Shown here piece after piece: positions 1-51,646 of a stretch of 51,646 nt of DNA. The stretch is from contig CALUML010000202.1 of NCBI GenBank assembly GCA_944321745.1, positions 1 through 51,646 on the forward strand, given 5' to 3'. Position numbers and translations under genes: made by a program. The stretch's first letter is position 1. The number at the start of each line of letters is the position of its first letter. The stretch comes from an uncultured Bacteroidales bacterium. Lineage in GTDB: Bacteria; Bacteroidota; Bacteroidia; Bacteroidales; Paludibacteraceae. The notes beneath the pieces were generated by a model that worked only from the letters and a program-made list of their open reading frames with translations, had not been told where the DNA came from and made no database searches.

Positions 1-210
1 CGTTGGCCTTGTGACGGACGGCTTTATCATCCGTAGGGCGTTGCCCTACGCTGGATGCCCCAAGGCCGTTGGCCTTGCGACGGTCGGCTTTATCATCCGT
101 AGGGCGTTGCCCTACGCTGAGTGCCCCAAGGCCGTTGGCCTTGCGACGGTCGGCTTTATCATCCGTAGGGCGTTGCCCTACGCTGAGTGCCCCAAGGCCG
201 TTGGCCTTGC
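1..210. repeat. 66-bp tandem repeat, three copies plus a partial
   Basis: Three full units begin at 1, 67 and 133, with a partial fourth at 199. Each holds the inverted repeat GTAGGGC-gtt-GCCCTAC. Units 2 and 3 are nearly identical and unit 1 carries a few changes. The frame is open across the array only because 66 is divisible by 3; I do not regard it as a gene. A block from the same unit recurs in inverse orientation near 35.5 kb. The left edge is cut by the window. Confidence 0.9.
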
Positions 211-228
211 AGCTGTCAACTTGTTATA

Positions 229-252
229 CTCGTAGCTCGTAGCTTGTAGCTC
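229..252. repeat. 9-mer repeat block (CTCGTAGCT / CTTGTAGCT)
   Basis: A short run of the dispersed 9-bp unit lies just before the first gene of the polysaccharide locus. The same unit surrounds the four-helix-bundle gene at 4.8 kb and recurs as AGTTACGAG near 13.5 kb. Confidence 0.75.
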
Positions 253-283
253 TTATTAACTTGTAACTTTAAAAAGACACATC

Positions 284-1402
284 ATGGCTTTCTGGAATTG
301 GAACATTTTGTTGGCTTTCGTGATAAGCGTGGTCTTCACGGGGGTACTTATCCCGCAGATTTTGTTGGTATCGTTCCGCAAAAAGTTGTTCGACCAGCCC
401 GACGCCCGCAAGATACACCACAGCGCGGTGCCCCGGCTGGGGGGCATCGCTTTCATGCCGGTGGCTCTGTTCACCATTGCGTTCCTGCTGGGGGTGAGCG
501 TGCTGCTGGGGCATGGCGAGATGGTGGACGGCCTGCGCGGCGAGGTGCTGGAGTTCTCGTTCGCTTTGTGCGCTTTGATATTGCTGTACCTGGTGGGCAT
601 GGCGGATGACCTCATCGGGGTGCAATACCGCGCCAAGTTTGCGGTGCAGATACTGTGCGCCGTGCTGCTGGTGACCTCGGGCGTGTGGATAAACAACCTG
701 TACGGCCTTTTCGGCATCCATGAGTTGCCTCGTGCGGTGGGCTGGCCGCTCACGGTGTTCGTGGTGGTGTTCGTCATCAACGCGGTGAACCTCATCGACG
801 GCATCGACGGGCTGGCGTCGGGGCTGAGCGGGGTGGCGTTGTTCTTCTACGGCGTGGTGTTCATCGGCATGGGGCGTTACATGTACGCCATGTTGGCGTT
901 CGTCACGCTGGGTGCGTTGGTGTCGTTCTTTTATTATAATGTGTTCGGCAACGCCGAAAAGCACAAGAAGATATTCATGGGCGATACCGGTTCGCTCACC
1001 ATCGGCATCATCCTGAGCTTCCTGTGCGTGTCGCTGGCCCGCTCGGACGGAGCGGGGCAGGTGCGCGCCACGGCGGAGACGTTCGTGTGGGCGTTCGTGC
1101 CGCTCATTGTGCCGTGCTTCGACGTGGTGCGGGTGGTGTTGCACCGGGCGCGCAACCACAAGCAGCTGTTCATGCCGGACATGAACCACATACACCACAA
1201 GCTGCTGCGGGCGGGCATGCCCCAGCGGCGGGTCATGCTGACGATATTGTCCACCAGCGTGGTGTTTGTGGTGGGCAATGTGTTGCTGTGTCCCACGGTG
1301 AATGTAAACATACTGCTGCTGGCCGACGTGCTGTTGTGGACGGTGGCCAACATCTGGCTCACGAAGTATATCAACAAGCGCGAAAGCGCGAAGGATGCGT
1401 GA
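284..1402 (+). CDS. WecA/MraY-family undecaprenyl-phosphate sugar-1-phosphate transferase
   Basis: This membrane enzyme should start repeat-unit synthesis by moving a sugar-1-phosphate from a UDP-sugar to undecaprenyl phosphate on the inner face of the cytoplasmic membrane. The protein has 372 residues and is mostly hydrophobic segments. Family landmarks are visible: an Asp pair at 108-109 (MADDL), NLIDGIDG at 169-176, GDTGS at 233-237 and a His-rich HIHHK loop at 302-306. It is the first gene of the locus and is followed by the export genes, the usual order in Bacteroidales polysaccharide loci. The donor sugar (GlcNAc-type or another HexNAc) cannot be read from sequence. No UpxY or UpxZ regulator gene is seen upstream. 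Confidence 0.93.
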   Translation: MAFWNWNILLAFVISVVFTGVLIPQILLVSFRKKLFDQPDARKIHHSAVPRLGGIAFMPVALFTIAFLLGVSVLLGHGEMVDGLRGEVLEFSFALCALILLYLVGMADDLIGVQYRAKFAVQILCAVLLVTSGVWINNLYGLFGIHELPRAVGWPLTVFVVVFVINAVNLIDGIDGLASGLSGVALFFYGVVFIGMGRYMYAMLAFVTLGALVSFFYYNVFGNAEKHKKIFMGDTGSLTIGIILSFLCVSLARSDGAGQVRATAETFVWAFVPLIVPCFDVVRVVLHRARNHKQLFMPDMNHIHHKLLRAGMPQRRVMLTILSTSVVFVVGNVLLCPTVNVNILLLADVLLWTVANIWLTKYINKRESAKDA

Positions 1403-1502
1403 AGAACGCGGAATCGTCTAATCGCGGAATCGATTATGCGGTTACGCGTTTCAGCGATTATGCGGTTCCCTCGTAACTTGTAACTCGTAACTATAAGTAT
1501 AT

Positions 1503-2306
1503 ATGAAACACCTTTTACTGGTAGCGGTGCTGGCGGCGGTGCTGGCATCGTGCGGCACGGCAAAGCAGGTTACCTACTTTCAGGACATCAAACCGGGAAC
1601 GGAGGAGCAAATCAAGGACTCGGCCGACATCCGCCTTGCCCCCAACGACAGGTTGTCGATTGTGGTGAGCAGCAAGAACCAGGAACTGGCGTTGTTGTTC
1701 AACCTGCCTACGGTGAGTTACCGCATGGGGCAGGCCAGCAGCACGGTGAACAACAGTAACGGCCAGGTGTCGGCCTACACGATCGATTCGAACGGCGAGA
1801 TAGACTTCCCGGTGCTGGGCAAACTCAAGGTGGCGGGCATGACCCGCGAGGAGGTAGGTGAGTATGTGAAGGGCAGGCTGATAGACGGCAACCTCCTGAA
1901 AGACGCGGTGGTGACGGTCGAGTTGCTGAACCTGTACGTGTCGGTGATTGGCGAAGTGAACAACCCCGGGCGTTATGCGATAGACCGTGACAACATGACC
2001 TTGCTGGACGTGCTGAGCCAGGCGGGCGACTTGACCATACAAGGTGAGCGGCAGCATGTGTATGTGTTGCGCACGCAGGGCAACAAGCAAACAAGCTACG
2101 AAGTGAACTTGTGTTCGTTGGATGACTTGCAGGCATCGCCGGCGTATTACGTGCAGCAGGGCGACGTGGTGTATGTAAGCCCGAACCCGATGCGCAGACG
2201 GCAGACCACCGTGAACGGCAACAATGTGCTCTCCATTTCGTTTTGGATGTCGGTGGCATCGCTTGCCATGTCGGTGGCTACTTTCTTGGGACTGCAAGGA
2301 AGGTAG
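1503..2306 (+). CDS. Polysaccharide export outer-membrane lipoprotein (Wza-like, SLBB)
   Basis: Likely exports the finished polymer across the outer membrane as a Wza-type oligomer. The 267-residue protein opens with a lipoprotein signal ending LASC, lipidated Cys17. The polysaccharide export domain follows at about residues 40-130 (APNDRLSIVV, then GEIDFPVLGKLKVAG). An SLBB-type segment comes next (VSVIGEVNNPGRYAI). A hydrophobic helix sits at the extreme C terminus (SFWMSVASLAMSVATFLGL), like the C-terminal helix that forms the outer-membrane pore in Wza. It is shorter than E. coli Wza (about 380 residues), as is common in Bacteroidota. It lies directly upstream of the Wzc-like partner. Confidence 0.93.
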   Translation: MKHLLLVAVLAAVLASCGTAKQVTYFQDIKPGTEEQIKDSADIRLAPNDRLSIVVSSKNQELALLFNLPTVSYRMGQASSTVNNSNGQVSAYTIDSNGEIDFPVLGKLKVAGMTREEVGEYVKGRLIDGNLLKDAVVTVELLNLYVSVIGEVNNPGRYAIDRDNMTLLDVLSQAGDLTIQGERQHVYVLRTQGNKQTSYEVNLCSLDDLQASPAYYVQQGDVVYVSPNPMRRRQTTVNGNNVLSISFWMSVASLAMSVATFLGLQGR

Positions 2307-2391
2307 GATGCTATCCCAACCCCCTAAAAGGGGCTTAAAGCATTGTTCATTATTAATTGTTCATTGATTAACTAATTGTTCATTGACGACT

Positions 2392-4743
2392 ATGGCAAAC
2401 AAGGTAAAGCCGGCAGAAGACTTTATGAGCATACGGGACCTGGTGCAGCTGTGCCTGTCCAAGTGGTATTGGTTTGTTATCTCTTTGGTGGTGACCCTCA
2501 GTGTGGCGGTGCTGTACATCAAACGCACACCTTCGGTATATACCCGCACGGCATCCATCCTGATCAAGGATGACACGAGCGGCAAGTCGGTATCGTCGGA
2601 CGCGGCTTCCTTGTCGGAGTTCGGCCTGTTCCACACGAACACGAATGTGAATAACGAAATCATTGCCCTGCAATCGCCCGCCCTCATGCAGAATGTGGTG
2701 AAACGGCTGCACCTCGACATTAATTATACGGTGGAAGGCCGCCTGCACGAGGTGGTGCTCTATGGCAATGCTTTGCCGGTGAACGTGTCGTTTCCCGGCT
2801 TGGGCGACGATGCGGGGGCCGGGCTTACCGTCCGCCTGCTGGCCGACCGCCGGGTCGAACTGTCTGCTTTCTCGGCAGGCGGCGAGGAACTGACCGGCCA
2901 GGCGGCTTGCACGGCGGTCTTGGGCGACACGGTGGCAACGCCCGTGGGGCCGGTGGTAGTGCAGCCTACGCGGTATTACCGGGGGGAATACTCCTTCCCC
3001 ATCGTGGTGACCAAGTCGAGCCTTTACGGCGTGACGCGTGGTTATGCGGCTGCACTCACGGTGGGGCTGCGCGACGAGAAAGCCTCGGTTATCGACCTTT
3101 CCATCAGCGATGTGTCCACCCAGCGGGCGGAAGACGTGCTGAGGACCCTGATAGCCGTGTATAACGACAATTGGATTCGCGAGAAAAACGCCGTTACGGC
3201 CAGCACCTCCTTGCTGATAGACGAACGCCTGGAGGTTATCGAGCAGGAGTTGAGCCACATTGATGAGGACATATCGTCTTACAAGAGCGACAACCTGTTG
3301 CCCGACGTGCAGGCCGCGTCGAGCATGTACATGGCCAAGTCGGCCGAGGCGGAAGGCAACATACAAATGCTGAGCAACCAGCTTTACATAGCGCGGTACA
3401 TCCGCAATTACTTGGTGAACATGGCTTCTTCCAACCAGTTGCTGCCCGTCAATTCGGGCGTGGAGAGCGGGAGCATCGAAAATCAGATTGCCGAGTTCAA
3501 TACCTTGCAGCTGCAACGCAACAGTTTGATAGCCAATAGTAGTGCCGATAACCCCTTGGTCAAGGATCTGGATCAGTCGCTGAGTACGATACGGGAGGCC
3601 ATCCTGATGTCGCTCGACAACCTGATAAACACGCTGAACGTGCAGATAGACTTCTTGAAGCAGCACGAGCAGGAAACGAAGGACCTGATTGCCGCCGGGC
3701 CGGAACAGGCAAAATATTTGCTGTCGGTGGAACGTCAGCAGAAGGTGAAAGAAGCCCTTTACCTATTCCTCTTGCAAAAGCGGGAGGAAAACGAACTGTC
3801 GCAGACCTTCACGGCCTACAATACGCGCGTCATCAATCCGCCTGCGGGCAGCCCGGCACCGACCGAGCCGAAGAAAGGCAGCATAATGCTTATGGCCTTG
3901 GCTGTTGGCCTGTTCTTGCCCGTGGTGGTGCTGTTCCTGATGGAGATGATGGACACGACGGTGCGTAGCCGGAAAGACTTGGAAGGGTTGAGCATTCCGT
4001 TCGTGGGCGAGATACCGCTTTACGAACCGAAAAAGCGCGTGCTGTCGCCGCACGAGCAGGTAACGGCCGTGGTGAAGGAAAAAGGGCGCGATGTGGTGAA
4101 CGAGGCGTTCCGTATCGTGCGCACCAACCTCGAATTCATGGATGGCGGCAAGGTGCCGGGGCGTACCGTGGTGGTTACTTCCATGAATCCCGGCAGCGGT
4201 AAGACCTTCATCTCGCTGAACCTCGCCCTCTCGTTTGCCATCAAGGGCAAGAAGGTGCTCGCCATCGACTTGGACATGCGCCGCAAGTCATTGAGCGACC
4301 GGGTGGACAAGACGGTGAAGATAGGGGTGTCCAACTACTTGGCCGAGCAAGTCGATTCGCTGGATGATATTATCCTGCGTTCGCCGCTTCATGCCGGTAT
4401 GGACGTGATACCTGTGGGCACCGTGCCGCCCAATCCCACCGAGCTGTTGTTCAGCAAACGGTTGGAAAACATGCTGGCCGAGTTGCGCAAGGAATACGAC
4501 TTGATATTGATAGACTGCCCGCCTTCGGAAATCGTGGCCGATGTGGCCATAGTGAACGAGCTGGCCGATATGATGCTGTTCATTGTCCGCTCCGGCTTGT
4601 TCGAACGCAGCATGTTGCCCGAACTGGACAACTTCTACACCTCCCGCAAATATAAGAACATGTCGCTTGTGCTCAACGGCACGAAATCACGCCACGCCAA
4701 GCAGTACTATGGCAAGTACTACGGGAAGTATTATGGTAAGTAA
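2392..4743 (+). CDS. Wzc-like chain-length determinant / BY-kinase
   Basis: Inner-membrane co-polymerase that sets chain length and couples polymerisation to export, with a cytoplasmic tyrosine autokinase. I use the ATG at 2392 (MANKVKPAED, 783 aa) rather than the TTG nine bases earlier. The Wzz domain occupies the N terminus, with a first membrane helix at about residues 25-45. A long periplasmic coiled-coil stretch follows, and a second membrane helix precedes the kinase. The kinase shows Walker A MNPGSGKT at 598-605, Walker A' DLDMRR near 626 and Walker B LILIDCPP near 704. The tail ends in three YYGK-type repeats, the tyrosine cluster phosphorylated in this family. Confidence 0.95.
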   Translation: MANKVKPAEDFMSIRDLVQLCLSKWYWFVISLVVTLSVAVLYIKRTPSVYTRTASILIKDDTSGKSVSSDAASLSEFGLFHTNTNVNNEIIALQSPALMQNVVKRLHLDINYTVEGRLHEVVLYGNALPVNVSFPGLGDDAGAGLTVRLLADRRVELSAFSAGGEELTGQAACTAVLGDTVATPVGPVVVQPTRYYRGEYSFPIVVTKSSLYGVTRGYAAALTVGLRDEKASVIDLSISDVSTQRAEDVLRTLIAVYNDNWIREKNAVTASTSLLIDERLEVIEQELSHIDEDISSYKSDNLLPDVQAASSMYMAKSAEAEGNIQMLSNQLYIARYIRNYLVNMASSNQLLPVNSGVESGSIENQIAEFNTLQLQRNSLIANSSADNPLVKDLDQSLSTIREAILMSLDNLINTLNVQIDFLKQHEQETKDLIAAGPEQAKYLLSVERQQKVKEALYLFLLQKREENELSQTFTAYNTRVINPPAGSPAPTEPKKGSIMLMALAVGLFLPVVVLFLMEMMDTTVRSRKDLEGLSIPFVGEIPLYEPKKRVLSPHEQVTAVVKEKGRDVVNEAFRIVRTNLEFMDGGKVPGRTVVVTSMNPGSGKTFISLNLALSFAIKGKKVLAIDLDMRRKSLSDRVDKTVKIGVSNYLAEQVDSLDDIILRSPLHAGMDVIPVGTVPPNPTELLFSKRLENMLAELRKEYDLILIDCPPSEIVADVAIVNELADMMLFIVRSGLFERSMLPELDNFYTSRKYKNMSLVLNGTKSRHAKQYYGKYYGKYYGK

Positions 4744-4748
4744 ATTTT

Positions 4749-4828
4749 AGCTACAAGCTACAAGCTACAAGCTACAAGCTACAAGCTACGAGCTACGAGC
4801 TACAAGCTACGAGCTACGAGCTACAAGT
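4749..4828. repeat. 9-bp repeat array (AGCTACAAG / AGCTACGAG), about 9 copies
   Basis: A tandem run starts just after the wzc-like stop and reaches the start of the four-helix-bundle gene. The unit is AGCTAC followed by AAG or GAG. Its reverse complement (CTTGTAGCT / CTCGTAGCT) is arrayed on the other side of that gene, so the two flanks are complementary. Confidence 0.92.
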
Positions 4829-4835
4829 GCGTGTT

Positions 4836-5195
4836 ATGCAAGAGATTAGAACGCATAAAGACCTATTGGTTTGGCAAAGGAGCATAGACTTGGTCGTCTC
4901 TATATACGAGGCAACAAGGTCATTCCCACAAAGCGAGTTGTTCTCTTTGACAAACCAAATACGTCGTTGTGCCACTTCTATTCCCGCCAATATAGCGGAA
5001 GGTGCTGGACGGAGAGGCAACAATGAGTTCAAGCAGTTTCTTTATATCGCATTAGGATCGGCAACCGAATTGGAGACGCATTTGATTCTTTCTGAGAAAC
5101 TGGGATATATAAAAGAAGGTGACTTTAATAGGCTAAATGACAGTCTGGCTGAGATAATTAGGATGTTGTCAGGGCTTATCAAATCGTTGAAGTGA
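4836..5195 (+). CDS. Four-helix-bundle protein (S23/IVP family, TIGR02436-like)
   Basis: A 119-residue protein starting MQEIRTHKDLLVWQ; a GTG nine bases upstream is a possible alternative start. The sequence follows the family closely: an early LxVWQ element, SELFSLTNQIRRCATSIPANIAEGAGR in the middle and an EFKQFLYIALGSATELETHL helix after it. The family includes proteins encoded in intervening sequences of 23S rRNA and the Avd accessory proteins of diversity-generating retroelements. No reverse transcriptase or rRNA is seen here, so its job in this locus is unknown. It is bracketed by complementary 9-mer arrays. It looks like a hitchhiker rather than a sugar gene. Confidence 0.92.
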   Translation: MQEIRTHKDLLVWQRSIDLVVSIYEATRSFPQSELFSLTNQIRRCATSIPANIAEGAGRRGNNEFKQFLYIALGSATELETHLILSEKLGYIKEGDFNRLNDSLAEIIRMLSGLIKSLK

Positions 5196-5216
5196 ATCGT
5201 AACTCGAAGAAGTGTA

Positions 5217-5343
5217 CTTGTAGCTCGTAGCTCGTAGCTTGTAGCTAAAAGAAGGCTTGTAACTTGTAGCTTAAAAAAATAGGTATAACAAAAGGCTCGT
5301 GCTTATAGCTGTACTTGTAGCTTGTAGCTCGTAGCTCGTAGCT
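5217..5343. repeat. Complementary 9-mer blocks downstream of the four-helix-bundle gene
   Basis: Two 30-bp blocks, 5217-5246 and 5314-5343, consist of CTTGTAGCT/CTCGTAGCT units, the reverse complement of the array at 4749-4828. A transcript spanning the region could fold the flanks into a stem with the gene in the loop. Confidence 0.9.
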
Positions 5344-5351
5344 TTAAAAAC

Positions 5352-6236
5352 ATGAAAGGAATCGTCTTAGCGGGTGGAAGCGGAACTCGCCTGTACCCCA
5401 TTACCAAGGGAGTGAGCAAACAATTGTTGCCGGTGTATGACAAGCCGATGGTGTATTATCCCATATCGGTGTTGATGCTGGCGGGCATTCGGGAGATATT
5501 GATTATCTCCACACCGGCGGACTTGCCCGGCTTCAAACGCCTGTTGGGCGATGGGTCGGACTATGGCGTGCGCTTCGAGTATGCCGAGCAGCCTTCGCCC
5601 GACGGGTTGGCGCAGGCGTTTATCATTGGCGAGCAGTTCATCGGCAATGACTCGGTGTGCCTGGTGCTGGGCGATAATATCTTCCACGGCGTGGGCTTCT
5701 CGCAGTTGTTGAAAGAGGCCGTGCAGAATGTGGAGCGCGACCACAAGGCCACCGTGTTCGGCTATTGGGTGGACGACCCGCAGCGCTATGGCGTGGCGGA
5801 GTTCGACAAGGAGGGAAACTGCCTTTCCATCGAGGAAAAACCGGAACACCCGAAGTCGAACTATGCCGTGGTCGGCCTGTATTTCTATCCCAACAAGGTG
5901 GTACAGGTGGCCAAGCATATCAAACCCTCGGCGCGGGGCGAGTTGGAGATTACCACCGTCAACCAGGAGTTTTTGCAGGCGGGCGAACTGAAAGTGCAGA
6001 CTTTGGGACGCGGCTTCGCTTGGCTCGACACCGGCACGCACGACTCCCTGGCCGAGGCATCTATCTTTGTCGAAGTGATAGAAAAGCGGCAAGGACTTAA
6101 AATTGCTTGCCTCGAAGGCATTGCCTACCGCCACGGCTGGATTACGGAGGAACACATGCGTGCCCTCGCCCAGCCCATGATTAAAAACCAGTACGGGCAG
6201 TACCTGCTGAAAGTGATTGATGAGTTAAAACAGTAA
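5352..6236 (+). CDS. rmlA: Glucose-1-phosphate thymidylyltransferase RmlA
   Basis: Joins dTTP and glucose-1-phosphate to give dTDP-glucose, the first step of dTDP-L-rhamnose synthesis in the cytoplasm. The 294-residue length is standard. The nucleotide-binding start [16 protein letters not shown] is followed by the [16 protein letters not shown] signature and [12 protein letters not shown] around the metal-binding Asp. The C-terminal region ([13 protein letters not shown]) is also typical. It is followed by rmlC after a gap filled by an inverted repeat, then rmlD; rmlB lies 4.7 kb further down. Regulation is not obvious, and transcription probably continues from the upstream export genes. Confidence 0.97.
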
Positions 6237-6239
6237 ACT

Positions 6240-6344
6240 ACCCCCAACCCCCTAAAGGGGGCTTTGTGGGGTACGCAAAGACGCAAAGGTGAGACTATAA
6301 AAAAAGAAACAAGCATATTAAAACCCCTTTAGGGGGTTGGGGGT
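6240..6344. repeat. Inverted repeat with perfect 21-bp arms between rmlA and rmlC
   Basis: The left arm (6240-6260) and right arm (6324-6344) are exact reverse complements. Each arm also contains a small CCCCTAAAGGGG or CCCCTTTAGGGG palindrome, so two alternative folds are possible: one large stem or two small hairpins. A related single copy (CCCCTAAAAGGGG) lies at about 2320-2335 between wza and wzc. Confidence 0.88.
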
Positions 6345-6347
6345 CTT

Positions 6348-6902
6348 ATGGACGTTATCCAAACAACAATTGACGGGGTGGTGATTATCGAACCCCGTAT
6401 TTTCAAGGATGCTCGCGGTTACTTTTTCGAGAGCTTTTCGCAGCGCGAGTTTAGTGAGAAAGTCTGCCCGGTAGAGTTCGTGCAGGACAATGAAAGCATG
6501 TCGTCCTACGGGGTGATGCGTGGGTTGCATTTCCAGCGTCCGCCGTTCGCGCAGGCCAAACTGGTGCGGTGCGTGCGGGGCGCGGTGCTCGACGTGGCGG
6601 TCGATATTCGCAAAGGCTCGCCCACCTACGGGCAGCATGTGGCGGTGGAGTTGACCGAGGACAACCACCGGCAGTTCTTCATCCCGCGAGGCTTTGCCCA
6701 CGGTTTCGCCGTGCTGAGCGAGGTGGCGGTATTCCAGTACAAGTGCGACAATTTCTACCATCCCGAGGCGGACGGGGGCATCAGCATCCTCGACGCGAGC
6801 CTCGGCATCGACTGGCGCATACCGACCGGCCGGGCCATCCTGAGCGACAAGGACACGAAGCATGCCTTGTTGAAGGATTTCGATTCGCCGTTTGAGTTTT
6901 AA
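6348..6902 (+). CDS. rmlC: dTDP-4-dehydrorhamnose 3,5-epimerase RmlC
   Basis: Epimerises dTDP-4-keto-6-deoxyglucose at C3 and C5 to the L-lyxo-4-hexulose form, the third step of dTDP-L-rhamnose synthesis. The 184-residue cupin has the catalytic His in RGLHFQ (His61), the Asp-containing DVAVDIRKGSPTYG segment at about 82-95, and IPRGFAHGF, which lines the active site. The length is normal. The start ATG comes right after the inverted repeat. Context between rmlA and rmlD supports the assignment. Confidence 0.96.
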   Translation: MDVIQTTIDGVVIIEPRIFKDARGYFFESFSQREFSEKVCPVEFVQDNESMSSYGVMRGLHFQRPPFAQAKLVRCVRGAVLDVAVDIRKGSPTYGQHVAVELTEDNHRQFFIPRGFAHGFAVLSEVAVFQYKCDNFYHPEADGGISILDASLGIDWRIPTGRAILSDKDTKHALLKDFDSPFEF

Positions 6903-7060
6903 TCTGGGGACACATAGTCCATATCATTCTTACTTGTGTGATAGCAAACCGGAAGCACACATAGCAGGCTTGTTGGACGAATAAAAGCCATGTGTGCTAT
7001 GTGTACCCTAAATAACTAAAAATTTAGCCTCCCTTCGGGGGGAAGGTTGGAGGGACTTTT

Positions 7061-7930
7061 ATGAACATATTAGTAACCGGTGCCAACGGGCAGCTCGGCC
7101 ATGAGATGCAGCTGGCAGCCAAAGAAAGTGAAAATACATACGTCTTCACCGATGTGGCGGAAGGCTATGAAAAGTTGGACATTACCAACGTGGACGAAGT
7201 GTGCCGCATGGTGCGCGAACGTAACATTCAAGTGATAGTGAATTGTGCCGCCTATACCAATGTGGACAAGGCTGAGGATGATGTGGTCATGGCCGACCTG
7301 CTCAACAACCGGGCGGTGGAAAACCTGGCCGTGGCCGCCAAGGAGGCGGATGCGGTGCTGGTGCATGTATCGACCGATTATGTGTTCCAAGGCGACCGCA
7401 ACGTGCCGTGCCGGGAAGACTGGCCCACGCACCCGCTGGGCGTGTACGGGCAAACCAAGTTGGCGGGTGAACAGAGCTTGTTGCGGGTAGGATGCCGTTA
7501 TCTCATATTCCGCACGGCGTGGCTGTATTCTGCCTTCGGCAAAAACTTTGTCAAGACCATGCAGAACCTCACGGCCACGAAAGATAGCCTGAAAGTGGTG
7601 TTCGACCAAGTGGGCACGCCCACCTATGCAGGCGATTTGGCCGCCTTGATTTACCACATTATAGAAAACGACCAACTCGACAAACAAGGCATTTACCATT
7701 ACAGCAACGAAGGCGTGTGCTCGTGGTACGATTTTGCCAAGGAAATCTGCGCCTTGAGCGGCAACGTGTGCGACATTCAGCCCTGCCACAGCGACGAGTT
7801 CCCCAGCAAGGTGCAGCGTCCCCATTTCTCCGTGCTCGACAAGACCAAGGTCAAGGAAACCTTTGGCATCACCGTCCCCTATTGGAAAGACTCGTTAGTG
7901 AAGTGCATCGAAGAGTTGGGGAATAAGTAG
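7061..7930 (+). CDS. rmlD: dTDP-4-dehydrorhamnose reductase RmlD
   Basis: NAD(P)H-dependent short-chain-dehydrogenase-fold enzyme that makes dTDP-L-rhamnose in the last step of the pathway. The Rossmann motif GANGQLG is at residues 7-13, STDYVFQG at 104-111, and the catalytic Tyr-x-x-x-Lys at Y129/K133 (YGQTK). The 289-residue length is normal. A 158-bp gap upstream holds the sequence CCTCCCTTCGGGGGG, a small hairpin, and no gene. Confidence 0.96.
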   Translation: MNILVTGANGQLGHEMQLAAKESENTYVFTDVAEGYEKLDITNVDEVCRMVRERNIQVIVNCAAYTNVDKAEDDVVMADLLNNRAVENLAVAAKEADAVLVHVSTDYVFQGDRNVPCREDWPTHPLGVYGQTKLAGEQSLLRVGCRYLIFRTAWLYSAFGKNFVKTMQNLTATKDSLKVVFDQVGTPTYAGDLAALIYHIIENDQLDKQGIYHYSNEGVCSWYDFAKEICALSGNVCDIQPCHSDEFPSKVQRPHFSVLDKTKVKETFGITVPYWKDSLVKCIEELGNK

Positions 7931-7988
7931 TTGCGTGTGTAATCAAGTAAATTTTCACCTAAAAGGTTATAAATCGGAGTGTGGCGAT

Positions 7989-8306
7989 ATGAATCCCCAT
8001 CAAGTAATGGATAGCATTCGAAAGGTGGCAAAGGAAACCTTGCCACCGAATGGCAGGTTATTGCTTTATGGGTCGCGTGCCAGGGGCGATGCACGGAGTG
8101 ATTCAGACTGGGATTTGTTGATTATTTTGGATAAACCCCGGATAGAGCAGAGTGATTACGATGACATCGTATTTCCGTTTACTTATTTGGGCTGGGGACT
8201 TGGTGAAAGCATAATACCGATTATTTATACGAAAAAAGAGTGGGAGGGTAATTCCTTTTTGCCTTTTCATAAGAATGTGGAACGTGATAAAATTGAGTTG
8301 TCATGA
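7989..8306 (+). CDS. MNT-type nucleotidyltransferase domain protein
   Basis: Minimal nucleotidyltransferase of the kind found in MNT/HEPN toxin-antitoxin pairs. From the ATG at 7989 (MNPHQVMDS) it is 105 residues; a GTG at 7935 in the same frame would add 18 residues unlike the family. The active-site signature is complete: LLYGSRARGDARSDSDWDLL, with the Gly-Ser pair and the two metal-binding Asp residues. In Bacteroidota relatives the next gene is normally a HEPN-domain partner. Here an ATG overlaps the stop (ATGA at 8303-8306) but its frame closes after 19 codons, so the partner seems lost. The gene is unrelated to rhamnose synthesis and splits the rml set. Confidence 0.85.
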   Translation: MNPHQVMDSIRKVAKETLPPNGRLLLYGSRARGDARSDSDWDLLIILDKPRIEQSDYDDIVFPFTYLGWGLGESIIPIIYTKKEWEGNSFLPFHKNVERDKIELS

Positions 8307-8319
8307 GTTTGAGCGATTT

Positions 8320-9354
8320 ATGGGAGATAGCGTACGAAATCACGATGCAAGAATATCGGTAGTAAAAGCTCTGTGTATCATCTTGATGGTAGTGGGGCAT
8401 AGCGGTTGTCCACAGCCGTTGAGCAAGTGTATTTATTTATTCCACATGCCGTGCTTCTTTTTTGTCTCCGGCTTCTTGTTGAAAGATAAGTACCTCGCTG
8501 ATATATGGACGTTTGTCAAACGCCGTTTCAAAGGGCTTTGGTGGCTGTTTGTCAAGTGGTCGTTGTTGTTCTTGCTGCTTCATAATGTCTTTGCTGCGTT
8601 GCATTTATATGAAACGCGCTATACGTGGAGCGACTTTTTGAACAAGACTTTCCACATACTCACGTTGACGGGCAGCGAGCAGCTGTTGGGCGGCTATTGG
8701 TTCTTGAAGGAACTGCTTTACGCTTCGCTTATATCCATCTTCTCTCTGAAGCTTGTCAGCATGGCACTGCCAAATGTCAAATCGGGGGGGGTAATTTTGA
8801 CAGTATTGTTTTTGCTGGCCGCTTATGTGCTGAGTGTCGTCCCGTTCAAGATACCGACCGTAGGCAGTAAGACCTTGCTGGCGGCGGCGTTTTACATGGC
8901 GGGGTATTCGTACAACAAGTTCCCTTTCAGTCGGGAGAGTCGATGGCCGGTGGCGTTGGGTTGCTTGCTGGCATTGGTTTTCGTGTCGTTCTTTTTCCAT
9001 GGTTCGATGGATTGCCGGTCAACCGATATTTTTATTTATTTTGTGGTTGCCTTGGTGGGTACGGTCGGCATGGTTCATTTGGCAGGAAAGATAACGGGGC
9101 GGGTACAGCGGGCGTTGGATTATGCAGGTTCCAAGACCTTGTACATCCTGACGTTCCATTTCATTTCGTTCAAACTGGTCAGCCTACTTAAGATAGCGCA
9201 GTACGGAATGCCCATCACGGCACTCTCCGCATTCCCGGTGATAGCGGAGCACAACACCTTTTATTGGGTTTTGTACAGCGTGGTCGGCACGTTGCTCCCC
9301 ATTCTGATTTGGGAAGTGGTGCAGCGGCTGGAAGCCCTTGTGAAGGCGAAGTAG
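8320..9354 (+). CDS. Membrane acyltransferase, family 3 (polysaccharide O-acylation)
   Basis: Polytopic membrane protein of the acyltransferase-3 family, which usually transfers acetyl groups to exported sugars or polymers. From ATG 8320 (MGDSVRNHDARISVVKALCI) it has 344 residues with about ten hydrophobic segments. The early RISVVKALCIILMVVGHSG, carrying the conserved His, and FHMPCFFFVSGFLLKD are typical. An upstream in-frame ATG at 8275 lies inside the preceding gene and is less likely. A run of eight G (8784-8791) encodes Ser-Gly-Gly at about residues 155-157. The frame is intact as sequenced, but any slip would truncate the protein. Confidence 0.88.
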   Translation: MGDSVRNHDARISVVKALCIILMVVGHSGCPQPLSKCIYLFHMPCFFFVSGFLLKDKYLADIWTFVKRRFKGLWWLFVKWSLLFLLLHNVFAALHLYETRYTWSDFLNKTFHILTLTGSEQLLGGYWFLKELLYASLISIFSLKLVSMALPNVKSGGVILTVLFLLAAYVLSVVPFKIPTVGSKTLLAAAFYMAGYSYNKFPFSRESRWPVALGCLLALVFVSFFFHGSMDCRSTDIFIYFVVALVGTVGMVHLAGKITGRVQRALDYAGSKTLYILTFHFISFKLVSLLKIAQYGMPITALSAFPVIAEHNTFYWVLYSVVGTLLPILIWEVVQRLEALVKAK

Positions 9355-9399
9355 AGGAACCTTGGGTGTGTCTGAGTAGCCGGGGAGGTGGATTTGGCG

Positions 9400-9469
9400 A
9401 TTTTGTGCGCTATAAAGCATAAATGGAATTCGTTTTTGTGCTTTATAAAACACAAAAACGCTATATTTG
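9400..9469 (+). promoter_or_regulatory. Promoter with tandem operator-like palindromes upstream of a DUF4143 ATPase
   Basis: A TATATTTG -7 box is at 9462-9469, with a TTTG at 9435-9438 (23-bp gap, a little longer than the 20 bp seen at two other promoters here). A 28-bp near-perfect palindrome, 9432-9459, centred on TTTATAAAA with GTTTTTGTG/CACAAAAAC arms, covers the upstream element. A weaker copy (TTTTGTG..CTATAAA) lies at about 9401-9423. This looks like a repressor site; which protein binds is unknown. Confidence 0.6.
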
Positions 9470-9497
9470 CAATGGTTTATAGCTGGAGTCGTGTCTT

Positions 9498-10751
9498 ATG
9501 AAGCAAGAACTATTGAAGCAGATTATAGTGGCGAACCGTCGCATGGTGGCTCAGGTTGCATTGAATAGCCGTTCGGTAACTTGGGATAACGTTAACTATG
9601 TACTTGTGGGAATGCGACAGTCAGGGAAGTCTTATTTGCTTTACCAACGCATTCAAGAATTGCTTTCCACTGGTCATTCCATAGAGGAAATGTTGTATGT
9701 GAACTTTGATGATGAGCGTTTAATCGGCATGCAGGCCGGAGAGTTGGATGATTTGTTGCAGGCGCATTACCAACTGTCCGATGTACAGCCGATAATATTC
9801 CTTGACGAAATACAAAATATAGCTGGTTGGGAGCATTTTGCCCGTCGTTTGGCCAATGAAAAGTATCGGGTGTATATTACGGGTAGCAATGCAAAGATGC
9901 TGAGTGCCGAGATTGCTACCACCTTGGGAGGACGTTACATGGTCAAAGAAGTATATCCTTATTCGTTTGCGGAATATCTTCGGGCAAAGGGATTGGAGAA
10001 GTTGTCGGACTATTGGTATTATGACACGCAAGTTGTCAGCAGGGTGAGACGTGAGTTTGAGGATTACTTTTATTATGGAGGTTTCCCCGAAAGTGTGCAT
10101 GTGCAGGAAAAGCGGAATTGGTTGCAGAGTTTATACCAGAAGATTTTCTTGGGTGACATAGTCATGCGTTATCAATTGCGTAATGCGAACGCGTTACGTT
10201 TATTGATGAAGAAAATAGCGGAGAGCGTAAAGCAACCTTCTTCTTATACGCGTTTGGCCAATGTGGTGTCGTCCGCCGGACAAAAAGTACAGACCAACAC
10301 GGTTATCGATTATGTGTCTTATGCTGAAGACACATGGTTGTTGTTCTCGCTTACAAATTATGCAGGCAGGTTTGCCGAACGGGAGAGCAATAAAAAGTAT
10401 TATTTCCGCGACAATGGTATGCTGAATCTGTTCCTGCTTGATGGGGCGACTTCGTTGTTGGAGAATTTGGTGGCTGTGGAATTGAAGAAGCGTTATGGGG
10501 ATGGTCTTTATTTCTATCAGAAAGGCATAGAAGTCGATTTTTATTTGCCAGAAGAGGGAATGGCCATTCAGGCGAGTTATTCGTTGTGGAATGACGACAC
10601 GCGTAAGCGGGAAGTGGAAGCCTTGTTGTCGCTTGCGGACCATTTAAGCATACAACGGTTGCTTATCATTACCCATGCGGAGGAAGAAGTTTTCGAGGAA
10701 AAGGGGCGTACCATTACCGTGCTGCCGATTTGGAAGTGGTTGTTGATGTAG
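9498..10751 (+). CDS. AAA ATPase with DUF4143 C-terminal domain
   Basis: A 417-residue ATPase of the large archaeal/bacterial AAA_14-DUF4143 group, which is common in many copies in Bacteroidota and has no settled role. Walker A is GMRQSGKS at 38-45. Walker B is IIFLDEIQ at 99-106, followed by the VYITGSNAKML sensor region. The DUF4143 part carries the usual nuclease-like signature: YFRDNGMLNLFLL, LENLVAVELKKR, then VDFYLPEEGMAIQ. It has its own promoter and operator-like palindromes, and a 22-bp-period array begins 14 bp after its stop. It sits as an insert between rmlD and rmlB. Confidence 0.92.
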   Translation: MKQELLKQIIVANRRMVAQVALNSRSVTWDNVNYVLVGMRQSGKSYLLYQRIQELLSTGHSIEEMLYVNFDDERLIGMQAGELDDLLQAHYQLSDVQPIIFLDEIQNIAGWEHFARRLANEKYRVYITGSNAKMLSAEIATTLGGRYMVKEVYPYSFAEYLRAKGLEKLSDYWYYDTQVVSRVRREFEDYFYYGGFPESVHVQEKRNWLQSLYQKIFLGDIVMRYQLRNANALRLLMKKIAESVKQPSSYTRLANVVSSAGQKVQTNTVIDYVSYAEDTWLLFSLTNYAGRFAERESNKKYYFRDNGMLNLFLLDGATSLLENLVAVELKKRYGDGLYFYQKGIEVDFYLPEEGMAIQASYSLWNDDTRKREVEALLSLADHLSIQRLLIITHAEEEVFEEKGRTITVLPIWKWLLM

Positions 10752-10764
10752 TGTAGAGATGAAA

Positions 10765-10852
10765 AAAACGTGCTTACGTTTCACCGAAAACGTGAGCACA
10801 AGTTAGGCAAAACGTAAGCACGAGTTGACCAAAACGTAAGCACGTTTTTATA
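10765..10852. repeat. 22-bp-period array, four units (AAAACGTnnGCAC core)
   Basis: Units start at 10765, 10787, 10809 and 10831, exactly 22 bp apart. Cores resemble AAAACGTAAGCACG. The first is the inverse (AAAACGTGCTTACGTTT), so the ends of the array are complementary and the last runs into TTTTT. It may double as a terminator for the ATPase gene. Confidence 0.9.
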
Positions 10853-10950
10853 GAATAAAAATATTTGTTACACAGGCTGTTTCTCTGTGCCGGACTCTGC
10901 GATGCTCTGTGTAACCAATCCCCAAAAGATTATATTAAAATATTAACGTT

Positions 10951-12087
10951 ATGAATACATTCACCCGTAACATTCTCATTACCGGCGGTGCCGGGTTTAT
11001 CGGTTCGCATGTGGTTCGTTTGTTTGTCAACAAATATCCAGACTACCGCATTGTCAATCTCGACAAGCTCACGTATGCCGGTAATTTGGCCAATTTGAAG
11101 GATGTGGAAGACAAGCCGAACTACACCTTCGTCAAGGCCGACATTTGCGACTTCGACCGCGTGTTCGAACTCATGCAGCAGTACCACATCGACGGGGTCA
11201 TTCACTTGGCCGCCGAAAGCCACGTGGACCGCAGCATCAAGGATCCCTTTACCTTTGCCCGTACCAACGTCTTGGGCACTTTGTCCCTCCTCCAGGCCGC
11301 CAAGCAGTATTGGGACGGCGACTGGGAAGGCAAACGCTTCTACCACATTTCGACCGACGAAGTCTATGGCGCGTTGGAGCTGACGCATCCCGAAGGCATC
11401 GAACCGCCTTTCACCACCACCGCCTCGTCGGCCGAGCACCATCTGGCATATGGCACGGACTTCTTTTACGAAGACACCAAATACAACCCGCATAGCCCCT
11501 ACAGTGCTTCCAAAGCCTCGTCCGACCACTTCGTGCGGGCGTTCCACGACACTTACGGCATGCCGACCATCGTGACCAACTGTTCGAACAACTACGGTCC
11601 TTACCAGTTCCCCGAAAAGTTGATACCGCTGTTCATTAACAACATCCGGCACCGCAAGCCCCTCCCGGTGTATGGCAAGGGCGAGAACGTGCGCGACTGG
11701 CTCTATGTGGAAGACCATGCCCGTGCCATCGACCTCATTTTCCACCAAGGCCGGGTGGCGGACACCTATAACATAGGCGGCTTCAACGAGTGGAAGAACA
11801 TCGACATTGTCAAGGTCATCATCAAGACCGTCGACCGCCTGCTCGGCAACCCCGAAGGCTATTCGCTCGACCTCATCACCTATGTGACCGACCGCGCCGG
11901 GCACGACTTGCGCTACGCCATCGACAGCACCAAGTTGCAGCGCGAACTGGGTTGGGAACCGAGCCTGCAATTTGAGGAAGGCATTGAGCGCACCGTCCGT
12001 TGGTACCTCGACAACCAGGCCTGGATGGACAACATCACCTCCGGCGAATATGAAAAATACTACGAGGAAATGTACAAGGGACGATAA
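10951..12087 (+). CDS. rmlB: dTDP-glucose 4,6-dehydratase RmlB
   Basis: Converts dTDP-glucose to dTDP-4-keto-6-deoxyglucose, step two of dTDP-L-rhamnose synthesis. The Rossmann motif GGAGFIGS is at 12-19, the dehydratase signature STDEVYG at 134-140 with the Asp/Glu pair, and the catalytic Tyr-x-x-x-Lys at Y184/K188 (YSASK). The 378-residue length is slightly above the usual 350, because of an insertion between the signature and the YxxxK, as in other Bacteroidota. It is separated from rmlACD by three unrelated genes. A 9-bp inverted repeat (10867-10875 and 10907-10915) precedes it. Confidence 0.97.
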   Translation: MNTFTRNILITGGAGFIGSHVVRLFVNKYPDYRIVNLDKLTYAGNLANLKDVEDKPNYTFVKADICDFDRVFELMQQYHIDGVIHLAAESHVDRSIKDPFTFARTNVLGTLSLLQAAKQYWDGDWEGKRFYHISTDEVYGALELTHPEGIEPPFTTTASSAEHHLAYGTDFFYEDTKYNPHSPYSASKASSDHFVRAFHDTYGMPTIVTNCSNNYGPYQFPEKLIPLFINNIRHRKPLPVYGKGENVRDWLYVEDHARAIDLIFHQGRVADTYNIGGFNEWKNIDIVKVIIKTVDRLLGNPEGYSLDLITYVTDRAGHDLRYAIDSTKLQRELGWEPSLQFEEGIERTVRWYLDNQAWMDNITSGEYEKYYEEMYKGR

Positions 12088-12105
12088 GGAGCAGATAAGA
12101 ATTGT

Positions 12106-12145
12106 CCAATTCTTTCCAATTTTTTGTAAATTGGAAAGAATTTGG
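12106..12145 (+). terminator. Hairpin between rmlB and the Fic gene
   Basis: An 18-bp inverted repeat with one mismatch (arms CCAATTCTTTCCAATTT and complement, 5-bp loop). It follows the rmlB stop by about 18 bp and lies 32 bp before the Fic start. There is no clean T-run, so it may be a weak terminator or an attenuator. Confidence 0.55.
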
Positions 12146-12177
12146 TGGGTTTGCAAAGTAGGAAAATTAGGATACTG

Positions 12178-13524
12178 ATGATAGAAAATCCTCCTGCCAT
12201 ATCGGAAAAAGAACTGCTGGATGCATACTTTCAATTATATGCGCGTAGGGATAGTAGCGTGGTTCTGTCACAGGTTGAGAAACTGAATGACGAATATGCT
12301 TACTGGAGTGAAGTGAAGTATAAAGTGCTCCCTCCCGGCATTACTCCAAAGCAGATGTGGTGTTATCTGAAAGCGTCACGAGTATCAGGTTATATCTCGG
12401 TATGGCCTAAGTATGGGCTGAAAATGAAATTGACCAATCAGATGCAGAGGATGTGCCATAAGTTTGATATGAATTTGGGTGGTTCGTGGGGGAAAAGTAC
12501 TCTTATCCCGGAAGAGGGCAAGGAACAATATCTGTTAAGTTCGTTGATGGAGGAGGCCATATCGTCCAGTCAGATGGAAGGAGCATCGACCACAAGAAAG
12601 GTGGCTAAGGAAATGCTTCGTAAGAAAGTCAGTCCGAGGGACAAGTCGCAGCGCATGATCTTTAACAACTACCGGACCATCCGTTTTATTGTGGAGAATA
12701 AGCAGACGCCATTGACTGAGGAATTGTTGTTGAAAGTGCATCGCTTGATGACTGAAAACACGTTGGAACATCCGGATCATGCAGGATGTTTCAGGCAAAG
12801 TGATGATGTCGTTGTGGAGGATGGCATAACGCATGAAGTGGTACACACGCCCCCTTGTAAGGAAGACATTCCGGAATTTGTGGCATCACTTTGTGACTTT
12901 TTCAATGAAGAAAAGCCGGAAGTTTTCATACATCCGATTATACGTGGCATTATAATTCATTTTATGGTAGCCTATATGCACCCATTTGTGGATGGCAATG
13001 GCAGGACAGCGCGGGCTTTGTTTTATTGGTACATGCTTCGGCAGGGATATTGGCTGACGGAGTATTTGTCTATCTCCAGGATTATATCGCGTTCGAAAAA
13101 AACTTATGAAAAAGCCTATTTATGTGTGGAAGCGGATGAGATGGATTTGGGTTACTTCATTGTGTATAATTTGCGAGTACTTGATTTGGCTTTTGGAGGG
13201 TTGCAGGAATATATCAATAGGAAATTGTCGCAGAAAAGGCAGGCGCAGGTTTTGTTGCGGATAGGCGGCATTAATGAACGTCAGTCGGAAATAGTGCGGA
13301 TGTATCAAGAGATGCCTTCAGTTGTCTTTACGGTGAAAGATGTTCAGGCGAAATTTGGTATAACCCCTACAACAGCCAAAAGTGATATTGTTGGCTTGCT
13401 GCAGCGGGGCATTTTGGCTGAAATTTCACTGAACAAGGTGAAAAAAGGATATATTAAAGGCGAAAAGTTTGATGAAGTCGTGAATGGAAGTTTTGCCGAA
13501 TCGAATAACCGCTTGATCGAATAA
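12178..13524 (+). CDS. Fic-domain protein with N-terminal Fic_N-like region
   Basis: Likely an AMP-transferring Fic enzyme; the target is unknown. The start is taken at ATG 12178 (MIENPPAISEKE, 448 aa) rather than an upstream TTG. The active-site loop HPFVDGNGR is at residues 268-276 with the catalytic His268. An SSQMEGASTT segment upstream resembles the inhibitory (S/T)xxxE(G/N) helix of self-inhibited Fic proteins, and the C terminus resembles a winged helix (FTVKDVQAKFGITPTTAKSDI). No antitoxin gene is adjacent. It lies in the polysaccharide locus between rmlB and the HU gene and is probably a hitchhiker. Confidence 0.92.
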   Translation: MIENPPAISEKELLDAYFQLYARRDSSVVLSQVEKLNDEYAYWSEVKYKVLPPGITPKQMWCYLKASRVSGYISVWPKYGLKMKLTNQMQRMCHKFDMNLGGSWGKSTLIPEEGKEQYLLSSLMEEAISSSQMEGASTTRKVAKEMLRKKVSPRDKSQRMIFNNYRTIRFIVENKQTPLTEELLLKVHRLMTENTLEHPDHAGCFRQSDDVVVEDGITHEVVHTPPCKEDIPEFVASLCDFFNEEKPEVFIHPIIRGIIIHFMVAYMHPFVDGNGRTARALFYWYMLRQGYWLTEYLSISRIISRSKKTYEKAYLCVEADEMDLGYFIVYNLRVLDLAFGGLQEYINRKLSQKRQAQVLLRIGGINERQSEIVRMYQEMPSVVFTVKDVQAKFGITPTTAKSDIVGLLQRGILAEISLNKVKKGYIKGEKFDEVVNGSFAESNNRLIE

Positions 13525-13740
13525 TCGCATATCAGTTACAAGTTACGAGTTACGAGTTACGAGTTACGAGTTACGAGTGCAGGTGTTGTAGAATTGCGTA
13601 ATCGAGTAATCGAATAACCGCTTTTGCGATTCTGCAGTTCTGCGATTCTGCGCATTAAATGCTTCTGCGAAAATCCGCGTTTATCCGCGTAATCTGCGGG
13701 AAACAAATCTGGAATCCGAAATCTTAAATCTGGGAATCAA
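13525..13740. repeat. Gene-free stretch with AGTTACGAG 9-mers and TCTGCGATT repeats
   Basis: No gene is seen. A run of five to six 9-mers (AGTTACGAG) lies at about 13536-13578, followed by degenerate TTCTGCGAT and TCCGCGT-type repeats up to 13700. Confidence 0.75.
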
Positions 13741-13741
13741 A

Positions 13742-13783
13742 AATGCCCTCCCCCGGAGCGGCAACTCGGTAGGGGAGGGCATT
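13742..13783 (-). terminator. Strong hairpin at the 3' end of the HU-like gene
   Basis: The inverted repeat AATGCCCTCCCC / GGGGAGGGCATT has 12-bp perfect arms and an 18-bp loop, and lies 23 bp after the stop of the minus-strand HU gene. Read on the minus strand it is followed by TTTTTGATT. It could act in both directions between convergent transcripts. Confidence 0.75.
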
Positions 13784-13805
13784 GCGTCAGGAAGTTCCCG
13801 TGTGG

Positions 13806-14246
13806 TTACGGTTCTTCGGGTTCGGTCACTTCACCTTTGGCGGCTTCGGCAATCACTTTTTTGGGCAGCACCTTTTCGTACTTCAAGGTCTTTTCCTGTT
13901 CGCGGAAGGCAATGCCCGGTTTGAATTGCAGGTTCACCTTGGTGATGTTGGTGTACTTGAACGCTTCTTCGGTGTCTGCACCCTCGCTTTCCACTTGGTA
14001 TTGCAGTTTGCCGAAGTCGCCCATGTCCACCATGTCGCCATCGGCCAGGTGGTCGGCCACGTGGCTGCTCAGTTCCGTGAGCACGTTCATCACATCCCCT
14101 GGAGTCAGCGAGCTGGCGTAGGCTATTTCCTTAGCCAGTTTGCGCAGCGTGATGGTTTCGCGCACTTGGGCGCGGGCGTAAAATTTGCGGACTCCATCCG
14201 GGTCTTGCGGGTTGCGTAGTTGATTTACGCTGTACTTGATTGACAT
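13806..14246 (-). CDS. HU-family DNA-binding protein (TIGR01201-like)
   Basis: A 146-residue nucleoid-type protein. The HU fold spans about residues 30-120 (ETITLRKLAKEIAYASSLTPGDVMNVLTELSSHVADHLADGDMVDMGDFGKLQYQ). It lacks the canonical HU proline arm sequence and has the extended C-terminal tail (VLPKKVIAEAAKGEVTEPEEP) common in the Bacteroidota branch. These proteins are frequent near polysaccharide loci and repeats. It is the only minus-strand gene inside the polysaccharide locus, with its own promoter and terminator. Confidence 0.93.
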   Translation of the reverse strand: MSIKYSVNQLRNPQDPDGVRKFYARAQVRETITLRKLAKEIAYASSLTPGDVMNVLTELSSHVADHLADGDMVDMGDFGKLQYQVESEGADTEEAFKYTNITKVNLQFKPGIAFREQEKTLKYEKVLPKKVIAEAAKGEVTEPEEP

Positions 14247-14333
14247 AGTTGTAAAAGTTTAAAAAAGTTGGACAAAAAGTTAGTTTGAAACACTTGTTGG
14301 GTACCCATGCCATCCTGTTTCCGAATGACGATG

Positions 14334-14365
14334 CAAAGATATAGTAAGAATCTTGAATGAGCAAA
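14334..14365 (-). promoter_or_regulatory. Bacteroidota-type promoter of the HU-like gene
   Basis: On the minus strand TTTG (14362-14365), a 20-bp gap, then TATCTTTG (14334-14341) match the -33/-7 pattern. Transcription would start near 14327, giving an untranslated leader of about 80 nt. Confidence 0.75.
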
Positions 14366-14712
14366 CAATTGTTTGTAGTTTAACTTTATTTTGCATTGTT
14401 GTTTTGCAGGTATCGCTGAAATATGGCGTCTTGAGATCTATGTATCAATATATGAGTTGGATAAACCGATGCGTGCTTCCGGAAATATGGGGAGGATCTC
14501 TGAATTGCGGGTAAGGCACAAACAAAGATCGATGCAGGATGAAATAAAATCGTATTTGGAGCTATATTGTGTGATTGTTGTGCTGCTTATTGTGGTTCGT
14601 TGTGTTATTATGTGATTATTTCGGGCTTGTTGAAGGATGGGGTATGGCTCGCTTCAGGCAGATGGGGAATTGTTCTGTAAATCGCGTGCTGTAATTAAGT
14701 TTGCAGGTGTGT

Positions 14713-14811
14713 GCCCCTGATTTGAGACAAAAACAACGTGGATTTGCCCCTGATTTGGAACAAAACCGGCATGAATTTGCCCCTGAATTGAACCCAAATC
14801 GGTCATTAGAC
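14713..14811. repeat. 33-bp-period repeat, three units
   Basis: GCCCCTGA-type unit starts are at 14713, 14746 and 14779, exactly 33 bp apart. Units share GCCCCTGATTTG and an ACAAAA element. The last unit merges with the left arm of the long palindrome. The weak open frame through it on the minus strand is a by-product of 33 being a multiple of 3. Confidence 0.88.
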
Positions 14812-14966
14812 CATTCAGGGAATGTCTTTGCCCGCTTTCCGTCTTGTGGCGGCGTTTTTTGCTGCCTTTTCTCTCGACATAGCCCGCTATGCCTTCGAGA
14901 AAAGCCATCAAAAACCACTCGCCACAAGAACAGAAATCAGACAAAGCCTAATGACCGATTTGGGTT
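14791..14966. repeat. Long imperfect palindrome (MITE-like)
   Basis: Outer arms of 19 bp (14791-14809 and 14948-14966) are perfect reverse complements. Nested arms at about 14843-14876 and 14896-14928 pair over some 30 bp with few mismatches. The right outer arm (CCTAATGACCGATTTGGGTT) occurs once more with one change at 38766-38785. No transposase is encoded; it would form a large hairpin as DNA or RNA. Confidence 0.88.
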
Positions 14967-15013
14967 GAAACAAAAGACTATTTTTGTGGCTGTAAAAACT
15001 TAACATTCAGGTT

Positions 15014-16361
15014 ATGTTTCAGCGAAAGATAATACATAGGTTGGAAGAGTGGAGGCGAGATCCCGGTCGGAAGCCATTAATACTGCGTGGAGCAAGGCAA
15101 GTGGGAAAGACAACGGTGGTAAATGAATTTGGTAAGCAGTTCGACAATTATTTATATTTTTTAATATGGAGGATGCGAGCCATGCGAGGTTGTTTGAACT
15201 GGAGGTGCCACTCCTTGATTTGATACCTCTGCTTTTTTCGGCGCAAGGGGTGATGCGTCAGCCGGGTGATACGCTTATTTTATAGATGAAATACAAAACT
15301 CACCCAAAACAGTGGCTTTGTTGCGCTATTTTTATGAACAGACACCCGAATTACATGTCATTGCAGCTGGCTCTTTGCTTGAAAATTTGGTAGATGTACA
15401 TGTCAGTTTCCCGGTAGGGAGAGTGCAGTATCTGGCACTCCGCCCTTGTTCGTTTTATGAGTTTCTCGGTGCGTTGGGCAAAAGTAATTATTGGGTCATC
15501 TTGTGTGGGAAACCGGAATATACAGTACCATTCCATACGGAATTGTTGCATTATTTCCAGCAATATCTTTTGGTAGGGGGGATGCCTGAAATGGTGAACC
15601 GATATGCCGAGACGCGTGATTTGCTTGCGTTGGACGATTTGTTTGAAACGTTGGTGCAGGCGTATAAAGATGATGTGGAAAAATATGCCCAAGGCAATAA
15701 ATTGGTCGAAACGGCATGTTTCATTCTTTCGTATGGTTGGGCGTATGCGGGCGAAACGGTGACGTTGGGCAATTTTGCTCATTCCGCCTACAAGGCTCGT
15801 GAAGTCGGGGAGGCATTTCGCTTGTTGGAGAAAGCGATGTTGTTGGAGCTGGTTTATCCTACTTCATCGGTGCTTTTGCCTATCGTCCCGGAAACGAAGC
15901 GGATGCCTAAGTTAATATGGTTTGATACCGGCATGGTCAATTATCAGGCGGGCATTCGTAAGGAAATTATAGGTGCGACGGATATACTCGATGTGTGGAA
16001 AGGGCATGTGGCGGAACAGGTAGTGGCGCAAGAACTATTGGCTTTGACCGACAAGGTGGGACAGAAGCGAGCCTTTTGGGCGAGAAGCAATAACGGAGCA
16101 GAGGTCGATTTTGTGTATCATTTTGACGGAAATCTTTATCCGATTGAAGTGAAAAACGGTCATAATGCCCATTTGCGTTCCGTGCAGGAATTTATCAGTC
16201 GTTCACTGGTTGATGTGGCTGTGAGAGTGTGGTCGGGTTCTTATTCAATCGATACTGTGCGGACTTCTTCCGGTAAACCATTTCGGCTGATTAACCTGCC
16301 TTTTTATTTGTTGGGTAGTCTGGAGCATGTGTTGAATGAGGTAGTAGGGAGTGGCAAATAA
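15014..16361 (+). pseudogene. DUF4143-type AAA ATPase, disrupted by two frameshifts
   Basis: The first part (15014-15160) gives MFQRKIIHRLEEW...LILRGARQVGKTT, a normal start with Walker A. The middle (about 15165-15285) reads in another frame as MEDASHARLFELEVPLLDL. The rest (from about 15280) gives FIDEIQNSPKTVALLRYFYEQ, HVIAAGSLLEN, the Walker B and sensor, then a full DUF4143 domain ending near 16361. The breaks fall in T runs, at about 15157-15162 and 15278-15281. Repairing both gives a protein of about 449 residues. Decay or homopolymer sequencing error could explain it. It belongs to a different branch from the ATPases at 9.5 and 37.6 kb. Confidence 0.85.
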
Positions 16362-16615
16362 GAGGAGAGCGTGCTTCATGTTCTTGTGGTATTTGATTTC
16401 GAGAGGTTTAAATGATGCTTGTACGCCAAACATTTTGCATTTTCCGACAAATCGTGTCTCCAAGTACTTCTGGCGGGGATTGTCATTTTGGGAATAGGTA
16501 TGAGTTGTGCTTTGCTCTAAATTTAGGGCTCTTGTTTGGTAAATGTCTTTTTTGTTTTAGATATTTGTTATGCCGTGTTGGTAAGTTTTGTTAGTTGTAT
16601 ATATTGGATAGTAAG

Positions 16616-17782
16616 ATGGAATTTATTTGTAATAAAGACATTTGTGTTGGATGTGGATTATGTGTTGTTAAGTGCCCGAAACAATGTATATCCATGAAAT
16701 TGGGGCAATTGGGTCATGTGTATCCTGTCGTAAACCAGACACAATGTGTTGATTGTAAATTGTGCCAAAAGGTATGTCCTGCTTTGAATGGGGTTGATTT
16801 GCACTATCCATTATCTGCTTATGCTGCTTGGGCAAAAAAATTAGATGAATATAAAAGTAGTACTAGTGGTGGAGTTGCTTCGGTGTTGTCTCGTTACATT
16901 ATAAGTATAGGAGGTGTGGTTTATGGTTGTTCTGTTTTGCCGAATGTGCAGATTAAACATGTTCGAGTTGATAGTGAGGATGGGTTAGCTGCTTTAAAAG
17001 GTTCCAAGTATGTGCAAAGCTCGATTACCGATATCTTACCTTTGTTAAAACAAGATGTGGCCAACGGGCTTCCTGTATTATTAATAAGCACACCGTGTCA
17101 AATTGCAGCGGTGAGCAAGATGTTTAAATCAATCCCTCCGAACTTGTTTTTAGTGGATATCATTTGCCATGGAACTCCGTCCAATGATTTTTTGAGAGCA
17201 TATTTAGCTAAACGGTTAAAGTTGGATCTGCATAAAATAACTAATATAAGTTTTCGTTCGGAAAATGCTTTTAGTTTGACTGTTTATGATAGAAAGCAAC
17301 TGCTGTGGAAAGGGTCAAATTTGTGGTCTGATAGATATAATGATGTCTACTACGATTCGTTTATTGATGGCTTTACTTATAGGCAAAGTTGTTATACTTG
17401 CAGGTATGCACAACCGAATCGTTGTTCGGACATAACGATAGGGGATTTTTGGGGCTTGAAAAATGGGAATGAACTACCTGCACATCCTTATGGGGTATCT
17501 GTTGTGTTGCCCGTTACCTCGAGAGGAAAGCTTCTCCTTCAGCATGTTTCCGGTGATTTAAATCTTTTTGAGCGTCCGATACAGGAAGCAATAGACGGGA
17601 ATGAGCAGTTGCGCATTCCTAAAAAAATGAATTGGAGGATAAGTTCATTTCGTAAGTGTTGGGGATGGTATCCTGCTTATTTTTGGTATCATCTTTTTGT
17701 TTTTGATAAGATGCTTTTATTTAGGGTGAAAAGAATGATTAAGAAGTATTTGCGAAAAGGATTGGCTTGGTTTGATTATTAG
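16616..17782 (+). CDS. 4Fe-4S protein with F420H2-dehydrogenase beta-subunit-like domain
   Basis: A cytoplasmic iron-sulfur protein of the type found with polysaccharide pyruvyl transferases in Bacteroidota. From ATG 16616 (MEFICNKDICVGCGLC) it has 388 residues. The N terminus carries two ferredoxin clusters: C10-x2-C13-x2-C16-x3-C20-P and C44-x2-C47-x2-C50-x3-C54-P. The FrhB-like parts follow (STSGGVASVL, CQIAAVSKM, CHGTPSNDF and RYAQPNRCSDITIGDFWG). The substrate is unknown; it may provide electrons for a sugar modification. The pyruvyl transferase begins 10 bp downstream, so the two probably work together. The gene is markedly AT-rich. Confidence 0.88.
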   Translation: MEFICNKDICVGCGLCVVKCPKQCISMKLGQLGHVYPVVNQTQCVDCKLCQKVCPALNGVDLHYPLSAYAAWAKKLDEYKSSTSGGVASVLSRYIISIGGVVYGCSVLPNVQIKHVRVDSEDGLAALKGSKYVQSSITDILPLLKQDVANGLPVLLISTPCQIAAVSKMFKSIPPNLFLVDIICHGTPSNDFLRAYLAKRLKLDLHKITNISFRSENAFSLTVYDRKQLLWKGSNLWSDRYNDVYYDSFIDGFTYRQSCYTCRYAQPNRCSDITIGDFWGLKNGNELPAHPYGVSVVLPVTSRGKLLLQHVSGDLNLFERPIQEAIDGNEQLRIPKKMNWRISSFRKCWGWYPAYFWYHLFVFDKMLLFRVKRMIKKYLRKGLAWFDY

Positions 17783-17792
17783 TTGTTTGTCT

Positions 17793-18911
17793 ATGAAAAT
17801 AGGTATCATTACGTTTCATGCCGCATTTAATTATGGCTCTATGTTGCAGGCATATGCGCTGCAACATTATTTGCTTGGATTGGGGCATACAGTGGAAATT
17901 ATCAATTATCGTAGTCTTGCCCAAAAGGCGCTGTATTGTCATGTGCTGGATGTTTCCCATGTGAGAAATGTTAGAAATCTAGGGGTAAGATTGTTGTTCT
18001 CTCCATGTTCTATTAAGGGACTTATTCGTAAATGGGAGCTTTTTGATGCTTTCATGTCTAATCATATGATTCTTACAGAAGAATATAATACGCTTGAAAG
18101 TTTGAAAGCACTTGCTTCAGAATACGATATCGTGATAACGGGGAGTGATCAGATATGGAATACGACTGCACATGATTTTAGTGAGGCGTATTTTGCTAGT
18201 TTTGTTTCTGATAAAACGAGGAAAGTTGCTTATGCCCCCTCTATGGGGCCAACACCCGAAAATCAAGATGTTGAATATCTAAAGAAACTTTTACAAGATT
18301 ATTATGCGATTTCTGTGAGGGAGGAAAGAACAAAATTGTTTTTGGAGCAGAATGGAATTGCCTCCCAAGTGAAGATAGTATTAGATCCGACAATGCTGTT
18401 GGGTCAAGAGGATTATAAATCGTTGATCTCTTCTAAGCCACTGGTAGAAGGTCGTTATATTTATTATTACACTCCGGGGTTTAAGCCTCGGCATGAGTTT
18501 CTTAAGGTGGCGGATATGTTGGGAGAACAATTAGGAATGGATGTTGTTTGCGATTATCCGTATATTTCTTGTAAGCAATATAAACATTTAAAGTGTTATT
18601 CTGAAGTTGGACCATCTGAATTTTTGAATTTACTAAAAAATGCTGATTTAGTGTGTGGTGCTTCGTTTCACTTGATGGTTTTTTCCATCTTGTTTCAAAA
18701 GCCATTCTATTGTTTGAATGGGGATGTAGACAGTCGGATGAATAATCTGATGAAAATGTTCCATCTAGAGGATAGAATATGGAGCGTAACTGCCCCCCCC
18801 CTTAGTGTTTTAGATAACTGCTCTCGAGAAATTGATTATTCGAAGATCTTTCCAGAATTACAAAAAAAGAGGGAGCAGTCGGTAAAATTTTTGTATGAAG
18901 CTTTACATTAA
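17793..18911 (+). CDS. Polysaccharide pyruvyl transferase family protein
   Basis: Expected to add a pyruvate ketal (from phosphoenolpyruvate) to a sugar, or to act as the related CsaB-like transferase. From ATG 17793 (MKIGIITFHAAFNYGSMLQAYALQ) it has 372 residues. The family signatures are the start motif, ITGSDQIWN, YAPSMG, VREERTKLFL, CGASFHLMVFSILF and the C-terminal REIDYSKI. A run of nine C (18793-18801) codes Ala-Pro-Pro near the C terminus and is in frame. With eight or ten C the frame would end within a few codons and lose about 40 residues. Confidence 0.9.
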   Translation: MKIGIITFHAAFNYGSMLQAYALQHYLLGLGHTVEIINYRSLAQKALYCHVLDVSHVRNVRNLGVRLLFSPCSIKGLIRKWELFDAFMSNHMILTEEYNTLESLKALASEYDIVITGSDQIWNTTAHDFSEAYFASFVSDKTRKVAYAPSMGPTPENQDVEYLKKLLQDYYAISVREERTKLFLEQNGIASQVKIVLDPTMLLGQEDYKSLISSKPLVEGRYIYYYTPGFKPRHEFLKVADMLGEQLGMDVVCDYPYISCKQYKHLKCYSEVGPSEFLNLLKNADLVCGASFHLMVFSILFQKPFYCLNGDVDSRMNNLMKMFHLEDRIWSVTAPPLSVLDNCSREIDYSKIFPELQKKREQSVKFLYEALH

Positions 18912-18953
18912 AAGAGGATTTGCTATTGCTGAATTGTTATTGTAATAAGTGTT

Positions 18954-20111
18954 ATGAGGATGAAAAAGATAAAGATAGGATTTATAAATGGGAATAATCC
19001 CTTGAACCGGCAAGCTTCGAGTGGGGTTACTTTTCAAATGTATCAAGCTTTGCTTAGGTTGGGCTTGGAAGTGGTGTGGATTCCTCCCAAAATGACGTTG
19101 TTCTATAAGTTGAATGCGTTGTGGAGTAAGCTTTTTTCTTTGATTAAGAAAGAACGGGTTCTTGTTAATTTTTCGGAGAAGAGTGCTGTCTTGAAGTCGA
19201 GGACGCTTGATAAGAAGTTGATAGAAGATTGTGATGTGTTGTTTGCCCCTTTTGCTTCTGCAGCGATTTATTTGTTGCAGACAGAAAAACCTATAATTTA
19301 TTTGGCAGATGGGACCTTTGCGGCCATGGTTGACTATTATTATAAAGGGTTGTCGCCGCGTGCGGTAGATGAGGGAAACAAGATAGAACAGGTCGCATTA
19401 GAAAAAGCAACTTGTGTGGTAATGTCTTCAGATTGGGCAAAGCGGTCGGCAATAGTTGATTATCATATTCCGGAACAGAAGATACATGTGATAGAATTTG
19501 GTGCCAATCTTGATGAAAAAGATATTGTTCCTCACAAGTTTCAATATCAAGGGCAATTGAATCTTTTGTTTTTGGGAGTTGAGTGGGAGCGAAAGGGTGG
19601 AAGTGTTGCTGTAGATGCTTGTGAATATCTTAATAACATAGGAATACCTTCGACATTACATATTGTTGGCATTCGAAATCTGGATAATGAAATCGTTCAA
19701 CTTCCATTCGTGAAGTATTATGGTTTTTTAGACAAAAACATAAGAGAAGATTATGATAATTTAGTGGCGATTATCAGGCTGTCGCATTGTCTGCTTTTGC
19801 CAACGAAAGCAGAATGTGCAGGAATTGCTTTTTGTGAAAGTTGTGCGAATGGCTTACCCGTATTTACGTATAATACGGGAGGAATTCCTAATTATGTTAT
19901 GGATGGGAAGAATGGATATAAACTCCCTTTGACTGCAACAGGAAAAGATTTTGGGGAAAAGATCAGGACATGCCTTGAATCTGGTGAATTGGAACGTATG
20001 TCAATTGAGGCGGTGTCTGTTTATAAAGAAAAGTTGAATTGGATGATTTGGGGTGAAAAGTTTGGTGCTGTATTGAATAGTTTATTAGAAAAGGGAATAA
20101 ATGAAAGGTGA
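18954..20111 (+). CDS. Glycosyltransferase, GT4/GT1-like
   Basis: A GT-B fold glycosyltransferase of 385 residues. The N-terminal domain starts MRMKKIKIGFINGNNPLNRQASSG. The C-terminal domain shows LNLLFLGVEWERKGGSVAVDA and the donor-binding Glu motif region CLLLPTKAECAGIAFCESCANGLPVFTYNTGGIPNYV, typical of family 4. The acceptor and sugar cannot be told. The stop overlaps the start of the flippase gene by 11 bp, so the two are co-transcribed. An ATG two codons downstream (18960) is an alternative start. Confidence 0.88.
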   Translation: MRMKKIKIGFINGNNPLNRQASSGVTFQMYQALLRLGLEVVWIPPKMTLFYKLNALWSKLFSLIKKERVLVNFSEKSAVLKSRTLDKKLIEDCDVLFAPFASAAIYLLQTEKPIIYLADGTFAAMVDYYYKGLSPRAVDEGNKIEQVALEKATCVVMSSDWAKRSAIVDYHIPEQKIHVIEFGANLDEKDIVPHKFQYQGQLNLLFLGVEWERKGGSVAVDACEYLNNIGIPSTLHIVGIRNLDNEIVQLPFVKYYGFLDKNIREDYDNLVAIIRLSHCLLLPTKAECAGIAFCESCANGLPVFTYNTGGIPNYVMDGKNGYKLPLTATGKDFGEKIRTCLESGELERMSIEAVSVYKEKLNWMIWGEKFGAVLNSLLEKGINER

Positions 20112-21648
20112 ATCAAGGGTAAAGAAAAGTCTTCTGAATGCACGAGTTAATTTGATTTGCTATTTTGTATCTTTATTGATAGCTTTTTTCACACGGAAGA
20201 CTTTTATCGGTTATTTGGGTGCTGAATTTGTTGGTTTAACAGGTACATTACAAAGTATTTTAGGATTTCTTAATCTTGCAGAACTAGGCATTTCCGGTGC
20301 AATAAGTTTTGTGTTATATAAGCCAATCTTTGATGGGGATGAAACTAAAATTAATGAAATTGTGTCTGTATTTGGTTATCTTTATCGGATAATTGGTTTT
20401 GTGATTCTGTTTTCCGGAGTTGTTTTGTCTTTTTTCTTGCCTCTGATTTTTCCGGAAACATCATTCCCATTATGGTTAATTTATATTGGGTTTTTCTCTT
20501 ACTTAGGAAGTTCCTTGTTGGGATATTTTGTGAATTATAAGCAGACTTTGCTTTCTGCGGATCAAAGGAACTATGAAGTAACGGGGTATTACCAAGCGGT
20601 GGTAAGTGTCAAAGTCATTCTTCAAATGGTTTTGGCAATTTATTTGAAAAGTTTTGTGCTGTTCTTGGTTTTGGAGATAACTTTTAGTGCGGTTTACTCT
20701 GCAATACTTTCATATCGAATAAAGAAAGTTTATCCTTGGTTAGAAAGTGATGTGCGTTTGGGAAAGAATTTGTTTAAAAAATATCCGGAAATAGGGAAGT
20801 ACATAAAGCAATTATTTGTTCATAAAATAGGAGAATTGGTACAAAGCCAAAGTTCCCCGGTGTTGGTATATGCTTATACTTCTTTGCCTGTAGTGGCTAT
20901 TTATGGGAACTACAACTTGATTGTGGGCAAATTGTCGGGTTTGATGAACAGCGTGATGATGGGGACAAATGCAGGTGTCGGTAATTTGATATCAGAGGGG
21001 AAACAAGAAAAAATATGGGATACATATTGTGAATTGTTTGTAGTGCGTGCTTGTATTTCGAGTGTTATTACGAGTTGCACTTATTTTTGGATAACCCCCT
21101 TTGTGTCGCTTTGGATAGGGTCGGAATATGTCTTGTCTCAGTTGGTTGTTGGGCTGATTTGCGTAAAATTGTATTTGACCATTTTTCGGGGAGTCAATGA
21201 TCAGTTCCTTTTTGGATATGGTTTGTTTTATGACGTATGGGCACCATTGACAGAGTCTGCTCTTTATATTATAGCAGGTGTTGTTTGTGGTTCTGTTTGG
21301 GGGTTGCCTGGGGTATTGATGGGTCCCCTTGTTTCCATGTTGGTGATTGTGTACATATGGAAACCCTATTTTTTGTTTTCGAAAGGTTTGAAAGTTCGGT
21401 ATTATAAGTTTTGGTTGATGTTCTTGCTTCAAATAGGCATTGCGGTTGCATTATATATATTAGCGTTTGCTATTTCAGATAGGCTTTTTGATTTATCTAA
21501 TATTGCAAAATCTTGGCAGTTCTTGATTTTGAATGGGGTGGAGTTTGCTGCGATTTTAGTGGTTCTTCATTTTATTGTATATTTATTATTTCGTCCTTTT
21601 AGAAGTTTTTTGAAGAGGTTTAAATGGTTTAGAGTATGCCGAAAGTAA
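20101..21648 (+). CDS. Wzx-type polysaccharide flippase
   Basis: A polytopic membrane protein of 515 residues with about 12-14 hydrophobic helices, in the MOP/polysaccharide-transport group. It should flip lipid-linked repeat units to the outer face of the membrane. The N terminus (LLNARVNLICYFVSLLIAFFTRKTFIGYLG) and the GLTGTLQSILGFLNLAELGISGAI segment are characteristic. It overlaps the preceding glycosyltransferase by 11 bp and the following one by 13 bp, a tightly coupled order. As the only flippase candidate in the locus it defines a Wzx/Wzy-dependent pathway together with the polymerase at 25 kb. Confidence 0.92.
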   Translation: MKGESRVKKSLLNARVNLICYFVSLLIAFFTRKTFIGYLGAEFVGLTGTLQSILGFLNLAELGISGAISFVLYKPIFDGDETKINEIVSVFGYLYRIIGFVILFSGVVLSFFLPLIFPETSFPLWLIYIGFFSYLGSSLLGYFVNYKQTLLSADQRNYEVTGYYQAVVSVKVILQMVLAIYLKSFVLFLVLEITFSAVYSAILSYRIKKVYPWLESDVRLGKNLFKKYPEIGKYIKQLFVHKIGELVQSQSSPVLVYAYTSLPVVAIYGNYNLIVGKLSGLMNSVMMGTNAGVGNLISEGKQEKIWDTYCELFVVRACISSVITSCTYFWITPFVSLWIGSEYVLSQLVVGLICVKLYLTIFRGVNDQFLFGYGLFYDVWAPLTESALYIIAGVVCGSVWGLPGVLMGPLVSMLVIVYIWKPYFLFSKGLKVRYYKFWLMFLLQIGIAVALYILAFAISDRLFDLSNIAKSWQFLILNGVEFAAILVVLHFIVYLLFRPFRSFLKRFKWFRVCRK

Positions 21649-22589
21649 GTGTCGTTATTCCGGTTTACGGTGTAGAAGAGTACATAGAGCGGTGTGCACG
21701 GAGTTTGTTTGAACAAACATTGGATGATGTTGAGTTCGTCTTTGTGAATGATTGTACGCCAGATGGTTCAATTCAAATTCTTTGGAGTGTTTTAGAAGAA
21801 TATCCTCAGCGGAAATCTCAGGTTAAGGTAATTAATCAACCTCAAAATTTAGGAGCGGCTCAGGCGCGTAAAACCGGAATATTAGCAGCGCAAGGTGAAT
21901 ATGTGATACAATGTGATAGTGATGATTGGGTTGATAAGAATATGTATTACGACATGTTGAAACAGGCTGAAGCAACAGGGGCTGATATCGTCATGTGCAG
22001 AAAAATCTATATGACTGATGGAACTCATCATACAACAGTAACGGACATTATTGTCGAAGACAAACAGCAGATGATGTCTTTAATAATCAGTGGGAAAACA
22101 TCGGTTAGTTTATGCTGCCGACTTGTAAAAAAACAACTGTTTTTAGATAAACGATTTCTGTTCCCGCCTTTACATATGAAAGAAGACACTGTTATCTCTG
22201 TACAATTAGCATATTTGAGCAATAAGACTACTTCTGTGGAAGGCCCGTATTATTATTATTACAATAATCCAAATTCTGTTTGTCAATCAATAGCAGAAGC
22301 AGCCTGTGTAAAAAGATGGAGTGAATCTAAAGAAAATATTGATGTCCTTATTAAATTCTTGCAGCAAGAGGGATTGAACTGTCAATACTCTTTAGAAATG
22401 CAACTGTTGAAATTCCAAGTAAAAGGTTTCCTATTACCGTTATTGAAAATAGGGTTAAAATATTGGAAAGAATGGAAGCAAACTTATCCGGAAATAAATA
22501 TTTCTATTCTTTTCAACAAAAATATATCCTTTGGGCTCAGATTTGTTCATCTGCTAACCCTACTTCGCATTTATCACCTCAAAAAATAA
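21636..22589 (+). CDS. Glycosyltransferase family 2 (first of a tandem pair)
   Basis: A GT-A fold glycosyltransferase of 317 residues. It has the start PKVSVVIPVYGVEEYIERCARSLFEQTL, the nucleotide-binding VNDCTPDGS and the metal-binding CDSDDWVD. The C terminus is less conserved. It overlaps the flippase by 13 bp. The next gene is a paralogue with almost the same first 13 residues, and the two genes even share the start context ATGCCGAAAGTAAGTG. The donor sugar is unknown. Confidence 0.92.
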   Translation: MPKVSVVIPVYGVEEYIERCARSLFEQTLDDVEFVFVNDCTPDGSIQILWSVLEEYPQRKSQVKVINQPQNLGAAQARKTGILAAQGEYVIQCDSDDWVDKNMYYDMLKQAEATGADIVMCRKIYMTDGTHHTTVTDIIVEDKQQMMSLIISGKTSVSLCCRLVKKQLFLDKRFLFPPLHMKEDTVISVQLAYLSNKTTSVEGPYYYYYNNPNSVCQSIAEAACVKRWSESKENIDVLIKFLQQEGLNCQYSLEMQLLKFQVKGFLLPLLKIGLKYWKEWKQTYPEINISILFNKNISFGLRFVHLLTLLRIYHLKK

Positions 22590-22597
22590 TATTTAGT

Positions 22598-23569
22598 ATG
22601 CCGAAAGTAAGTGTTATTATACCTATTTACAATGTTGAGAGATATATAGCAGAATGTGCTAAAAGTCTATTTGAACAGACTTTAGATGACATCGAATATG
22701 TTTTTGTGAATGACTGTTCGCCCGATAAATCGATAGAAGTATTGAACGGAGTTCTTCTGCAATATCCTAGTAGGAATCAACAAGTTAAAATAATCAATCA
22801 CGAAAAAAATTTAGGAGCTGCAATTGCTCGAAAAAATGGGATATTGGCTGCTACAGGGGAATATGTCATTCATTGCGATAGCGATGATTGGGTAGATTCT
22901 GAAATGTATCAGATCCTTTACGAGAAAGCCCAAGAAGAAGATTTAGATATTGTGATTTGCCAGTATCTGGAGAAAAAAAAAGGCTCATCAACGCTTATTA
23001 CCCACGAATTAGGAACATCTCCAAAATCAAAGATAATAAGCACACCTTTATTTTGTTCACTTTGGAACAAATTGGTTCGTCGTAGTATCATAAATTGGAA
23101 TAAAATTCTTTATCCGAAACATCATATGATGGAAGATGCTGTTCTATGTGTGCAAATGTTTTATTTTGCAAGAAAGATAGGATATGTAAACAAGCCATTA
23201 TACTATTATCGGATTAATGACAATTCTATTTGTCACGTTTCTACCGAAGAAGGGGATTTGAAGCGTTGGAGAGATGCTTATGAGAATTCACAGATTGTGG
23301 TGAGTTTTTTGAAAAAAGAAGGCGTGTGTGAAAAATATAAGCAAGAATTGATACAGTTCAAATCATGTGTCCGTGGATTTTTGATGCCGCAAATGAAAAA
23401 GAGTAATAAGTATTATAAGCAGTGGTGTGGGACATATCCAGAGTTGAATAGGCAGTTTTTGTTGGCCAAAGGATTTTCTCGCTCATTAAAATTAGTTTAT
23501 ATATTGACTTTGCTGAAAGTTTATCCTTTGTTTTCAAGGCTACGTAAGAGAGGTGGAATGTTATCTTAA
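22598..23569 (+). CDS. Glycosyltransferase family 2 (second of a tandem pair)
   Basis: A paralogue of the upstream gene, 323 residues from ATG 22598 (MPKVSVIIPIYNVERYIAEC). Landmarks are VNDCSPDKS and CDSDDWVDSEMY. Similarity to its neighbour is highest in the catalytic N-terminal 110 residues and falls in the acceptor-binding half, which suggests a duplication followed by a change of acceptor. A longer frame opening at 22463 lies inside the previous gene and is rejected. The spacing of 8 bp implies co-transcription. Confidence 0.92.
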   Translation: MPKVSVIIPIYNVERYIAECAKSLFEQTLDDIEYVFVNDCSPDKSIEVLNGVLLQYPSRNQQVKIINHEKNLGAAIARKNGILAATGEYVIHCDSDDWVDSEMYQILYEKAQEEDLDIVICQYLEKKKGSSTLITHELGTSPKSKIISTPLFCSLWNKLVRRSIINWNKILYPKHHMMEDAVLCVQMFYFARKIGYVNKPLYYYRINDNSICHVSTEEGDLKRWRDAYENSQIVVSFLKKEGVCEKYKQELIQFKSCVRGFLMPQMKKSNKYYKQWCGTYPELNRQFLLAKGFSRSLKLVYILTLLKVYPLFSRLRKRGGMLS

Positions 23570-23586
23570 AACGAATTGATTTTGAT

Positions 23587-24200
23587 ATGAAATGGAACAA
23601 TGTACAATGGAAGTTTCGGATGTTGATGTTTGATTGTTATCAAATGTTAATGGGGGGGTGGAGAAAAATGTTTCCATCTTTTGCAATAATTGTATAGGGG
23701 CTTTTGTGGCACATGACTTTCGTTTGCCTTTTAATAGTCCGACAGTTAATCTAATGATCCCTCCGGCAGATTATATAGAATATATCACGCACTTGCAAGA
23801 CTATACGGGAGCGGAAATAAAAGAAATTGATTCGGATAAGCAGTGGCCGGTAGCATTGTTGGGAGGCAAAGTTCATTTACATTTGATTCATTATAAAACT
23901 GTGCAGGAGGCGGAAGATGCTTGGCGACGTAGGGAACGCCGAATCAATTGGGAACGTATGTTTTTTGTCTTGATTGAAACGGACGGCTGTACGTATGATG
24001 ATTTAATGCGTTTTGATGCTTTGCCATATCAGCATAAGGTGGTATTGACGCATAAATTTTATCCTGAAATAAAAAGCGCGTTTTATATACGAGGTTATGA
24101 AGATAAGTCAGGGCTTATAGATACTTATCGTTTCCACAAAGTACTTCCAACGAGAAAATATGACCAATTTAATTGGATGAAATTTTTAAAGCAAAAATAA
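23587..24200 (+). pseudogene. DUF1919 family protein, out of frame at a G7 tract (possible phase-off allele)
   Basis: Two frames make up one DUF1919-like protein. The start ATG at 23587 reads MKWNNVQWKFRMLMFDCYQMLM and then meets a run of seven G (23652-23658). Beyond it that frame stops within about 15 codons. One added base restores KNVSIFCNNCIGAFVAHDFRLPFNSPTVNLMIPP and the rest of the domain to 24200, giving about 204 residues. The downstream frame alone has only a TTG to start from. DUF1919 proteins accompany exopolysaccharide genes and may be sugar-modifying enzymes; function is unproven. A slip in the A5 run just after would also fix it. Confidence 0.8.
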
Positions 24201-24205
24201 GTAGT

Positions 24206-24991
24206 ATGATTCCCAAGAAAATTCATTTTTGTTGGTTGAGTGGCGAAGAATATCCGCCGTTGATACAACATTGTATTGATACGTGGCGTAAAGTGTTGCC
24301 CGATTACGAAATCGTATTGTGGGACACGAAGCGATTTGATATTGATTCTGTGTCATGGGTGAGAGAGGCTTTTGATGCAAAAAAATATGCATTTGCCGCT
24401 GACTATATCCGATTGTATGCAGTGTACAAAGAGGGTGGAATTTATTTGGATTCAGATGTGGAAATGCTGAAGCCATTTGATGATTTACTTCAAAAAAAAG
24501 CCTTTATTGGATTTGAAGCATCGACAAAGGGTGTAGAAGCTGCTGTTTTTGGTGCAGAAAAAGGTGCGGAGTGGTGTAGGAAGGCGATGGACTTTTATGT
24601 TGGGAGACATTTTCAGTTAACAGCGAAGGGAGGAGTGTCAGGTGAGTTTTTTGCTCCTCGGATTGTGCGGGGTGCTCTGTATGAGCTTTATCCGGATTTT
24701 CCTAAAACACCACCGTCCGAGCCTGTATTTGTGGATGATAATAATTTTATGGTGTGTCCGGCTCATTTCTTTTCTCCATTAAAATACGATTTGGAAAAAA
24801 GTTATAGCAGTGAGAAGAAAATAGCAAATAGTTATTTGAAAAATCCGGAGACGTATTGTATTCATCGCTTTAATGCAGCATGGGGAACAAAATCATCAAC
24901 AGGGATGCAAATACGAGCGATGATTTCTGACAAATTGAAGAATGCCATAGGAGAAAAATGTTTTGATGCTCTTAAAGGTATTTTTAAATAA
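24206..24991 (+). CDS. Glycosyltransferase with DxD motif (GT32-like, Gly_transf_sug)
   Basis: A 261-residue enzyme from ATG 24206 (MIPKKIHFCWLSGEEYPP), the standard start of the capsular-sugar glycosyltransferase group related to Och1-type enzymes. The central YAFAADYIRLYAVYKEGGIYLDSDVEML contains the DSD nucleotide-sugar-metal motif. The C-terminal HRFNAAW also matches relatives. It begins 5 bp after the DUF1919 frame. An in-frame ATG at 24173 lies within the preceding gene and is less likely. Confidence 0.92.
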   Translation: MIPKKIHFCWLSGEEYPPLIQHCIDTWRKVLPDYEIVLWDTKRFDIDSVSWVREAFDAKKYAFAADYIRLYAVYKEGGIYLDSDVEMLKPFDDLLQKKAFIGFEASTKGVEAAVFGAEKGAEWCRKAMDFYVGRHFQLTAKGGVSGEFFAPRIVRGALYELYPDFPKTPPSEPVFVDDNNFMVCPAHFFSPLKYDLEKSYSSEKKIANSYLKNPETYCIHRFNAAWGTKSSTGMQIRAMISDKLKNAIGEKCFDALKGIFK

Positions 24992-25076
24992 TCTGTGTTG
25001 TATGAGAGCGAATATGACAACGTCTGTTTATGTGTTGCTATATTGTTGATGTTTGTTGTGTTATAGATGGGTAGGC

Positions 25077-26255
25077 ATGGATTTGCAAAGTATTAAGTCG
25101 GTGCCGTTTAATAGAAAATGGCTGATAATTATGTTTATGGCAATGAGTGTGCAGCTTGTTGCTATAGAAGGCATGCAGATATCGTTCATAAAGGTAGGAC
25201 TTTTGGCAGCATCATTGCTGGTGTTTTTTCGTGTCCCTTATATGAGTAAGGCGGTGTGGGCTTGTGTTGTTTATTGGTTGGCTTGTTTCTTGACAGCAAT
25301 ATTACATGACCATGTCCGTTTTTCCACTTTGGGTTATTTGGGGTTGTTTCTCGCAGGTTATATTACTTTTTATAATTTGGTTCATGTGGGGACAATAACT
25401 TTCGTGCAATTTAAAAAGTTGCTGCGTTTTTTGTTATTGGCTTATGTTTTAGTGCTTTGTGTGCAGCAGGTTTTTGTCCTTGTGGGGATACATACTTTCC
25501 CTCTATTTAATTTACATGGTAGTACATTGAACAAATTGCCAAGTTTGGCATGTGAACCTAGCCATACGGCACGCATTATTACGGCTGCTATGCTGGGATA
25601 CGTTCGCTGTCTTGAGATTGAGCGGGGCGAGAAAATACCTTTGAGTGTGTTGTTTGAAAAAGAAAACAGATTGGTAACTATTGGCTTTTTGTGGATGATA
25701 CTTACTATGGGGAGTGGAACGGGAATGATAGCCACAGCAATATTAGCGCTTTATTTTGTTCGTTTAAGAACTGCAGTTTATGTGTTGCCTGTGTTTGTGG
25801 CTTTGTTTTTTTTGTTGCAGTATTCAGGAAATAAACAGTTTGAACGGGCTTTGGCCGCGATAGAGGCTACATTGACGGGAGATTATCAGAAAATACAGCA
25901 GACAGACTCTAGCGCATCTACACGTATTGTGCCATTGCTTAATACATTAAAAATCGATTTGGATAAAAAAGAGTCGTGGATAGGGGAGGGAAATAAAGAA
26001 TATAAAAAAAATTCATGGGCCGATTTAACAATGAAGACACCTGTAATAGAGCAATATGGTTTGATTGGATTGCTGGCATCGCTTTTTCTTTTGTACTTAT
26101 GTGCCATACACCGTTTTTTTAGTTTGGAAACTATCTATTTTGTGCTTATCGCTTTGTTGACCATAGCTAATGGTTACGTGACGTGGTCTATGATGTATGT
26201 GTTTACTTTGGTGAAATACTTTCAAGAGCAAAAGGAAAAAGGACAGCTTTTTTAG
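25077..26255 (+). CDS. O-antigen/capsule polymerase candidate (Wzy-like)
   Basis: A 392-residue protein from ATG 25077 (MDLQSIKSVPFNRK), with about ten membrane helices and a large hydrophilic loop near residues 270-320. This is the usual layout of Wzy polymerases, which show little sequence conservation. The segment ACEPSHTARIITAAMLGYVR resembles the conserved patch of this group. It should join repeat units on the periplasmic face of the inner membrane, with the Wzc-like protein controlling length. The call rests on topology and context more than on motifs. An upstream TTG start at 25053 is possible. Confidence 0.75.
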   Translation: MDLQSIKSVPFNRKWLIIMFMAMSVQLVAIEGMQISFIKVGLLAASLLVFFRVPYMSKAVWACVVYWLACFLTAILHDHVRFSTLGYLGLFLAGYITFYNLVHVGTITFVQFKKLLRFLLLAYVLVLCVQQVFVLVGIHTFPLFNLHGSTLNKLPSLACEPSHTARIITAAMLGYVRCLEIERGEKIPLSVLFEKENRLVTIGFLWMILTMGSGTGMIATAILALYFVRLRTAVYVLPVFVALFFLLQYSGNKQFERALAAIEATLTGDYQKIQQTDSSASTRIVPLLNTLKIDLDKKESWIGEGNKEYKKNSWADLTMKTPVIEQYGLIGLLASLFLLYLCAIHRFFSLETIYFVLIALLTIANGYVTWSMMYVFTLVKYFQEQKEKGQLF

Positions 26256-26281
26256 ATTGTGTTAAAAAACAAGCACTTGTT

Positions 26282-27183
26282 ATGAAAACTATCTTAGCTC
26301 ATTGGTGTTATCTGAATAACTTTGGGGATGCTTTGAATCCGTATCTTTTAGGCAAATTGTCTTGTGTTTCAATAAGATATGTAAACTACACGAAGCCAAA
26401 TTTTTTGTTTGAGATTAAAAAGATTTTGATAGACTGGGGACATGGGCGTATGTATGATGTAAATCGGTTGAAGCTGCCGGAGCGGAAACTGCCTGTCGTT
26501 TTAGGCATAGGTTCTATATTGTCTCGTTCGTTGCCTAATTTTTATGTTTGGGGAGCTGGTTTTATGTCTGGTAATGAGGTTTTTAGGGGGGGCAGTTGTG
26601 CGCAGTCCGAGGTAGATATTCTGCCGAAATGTTAGCGAATCAAGGTTTTGGATTTTGTGATGTATGGGGTGATCCGGCATTGTTGCTTCCTTTGGTATAT
26701 CTGCCTAAAGTTTCATTTCGATACGATGTGGGCATAGTTCCGCATATTTCTGAATATTCATTTTTTAGAAAAAGGTATTCAGAATATCACGTTGTCGATT
26801 TGCATACCACGAAAGTGGAGCAGGTCATTCAAGAAATAGTTTCTTGTAAGATGGTGCTATCAACATCGTTGCATGGCTTGATAGTGGCTCATGCTTATGG
26901 TATTCCGGCTTTGTGGATTAAAAAGAATAATATAGGAACCGATGGTATAAAATTTTATGATTATTTTAGTTCAGTTGGTATTTCTGAGTATGATGGTTTT
27001 ACTGATATAGATGAATTGCTAAAGCTGGTGGAAGCAAATTCGTTGGATAAAGAAACGTTGGATTTGCAATTACCTAAATATCCATTGGCTGGTATTCAGG
27101 AGAGACTTTTGTCGGTAGCTCCGTTTGAGTTGGATGATAAATTTAAAAAGTATGGATGTCTCAATAATTATAGTCAATTATAA
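26282..27183 (+). pseudogene. Second polysaccharide pyruvyl transferase, out of frame at a G7 tract (possible phase-off allele)
   Basis: The 5' frame from ATG 26282 (MKTILAHWCYLNNFGDALNPYLL) runs through VVLGIGSIL and VWGAGFMSGNEVFR, then a run of seven G (26586-26592), and stops at about 26635. With eight G the frame continues RGGQLCAVRGRYSAEMLANQG, VWGDPALLLP, TSLHGLIVAHAYGIPALWI to 27183, a complete protein of about 300 residues. AVRG, the GDPALL box and the SLHGLIVAHAYG segment are family signatures and lie after the break, so the allele as sequenced should be inactive. Its 3' end overlaps the next gene by 32 bp. Confidence 0.88.
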
Positions 27184-28021
27184 TACGTGTAATTTGTTGG
27201 CTGATTGTTTGGAAACGCTCTATCAATTTACCCGGAATGTCGTTTTTGAGGTGATTGTAGTGGATAATGCTTCTACCGACGGTTCGGAAAATTTCATAAG
27301 AAAGCGTTACCCGGAAGTGATATGGATAAATAGTGGGGAAAATTTGGGTTTTGGTAGGGCAAATAATCTAGGTGCAAAGTGGGCAAAAGGAACATATTTG
27401 TTTTTTTTAAATTCAGATACACTTTTGCGAAATAATGCTGTTCGTTGTTTCTTTGAATATGCGGAATGCCATAGGCATATAAGGTTAGGGGCTATTGGAG
27501 GTTTTTTGCTGGATGTAGAGGGAAATGTTACAAGTTCAGGAGGTAATTTCCCGACTCCTTGGTCTGAGATTGCTTATCCTTTAAAACGTTTGTTGCGGAT
27601 TCGGTCTAAGATGGTTTTGCAAGACAAAAGAATTGATTTTATTTTGGGAGCGGATTTGTTTGTTCCTCGGGAACTTTTTGTGCGGTTAGGCGGTTTCGAC
27701 AATAACATATTTATGTATTATGAAGAGACGGATTTGCAATATAGGATGAATGCAGCTGGTTATGAACGGATGCTTATAGCGTCTCCTAAGATAGTTCATT
27801 TGGAGGGTGGTAGCTTTGAAAAGCGAGGATTATCTTATAAAAGATTCATGATGTCTCAAAGGAGTTTTAATTATTACATAAGAAAGCATTATAAAGGGTT
27901 GTATTATTGTCTTTTTCGGTTTGTTCTGTTTCTTGTGAAAGTGCCATTTGTAATAATGTCTTCGTTTGTGGTACAAGAAAAAAAAGAAGCAATTAAATTA
28001 GTGGTTTATGGTCGGGCATAA
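27152..28021 (+). CDS. Glycosyltransferase family 2, rhamnosyltransferase-like (WbbL type)
   Basis: From ATG 27152 (MDVSIIIVNYNTCNLLADCLETLYQ) it has 289 residues. The order of motifs is VVDNASTDGS, NLGFGRANNLG, FFLNSDTLL, then LGGFDNNIFMYYEETDLQYRM, which is typical of WbbL-like rhamnosyltransferases and fits the dTDP-rhamnose genes in the locus. A C-terminal hydrophobic helix (LFRFVLFLVKVPFVIMSSFV) may tether it to the membrane. The sugar assignment is inference from family and context. Confidence 0.88.
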   Translation: MDVSIIIVNYNTCNLLADCLETLYQFTRNVVFEVIVVDNASTDGSENFIRKRYPEVIWINSGENLGFGRANNLGAKWAKGTYLFFLNSDTLLRNNAVRCFFEYAECHRHIRLGAIGGFLLDVEGNVTSSGGNFPTPWSEIAYPLKRLLRIRSKMVLQDKRIDFILGADLFVPRELFVRLGGFDNNIFMYYEETDLQYRMNAAGYERMLIASPKIVHLEGGSFEKRGLSYKRFMMSQRSFNYYIRKHYKGLYYCLFRFVLFLVKVPFVIMSSFVVQEKKEAIKLVVYGRA

Positions 28022-28778
28022 AAAAAGAGTTTCTGTGTGTATGGCAACATATAATGGTTGTCAGTATATAAGAAAACAATTGGAGTCTATTTTGTGTCAA
28101 TTGAGTGCGAAAGATGAGATTGTTATTTCAGATGATGGGTCAACGGATGATACGCTAAATATAATCCGTTCTATTGGGGATGATAGGATAAGGATATTGG
28201 AGCACCAGAAGACAAAGAATCCATGGAGAATTTTTGGAGGGGATGCAAAATGCTATGGAGTATCTTCAAATTTTGAGAATGCACTGCGTTATGCGCAAGG
28301 GGAGTATGTGTTTTTATGTGATCAAGATGATATATGGGTACAAGGGCGTGTTGATAAAATGATTAATATACTAAAATCAAATCCTGGTGGACTTGTGATT
28401 TGTAATTTCTCTTTAATGGATGAGAAAGGGAAAGTTTATGAAGAGTCGGTTCGTAGGGAGGATATAAAATTTGATTTTTTTTATTGTGTAAGAAATAATC
28501 CATTTATGGGTTGCCAAATGGCTTTTGATAGGGCATTTTATAATGTCGTCTTCCCTTTTCCAAAATATACGGCATCGCATGATTTATGGCTTGGCTTGTG
28601 TGCGGTGTTACAGAGAAAGCTTATAGTGGTTAATCAAGTTTGGCATTTGTATAGGACATATGGTGATAATGTCTCTTCTAATATACACAATTCTTTTATA
28701 TTTAAATTGTTGTATCGTTTTTATTTGGTTGTTTGTGCGGTGTGTAGGGTAAGCTGGTTCAAAGTTCATGAAAAATAA
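28008..28778 (+). CDS. Glycosyltransferase family 2 (rhamnosyl-type)
   Basis: A 256-residue GT-A enzyme. Visible motifs are RVSVCMATYNGCQYIRKQLESIL, VISDDGSTDDTL, EYVFLCDQDDIW with the DQDD metal-binding group, and a conserved His in SHDLW. Similar proteins are annotated as alpha-L-rhamnosyltransferases, but the linkage cannot be predicted here. The gene overlaps its upstream neighbour by 14 bp, and its stop shares a base with the next start (TAATG). Confidence 0.9.
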   Translation: MVGHKKRVSVCMATYNGCQYIRKQLESILCQLSAKDEIVISDDGSTDDTLNIIRSIGDDRIRILEHQKTKNPWRIFGGDAKCYGVSSNFENALRYAQGEYVFLCDQDDIWVQGRVDKMINILKSNPGGLVICNFSLMDEKGKVYEESVRREDIKFDFFYCVRNNPFMGCQMAFDRAFYNVVFPFPKYTASHDLWLGLCAVLQRKLIVVNQVWHLYRTYGDNVSSNIHNSFIFKLLYRFYLVVCAVCRVSWFKVHEK

Positions 28779-30058
28779 TGGAAAAAAGGAAAAATATATT
28801 GGTGTTAGCTTATATGCTTTCTCCTTATAAAGGGTCGGAATATTCTGTGGCATGGAATTATGTTTCTTACATGTCGAAGCGGAATGATTTGGTCGTGCTT
28901 TATGGAAATGCAGATGAACCTATGGGGAACTGTAAAGACACCGAAGAATATATACTAAAACATCCGATGCCGAATGTGCGTTTTGTGCCGGTGTATCCTG
29001 ATAGATGGGCTAATTTGTTGAATTGGCCTAATCGGCAAGGTTTGTTTGTATATACATTCTATTATGCTTATCAGGTGTGGCAGAAATTGGCATACCGTAA
29101 AGCAAAGGAATTGGTTGCGAAGGAGCATTTTGATTTAGTTCATTATGTTGGCATGATTGGTTATCGTGAGCCAGGGTATTTGTGGAAGTTGGGTTTGCCT
29201 TACGTGTGGGGTCCCGTGGGAGGGGTTAACAATACCCCCCGGCAGCTGATGGAGCGCATGCCTTGGATGAGCAAAGTGAAGCATACGTTTCGCAGTGTGG
29301 CTAATACGATACAATTTCATACCAAAAGGCGATTGAAAAAGGCGTTGGCAGCAACGGATGTGTTGATGACGGCAACATCGGAAAATCAAACTCGTTTCAA
29401 GGCGGTACATCATAAGGACAGTATATGTTTACCGGAAAATGCCATAACAGCGTCCATTTCTTTGGACGAAAGCAAGTTTGACCATCCTGATAAATTCCGT
29501 TTCATGGTGGTGGGTACATTGGATGCCCGTAAATCAGTGGGAACCTTTTTGGAGGCTTTGACTCAGGTGCGTCATAAAGACCGTTTACAGGTGGACATTG
29601 TGGGTGGTGGCCCGCTGAGGGATAGTTTGGAGCAATATGCGGTGGCGCAGGGCTTGGCCGAAATGATAACTTGGCACGGGCAGTTGCCAAGAGAAAAGGC
29701 GGTAGCGTTGTTTCGAGATGCGCACCTGCATGTGATTACGAGTGTGAGTGAGGGCAATCCGACTACCATTTGGGAGGCTATGAGTTATGGTGTGCCGACT
29801 TTGAGCTTTGACCATTGCGGAATGCACGATACGTTGCGTGATGGGGCTGGGGTGCTGGTGCCGATTGCTCCTACGTATGAAGAATGTGTGCGAGGTGTGG
29901 CGGAGCATATTGATGCTTTGCTTGAGCAGCCGGAACAATTCCGGCAATTGGCGGAAGCCACATTGAAGCGTGCCCAGGAATACACTTGGGACAAGCGGGA
30001 ACAATTCCTGAATGAATTGTATGATAAATTGTTGGCGATGAAGCGTGGTGAATGTTGA
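28778..30058 (+). CDS. Glycosyltransferase family 4
   Basis: A 426-residue GT-B enzyme. It starts MEKRKNILVLAYMLSPYKGSE, has GLPYVWGPVGGVNNTP in the acceptor domain, KFRFMVVGTLDARKSVGTFLEAL opening the donor domain, and SVSEGNPTTIWEAMSYGVPTLSF as the E-x7-E-like donor site. Base composition rises toward its 3' end, so the boundary of the AT-rich block falls inside this gene. It is the last gene before a 580-bp repeat-filled gap. Confidence 0.92.
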   Translation: MEKRKNILVLAYMLSPYKGSEYSVAWNYVSYMSKRNDLVVLYGNADEPMGNCKDTEEYILKHPMPNVRFVPVYPDRWANLLNWPNRQGLFVYTFYYAYQVWQKLAYRKAKELVAKEHFDLVHYVGMIGYREPGYLWKLGLPYVWGPVGGVNNTPRQLMERMPWMSKVKHTFRSVANTIQFHTKRRLKKALAATDVLMTATSENQTRFKAVHHKDSICLPENAITASISLDESKFDHPDKFRFMVVGTLDARKSVGTFLEALTQVRHKDRLQVDIVGGGPLRDSLEQYAVAQGLAEMITWHGQLPREKAVALFRDAHLHVITSVSEGNPTTIWEAMSYGVPTLSFDHCGMHDTLRDGAGVLVPIAPTYEECVRGVAEHIDALLEQPEQFRQLAEATLKRAQEYTWDKREQFLNELYDKLLAMKRGEC

Positions 30059-30199
30059 TGCTTTTGTTATGCTCATTAGCCGAGTGTGGGCAACAAAGCG
30101 GAGTTGATGGGGAAGTGGAGACTCCGTTTGTGCCAAAATGGCAGTTTGGTAACATGCTGGCAATCTATGCTTTCGCGTTTTTAATGGTAGCTTGGGAGA

Positions 30200-30309
30200 G
30201 ATACTATAGTAAGTTGTAAAAGATACTATAGAAAGTTGGATGATTTACTATAGAAGGTGAGGTGACTTTCTATAGAAAGTTGAGGCACTTTCTATAGTAA
30301 ATTTTGTCA
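30200..30309. repeat. 22-bp-period array, five units (CTATAG palindromic core)
   Basis: CTATAG centres fall at 30204, 30226, 30248, 30270 and 30292, each exactly 22 bp apart. The fourth unit has the full palindrome ACTTTCTATAGAAAGT; the others are degenerate versions. Spacers are not conserved. It lies about 140 bp after a glycosyltransferase stop. Confidence 0.93.
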
Positions 30310-30339
30310 GGTTTTTTAGGGACGAAAATGTCCAATTTC

Positions 30340-30545
30340 AGATTTGTTTCCCGCAGAACCGCAGAACCGTTAAATCGCAGAACCGCAAAAACGCTTATTC
30401 AGTTATTGGATTAATCGGTTATTCGGTTAAGCGCTTGAGCGGTTATGCGATTACGCAACACCGCAAGCTCATGTTTTGGTAGTTTTACGGTGTAAGGTCG
30501 CTCTAATTTTAGTGTTTTTGTATGGCAAAGTCGCTCTAATTTTAG
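30340..30545. repeat. Gene-free stretch: AACCGCAG-type repeats, then a 33-bp-period pair
   Basis: Between 30345 and 30475 there are degenerate 8-9 bp units (GCAGAACC, TTATTCGG, TTATGCGA). From 30464 a 33-bp unit follows. The second and third copies start at 30497 and 30530 and share GTCGCTCTAATTTTAG; the copy at 30464 is degenerate. No gene is seen from 30059 to 30669. Confidence 0.8.
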
Positions 30546-30669
30546 GAATGATATGAAATTCTAAAGAGAAAATAGATGCTTTTGGGGGGAGGGATGTAGG
30601 AAAGTTTCCCGGAGGTTACGCGGATTCCCGCAGAAGTATTCAATGCGCAGAATCGCTTTACAATATAAA

Positions 30670-31650
30670 ATGCAAATAAAAGAATTTACATTGAAAATGA
30701 TGCGGGAGGCTGTTACGCGAATAGCGGGCTTTCCGCCCGATAGGAGTGTGGATGAGTCCAGAGTGCAGCACTTTGGGCAAGATGCAAATGATTTTGTGCA
30801 TCGACAGATAGCCGATGCGTTGGTGAATGGGAATGGACTTGCCTTGGGAAAGCTGGGAACTGTGGAGTTAGGTTGTGTCGTGTCTTGTCTGCATGAAGGT
30901 CGGTGGACGTGGCCGGATTATAAGAAGTTTTTCAGAGGTTATCCGGTGCCGTTGTTTTATGATAAGGAGATATTGCGTTTGCACAATAATGCCGGCGTGT
31001 TTCCCGCAACAAGGGAAATGGCAAGTCGCTTTTGCGGCTTGATGAAAGAGGATATGCGTGAGGTGGATATCTTGGCCTCGTATGCATGGTGTGAGCGTTA
31101 TGTGCTTGATTATATAAGCCATTGTTCAACGGTTAACTTGGATGGGTATTATGCTCCGTTTCTTTATAAACAGCCTTGGACGAGGGTGCTGAAGGGTAAG
31201 CGGGTGTTGGTCATTCATCCGTTTGCAGAGTCGATTCAAGCGCAATATGGGCGGAGGAGTGTGTTGTTTGAAAATCCCGATGTGTTGCCTGAGTTTGGGT
31301 CGCTTAGGGTTATCAAGGCGGTTCAAAGTATTGCTGGTAATGCGTGTGGATTTGACAATTGGTTTGATGCGCTTGATGCGATGAAACAGGAAATGGAACA
31401 GGTCGATTTTGATGTGGCGTTGATAGGTTGTGGTGCTTATGGTTTCCCGCTAACAGTTCATGCTAAACGTTTAGGAAAGGTGGGAATCCATTTGGCAGGC
31501 TGGACTCAAATGTTATTTGGCATATATGGAAAGCGTTGGTTGGAGGATCAACCGCAATATGCTAAATTTATTAATGAATATTGGGTTCGGCCGAATCAAG
31601 GCGAAGTGCCCGCCGGGGCAGAGAAAGTGGAAAATGGTTGTTATTGGTAG
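30670..31650 (+). CDS. Putative GT-D-like (DUF1792-related) glycosyltransferase
   Basis: A 326-residue cytoplasmic protein from ATG 30670 (MQIKEFTLKMMREAV); an ATG at 30643 would start inside a TGCGCAGAATCGC repeat and is less likely. The segments GNGLALGKLGTVELG, FPATREMASRF, KRVLVIHPFAESIQAQ and DVALIGCGAYGFPLTVHAKRLGKVGIHLAGWTQMLFGIYGKRW recall the GT-D fold proteins of capsule and glycoprotein loci, where an early Glu binds metal. I am confident the gene is real and moderately confident of the fold. Position among glycosyltransferases supports a sugar-transfer role. Confidence 0.65.
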   Translation: MQIKEFTLKMMREAVTRIAGFPPDRSVDESRVQHFGQDANDFVHRQIADALVNGNGLALGKLGTVELGCVVSCLHEGRWTWPDYKKFFRGYPVPLFYDKEILRLHNNAGVFPATREMASRFCGLMKEDMREVDILASYAWCERYVLDYISHCSTVNLDGYYAPFLYKQPWTRVLKGKRVLVIHPFAESIQAQYGRRSVLFENPDVLPEFGSLRVIKAVQSIAGNACGFDNWFDALDAMKQEMEQVDFDVALIGCGAYGFPLTVHAKRLGKVGIHLAGWTQMLFGIYGKRWLEDQPQYAKFINEYWVRPNQGEVPAGAEKVENGCYW

Positions 31651-31689
31651 TGTGTTGGGGTTGTAACGTTGGTTTGTATGGAGGGAAAA

Positions 31690-32802
31690 ATGAAATTGCT
31701 TGTAGATGCCCATTGTTTTGATTACCGGACTACGGAGGGCATTAATACCTATTTGAAAGGATTGTACGGTGAGTTGGTGGGAATCGCGCCTGATATCGAT
31801 TTTTATTTTGTGGCGCAAAATGTGGGCAGAATCAAAGCCTTGTTTGGGGAAGCGGCAAATGTACATTATGTGCCTTTGACCTCGCAGAATAAGATTTACA
31901 GGCTGCTATTCGAGATTCCTGCCATTGTAAAAAAATTAGGCATCGAGTGGGCGCACTTTCAATACACTTCGCCGTTGATAAAGAATTGTAAAACCATAGT
32001 TACTTTGCATGATATCTTGTTTGTGGATTATCCGCAAATGTTTCCGTGGCGTTATCGGTTGGTTAAAGGGGCCATGTTTAAATTGTCAGCCAAGCGGGCT
32101 GATTTGTTGTTGACCGTATCGGACTATTCGCGGCGGCAGATTGCCAAGCATTATGGGATATCCGCAGAGGAAATTGTGGTTACTCCGAATGCGGTATCGG
32201 CTGACTTCGTTCAAGTTGATGCTGACGAGGCGGCAAAATTTGTGCAAAGCCAAGGCATTGACAAATACTTGCTTTATGTGAGCCGCATAGAACCTCGTAA
32301 AAATCAATTGGCCGTATTAAAAGCATTTCATGAATTGGACCTGTGGAAGAAAGGGTATCATTTGGTATTCATAGGGCGGAAAACATTGCCCACGCCCGCT
32401 TTTGACCAATATTATGAAGCGTTGGCTGATAAGGAGAAAGAACAGGTGCATGTGTTTAACCAAGTTTCGTATGCAGATTTGAAATTGTGGTATAAAGCGG
32501 CTTCTTTGTTTGTATATCCGGCATTGGCGGAGGGGTTTGGTATTCCTCCCATTGAGGCGGGGGCGGTTGGTGTGCCTTGTGTTTGTTCAAATCGGACGGC
32601 CATGGGGGATTTTACTTTTTTTGAAGATAATTTACTTGACCCGGAGGATGGTGATGCGTTAAAGAAAGCGATAGTGAGAAACTTGGAGCAAAAGGATGCC
32701 GACAAATTAAATGAAATAAGTCAGCAAGTGCGCTTGAAATATAATTGGCATCATATAGCGGAAACTCTGTATCGTGCACTGAATCGCTTGAGCATTGCGT
32801 AA
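31690..32802 (+). CDS. Glycosyltransferase family 4 (mannosyltransferase-like)
   Basis: From ATG 31690 (MKLLVDAHCFDYRTTEGINTYLKGLYGEL) it has 370 residues; ATG 31678 four codons earlier is also possible. Motifs are TIVTLHDILFVDYP, TVSDYSRRQI, VTPNAV, YLLYVSRIEPRKNQLAVLKAF and the donor-site YPALAEGFGIPPIEAGAVGVP. The YVSRIEPRKN form is common in GDP-mannose or related users, but the sugar is not certain. It is followed by 270 bp of simple repeats. Confidence 0.92.
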   Translation: MKLLVDAHCFDYRTTEGINTYLKGLYGELVGIAPDIDFYFVAQNVGRIKALFGEAANVHYVPLTSQNKIYRLLFEIPAIVKKLGIEWAHFQYTSPLIKNCKTIVTLHDILFVDYPQMFPWRYRLVKGAMFKLSAKRADLLLTVSDYSRRQIAKHYGISAEEIVVTPNAVSADFVQVDADEAAKFVQSQGIDKYLLYVSRIEPRKNQLAVLKAFHELDLWKKGYHLVFIGRKTLPTPAFDQYYEALADKEKEQVHVFNQVSYADLKLWYKAASLFVYPALAEGFGIPPIEAGAVGVPCVCSNRTAMGDFTFFEDNLLDPEDGDALKKAIVRNLEQKDADKLNEISQQVRLKYNWHHIAETLYRALNRLSIA

Positions 32803-33060
32803 TCGTTGAATCGCTTAACCGCTTAATCGCTTAATCGCTTAACCGCTTAATCGAATAACCGTTTTTTGCGGTTCTGCGGTTCTGCAGTTCTGTAGTTCTG
32901 CAGTTCTGCGGTTCAGCAATTCAGCAATTCAGCGATTCAGCAATTCAGCGATTCAGCGGTTCAGCAATTCAGCAATTCAGCGATTCAGCGGTTCAGCAAT
33001 TCAGCAATTCAGCGGTTCCTCGATTCAGCGGTTCCTCGATTCATCAACCCCAAACGAGCA
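32803..33060. repeat. Dense 8- and 9-bp repeat block
   Basis: About 255 bp built of CGCTTAAT/CGCTTAAC 8-mers (32808-32860), TTCTGCGGT 9-mers (32875-32915), and TTCAGCAAT/TTCAGCGAT 9-mers (32918-33045). No gene is present. The DUF1972 gene begins 15 bp after it. Confidence 0.9.
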
Positions 33061-33074
33061 CACATGTATTATAT

Positions 33075-34151
33075 ATGAAACGAGTTGCGATTATTGGTAC
33101 GCAGGGGGTGCCGGCCGCTTATGGCGGGTTTGAGACCCTGGTGGAGAATATTATTGGCGAGAATTGTGCGCCGGACGTGCATTACACGGTGTTTTGCAGC
33201 GGGAAGGACTGCAAGCAGCGGCTTGACACGTACAAGGGGGCGCGGCTGGAGTATGTACCGCTGCATGCCAACGGGATGCAGAGCATTCCTTACGACATGC
33301 TTTCCATGTGCCGTTCGTTGCGGGGCTACGACGTGCTGCTGGTGCTGGGGGTGTCGGGATGCATGTTCCTGCCGGTGGTGCGGCTGCTGAGCCGGGCGAA
33401 GGTGATTGTGAACATCGACGGGCTGGAGCACAAGCGGAAGAAGTGGGGAACGTTTGCCCGCCGGGTGTTGCGGCTGTCCGAAGCGGTGGCGGTGCGGTTT
33501 GCCCATGTGATTGTGGCCGACAACAAGGGCATTCAGGATTATGTGACCGGGACGTATGGCAAGCAGGCCGAGTTGATAGCCTACGGCGGCGACCATGTGT
33601 TGCTGCATGAAACGAAGGAGCACGAACAGGCCATTCTCGACCGCTACGGGTTGTCGTCGCAGGAGTATGCCATGTCGGTGTGCCGCATTGAGCCGGAAAA
33701 CAATTGCCATGTCATTCTGGAGGCTTTTGCCCGGACGGACAAAAAGTTGATTTTCATCGGCAACTGGGAGAAGGGCGAATATGGCAAGGAGCTGAAGGAA
33801 AAGTATGCCAACAGCCCGAACATCCGCATTCTCGACCCGATATATGACCTCGACATTTTGTATGCTTTCCGCAAGCACGCGGGCTGGTACATGCACGGGC
33901 ATAGCGCGGGCGGCACGAATCCCTCGCTGGTGGAGGCCATGTTTTTTGGCCGTCCTATCTTGTGCTACGACGTGGTGTACAACCGCGAAACGACTTTCGG
34001 GCAGGCTTATTATTGGAAAGATGCTGCATCTTTAGTTCGGCTGCTGTCGCAGCCGAACTTGGACGGTAGCGCCATGACCCGCCTGGCCCGGCAGCATTAC
34101 ACGTGGAAAGTCATTGCAGGGCAGTATGAGAGGCTGTACGGAGACAATTAA
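33075..34151 (+). CDS. DUF1972 glycosyltransferase (rhamnosyltransferase-like)
   Basis: A 358-residue GT-B enzyme with the DUF1972 start KRVAIIGTQGVPAAYGGFETLVENI, then LVLGVSGCMFLPVVRLL, IDGLEHKRKKWGTFARRVL and VADNKGIQDYV. The donor site is HSAGGTNPSLVEAMFFGRPILCYDV. Members studied in streptococcal capsules transfer L-rhamnose to the lipid-linked glucose, which suits this locus, but the first sugar here comes from a WecA-type enzyme, so the acceptor may be HexNAc. GC content is high again. It is the last gene of the polysaccharide locus. Confidence 0.9.
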   Translation: MKRVAIIGTQGVPAAYGGFETLVENIIGENCAPDVHYTVFCSGKDCKQRLDTYKGARLEYVPLHANGMQSIPYDMLSMCRSLRGYDVLLVLGVSGCMFLPVVRLLSRAKVIVNIDGLEHKRKKWGTFARRVLRLSEAVAVRFAHVIVADNKGIQDYVTGTYGKQAELIAYGGDHVLLHETKEHEQAILDRYGLSSQEYAMSVCRIEPENNCHVILEAFARTDKKLIFIGNWEKGEYGKELKEKYANSPNIRILDPIYDLDILYAFRKHAGWYMHGHSAGGTNPSLVEAMFFGRPILCYDVVYNRETTFGQAYYWKDAASLVRLLSQPNLDGSAMTRLARQHYTWKVIAGQYERLYGDN

Positions 34152-34504
34152 CAATTAACAATGGACAATGAGCAATTACCTGTTGTTGGTTACTTGGTTA
34201 CTATTGTTGGTTACTTGGTTACTGGTTGTTGGTTACTTAGTTACTTAGTTACTGATAACAGATTCGTCTGCGCAATCTGCGGGCAAAACAAGTCAGCTAC
34301 GAGCTACGAGTGCTGGTGCTGCAGAATCGCACAATCGAATAACCGCATAATCGCATAATCGCATAATCGCATAATCGCATAACCGCTTTTGCGATTCTGC
34401 AGTTCTGCGTATTGAATGCTTCTGCGAAAATCTGCGTAATCTGCGGGCACTTATCATCGATTCAGCAGTTCTGCGTTTAAGCGATTTAGCGTCATAAAAG
34501 AATC
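34152..34504. repeat. Gene-free stretch of simple repeats
   Basis: Contains AATTAACAATTAACAATG, a GGTTACTTGGTTACT cluster at about 34180-34250, AGCTACGAG 9-mers near 34295-34310, and CATAATCGC 9-mers at 34340-34385. I see no gene and no clear terminator. Confidence 0.75.
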
Positions 34505-35401
34505 ATGAACAAAATCCGTCCGTATATGATGCCTGTCGCCATGCTGTTGGGCGGGGTGTGTTATCCGTTTTTTTCGCGGTTGGCGTTTCTGACGCCGTGG
34601 CTTATTTTCACCATGTTGTTGCTGACGTATTGCAACCTGTCGCTGCGGAGGGTGCGCCCGACGGCTATGCATGGCTGGCTTATCAGCATACAGGTGCTGG
34701 GGAGTGTGGCGGTGTATCTGCTGCTTCGCCCGCTTGACGAGGTGCTGGCGCAGGCGGTCATGGTGTGCTTGCTGGCTCCTACAGCCACTTCGGCTCCGGT
34801 CATTACCCGCCTGCTGGGAGGCAGCGTGGAAAGCCTCACCACATACAGTCTGATGTGCAATGCCGTGGTGGCGGTGCTGGCTCCGCTGATGTTCTCGTGG
34901 GCAGGCGGCGGGGAGTCGGTGTCGTTTGCGGAGTCGTTCTTCACCATTGGACGGCAGGTGGGCGTGTTGCTGGTGGTGCCGTTTGTGTTGGGGGTGCTGG
35001 TGCGGCGGCTGGTGCCGAAGGTGGCGACGTGTGCCCGCACGTTTTCCAACATTTCGTTTTGCCTGTGGAGCGTGGCGTTGACCATTGTGAGCGCCAATAT
35101 AGTCAATTTCATCCTGGCGCAGGATGCCGGGCATTACCGGCAGGAAATGATCATGGCGGCGTGCTCGTTGTGCGTCTGTATCGCGCAGTTTGCCGTGGGG
35201 CGCAAGATAGGCCGCCGCTACGGCGACACGATAGCCGGTGGACAGGGATTGGGACAGAAGAACACGATTCTGGCTATTTGGATGGCGCAGACTTACCTGA
35301 ACCCGCTTTCGTCGGTGGGACCCGGCACGTATGTGCTGTGGCAGAACATGGTCAACTCGTACCAGGTGTGGCGGAAAAGCAGGAAGGAGGTTGAGAGTTG
35401 A
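34505..35401 (+). CDS. Bile acid:sodium symporter (BASS)-family transporter
   Basis: A 298-residue membrane protein with about nine to ten helices. It matches the BASS fold in layout: PWLIFTMLLLTYCNLSLR, a core LAPTATSAPVITRLLGGSVE crossover with LMCNAVVAVLAPLMF, and the second crossover GLGQKNTILAIWMAQTYLNPLSSVGPGTYVLWQN. The substrate in gut or oral Bacteroidota is unknown and need not be a bile acid. It has no link to the polysaccharide genes upstream. Confidence 0.88.
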   Translation: MNKIRPYMMPVAMLLGGVCYPFFSRLAFLTPWLIFTMLLLTYCNLSLRRVRPTAMHGWLISIQVLGSVAVYLLLRPLDEVLAQAVMVCLLAPTATSAPVITRLLGGSVESLTTYSLMCNAVVAVLAPLMFSWAGGGESVSFAESFFTIGRQVGVLLVVPFVLGVLVRRLVPKVATCARTFSNISFCLWSVALTIVSANIVNFILAQDAGHYRQEMIMAACSLCVCIAQFAVGRKIGRRYGDTIAGGQGLGQKNTILAIWMAQTYLNPLSSVGPGTYVLWQNMVNSYQVWRKSRKEVES

Positions 35402-35485
35402 GAGTTGAAAATTGAAAATTGAAAGGGGAAAGTATAAAGGGAAAAGGTTGAAAAGGAGAAAGGGAAAAGGTTGAAAGGGAAAAAC

Positions 35486-35627
35486 AAGGCCAACGGTCTT
35501 GTGGCACTCAGCGTAGGGCAACGCCCTACGGGTGGGGACGGGCAGAACATAGCAGAAGTAAGACATGCTTTGTCTCTACCTTGTTCCGTAGGGCGGTGTC
35601 CTGAAGAGCCACAAGACCGTTGGCCTT
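35486..35627. repeat. Inverted-repeat element with perfect 20-bp arms
   Basis: Arms at 35486-35505 and 35608-35627 are exact reverse complements. Pairing continues outward through a purine-rich flank (GAAAGGGAAAAGG) and its pyrimidine-rich counterpart. The interior holds GTAGGGCAACGCCCTAC and CACTCAGC, matching the 66-bp unit at the left end of the window in inverse orientation. Confidence 0.88.
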
Positions 35628-35683
35628 TTCCTCTTTTCTTCTACTTTTTACTTTCTACTTTTTCCTTTCAACCATTCTCCTTT

Positions 35684-36235
35684 TCACTTCCTTGCCTTCA
35701 CCATTTCCAGCAGTGTGCGGGCTTCTTCGGGTGAATGTTTGCGGGCTTCGTTGGCGTTGACGAATTCAAACGGAATGTAGGCCACTACTTGCGAGTAGCA
35801 CAGGCTGCCGTCGGGCGTGGAGGCCACCCGCAGCTTGAGTGCATCGTTTGCGGAGGACTTCAGTTTCTTCAGTTCGTCCACGTTGCCTTCGTTCATGAGG
35901 CGGACGAGGCGGTCGCGTTCCTTGAGGTCGAAGAGCAGTTCGTGGAAGACGATGGGCTGCTTGCCGGGCGCGTAGATGTATTTCGTCTTGCGGATGAAGA
36001 TGGCCACGATGCCCCAGGTCAGCAGCAGAATGCCCACCACGATGGCCAAGGGCGACAGCAGGCCGCCTTCGGATGCGCCGGGCATCTGCCCGTTGAGCAT
36101 GATGGCTGCAATGCCCAGCACGATGAGCACCAGGCTTAGCACGATGGAGGGTTTTGTTTTATAAACGGTGTTGTGGTCGAGGTTGTCCAACACTTGTTCG
36201 ATAGAGGGTTTTGTTTCGATATTGTTAGTTTCCAT
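35684..36235 (-). CDS. Small two-helix membrane protein, unknown function
   Basis: 183 residues from METNNIETKPSIEQVL. Two hydrophobic helices lie at about residues 38-55 (SIVLSLVLIVLGIAAIMLNG) and 67-88 (LAIVVGILLLTWGIVAIFI). A cytoplasmic-looking domain follows with VFHELLFDLKERDRLVRLMNEGNVDELKKL. The open frame continues upstream through three tandem repeats, which I exclude because they repeat at DNA level and no start fits better. I do not recognise a named family. Confidence 0.75.
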   Translation of the reverse strand: METNNIETKPSIEQVLDNLDHNTVYKTKPSIVLSLVLIVLGIAAIMLNGQMPGASEGGLLSPLAIVVGILLLTWGIVAIFIRKTKYIYAPGKQPIVFHELLFDLKERDRLVRLMNEGNVDELKKLKSSANDALKLRVASTPDGSLCYSQVVAYIPFEFVNANEARKHSPEEARTLLEMVKARK

Positions 36236-36255
36236 AATGGTTTTGTTGTTTTTTG

Positions 36256-36466
36256 TATCGGGGAGCGAGTATCGGGGAGCGGGTGTGTCGTGTCCTCGGG
36301 TTCGTTTCCCGGAAGTTGTTGTTTTAGTATCGGGAAGCGAGTATCGGGGAGCGGGCGTGCCGTGTCCTCGGGTTCGTTTCCCGGAAGTTGTTTTTTTGTA
36401 GCGGGAAGCGAGTATCGGGGAGCGGGCATGCCGTGTCCTCGGGTTCGTTTCCCGATAGCGTTTGAT
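36256..36466. repeat. 71-72 bp tandem repeat, three copies
   Basis: CGTGTCCTCGGGTTCG occurs at 36289, 36361 and 36432 (steps of 72 and 71 bp). Each unit also has CGGGGAGCGGG, GCGAGTATC and a T-rich spacer of varying length. The array lies directly upstream of the minus-strand membrane-protein gene, in its leader or promoter region. Confidence 0.9.
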
Positions 36467-36506
36467 GTTTTTTGGGGAAAAATTGGGCTGCACGAGGTGT
36501 GCAGGT

Positions 36507-36549
36507 CATACGGATTGAGCCGGGAATGTAACCCGGGATAATCCGTATG
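36507..36549. terminator. Strong hairpin 12 bp after the stop of the secreted-protein gene
   Basis: Arms CATACGGATT / AATCCGTATG with an inner CCGGG/CCCGG pair. There is a T-run only on the plus-strand side (ATTTTTCT), so it is either a terminator for plus-strand read-through or an RNA-stabilising 3' hairpin for the minus-strand gene. Confidence 0.6.
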
Positions 36550-36560
36550 CGATTTTTCTG

Positions 36561-36944
36561 CTAAATCAGCAGTTTGCGGAGGGTGTAGAGGTAATATCCC
36601 GCCTTTTCCCGCTCGGCATGGAGCGTGAGGAAGGTGGTGCGGGTGGTGTATAGTTGCAGGGAGATGAGTTGCGAGCAGCAGGCCGTGCGCCAATGGTGCG
36701 AGCCGGTTTCCTCGCGGGTCAGGCTGGTGGGCGTGCGGAAGTGCGGGGCACGGTTCAGCCCGGCGGGGATGCCTGCCTGGTCGGGCAGGTCGAATGCCAA
36801 GGTGTTATGGTCGGGGCAGGAATGCGTGCGGTCGCAACCGGCAGCAGTGGGGACGGCTGCATCTTCGCACGCTGTGGCATAAAGGGCGACCGCGCCCAGC
36901 ACGAGCGTCGTGGCAAGCAGGCAATATGTGAGCAAACGTTTCAT
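36561..36944 (-). CDS. Small secreted protein of unknown function
   Basis: 127 residues. The N terminus (MKRLLTYCLLATTLVLGAVALYATAC) is a clear signal peptide, probably cut after the Ala residues near 24. The mature part has several Cys and His residues (CDRTHSCPDHN) and no recognised domain. A Bacteroidota-type promoter lies 25 bp upstream, which supports a real gene. Confidence 0.7.
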   Translation of the reverse strand: MKRLLTYCLLATTLVLGAVALYATACEDAAVPTAAGCDRTHSCPDHNTLAFDLPDQAGIPAGLNRAPHFRTPTSLTREETGSHHWRTACCSQLISLQLYTTRTTFLTLHAEREKAGYYLYTLRKLLI

Positions 36945-36968
36945 TCCCTATTATTCTCAACCGGTGTG

Positions 36969-37000
36969 CAAAGATAGCGAAAGCTGAGCGCAAAGTCAAA
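36969..37000 (-). promoter_or_regulatory. Promoter of the secreted-protein gene (proximal copy)
   Basis: On the minus strand TTTG (36997-37000), 20-bp gap, TATCTTTG (36969-36976). The start point would be near 36962, giving a leader of about 18 nt. The 34-bp segment from 36969 is repeated exactly at 37056. Confidence 0.75.
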
Positions 37001-37055
37001 AAAGACAAAGTTTACTTTGCATTTTTTACTTTGCCGAAGCGCCTCCTATCTTATC

Positions 37056-37089
37056 CAAAGATAGCGAAAGCTGAGCGCAAAGTCAAAAA
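37056..37089 (-). promoter_or_regulatory. Duplicate promoter (distal copy)
   Basis: A perfect 34-bp copy of the proximal promoter, 87 bp upstream, with the same TTTG / TATCTTTG spacing. Both copies point at the secreted-protein gene. Confidence 0.7.
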
Positions 37090-37172
37090 TAAGGCTCACT
37101 TGTTTTGTCTTTATGTGAATATCCGTAATTCGCCAATAAGCCATTCATACTCCTCCGGCACTCCGTGCCACC

Positions 37173-37367
37173 TCCCCTATCTATAGGTTCATACTCCCTT
37201 CCCCCTTTGGGGTACTCCCTCTACCTTAGAGGGAGAATATAAAATGTTTCATTTGCCGAGGGGGGGCCGCGAAAGCTTCTCGGACGGAGTAACTAAACTC
37301 TCCCTCTAAGATAGAGGGAGTACCCCGCAAGGCGGGGGGGGAGGGAGTATGAACCTAAGATAGGGGA
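37173..37367. repeat. Long inverted repeat, about 65-69-bp arms (MITE-like)
   Basis: The left arm 37173-37236 and right arm 37299-37367 pair over nearly their whole length (CCTAT..TAGGTTCATACTCCCT, GGGGTACTCCCTCT, TTAGAGGGAGA and complements) with a few mismatches and a different G-run length. The 62-bp centre carries a G7 run. No coding sequence is present. It sits in the 540-bp gap before the third DUF4143 ATPase. Confidence 0.9.
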
Positions 37368-37523
37368 GTGGGCAGGGGTGAGGCGATCGAAGTGCCTGGC
37401 AATATGCGGACATTCATTTTTTTCTTTATGTGTCAATCGCATGGATAATCGCCTTTATGGGAAATACACTTTTCGAAAGGTGAAAAAACTTGTGTAATTC
37501 GCTTTTTGAAAAGTGTTTTTTGC

Positions 37524-37531
37524 TACATTTG
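37524..37531 (+). promoter_or_regulatory. -7 element upstream of a DUF4143 ATPase, next to an inverted repeat
   Basis: TACATTTG matches the -7 consensus; no well-spaced TTTG is found. Upstream, ACACTTTTC (about 37467-37475) and its complement GAAAAGTGT (37508-37516) form an inverted repeat, an operator-like layout similar to that of the ATPase at 9.5 kb. Confidence 0.5.
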
Positions 37532-37558
37532 CAAACGAATGATATATATGTTTTGATA

Positions 37559-38764
37559 ATGGACTACTTGGACATTCAGCCTTTGATAAATGTTTTTCAT
37601 AGGAAATTGGCCGCAACGGATGTGCGGTTTAAGCGGTATTTGTATGGGCAGATTAATTGGAATGTGCGGATGGTTGGCATAAAAGGGGCACGTGGGGTGG
37701 GGAAGACCACTTTGCTGATGCAACACATTAAAGAAACGTTCGATGATTTAGATGAGGTGTTGTATGTTTCGCTTGATAATCTGTGGTTTGAAACTCATGG
37801 GCTTGATGAGTTGGTGGAGTTTCTGTACACGCACGGGGTAACCCACATTTATTTTGATGAAGTGCATAAGTACAAGAATTGGGCCTTGTGGCTCAAGAAT
37901 TTTTTTGACAGTTATCCTGATTTGAATATCGTCTATACCGGTTCGGCCATGTTGGCTATTGAAAATTCCGTGGTGGATTTGTCTCGCAGACAGTCGCTTT
38001 ATACGCTTCATGGTATGTCGTTTCGTGAATATCTCGAATATGAAGGTATTGCGTCCTTACCGTCTTTGACGTTGGATGAATTGCTTGCCGACCACGTGAA
38101 ATATGCGTTGGAAGTTACGTCGGGAACCAAGTTGTTGAAGCATTTTGACCAGTATTTGAAAAGGGGCTATTACCCTTATTATCGAGAAGCCGGGGAGGAT
38201 TATTTGATGCGGCTTGGGGAAGTGGTGCGCCTGGTGATAGACGGCGATATTCCCGCAGTGGAAGACATAACTTATACGACGATGCATAAAATCAAGAAGT
38301 TGCTGATGGTCATAGCCGGCAATGTCCCTCTTGAAGTGAATATCAACAAACTTTCGGCGCAGTTGGAATCAACACGCGACCAAACGTTGAAGATGCTGTA
38401 CTTGCTGGACCGTGCCGGATTGTTGTGTTTGCTGACAGACAAAGTGAAAGATTATAAACATCTTGTTGGGCCGAAGAAGATTTATTTGAACAATACTAAT
38501 TTGATGTATGCCCTCACAGGCAAAATTTCCGAAGGGACATTGCGCGAAACATTTTTTGCCAATCAGGTGGGTGCTGTTTCTACTTTGACTATGCCGAAGT
38601 GTGGTGACTTTATGGCCGATGGAAGATATTTGTTTGAGGTGGGCGGAAGCCGCAAAACGTTTGAACAAATTGCAGATATGCCGGATAGTTATCTCGCATT
38701 GGATGATATGGAAATCGGTAATGGCAACCGCGTTCCGCTTTGGATGTTTGGCTGTTTGTATTAA
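37559..38764 (+). CDS. AAA ATPase with DUF4143-type C-terminal domain
   Basis: From ATG 37559 (MDYLDIQPLINVFHRK) it has 401 residues; the upstream frame extension carries the promoter and is excluded. Walker A is GARGVGKTT at 43-51. Walker B is IYFDEVHKYKNW with sensor IVYTGSAML. The C-terminal part has KKIYLNNTNLMYAL, TLRETFFANQVGA and DGRYLFEVGG, the nuclease-like core. It differs from the 9.5-kb ATPase in the DEVHKY form of Walker B. A single copy of the 14.9-kb palindrome arm starts just after its stop. Confidence 0.92.
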   Translation: MDYLDIQPLINVFHRKLAATDVRFKRYLYGQINWNVRMVGIKGARGVGKTTLLMQHIKETFDDLDEVLYVSLDNLWFETHGLDELVEFLYTHGVTHIYFDEVHKYKNWALWLKNFFDSYPDLNIVYTGSAMLAIENSVVDLSRRQSLYTLHGMSFREYLEYEGIASLPSLTLDELLADHVKYALEVTSGTKLLKHFDQYLKRGYYPYYREAGEDYLMRLGEVVRLVIDGDIPAVEDITYTTMHKIKKLLMVIAGNVPLEVNINKLSAQLESTRDQTLKMLYLLDRAGLLCLLTDKVKDYKHLVGPKKIYLNNTNLMYALTGKISEGTLRETFFANQVGAVSTLTMPKCGDFMADGRYLFEVGGSRKTFEQIADMPDSYLALDDMEIGNGNRVPLWMFGCLY

Positions 38765-38864
38765 AGCCTAATGACCGATTGGGGTTAAACGTAAGGTGTG
38801 TACGAAGGGAAGAACCGATTTCCTAAAAAACATTTGAAAAAGGAGCATTCAGGTAGAAATGTGT

Positions 38865-38872
38865 TACTTTTG
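38865..38872 (+). promoter_or_regulatory. -7 element of the M23 lipoprotein gene
   Basis: TACTTTTG lies 24 bp before the ATG. No TTTG at the expected distance was found (the nearest is 28 bp upstream). Confidence 0.5.
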
Positions 38873-38896
38873 CAGGCATGGTTTTGAAAGGGAAGC

Positions 38897-40219
38897 ATGA
38901 AGAAAGCATGGATCATAGGCATGGCGTGTGGCTTGCTACTGACGGCATGTGGCAAGAAACAGGCCGGTGAACAAGACTTCGAAGAGGCCGCTGAAGCAGA
39001 AGAAGTGGTTGCACAGCCGGAGTACCGGTATGGCATTTGTGTGGATTCGCTCGATATGGAGGCCTATCAAGTGAAGCGGGGCGATACGTTTTCAAAAATA
39101 TACGACGACCTGGGCTTCACAGCCGTGGAGGCCGACCGCATCGTGCGGGCATCGGCGGAACTGCTGCCGCCCCGCTACCTGCTGCCGGGCATGGAGTATT
39201 GGGCATTCACCACGCGCGACAGCGTGCCACGGGTGGCGCACGTGGTGTTCGGCCGCTCGAAGACGGACTTCGTGGTGTTGGGCTTCCCCGGCGACAGCGT
39301 GACGGTGCGTACTTTCACCAAGCCCGAAACCCTGCGGCGGCTCTACGCCGAGGGTACGGTGGAAACCAGCCTGTGGGATGCCATCGTGGGCAACGGCACC
39401 GACCCGATTATCGCCCTCATGCTGTCCGACATCTATGCCTGGCAGGTGGACTTCTTCGGCGTGCAGCCGGGCGACGGCTACAAGGTGATTTATCAGAAGG
39501 CTTACGTGGACGACACGGTGCCGCTGGGCGTGCGCTCCATCGAGGGGGCGGTGTTCACCCACATGGGGCGCGACTACGTGGCCATCCCTTTCGTGCAGGA
39601 CAGCGCGCGCATCTTCTTCGACCCTGAGGGCAACAGCATGCGCCGGGCGTTCCTCAAGTCGCCGCTGGACTTTTTCCGCATCACGTCGCGCTTCACCAAC
39701 TCGCGTTACCACCCGGTGCTCAAACGGTACCGGGCGCACCACGGCGTGGACTACGCTGCTCCCATCGGTACGCCCGTGAAGAGCATCGGCGACGGGCGGG
39801 TGGTGGCCAAGGGCTATCAGCCGCGCGGGGGAGGGTATTACCTCAAGGTGAAGCACAACTCCGTGTACACGACCACCTATATGCACCTGAGCCGCTATGC
39901 CAAGGGTATTAACAAGGGTACACGCGTGCAGCAGGGGCAGGTGATTGCCTATGTGGGCTCCACGGGACTTTCCACCGGGCCGCACCTTGACTTCCGTGTG
40001 CAGAAGAACGGCTCGTACATCAACCCCCTCACCATGGAAGCCCCGCCCGACATCCCGCTGCACGAGGAGCTGCGCGACAGCTTCAACGTGGTGAAGGCCC
40101 AACTGCTGGAGGAAATGGCTACCCGCCATGCCGCCCTGCATCCCGCCCCGGCGGACAGTGCGGCGGTGGACTTGCCGGGGAACGTGGCGGGCAAGCCTGT
40201 GGATGGCTTTGGGGCTTGA
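38897..40219 (+). CDS. M23-family peptidase lipoprotein (LytM domain)
   Basis: A predicted envelope lipoprotein of 440 residues, signal MKKAWIIGMACGLLLTAC with lipidated Cys18. An Opa/LysM-like segment (YQVKRGDTFSKIYDDLGF) lies near residues 55-75. The LytM domain has its first metal motif H282-x-x-x-D (HHGVDYAAP in context) and HLDFRV at 363-368, where Asp replaces the second His of the usual HxH. That replacement is seen in other Bacteroidota members, so activity cannot be excluded. Probable role: cutting or regulating cuts in peptidoglycan cross-bridges. Confidence 0.92.
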   Translation: MKKAWIIGMACGLLLTACGKKQAGEQDFEEAAEAEEVVAQPEYRYGICVDSLDMEAYQVKRGDTFSKIYDDLGFTAVEADRIVRASAELLPPRYLLPGMEYWAFTTRDSVPRVAHVVFGRSKTDFVVLGFPGDSVTVRTFTKPETLRRLYAEGTVETSLWDAIVGNGTDPIIALMLSDIYAWQVDFFGVQPGDGYKVIYQKAYVDDTVPLGVRSIEGAVFTHMGRDYVAIPFVQDSARIFFDPEGNSMRRAFLKSPLDFFRITSRFTNSRYHPVLKRYRAHHGVDYAAPIGTPVKSIGDGRVVAKGYQPRGGGYYLKVKHNSVYTTTYMHLSRYAKGINKGTRVQQGQVIAYVGSTGLSTGPHLDFRVQKNGSYINPLTMEAPPDIPLHEELRDSFNVVKAQLLEEMATRHAALHPAPADSAAVDLPGNVAGKPVDGFGA

Positions 40220-40236
40220 CGTGATGCGCGGGAATT

Positions 40237-40854
40237 TTATTCCACTTCGGTGCGGTCGGGGTCGCCCGGCTTCCTGACGCGTTTGACCGTGTGCTTGATT
40301 TTGCCGATGAAGAAGTTAATCTCCAGGCTCGATTCCGTTTCGGATGTTTCCAGATCGGGCATGACGATGCTGGAGAGCATTTCCCCCAAGCGTTGCAGGC
40401 CGGACTGCTGCCTCTCGTGGTTTGTCTCGTTGTGCAGGGTGCGGAGTTCCTGTTTGAGTTGGCGCACGGTGGCGAAGGTTTCGATGATGGCCAAGGTGGC
40501 TTGCGTGGCTTGCGGGCTCTTCAATATGGTGGCAAGCATGTATAGGCCTTTCTCGGTAAAGGCTTTGGGTCGTACGCGGGACTTGGGCGATATGTTTGCG
40601 ATCAAATTTTTTGACCGCAAATCGGCAAGTTCCTGTTTTTCAATTTCAAATACGTATCCGCCCGGGAACTTTTCCTGATTGTTGCGCACGGCCTGGTTCA
40701 CCTCTCTTGTCTCCACTCCGTACAGTTCTGCCACATCGGCATCCAGTATCACCTGGCAGTCTCTGAGCACGATGATTTTCTGCTGCACTTGCCCGAAGAG
40801 GCTGGCGGCAGGCAAGGGTGTGCGTTTCCCTCTTTTGTCTAAGTTGTTGTCCAT
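40237..40854 (-). CDS. ORF6N domain-containing protein
   Basis: 205 residues from MDNNLDKRGKRTPLPA. The ORF6N domain fills residues 25-115: IIVLRDCQVILDADVAELYGVETREVNQAVRNN, FPGGYVFEI, RPKAFTEKGLYMLATILKS. The domain is common in phage and Bacteroidota and is thought to bind DNA. A coiled-coil-prone stretch (IIETFATVRQLKQELRTLHNET) follows. It converges with the M23 gene, the stops lying 17 bp apart. The longer frame upstream is out of family and excluded. Confidence 0.92.
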   Translation of the reverse strand: MDNNLDKRGKRTPLPAASLFGQVQQKIIVLRDCQVILDADVAELYGVETREVNQAVRNNQEKFPGGYVFEIEKQELADLRSKNLIANISPKSRVRPKAFTEKGLYMLATILKSPQATQATLAIIETFATVRQLKQELRTLHNETNHERQQSGLQRLGEMLSSIVMPDLETSETESSLEINFFIGKIKHTVKRVRKPGDPDRTEVE

Positions 40855-40873
40855 GTCTGTATGGTGTTTGTGT

Positions 40874-41215
40874 TCATTCCCATTGGCGGAGCGGGCAACT
40901 GGCATTGGTGGCATCATCGGTGGTGTCGTCGGACGGGTCGAGTACATCCGTGTATTCCGGATGCCGCTTGAACTCGGCCACGGCGAACGAGCATACGGGC
41001 ACGATGCTTAGCCCCTCGGCGCGGGCGTATGCCACGGCGGCCTCGACCAGCCGATGGGCAAGGCCTTTGCCGCGCTGGCTGGGGTGTACCAGGGTGTGGT
41101 CTATGCGGATGGTCTTTTCCTTTACATATACGTAGGTCAGTTCCCCCACGTTGTGTCCGTTTTCCATGGCTAGGAACGCGCCTTGGCCGGTTTGTCTGTT
41201 GTGCCGGATGTCCAT
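40874..41215 (-). CDS. Small GNAT-like N-acetyltransferase (YidJ/YjdJ type)
   Basis: 113 residues. The acetyl-CoA-binding segment IDHTLVHPSQRGKGLAHRLVEAAVAYARAEGLSIVPVCSFAVAEFKRHPEY is the core of the short N-acetyltransferase family related to human GNAT-like NATD1. The substrate is unknown. It lies 19 bp upstream of the ORF6N gene on the same strand and probably shares its transcript. A terminator for the preceding minus-strand operon is just upstream. Confidence 0.9.
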   Translation of the reverse strand: MDIRHNRQTGQGAFLAMENGHNVGELTYVYVKEKTIRIDHTLVHPSQRGKGLAHRLVEAAVAYARAEGLSIVPVCSFAVAEFKRHPEYTDVLDPSDDTTDDATNASCPLRQWE

Positions 41216-41289
41216 TGGTTTACCTGATTGATGGGATGTCGCTCACAAAGATAAAGTTTTTTCGGGAATGGCACTGCCGTGTCATGGGA

Positions 41290-41332
41290 AATAAAAAACC
41301 GGGAAACGGCTTCATGTGCCGCATCCCGGTTT
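41290..41332 (-). terminator. Rho-independent terminator
   Basis: On the minus strand AAACCGGGA / TCCCGGTTT arms with an inner CGGC/GCCG pair, followed by TTTTTTATTT. It lies 20 bp after the stop of the glyS 3' fragment and about 280 bp after the lipoprotein operon. Confidence 0.85.
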
Positions 41333-41351
41333 CCTGTTGTATGGCGGGCGG

Positions 41352-41514
41352 TCAGACCTGTCCCATGATTTTCCTGAACAAGTTCTTCATGTTCACCTCC
41401 CGGTCGATGAGGTCGTGGAGGCGGTCGATGCTGACGCGTTCCTGCTGCATGGTGTCGCGGTGGCGGATGGTGACGCAGTTGTCGGTGAGCGTGTCGTGGT
41501 CCACGGTGATGCAG
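41352..41514 (-). pseudogene. Duplicated 3' end of glyS (C-terminal 50 codons)
   Basis: Bases 41371-41514 match glyS 43935-44078 with only about three differences and no gaps. On the minus strand it reads [20 protein letters not shown] and on to [12 protein letters not shown]-stop, against KIMD-stop in the true gene. Sequence upstream of the match is unrelated, so no complete protein is possible. It is followed by a good terminator, whereas the true glyS end is not. Confidence 0.93.
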
Positions 41515-41614
41515 GTATTCGCAGGCTCGCCCGCACCCCGTGCCGAGGCACATGAGGGAGTTGCGCGGAGCTTGGCTGTAGTGGAGGAAGGGGTCTATGA
41601 GCATTGTGCGGGGG

Positions 41615-42325
41615 TTAGGGTTGTGGTTCGTGTTGCCGCCTTTTGGCCTCGACGATGCTGTCCATTTGTATGGAGAACCAGTCGTCGTTCACGAAGAGGG
41701 CTTCCACCCGCAGGCTGTCGGGGGCCAGGACGAGGTTGTCGCGCACGGTCCTGATGAGGCGTTTGCTTTGCCTGCCGCAGAAGCCGGGCCAGAACACGAC
41801 TACGGTGTAGTCGTTCCCTCTGCCCGGGTCGAAAGTCAGGGGCCGACCTTGCGCATCGCGTATGTGGGGCAGCAGCGCGGGCAGGGACACCAGGGTGTCG
41901 GGCGGAGCGACGCTGGTCGGGGGAAAGGTGCAGAAGGCATCATTCATGTTCCAATTCATGTTGGGGAAGCCCTCGGCGTAGCAGTTGAGGTGGTATGACA
42001 CGAGCCGCCCTGCGCGGTCGAAGTACATGGCCTGCAGCATTTGCAGGTGGTTGTTCACGGCATCGGCCAGTTGGTGTTGTTCGGTGCTGTCCTTGCCTTG
42101 TACCTGCGCGTAGAACGTGTCGATGACGTGGCCGATAAAGGCCGTGTCGAGTTCGTGCCACGGCTCGCCCTCCAGCCCGAAGCGTGCCAGTGTTTCCGTG
42201 CGCTGTTCCGGGGTGATGGGGTCGTACTCGGTCTTGAAGCCGTATATTTTCACGATCAGGCTGTCGCAGCCGCCCAGCAGGAGCAGCAGGGGGAGGAGGA
42301 TGATGGGGAGGGGTTTCTTTGTCAT
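41615..42325 (-). CDS. Thioredoxin-fold-like lipoprotein, degenerate active site (copy 1)
   Basis: 236 residues. Signal MTKKPLPIILLPLLLLLGGC with lipidated Cys20. The middle section HLQMLQAMYFDRAGRLVSYHLNCYAEGFPN is nearly identical in the upstream paralogue. The C-terminal part YTVVVFWPGFCGRQSKRLI (from about 173) lines up with TlpA-type FWASWCGPC, but only the first Cys (183) remains and the second is Gln186. A redox-inactive or binding role is likely. Its start overlaps the paralogue's stop (ATGA), so translation is coupled. Confidence 0.8.
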   Translation of the reverse strand: MTKKPLPIILLPLLLLLGGCDSLIVKIYGFKTEYDPITPEQRTETLARFGLEGEPWHELDTAFIGHVIDTFYAQVQGKDSTEQHQLADAVNNHLQMLQAMYFDRAGRLVSYHLNCYAEGFPNMNWNMNDAFCTFPPTSVAPPDTLVSLPALLPHIRDAQGRPLTFDPGRGNDYTVVVFWPGFCGRQSKRLIRTVRDNLVLAPDSLRVEALFVNDDWFSIQMDSIVEAKRRQHEPQP

Positions 42326-43062
42326 ACGTCAGTGTTGTCTGGGGTTTGTTGCCCTTGCGGGGCGTATTGTTTCTGCTTCATCTGTACGATGCTATCCATT
42401 TTTACAAGGAACCAGTCGTCGTTGACGAAGAGGGCTTCCACCCGCAGGCTGTCGGCGGCCAAGGGGAGGTTCCTCTGCACGGTCCTTATAAGGCGTTTGC
42501 TTTGCCTGCCGAAAAAGCCGGACCAGAACACCACCACGGTGTAGTCGGCCTGGGGGGAGGGGGTGGCAGATATGGGATTGTCATGTGTGTCACGTATGTG
42601 GGGCAGCAGCGCGGGCAGGGGCAGCAAGGTGTCGGGCGGGGCTGCACTTGAAGGGGGAAAGGAGTTGAACGCGCCGTATTTGTTCCATTTCAGGTTGGGG
42701 AAGCCCTCGGCGTAGCAGTTGAGGTGGTACGACACGAGCCGCCCCGCACGGTCGAAGTACATGGCCTGCAACATTTGCAGGTGGTTGTTCTGGAGTTTGG
42801 CCTGCCGTTCCCACCGCAAGGAGTCGGTCGTGTCCAATTTGGTGTAGAAGGAGTCCATCAGGTAGCAGGTGAGCGAGGTCTCGTCCAGTTCGTACCACGG
42901 CTCGCCCTCCAGCCCGAAGCGTGCCTGTATCTTTTCCCGGTTGTCATCATGGGCGGGCACGAACTTCGTATCCAGGCCGTACAGCCAGATGGCAATGGCG
43001 TTGCAGCCGCTTAGCAGGAACAGCAGGGGGAGAAGAAGGAGGATAGGGTAGGGGTTCTTCAT
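42322..43062 (-). CDS. Thioredoxin-fold-like lipoprotein, active site lost (copy 2)
   Basis: 246 residues from MKNPYPILLLLPLLFLLSGC, lipidated Cys20. It is a paralogue of the gene downstream, with the same FGLEGEPW, NNHLQMLQAMYFDRAGRLVS and RVEALFVNDDWF segments. At the thioredoxin-type motif it reads FWSGFFGRQ (179-187), with both Cys replaced. A longer frame opening at 43113 runs over the intergenic hairpin and is not used. Confidence 0.8.
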   Translation of the reverse strand: MKNPYPILLLLPLLFLLSGCNAIAIWLYGLDTKFVPAHDDNREKIQARFGLEGEPWYELDETSLTCYLMDSFYTKLDTTDSLRWERQAKLQNNHLQMLQAMYFDRAGRLVSYHLNCYAEGFPNLKWNKYGAFNSFPPSSAAPPDTLLPLPALLPHIRDTHDNPISATPSPQADYTVVVFWSGFFGRQSKRLIRTVQRNLPLAADSLRVEALFVNDDWFLVKMDSIVQMKQKQYAPQGQQTPDNTDV

Positions 43063-43079
43063 GCAGGATGTTACATTGG

Positions 43080-43126
43080 ACTTGCGGGATGCACGGGTTT
43101 TGTTTTGTTTCATGCATCCCGCAAGT
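43080..43126 (-). terminator. Hairpin between the thioredoxin-like gene and the lipoprotein pair
   Basis: Perfect 14-bp arms ACTTGCGGGATGCA / TGCATCCCGCAAGT with a T-rich loop, starting 8 bp after the upstream stop. On the minus strand no U-run follows, so it may be an RNA processing or attenuation hairpin rather than a full stop. Confidence 0.6.
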
Positions 43127-43133
43127 GTTGTTT

Positions 43134-43775
43134 TTAGTGTTTCAAAAGTTCCGCAATGGGTTCATAGCCTTTGAGCGGCGTGTCGGGATGGTCGAAGTCC
43201 TTTTCCGCCACGCCGACCGTGTTGCCCCATTGGTCCATGACAATGGAAACGCCCATAGGTGTCTGCCGGTTGTACGCTTCGTCATCGGGGTTCACGGCGC
43301 AGAGGAAACGGTAGTATTTGTCCCGCGCGTTTCTTCCCCGGATGTCGATGATTTTCCGAATGGGGGCTTGCAGGCTCTTGTATGCCTTAGGCGAAAAGAG
43401 CGAGTCGGTGATAATAACCGCATTCAGCGTGTTGTGATACACCGTGTCAAGCATGGCGGCGGTGGGGTTGATGGAATAGTAAGTTTCGTTTTCTTCGTCC
43501 ACCAGCAGCAGGTAAAATGCCGCGTCATACTCTTGGGCAAGGCGGACAATGTCGGGGAGGCGCGCTTTGCAGTGTGTGCACCAATCGGCATAGGAATAGA
43601 ACAGCGTTCGTTCCTTACCCGAATGGCGTGCCAGGCAACGGGCCTGCTCCACGTCCACTGTACGAAAATCGGAATGGGTACTTTTAGGCAATTGGCATTC
43701 GTCCCATTGAGCATGGAGAGTGGAGGCTGTAAGGCAGGCTCCTATTATCCATAAGCAAAAGGGTATGGTTTTCAT
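43134..43775 (-). CDS. Periplasmic thioredoxin-like protein with WCTHC site
   Basis: 213 residues. Signal peptide MKTIPFCLWIIGACLTASTLHA with probable cleavage before Gln23. The thioredoxin motif WCTHC is at 65-69 in the context RTLFYSYADWCTHCKARLPDI. The C-terminal section (CAVNPDDEAYNRQTPMGVSIVMDQWGNTVG) resembles the cis-Pro region. It is probably an envelope disulfide reductase or oxidase. It is the promoter-proximal member of a set with the two Cys-poor paralogous lipoproteins. Confidence 0.85.
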   Translation of the reverse strand: MKTIPFCLWIIGACLTASTLHAQWDECQLPKSTHSDFRTVDVEQARCLARHSGKERTLFYSYADWCTHCKARLPDIVRLAQEYDAAFYLLLVDEENETYYSINPTAAMLDTVYHNTLNAVIITDSLFSPKAYKSLQAPIRKIIDIRGRNARDKYYRFLCAVNPDDEAYNRQTPMGVSIVMDQWGNTVGVAEKDFDHPDTPLKGYEPIAELLKH

Positions 43776-43858
43776 AGCATGTCTTGGGATTGTTATAAGA
43801 TGAATGGTTCAAAGTTACGAAATTATTTAATCGTGCCCGTTGGCGGTTGGATTGCAAT

Positions 43859-43917
43859 ACGCGAGGCGCAGGAGGGGGGAAGCCGTGGGGCAATCCCCCT
43901 TTTGCGTCTTCGCGTAT
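43859..43917 (-). terminator. Hairpin directly after glyS
   Basis: Arms TACGCGA..GCGCAGGAGGGGGA and complement, with an imperfect middle. The stem is GC-rich but lacks a T-run on the minus strand. Confidence 0.55.
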
Positions 43918-43921
43918 GTGG

Positions 43922-45466
43922 TTAGTCCATAATCTTCCTGAACAAGTTCTTCATGTTCACCTCCCGGTCGATGAGGTCGTGGAGGCTGTCAATGCTGACG
44001 CGTTCCTGCTGCATGGTGTCGCGGTGGCGGATGGTGACGCAGTTGTCGGTGAGCGTGTCGTGGTCCACGGTGACGCAGAAGGGCGTGCCCACGGCATCCT
44101 GGCGGCGGTACCGCTTGCCGATGGAGTCTTTCTCGTCGTACACGCAGCGGAAGTCGAACTTGAGCGCGTCCATGATTTCGCGTGCCTTTTCGGGCAGGCC
44201 GTCCTTTTTCACCAGGGGCAGGATGGCGGCTTTCACCGGGGCGAGCACGGGCGGCAGTTTGAGCACCACGCGGCTGTCGCCCCCTTCGAGCTGCTCTTCG
44301 CAGTAGGCGGCGGACATGATGGAGAGGAACATGCGGTCCACGCCGATGGAAGTCTCGATGACGTAGGGCGTGTACGACTGGTTGAGTTCGGGGTCGAAGT
44401 ATTTGATGTTCTTGCCCGAATACTTCTCGTGGCTGCTCAGGTCGAAGTCGGTGCGCGAGTGGATGCCTTCCACTTCCTTGAAGCCGAAGGGCATTTCAAA
44501 CTCGATGTCGGTGGCGGCGTTGGCGTAGTGCGCCAGCTTGTCGTGGTCGTGGAAGCGGTACTTGTTGTCGCCCAGCCCGAGTGCCTTGTGCCAGGCGAGG
44601 CGGTGTTCTTTCCAGTAGGCGAACCACTTCATTTCGTCGCCGGGGCGCACGAAGAACTGCATTTCCATCTGTTCGAACTCCCTCATGCGGAAGATGAACT
44701 GCCGTGCCACGATTTCGTTGCGGAACGCCTTGCCTATCTGCGCGATGCCGAAGGGGATTTTCATGCGGCCCGTCTTCTGCACGTTGAGGTAGTTCACGAA
44801 GATGCCTTGCGCCGTTTCGGGGCGGAGGTATATCTTCATGGCACCGTCGGCGGTGGAGCCCATTTCGGTGGAGAACATGAGGTTGAACTGCCGCACGTCG
44901 GTCCAGTTCTTCGTGCCGCTGATGGGGTCCACCACGTCGTAGTCCATGATGATGGCTTTCAAGCCGGGCAGGTCGTTTTCGTTCATGGCCTTGGCGTAGC
45001 GGGCGTGTATCTCGTCGCGCTTGGCCTGGTGTTCGAGCACGCGGGGATTCGTCTGGCGGAACATGGCTTCGTCGAAGCTCGCGCCGAACCGCTTGGCGGC
45101 CTTCTGCACTTCTTTTTCAATCTTTTCATCGTATTTGGCCATGAGGTCCTCGATGAGCACGTCGGCACGGTAACGTTTCTTGCTGTCGCGGTTGTCGATG
45201 AGGGGGTCGTTGAAGGCGTCCACGTGCCCGGAAGCTTTCCACGTGGTGGGGTGCATGAAGATGGCCGCGTCGATGCCCACCACGTTTTCGTGGAGCATCG
45301 TCATCGAGTCCCACCAATAGCGTTTGATGTTGTTTTTCAGTTCCACGCCGTTCTGCCCGTAGTCGTACACGGCACCCAGCCCGTCGTATATTTCACTCGA
45401 CGGGAACACGAAACCATACTCCTTGCAGTGTGCAACGAGCTTTTTGAATACATCTTTCTGTGTCAT
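43922..45466 (-). CDS. glyS: Glycine--tRNA ligase, dimeric type
   Basis: Charges tRNA-Gly with glycine. From ATG (45466) MTQKDVFKKLVAHCKEYGFVFPSSEIYDGLGAVYDYG it has 514 residues, normal for the single-chain alpha2 class II enzyme of Bacteroidota. Class II motifs are visible: motif 2 IAQIGKAFRNEIVARQFIFRMREFEQMEM, and motif 3 in the YTPYVIETSIGVDRMFL region. The C-terminal anticodon-binding domain ends ..[12 protein letters not shown]. The frame's 28 upstream codons lie in the promoter region and are excluded. The last 50 codons are duplicated 2.5 kb downstream. Confidence 0.97.
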   Translation of the reverse strand: MTQKDVFKKLVAHCKEYGFVFPSSEIYDGLGAVYDYGQNGVELKNNIKRYWWDSMTMLHENVVGIDAAIFMHPTTWKASGHVDAFNDPLIDNRDSKKRYRADVLIEDLMAKYDEKIEKEVQKAAKRFGASFDEAMFRQTNPRVLEHQAKRDEIHARYAKAMNENDLPGLKAIIMDYDVVDPISGTKNWTDVRQFNLMFSTEMGSTADGAMKIYLRPETAQGIFVNYLNVQKTGRMKIPFGIAQIGKAFRNEIVARQFIFRMREFEQMEMQFFVRPGDEMKWFAYWKEHRLAWHKALGLGDNKYRFHDHDKLAHYANAATDIEFEMPFGFKEVEGIHSRTDFDLSSHEKYSGKNIKYFDPELNQSYTPYVIETSIGVDRMFLSIMSAAYCEEQLEGGDSRVVLKLPPVLAPVKAAILPLVKKDGLPEKAREIMDALKFDFRCVYDEKDSIGKRYRRQDAVGTPFCVTVDHDTLTDNCVTIRHRDTMQQERVSIDSLHDLIDREVNMKNLFRKIMD

Positions 45467-45516
45467 ATCGTTTGTCCGTTTGAGGTTTGACTTGCTTTTT
45501 GTTGATAATAACGGCG

Positions 45517-45524
45517 CAAAGGTA
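45517..45524 (-). promoter_or_regulatory. -7 element of glyS
   Basis: TACCTTTG on the minus strand, 51 bp before the start codon. The best upstream element is a TTG 23 bp away. Confidence 0.55.
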
Positions 45525-45628
45525 GTGATTTCCGTTGAAATGGCAGGCAATCGGGGCGGTAAACTCGCGTGAATCCGACGCTCGCGGTCGTGCGGTCATC
45601 AGCCCGTCTTTTTGTTTTTCTCGGCATG

Positions 45629-45728
45629 AAGTTATCGTCCCACCAAGGTGGCACAGCTGTACCACCCGGGTGGGACGGCTGTACCACCAAGGTGGGACGG
45701 TCGTACCACCCGGGTGGGACGATAACTT
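45629..45728. repeat. 22-bp-period array, four units (CCACCnnGGTGG palindromes), inside a 16-bp inverted repeat
   Basis: CCACC-nn-GGTGG cores start at 45640, 45662, 45684 and 45706, exactly 22 bp apart. The two central bases alternate AA, CG, AA, CG. The array is enclosed by perfect 16-bp arms AAGTTATCGTCCCACC (45629-45644) and its complement (45713-45728). It lies between divergent glyS and the MATE gene. Confidence 0.95.
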
Positions 45729-45887
45729 TCCGGGCATAAAGACACGAAATAGTCGGGGGAAATGCAAGACATTCCTATGGGATTGCGGCTTGTTATCGGT
45801 GTCTGGTGTTTCATGGGGCGATGCCCCGTCCATTTGTTTGCTCGTTTACTCGTCCACTTGTTTACTCGTCCACTCGTAACTAAATCG

Positions 45888-45895
45888 TACCTTTG
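45888..45895 (+). promoter_or_regulatory. -7 element of the MATE gene
   Basis: TACCTTTG 25 bp before the start codon. The upstream sequence is a small repeat of GTTTACTCGTCCACT, and no well-placed TTTG is seen. Confidence 0.5.
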
Positions 45896-45920
45896 CAGGA
45901 AAAATCAAGGGGGATATGTT

Positions 45921-47315
45921 ATGGGACTGAAACTGACGGGCCGGGACGCGGAGGGGAAGCACGCGCTGATGACCACCGCCCCCGTGCCGAGGCTGATAGG
46001 GTCGCTGGCCGTGCCTACCATCGTGAGCATGCTGGTCACGTCGTTTTACGTGATGGCGGACACGTATTTCGTGGGGAAAATCAACACGCAGGCCACGGCG
46101 GCGGTGGGCATTTCGTTTTCCGTCATGGCGGTGATACAGGCGTTCGGCTTCTTCTTCGGGCACGGGTCGGGCAACTACATCTCGCGCCGCCTCGGTGCGC
46201 ACGACTACGCCAACGCCGAGCGCATGGCCGCCACGGGCTTCTTCTGCGCCTTCCTGGCCGGGGTGCTCATTGCCGTGTGCGGGCTGGCGTGGCTCGCTCC
46301 CGTCTGCCGCCTGCTCGGTTCCACGCCCACCATCCAGCCTTATGCCGAGACGTACCTGGGCATCATCCTGCTGGGCGCGCCGTTCATGACCTCGTCGCTG
46401 GTGCTCAACAACCAGATGCGCTTCCAGGGCAACGCCGTGTATGCCATGGTGGGCATCACGGCGGGGGCGGTGCTCAACATCGGGCTTGACCCGCTGCTGA
46501 TATTCGTGTGCGACATGGGCATTGCGGGGGCGGCGTGGTCCACGCTGGCCAGCCAGTTGTGCAGCTTCGCCATCCTGGTGGCCATGGACCGGCGGGGCGG
46601 CAACATCCGCATCCGCCTGCGCAACTTCACGCCGCGGGCGGCGTTGTTGAAGGAGATCGTGTACGGCGGTAGCCCGTCGCTGTGCCGCCAGGGGCTGAAC
46701 AGCCTTTCCACCATCCTGCTCAACGTGGCGGCGGGGGCGTTTGGCGATGCGGCCATCGCGGGCATGTCCATCGTGGGGCGGGTGTGCATGTTCATCAACT
46801 CGTTCCTCATCGGGTTCGGGCAGGGCTTCCAGCCGGTGTGCGGCTTCAACTACGGGGCGGGGCTGTACCGCCGGGTGCGGCAGGGCTTCTGGTTTTGCGT
46901 GCGGCTGGGGGTGGTGTTCCTCGCGGTGTGCGCGGTGGCGGGTTTCGTGTTTGCGCCCTACATCGTGGCATGGTTCCGCGACGGCGACCCACAGGTCATT
47001 GCCGTGGGGTCGCGTGCCTTGCGCTGGCAGCTGCTCACCTTGCCGCTCGGGGCGTGGATAGTGCTGTGCAACATGATGCTGCAAACCATCCGCCAGCCGG
47101 TGCGGGCGGTGGTGTTGGCCTCGGCCCGGCAGGGGCTGTTCTTCGTGCCCTTCATCCTGTTGCTGCCCCGTCTGCTCGGCTTGCAGGGGGTGGAGATGTG
47201 CCAGGCGGTGTCGGACGTGTGTTCGTTTGCCGTGTCCCTGCCGCTCACCCTTCCCATCCTGAAGTCTCTGCGCGAAGACCGTCCGCAGCCCGACCCCGGC
47301 CGGATGGGGGAATGA
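45921..47315 (+). CDS. MATE-family efflux transporter
   Basis: A 464-residue, 12-helix membrane protein from ATG 45921 (MGLKLTGRDAEGKHALM). Family landmarks are PRLIGSLAVPTIVSMLVTSFYVMADTYFVGKI, the GHGSGNYISRRLGA loop, and the second-half repeat GMSIVGRVCMFINSFLIGFGQGFQPVCGFNYGAG. It is expected to export drugs or cationic compounds using an Na+ or H+ gradient. The open frame extends 53 codons upstream over the promoter and is not used. The GC content is very high. Confidence 0.94.
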   Translation: MGLKLTGRDAEGKHALMTTAPVPRLIGSLAVPTIVSMLVTSFYVMADTYFVGKINTQATAAVGISFSVMAVIQAFGFFFGHGSGNYISRRLGAHDYANAERMAATGFFCAFLAGVLIAVCGLAWLAPVCRLLGSTPTIQPYAETYLGIILLGAPFMTSSLVLNNQMRFQGNAVYAMVGITAGAVLNIGLDPLLIFVCDMGIAGAAWSTLASQLCSFAILVAMDRRGGNIRIRLRNFTPRAALLKEIVYGGSPSLCRQGLNSLSTILLNVAAGAFGDAAIAGMSIVGRVCMFINSFLIGFGQGFQPVCGFNYGAGLYRRVRQGFWFCVRLGVVFLAVCAVAGFVFAPYIVAWFRDGDPQVIAVGSRALRWQLLTLPLGAWIVLCNMMLQTIRQPVRAVVLASARQGLFFVPFILLLPRLLGLQGVEMCQAVSDVCSFAVSLPLTLPILKSLREDRPQPDPGRMGE

Positions 47316-47336
47316 ACTTGGGGAAATGCACTCGGA

Positions 47337-47369
47337 TTGGCTTAGCTCGCTCTTTTTTTCGTAACTTTG
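47337..47369 (+). promoter_or_regulatory. Promoter of parC
   Basis: TTG at 47337-47339, a 22-bp gap, then TAACTTTG at 47362-47369. The start codon is 40 bp further on. Confidence 0.6.
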
Positions 47370-47409
47370 TCAGAAATTCAAAATCCCCCTTCTAACAACA
47401 TTATTATAT

Positions 47410-50202
47410 ATGGATAAAGACAATGACATACTGACCCCCGAGGACGAGGCCCTGGACAGCACCGCGCAGGACGCATCGATGGAGCAGGACGGTGAACTGG
47501 CCCCGGTGGCGCATTCGGCCTACAAGCCCGAAGCGGGCGATGCCATCACCCACCACCTGGGCGGCATGTACCAGAACTGGTTCCTGGACTATGCCTCCTA
47601 CGTGATACTCGAGCGCGCCGTGCCCGACATCTACGACGGACTGAAGCCGGTGCAACGACGCATCCTGCATACCATGAACCGCATGGAGGACGGACGCTAC
47701 AACAAGGTGGCCAACATCGTGGGCGAGACCATGAAGTTCCACCCGCACGGCAACGCGTCCATCAAGGATGCGCTGGTACAGCTGGGGCAGAAGGATTTGC
47801 TTGTCGACACGCAGGGCAACTGGGGCAACATCCTGACGGGCGACGACGCGGCGGCGGAACGTTACATCGAAGCGCGGCTTACGAAGTTTGCCCTCGAAAC
47901 GGTGTTCAGCCCCAAGGTGACGAAGTGGAAACTCTCCTACGACGGGCGCAACAAGGAGCCCATCACGCTGCCCATCAAGTTTCCCCTGCTGCTGATGCAG
48001 GGCGTGGAAGGCATCGCCGTGGGGCTGAACTCGAAGATATTGCCCCACAACTTCAACGAGCTGCTCGATGCCTCGGTGGCCTGCCTGCGCGGCGAGCCGT
48101 TCGCGCTGTATCCCGACTTCCCCACGGGCGGCTCCATCGACGTGAGCCGTTACAACGACGGCGAGCGGGGCGGCGTGGTGAAGATACGCGCCAAGATAAG
48201 CAAACTGGACAACAAGACGCTTGTCATCAGCGAAATCCCCTACGGCACTACCACGGGCAAGCTCATCGAGAGCATCATCCGCGCCAGCGAGAAGGGCAAA
48301 ATCAAGATACGCAAGACGGACGACCTCACGGCCGAAAAGGTGGAAATACAGGTGCACCTGGCGGCGGGCGTGTCGTCCGACAAGACCATCGACGCGCTCT
48401 ACGCCTTCACCGACTGCGAGCTGAGCGTGTCGCCCAACTGCTGCGTCATCCACGACAAGAAGCCCCGCTTCCTCGGCGTGAGCGAGCTGTTGCGCATCAG
48501 CACCGAACACACCATGGACCTGTTGCGCCGCGAGCAGGAGATACAGCGGGCGGAATTGCGGGAGCAGTTCTTCTTCGTCTCGCTCGAAAAGATATTCATC
48601 GAAAACCGCATTTACAAGGACAAGGAGTTCGAGGAGAGCCGTTCGCAGGAAGAGGCCGTGGCGCACATCGACCGGCGGCTCGAACCGTTCAAGAAGGACT
48701 TCATCCGCGAGGTGTGCACCGACGACATCCTGAAGCTGATGGAGATACGCATGAAGCGCATCACCCGCTTCGACAGCGACAAGGCCAACGACACCCTGCT
48801 GGCCATCCAGAAGAAGATAGACGAGATAAACGACCACCTGGCCCACTTGGTGGACTTCACCATCGCCTGGTTCGAGGGCTTGAAAGCGCGCTACGGCAAG
48901 GACTACCCGCGCCGCACCGAGATACGCAACTTCGAGTCCATCGAAGCCGTGAAGGTGGCCGAGGCCACCGAGAAGCTCTACGTGAACTACGAGGAGGGGT
49001 TCATCGGCACGGGGCTGAAAAAGGACGAGTTCGTGTGCAACTGCTCGGATATCGACGACGTGCTCATCATCTTCAAGGACGGCAAGTACAAAATCGTGCG
49101 CGTGGCCGACAAGGTGTTCGTGGGCAAGAACATCCTGCACGTGGCGGTGTTCAAGAAGAACGACAAGCGCACCATATATAACGTGGTCTACCGCGACGGC
49201 AAGGCCGGACCGTTCTACATCAAGCGTTTCGCCATCACGGGTGTGGCGCGCGACAAGGAATACGACATGACGCAGGGCAAACCCGGCTCGCGCATCATGT
49301 ACCTGACGGCCAACCCCAACGGCGAGGCCGAGGTCATCCGCATTACCCTCAAGCCCCGCCCGCGCCTGCTCAAGCTGAACCTGGAGAAGGACTTCAGCAC
49401 GGTGACCATCAAAGGCCGCCAGTCGCAAGGCAACCTGCTCACGAAAAACGAGGTGCAGAAAATCACGCTCAAGCAGCGGGGCGGCTCCACGTTGGGCGGG
49501 CGGCAGGTGTGGTTCGACTCCGACGTGCTGCGCCTCAACTACGACGGCCGGGGCGACTACCTGGGCGAATTCCAAAGCGACGACCTGGTGCTGGTGCTCA
49601 CGGACGACGGCAAGTATTACACCACCGGCTTCGACTCCACGAACCACTACGACCGCGACATCCGGGTGATAGAGAAGTTTGACCCCGCCAAGATATGGTC
49701 GGTGGCATTCTACGATGCCGACCAGAAGTATTACTACCTGAAGCGGTTCAGCCTGGAAGCGTCGCCCAAGAAGCAGAGTTTCATCGGCGACAATCCGCAC
49801 TCGCGGGTGGCGGTCCTCACGTCGGTCGATTATCCGCGCATCGAAGTGTCTTTTGGCGGGGGCGATGCACACCGCATCCCGCTGGTGGTGGATGTGGAGC
49901 AGTTCATTGCCGTGAAGGGCTACAAGGCACACGGCAAGCGGCTCACCACCTACGAGGTGGCCGCCATCAGCGAGCTGGAGCCGACCCGCTTCCCCGACCC
50001 GGAACCGGCCGATGAGGACGAAACGCCCGACGACCCCGCCGATGGCAGCGACGGCAGCGGCGACAACGAAGGTGGTGATGCAGCCCCCGGCATCCCGGCA
50101 CCGCCCGACGCACCCGTTTCGCCTGCCCCCGACGCACCGTCCGTGTTGCCCGACGACATCGTGGGCAATGTGGAAGAAGGCGGGCAGATGTCGCTGTTCT
50201 GA
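47410..50202 (+). CDS. parC: DNA topoisomerase IV subunit A
   Basis: Breaks and rejoins DNA to unlink daughter chromosomes, working with ParE. The 930-residue protein has the type IIA start LDYASYVILERAVPDIYDGLKPVQRRIL, the HPHGNASIKDALVQLGQ region around the quinolone pocket, and the catalytic Tyr152 in AAERYIEARL. A coiled gate follows (to about 470) and then the C-terminal beta-propeller. The last 70 residues are acidic and Pro-rich and end in QMSLF, which fits the sliding-clamp-binding pentapeptide. GyrA is the alternative, but a clear GyrA box is missing and the form matches the Bacteroidota ParC. The parE gene is not in the window. Confidence 0.9.
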   Translation: MDKDNDILTPEDEALDSTAQDASMEQDGELAPVAHSAYKPEAGDAITHHLGGMYQNWFLDYASYVILERAVPDIYDGLKPVQRRILHTMNRMEDGRYNKVANIVGETMKFHPHGNASIKDALVQLGQKDLLVDTQGNWGNILTGDDAAAERYIEARLTKFALETVFSPKVTKWKLSYDGRNKEPITLPIKFPLLLMQGVEGIAVGLNSKILPHNFNELLDASVACLRGEPFALYPDFPTGGSIDVSRYNDGERGGVVKIRAKISKLDNKTLVISEIPYGTTTGKLIESIIRASEKGKIKIRKTDDLTAEKVEIQVHLAAGVSSDKTIDALYAFTDCELSVSPNCCVIHDKKPRFLGVSELLRISTEHTMDLLRREQEIQRAELREQFFFVSLEKIFIENRIYKDKEFEESRSQEEAVAHIDRRLEPFKKDFIREVCTDDILKLMEIRMKRITRFDSDKANDTLLAIQKKIDEINDHLAHLVDFTIAWFEGLKARYGKDYPRRTEIRNFESIEAVKVAEATEKLYVNYEEGFIGTGLKKDEFVCNCSDIDDVLIIFKDGKYKIVRVADKVFVGKNILHVAVFKKNDKRTIYNVVYRDGKAGPFYIKRFAITGVARDKEYDMTQGKPGSRIMYLTANPNGEAEVIRITLKPRPRLLKLNLEKDFSTVTIKGRQSQGNLLTKNEVQKITLKQRGGSTLGGRQVWFDSDVLRLNYDGRGDYLGEFQSDDLVLVLTDDGKYYTTGFDSTNHYDRDIRVIEKFDPAKIWSVAFYDADQKYYYLKRFSLEASPKKQSFIGDNPHSRVAVLTSVDYPRIEVSFGGGDAHRIPLVVDVEQFIAVKGYKAHGKRLTTYEVAAISELEPTRFPDPEPADEDETPDDPADGSDGSGDNEGGDAAPGIPAPPDAPVSPAPDAPSVLPDDIVGNVEEGGQMSLF

Positions 50203-50232
50203 AAACAGCATCGGTGTGCGATGACCACAAGA

Positions 50233-50400
50233 GGATGTGTCAAAATGGGATTTAGCACACGGATAACACGGATAACACGGATTATACAGATTATCACAGA
50301 TTTCTTATTTCAACAATCCTTGACAATCAATGGTATTTGAATCTGTATAAATCCGTCTTATTTGTCTCATCCGTGCTCTCTCTTATTTTGACACACCTCC
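50233..50400. repeat. Imperfect long palindrome built of ACACGGAT repeats
   Basis: GGATGTGTCAAAAT (50233-50246) pairs with ATTTTGACACACCTCC (50385-50400). Inward, GCACACGGAT and ACGGATTATACAGATT pair with ATCCGTGC and AATCTGTATAAATCCGT. The left half also repeats ACACGGATA in tandem. No gene is seen between the parC stop and 50486. Confidence 0.82.
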
Positions 50401-50486
50401 TTGCGCTCTCTGCGGTTAAATAAAAAGAGATGCCACGGCGTGACATCTCTGCTTGTTGCTTGCTTTTCGCCTCTTGTCCCTTGTCG

Positions 50487-50594
50487 CTATCTGAAGAACG
50501 GTTCGTCGAACTCGTCGTAGTCGCCCAGGAGGCCGGGGCGGTTGCGGGTGGATTTCTTGTTGATGATGAGCGTGGAGGGGATTTGTATCAGCAT
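50487..50594 (-). CDS. Very small open frame, 35 codons, uncertain
   Basis: MLIQIPSTLIINKKSTRNRP followed by an acidic tail ending DEFDEPFFR. Codon use looks natural, but the only ATG is here and the same frame is open upstream through a different small gene. It could be the 3' end of a decayed gene. I do not recognise it. Confidence 0.3.
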   Translation of the reverse strand: MLIQIPSTLIINKKSTRNRPGLLGDYDEFDEPFFR

Positions 50595-50632
50595 GTCGCT
50601 GCCTGCCTCGGAGAGGGGCTCTTTTTTATCTT

Positions 50633-50794
50633 CTACTTCCCTGTTAGTTTCTTCAAAATCACGCCCCCTATTTTTCGTTCTATTCCTTGCTTCGACGTCG
50701 GGATGCCGGTTTGTCGGGATATTTTTTGTTTCAGCTGGGTGAGGCCGATAGCACGCTTCCACGAGAAGGTGAGGCCGGGGATTTTTGTATTCAT
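50633..50794 (-). CDS. Small basic protein, 53 residues
   Basis: It starts MNTKIPGLTFSWKRAIGLTQ, continues LKQKISRQTGIPTSKQGIER, and ends with a lysine-rich tail (LKKLTGK). The protein is very basic and has a coherent sequence with two short amphipathic stretches. It reads better than the longer frame across the same bases. I recall similar short proteins in Bacteroidales but can give no function. It starts 10 bp after the stop of the leucine-rich-repeat frame. Confidence 0.55.
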   Translation of the reverse strand: MNTKIPGLTFSWKRAIGLTQLKQKISRQTGIPTSKQGIERKIGGVILKKLTGK

Positions 50795-50803
50795 ATTTAA
50801 AGT

Positions 50804-51541
50804 TTATATTTTTTGCAATCGAGCACGTTTTGGAAATTTGTGTCTGAACCATGTAAATATTTCGCGAGTAGTTTTAATTCTTTTCAAGGAGGTACAACCT
50901 GAAAAAGCCCCATCACCGATACTATCTACACCACTCTTCATGGTGATGGAAGCCAAGGAGGTACAACCTTCAAAAGCAAAATCACCGATTACCATTACAC
51001 TATCCGGAATGGTGATGGAAGACAAGGCGGTACAATTTCTAAAAGCCTGACGACCGATTTTCGTTACACCATCCGGAATGGTGATGGAAGCCAAGGAGGT
51101 ACAACCTTCAAAAGCAGAATCACCGATTACCGTTACACTATCCGGAATGGTGATGGAAGACAAGGCGGTACAATTTCTAAAAGCCTGACGACCGATTTTC
51201 GTTACACCATCCGGAATGGTGATGGAAGACAAGGCGGTACAAAATGAAAAAGCCCAATCACCGATTTCCGTTACACCATCCGGAATTTTACAATTCATTT
51301 TAGCACCTGGACACTGTTTAAGCACACTGCCGTCTTTGCTATACAATACACCATCAATGGATTTATAATATATATTGTTAGTTGATACATTTATCGTTTT
51401 CAAGGAATAACAACCTCCAAAAGCTAAAGGACCGATTTCCGTTACACTATCTGGAATGGTGATGGAAGACAAGGAGGTACAATCTGCAAAAGCCTTATCA
51501 CCGATTTCCGTTACACTATCCGGAATGGTGATGGAAGCCAA
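50804..51541 (-). CDS. BspA-type leucine-rich-repeat protein, 3' part
   Basis: 245 residues of LRR_5 (Treponema pallidum-type) repeats, each about 23 residues: [22 protein letters not shown] and variants. A central non-repeat piece ([40 protein letters not shown]) is the usual insert. Two neighbouring units form a 46-residue block that is repeated almost exactly, a sign of recent duplication. Such proteins are often surface-exposed and bind host or bacterial ligands. The frame stays open upstream to about 51634 with no ATG and no signal peptide, so this is a remnant or the start is missing. The C-terminal tail is basic ([17 protein letters not shown]). Confidence 0.85.
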
Positions 51542-51646
51542 GGAGGTACAACCTGCAAAAGCTAAAAGACCACCTGTTGGCGGAATTAATTTGAGTTGAT
51601 AATATGTTTGGAAAGTTGCGCATATCGATGATTTTTATTAACTTAG

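Follow-up and report, generated by a model that had tools for sequence, protein, structure and literature searches.

The window, the whole stretch of 51,646 nucleotides analysed here, belongs to the genome of an uncultured Bacteroidales bacterium (G000) and harbours three intergenic arrays of short tandem units, together with repeats of longer period:

1 to 210, no strand assigned: 66-bp repeat, with CGTTGGCCTTG at 1, 67, 133 and 199; judged a different dispersed repeat
10765 to 10852, no strand assigned: array 1, one inverted and three direct AAAACGT units in 22-bp steps
14712 to 14802, no strand assigned: 33-bp repeat, three copies, with TGCCCCTGA at 14712, 14745 and 14778; judged outside the class
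30199 to 30309, no strand assigned: array 2, five CTATAG-centred 22-bp units
30474 to 30545, no strand assigned: 33-bp duplication, two copies only, with GTCGCTCTAATTTTAG at 30497 and 30530; judged outside the class
45629 to 45728, no strand assigned: array 3, four 22-bp units flanked by the inverted ends AAGTTATCGTCCCAC and GTGGGACGATAACTT, forming the core of a family-3 element
45637 to 45720, no strand assigned: the eight array 3 half-sites, which recur every 11 bp with 4 nt between them and match GTNYCAC or GTGRNAC
45722 to 45765, no strand assigned: probable right arm of array 3, two degenerate 22-bp units, placed by 22-bp register against the arm consensus; weak here

The initial annotation described the three arrays as having four, five and four units at exact 22-bp steps, and the coordinates agree. 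In array 1, AAAACGT is present at 10765, 10787, 10809 and 10831 (three 22-bp steps), as claimed for its core, whereas there are three copies, not four, of the longer core AAACGTnAGCAC, the first unit having the inverted form GTGCTTACGTTT at 10770. The ends of array 1 pair into a hairpin followed by a T-run, and are thus terminator-like. The gene beside it (9498-10751) encodes a DUF4143 ATPase, which was rejected as a partner, since this stretch is missing from G001, where the matching place holds a shorter form of about two units without the gene. A phage or plasmid origin was also rejected, as array 1 had no match in plasmids or phages; a search of viral contigs with three patterns gave 0 stretches. 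In array 2, CTATAG is located at 30204, 30226, 30248, 30270 and 30292 (four 22-bp steps), and single 21-bp steps were found within two 22-bp arrays of its family.

The cores had been described as locus-specific, with copying of a local seed as one possible origin. Instead, the arrays are not isolated: cores are family-specific, and the families are dispersed, which argues against local seeding. Array 1 has one relative, at C117; relatives of array 2 are located at C12, C60 and C26. Unit counts among its relatives are 5, 7 and 4 for G000 and 4 for G001, so unit number varies from 4 to 7 within this family. Family 3, to which array 3 belongs, occupies 14 distinct places in G000 at E < 1e-10, three of them contig-end fragments.

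The 33- and 66-bp loci, previously counted as members of the class, were judged unrelated. In the 452 kb sampled from G000 (twenty 20-kb stretches of contigs C1-C15, amounting to 15% of the genome, together with the window; the stretch on C8 was chosen to contain a known array) the array at 14712 was the sole 33-bp case, and the long periods were 66, 67 and 69 bp, so that both kinds look like other repeats. Repeats similar to the 66-bp one are present in L060 and G001, and the 33-bp repeat gave only short, weak Aeromonas matches among plasmids.

Array 3 contains CCACCnnGGTGG at 45640, 45662, 45684 and 45706 (three 22-bp steps). GTNYCAC was found at 45637, 45659, 45681 and 45703, and GTGRNAC at 45648, 45670, 45692 and 45714. 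The family-3 unit is GTNYCAC-N4-GTGRNAC-N4, with half-sites alternating one turn apart, and this half-site lattice parses 52 cores. Twenty-one out of the twenty-two family-3 elements extracted by pattern measure exactly 95 bp with four units, and the remaining one measures 73 bp with three units. Four units are the rule in families 3 and 4, but this does not extend to every family. Like MITEs, family-3 elements have inverted ends (GTTATCGT), are non-coding and are dispersed. In G002, where loci were located via the family-3 pattern, 12 out of 32 cores are chimeras, consisting of one unit from another family and three family-3 units, joined in frame.

Families 3 and 4 and the 21-bp family possess extra 22-bp units outside the core, which fade outward. 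The arm consensus was built from 88-bp family-4 copies and from family-3 copies with at most two mismatches. For family 4, and for family 3 in both G000 and G001, autocorrelation of the flanks is highest at lag 22 and next highest at lag 44. It also peaks at lag 22 around three 21-bp arrays, where a motif filter had removed 7-mer and coding 21-bp repeats. The signal is weak in G002, where lag 22 reaches 0.270 against a mean of 0.259 and lag 12 does equally well, and likewise in a further 15 arrays of 22 bp (0.288 at lag 22, 0.280 at lag 21). By eye, an ACTT-n-TGC-like motif is common to the arms of families 3 and 4. Arm conservation is strongest centrally and declines with distance from the core, lacking the sharp boundary of a transposon end. 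The left side of array 3 shows at most one arm unit. HU-HIG (PF18291) flanks arrays in L225 and L237 and was absent from the 20 out of 35 G000 flanking frames searched; this was taken as coincidence.

Sampling of three genomes from the same genus (732 kb) yielded twenty-two palindromic-unit arrays, at a palindrome cut of 0.68 that excludes real members, including arrays 1 and 2 of the window. Three of them have a period of 21 bp, fourteen of 22 bp and five of 23 bp, and none was detected at other periods from 16 to 60 bp; arrays at 23 bp reach 8 copies. Below the cut, the three genomes contain nineteen more arrays at 21-23 bp (G000 16, G001 1, G002 2). Array densities are biased, because the census contigs of G001 and G002 had mostly been met already in array searches. 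When every sampled stretch was resampled under a Markov model, 0 arrays were obtained at equal threshold (one replicate per set; G003 without this control). No 21-23-bp arrays were present in 359 kb of G003, a fourth member of the genus, nor palindromic-unit arrays in the samples of 19 further genomes; below the palindrome cut, the other genomes gave one non-palindromic 21-bp array. The period peaks sharply near two turns, and the cores are mostly palindromic without a common sequence, as first noted. The spacing does not follow exact multiples of 11, as had been proposed, since 21- and 23-bp periods account for 8 of the 22 palindromic arrays and 21-bp steps also occur inside two arrays.

Comparison of the same loci between genomes, suggested earlier, revealed that spacing can outlast sequence change. 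At the array 3 locus the orthologous place in G001 keeps frame and ends while the core has changed, so a frame can survive core change. Beside the core, 8 of 45 positions differ on the left and 7 of 45 on the right, and towards the gene 1 of 180 differs; as the adjoining intergenic DNA differs too, core change here is only moderately faster. At the place shared by G000 C2 and G002 the site is kept, with half-site consensus and phase intact. Homogenisation of units within arrays is weak (similarity above shuffles, 3 out of 6 tests below 0.05). At two G002 loci the element is absent and the junctions are too diverged to read, and neither a duplicated target nor a clean empty site was seen.

We consider it somewhat less than an even bet (about 0.45) that the arrays belong to non-coding dispersed elements, probably once mobile, whose half-sites would be bound by a predicted phase-sensitive protein; of the earlier suggestions, we favour that of phased sites bound by dimeric proteins. 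On this reading the arrays are the cores of short elements dispersed in intergenic DNA. The core of the best-studied family comprises four 22-bp units, each with two 7-bp half-sites in opposite orientation, so that every helical turn presents one half-site on the same face of the DNA. Several families carry additional 22-bp-phased sites that face inward from both sides. The predicted protein may bind cooperatively to adjacent half-sites, which would explain why spacing is fixed at 22 ± 1 bp while bases drift. The elements may spread within the genome as non-autonomous repeats, REPIN- or MITE-like, and units could be swapped in frame via slippage or gene conversion.

Several known systems resemble these arrays. 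Plasmid iterons are phased sites of about 22 bp, bound side by side, in one cluster beside a rep gene; the phasing is similar, but the arrays here are dispersed beside ordinary genes. The BrickBuilt MITE of Porphyromonas gingivalis resembles the arrays in being species-restricted, in having many loci per genome (19) and in breaking assemblies (PMC4596501). As described there, it is likewise an intergenic Bacteroidales element with a tandem repeat (23 nt) and inverted-repeat ends, but forms one family with a non-palindromic unit (AGAYCATARTATCCTCTCRTRTG) in 1 to 22.8 copies, a leader of up to 285 nt and a tail of up to 318 nt (PMC4596501). Against that described 23-nt consensus with leader and tail, the cores here differ in sequence and symmetry. 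REP, REPIN and BIME sequences are also short extragenic palindromes in high copy, clustered and in alternating orientation, but their 20-40-bp units are described without a fixed two-turn lattice and are RAYT-linked (PMC3733652). A RAYT/REPIN system was rejected, as Y1 (PF01797) had 0 matches in G000, with control matches in 5 of 14 genomes. IS21-type ends have inward sites about two turns (23 bp) apart and half-motifs one turn apart, but in the available description their two repeats per end adjoin istA/istB, whereas the arrays here are palindromic, scattered and gene-free (PMC10122671). IS21 ends were the first candidate for all arrays and were rejected: rve (PF00665) matched in 5 of 8 genomes searched and 0 times in G000, G003 and G066.

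The arrays could also be host-owned, never-mobile sites of a chromosome-wide DNA-binding system, kept by selection. The site retained between G000 C2 and G002, conservation strongest at the centre and searched flanking genes without a common neighbour would agree with this. The distribution is patchy, however, with neither family 3 nor, in 359 kb, 21-23-bp arrays found in G003, species differ in whether they carry the element, both at the locus in the window and at C13, and one genome holds many unrelated families, which makes such sites unlikely. We give still less weight to miniature transposons with two ends back to back, each bearing multiple phased sites for a transposase in the manner of IS21 or Tn7. 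TnsB sites of Tn7 measure 22 bp. Inverted ends, dispersal and inward phased direct repeats on both sides point the same way, as do the IS21 repeats, which at 23 bp apart wrap a tetramer (PMC10122671). Against this, searches limited to the rve and Y1 families found neither transposase in G000 (89% complete) and no rve in G003 or G066, and neither a sharp outer edge nor a target duplication was seen.

Transcribed RNA hairpins, acting as terminators, 3'-end stabilisers or structured small RNAs, would account for strong folds (z -8.79, -7.95, -4.74, -7.48), the hairpin and T-run of array 1 and a promoter-like stretch seen by eye in one G066 repeat. Agreement between neighbouring half-sites, however, falls below that of shuffles (z -3.8, -3.0), and this negative covariation disfavours stem-loops; the outermost pair agrees more (z +3.9), and global pairing gives z 0.3. 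These z-scores count related copies as independent and come from 36 of the 52 cores (L121, L123 and cores with more than two mismatches excluded), in which no compensatory stem covariation was found. Moreover, a crude gene caller placed 12 of 23 arrays in tandem gaps, 5 in divergent and 2 in convergent ones (4 undetermined), the window had no Rfam match, and arrays at other loci matched only microRNA models below threshold. RNA hairpins are therefore distinctly improbable. Least probable of all is a purely mutational product without function, in which units arise and become homogenised through slippage and quasi-palindrome template switching; the within-array similarity and the one three-unit element fit it, but slippage would not keep 22 bp in otherwise diverged arms, nor would it hold 21 of 22 elements at 95 bp or preserve identical outer ends.

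Returning to dispersed, protein-bound elements, a broader proposal is possible, although we hold it as rather doubtful: an element class defined by geometry, with one half-site per turn and phased arms read by a predicted protein system, in which phase would be kept and half-sites rewritten separately in each family, and in a concerted way at single loci, with many families per genome and the lattice across Bacteroidales families. Repeat families are usually defined by sequence, whereas here spacing is conserved and sequence turns over, once under identical outer ends. The arrays thus offer a natural test of selection on DNA geometry and suggest a novel DNA-binding or mobilising system in Bacteroidales. 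Our literature search found no paper on such arrays, subscription journals being mostly outside its reach. The half-site lattice and the phased arms are now available as search patterns; the reversed lattice was present in 0 of 393 genomes, and the lattice itself in 5 of 393.

Re-examination of the window placed the three intergenic arrays and their exact 22-bp steps where the initial annotation had put them:

10765-10852, array 1: AAAACGT in three 22-bp steps starting at 10765, with unit 1 inverted
30199-30309, array 2: CTATAG in four steps of 22 bp starting at 30204
45629-45728, array 3: CCACCnnGGTGG in three 22-bp steps starting at 45640

The observation was right, and more general than first stated. 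The family of array 3 (family 3) occupies 14 distinct places in G000, the draft genome (2.66 Mb, 207 contigs, 89% complete) of which the window is contig C202, at E < 1e-10, three of them truncated by contig ends. Array 2 has three relatives in this genome and array 1 has one. A fourth family, ACTGCCCACAGTTATGGG..., met while following array 1, also has four 22-bp units, and occupies at least about 37 distinct places in the congeneric genome G001 among the 40 of 524 first-look candidates that were scored. At least ten different cores were found among the arrays.

The period scan covered 452 kb in G000, 140 kb in each of the congeners G001 and G002, 100 kb in G066 from another Bacteroidales family, and 342 kb in 20 stretches, of which 935 bp came from the congener G003 and the rest from 19 other genomes; G003 was scanned later over 359 kb. 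These samples were not drawn blindly with respect to arrays. Arrays with palindromic units at 21, 22 and 23 bp numbered 2, 6 and 3 in G000, 1, 4 and 2 in G001, and 0, 4 and 0 in G002, with none at other periods in the range 16 to 60. They were absent from the G066, 20-stretch and 359-kb G003 samples, and one Markov-resampled copy of each set except the last gave zero arrays. Nineteen further arrays of 21-23 bp in G000, G001 and G002 fell below the palindrome cut; 16 belong to G000, where four resemble 7-mer or coding repeats. For palindromic units the proposed peak at 22 bp was borne out as a confinement to 21-23 bp, and that at 33 bp was not. Multiples of 11 give way to a single ruler close to two turns of the helix, which also comes in 21-bp and 23-bp forms. 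The window's 33-bp loci hold three and two copies, and its 66-bp locus 3.2.

The 52 family-3 cores, collected with a mismatch-tolerant pattern, contain eight half-sites (the match is poor in the last few), GTNYCAC and its inverse, with 4-nt spacers (7+4+7+4 = 22). Cut out by their ends, family-3 elements measure 95 bp in 21 of 22 cases and 73 bp in one. Distinct family-4 matches measure 88 bp in 13/16 and 66 bp in 3/16, the latter because the pattern started or stopped one unit inside a longer array. The 21-bp family has the unit AAACTAA-GTC-TTAGTTT-TTAC and the 23-bp family ACCCTTT-TGCCT-AAAGGGG-TACG, the 23-bp arrays reaching 8 copies. The number of units varies within some families: in that of array 2, where 21-bp steps appear now and then, the G000 arrays have 5, 5, 7 and 4 units and the G001 array has 4. 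In G002, 12 of 32 cores are chimeras of one TTTTCAC...GTGAAAA-family unit and three family-3 units, with the frame kept.

Flanks outside the core are still periodic at 22 bp. The top lags were 22 and 44 for family 3 in G000 (0.329, 0.317; mean 0.265) and G001 (0.333, 0.300; mean 0.260), and for family 4 (0.466, 0.384; mean 0.265); the signal was weak in G002 (0.270 vs mean 0.259) and around 15 other 22-bp arrays (lag 22 0.288 vs lag 21 0.280). Three 21-bp arrays of one family have arms of period 22 (0.532 vs 0.329 at lag 21), and lag 23 was the top flank lag of eight 23-bp arrays. Conservation declines outward, with no sharp edge: family-4 arm units run AAAAcTT.TgCtCAcaA.tGGG, AAAACaT.TgC.cA.aAa..GG, AAAACaT.TgCg.a.aAaa.gg, then almost nothing, and those of family 3 GATAACTTtatgC..., CAc.Acttc.tgc..., cAcGACttt..gc....

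Comparison of the same loci between species showed that the frame can be kept while core sequence changes. At the array 3 locus, G000 and G001 have the four-unit frame in common, as well as the outermost 15 bp at either end, and differ at 22/100 positions, all within 15-84 (0-based); in G001 all four unit centres are shifted from CCACC..GGTGG-type to CCACG..CGTGG-type. The intergenic DNA beside this core has also diverged (8/45 and 7/45), the gene side by 1/180. Between G000 contig C3 and G001 C15 the frame is kept, and spacers and part of the ends are changed; the C2 site of G000 is common to G002, with unlike cores. The pairs C112/C163, C13/C174 and C8/C44 are identical or nearly so. Arms flank both sides in G001 C118 and G000 C7, the core being present in G001 only. 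From G002 the element is missing at two places, C13 and the locus of the window, with no junction readable at either.

By sequence, family 3 was found in 3/61 genomes, all of the window's genus, and not in G003. Its lattice of half-sites one turn apart was present in 5/393 genomes of the order, namely G000 and G066, G140, G223 and G239 from three other families, and the reversed pattern in 0/393. An exact pattern occurred in 40 stretches of genome contigs: 36 CASEAJ (G002), 2 CASFUX (G001), one Candidatus Azobacteroides MAG and one Bacteroidales MAG, the last two being four-unit arrays starting GTTATCGTCCCAC. One G066 subfamily is embedded in a repeat roughly 450 bp long, which has its own 22-bp arms. 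In G066, the DNA around a family-3-like array forms a non-coding repeat (L239:1278-1863, L245:1222-1808, L249:1283-1724) that contains a hairpin, TGATAAAA...TTTATCA, and a stretch resembling a promoter, TTG...TATCTTTA.

We favour protein half-sites over RNA stems on three points. At the two positions that vary within half-sites, neighbouring half-sites agree less than in shuffled copies (z -3.8, -3.0) and the outermost pair more (z +3.9), scores that are inflated because the copies are related. Of 23 arrays, a crude gene caller assigned 19: 12 to gaps between tandem genes, 5 to divergent gaps and 2 to convergent ones; judging by the 30 flanking frames searched out of 47, the neighbouring genes are ordinary. 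The arms are phased yet not palindromic. The strong folds predicted for the arrays as RNA follow from palindromic units and discriminate little. Side-by-side protein binding would select half-sites spaced one turn apart. Dispersal and inverted ends suggest that the elements are mobile; no rve or Y1 transposases were found in the 89% complete G000 draft, and no target duplication was seen. HU-HIG domain proteins (PF18291) adjoin arrays in two different families (L225, L237), probably by coincidence. A side observation is that L046:2949-3022 scores 65.5 bits, above the cut-off of 56, against the Rfam family FopS, which comprises paralogous small RNAs of Bacteroidetes.

The nearest published element found, as far as the available sections describe it, is BrickBuilt (PMC4596501), a MITE with a 23-nt tandem repeat like the arrays of about 22 bp here; it differs in its non-palindromic repeat, 1 to 22.8 copies, and long leader and tail. 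REP elements, thought in the part of the source consulted to be moved by RAYTs (PMC3733652), have dispersal and palindromy in common with the arrays. IS21 ends, whose repeats 23 bp apart wrap around a tetramer in the portion consulted (PMC10122671), are the best known analogue of the two-turn ruler; the arrays themselves were rejected as IS21 ends, the genes being missing as far as the rve search of the G000 draft shows. We rate the palindromic arrays as a novel variant of dispersed palindromic repeat, and there is a fair chance that they form a class defined by geometry.

Among the other repeats of the window, the 66-bp repeat at 1-210 has a CGTAGGGCGTTGCCCTACG hairpin, and dispersed repeats resembling it were found in L060 (12886-13065, 5461-5589, 10016-10304) and in G001. 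The 33-bp repeat TGCCCCTGATTTGAAACAAAAACAACATGAATT at 14712-14802 presumably resembles a transposon end; searches of plasmids and viral contigs gave no support. A stretch with an AAA_14/DUF4143 ATPase gene (9314-10924; gene 9498-10751) is absent from the matching place in G001, which has about 99 bp there. Close to the window end, 69-bp tandem repeats (50885-51562) are overlapped by ORFs on both strands. Intergenic 32800-33043 contains dense 8-bp and 24-bp repeats, with kin at 30351-30429 and elsewhere in the genome.
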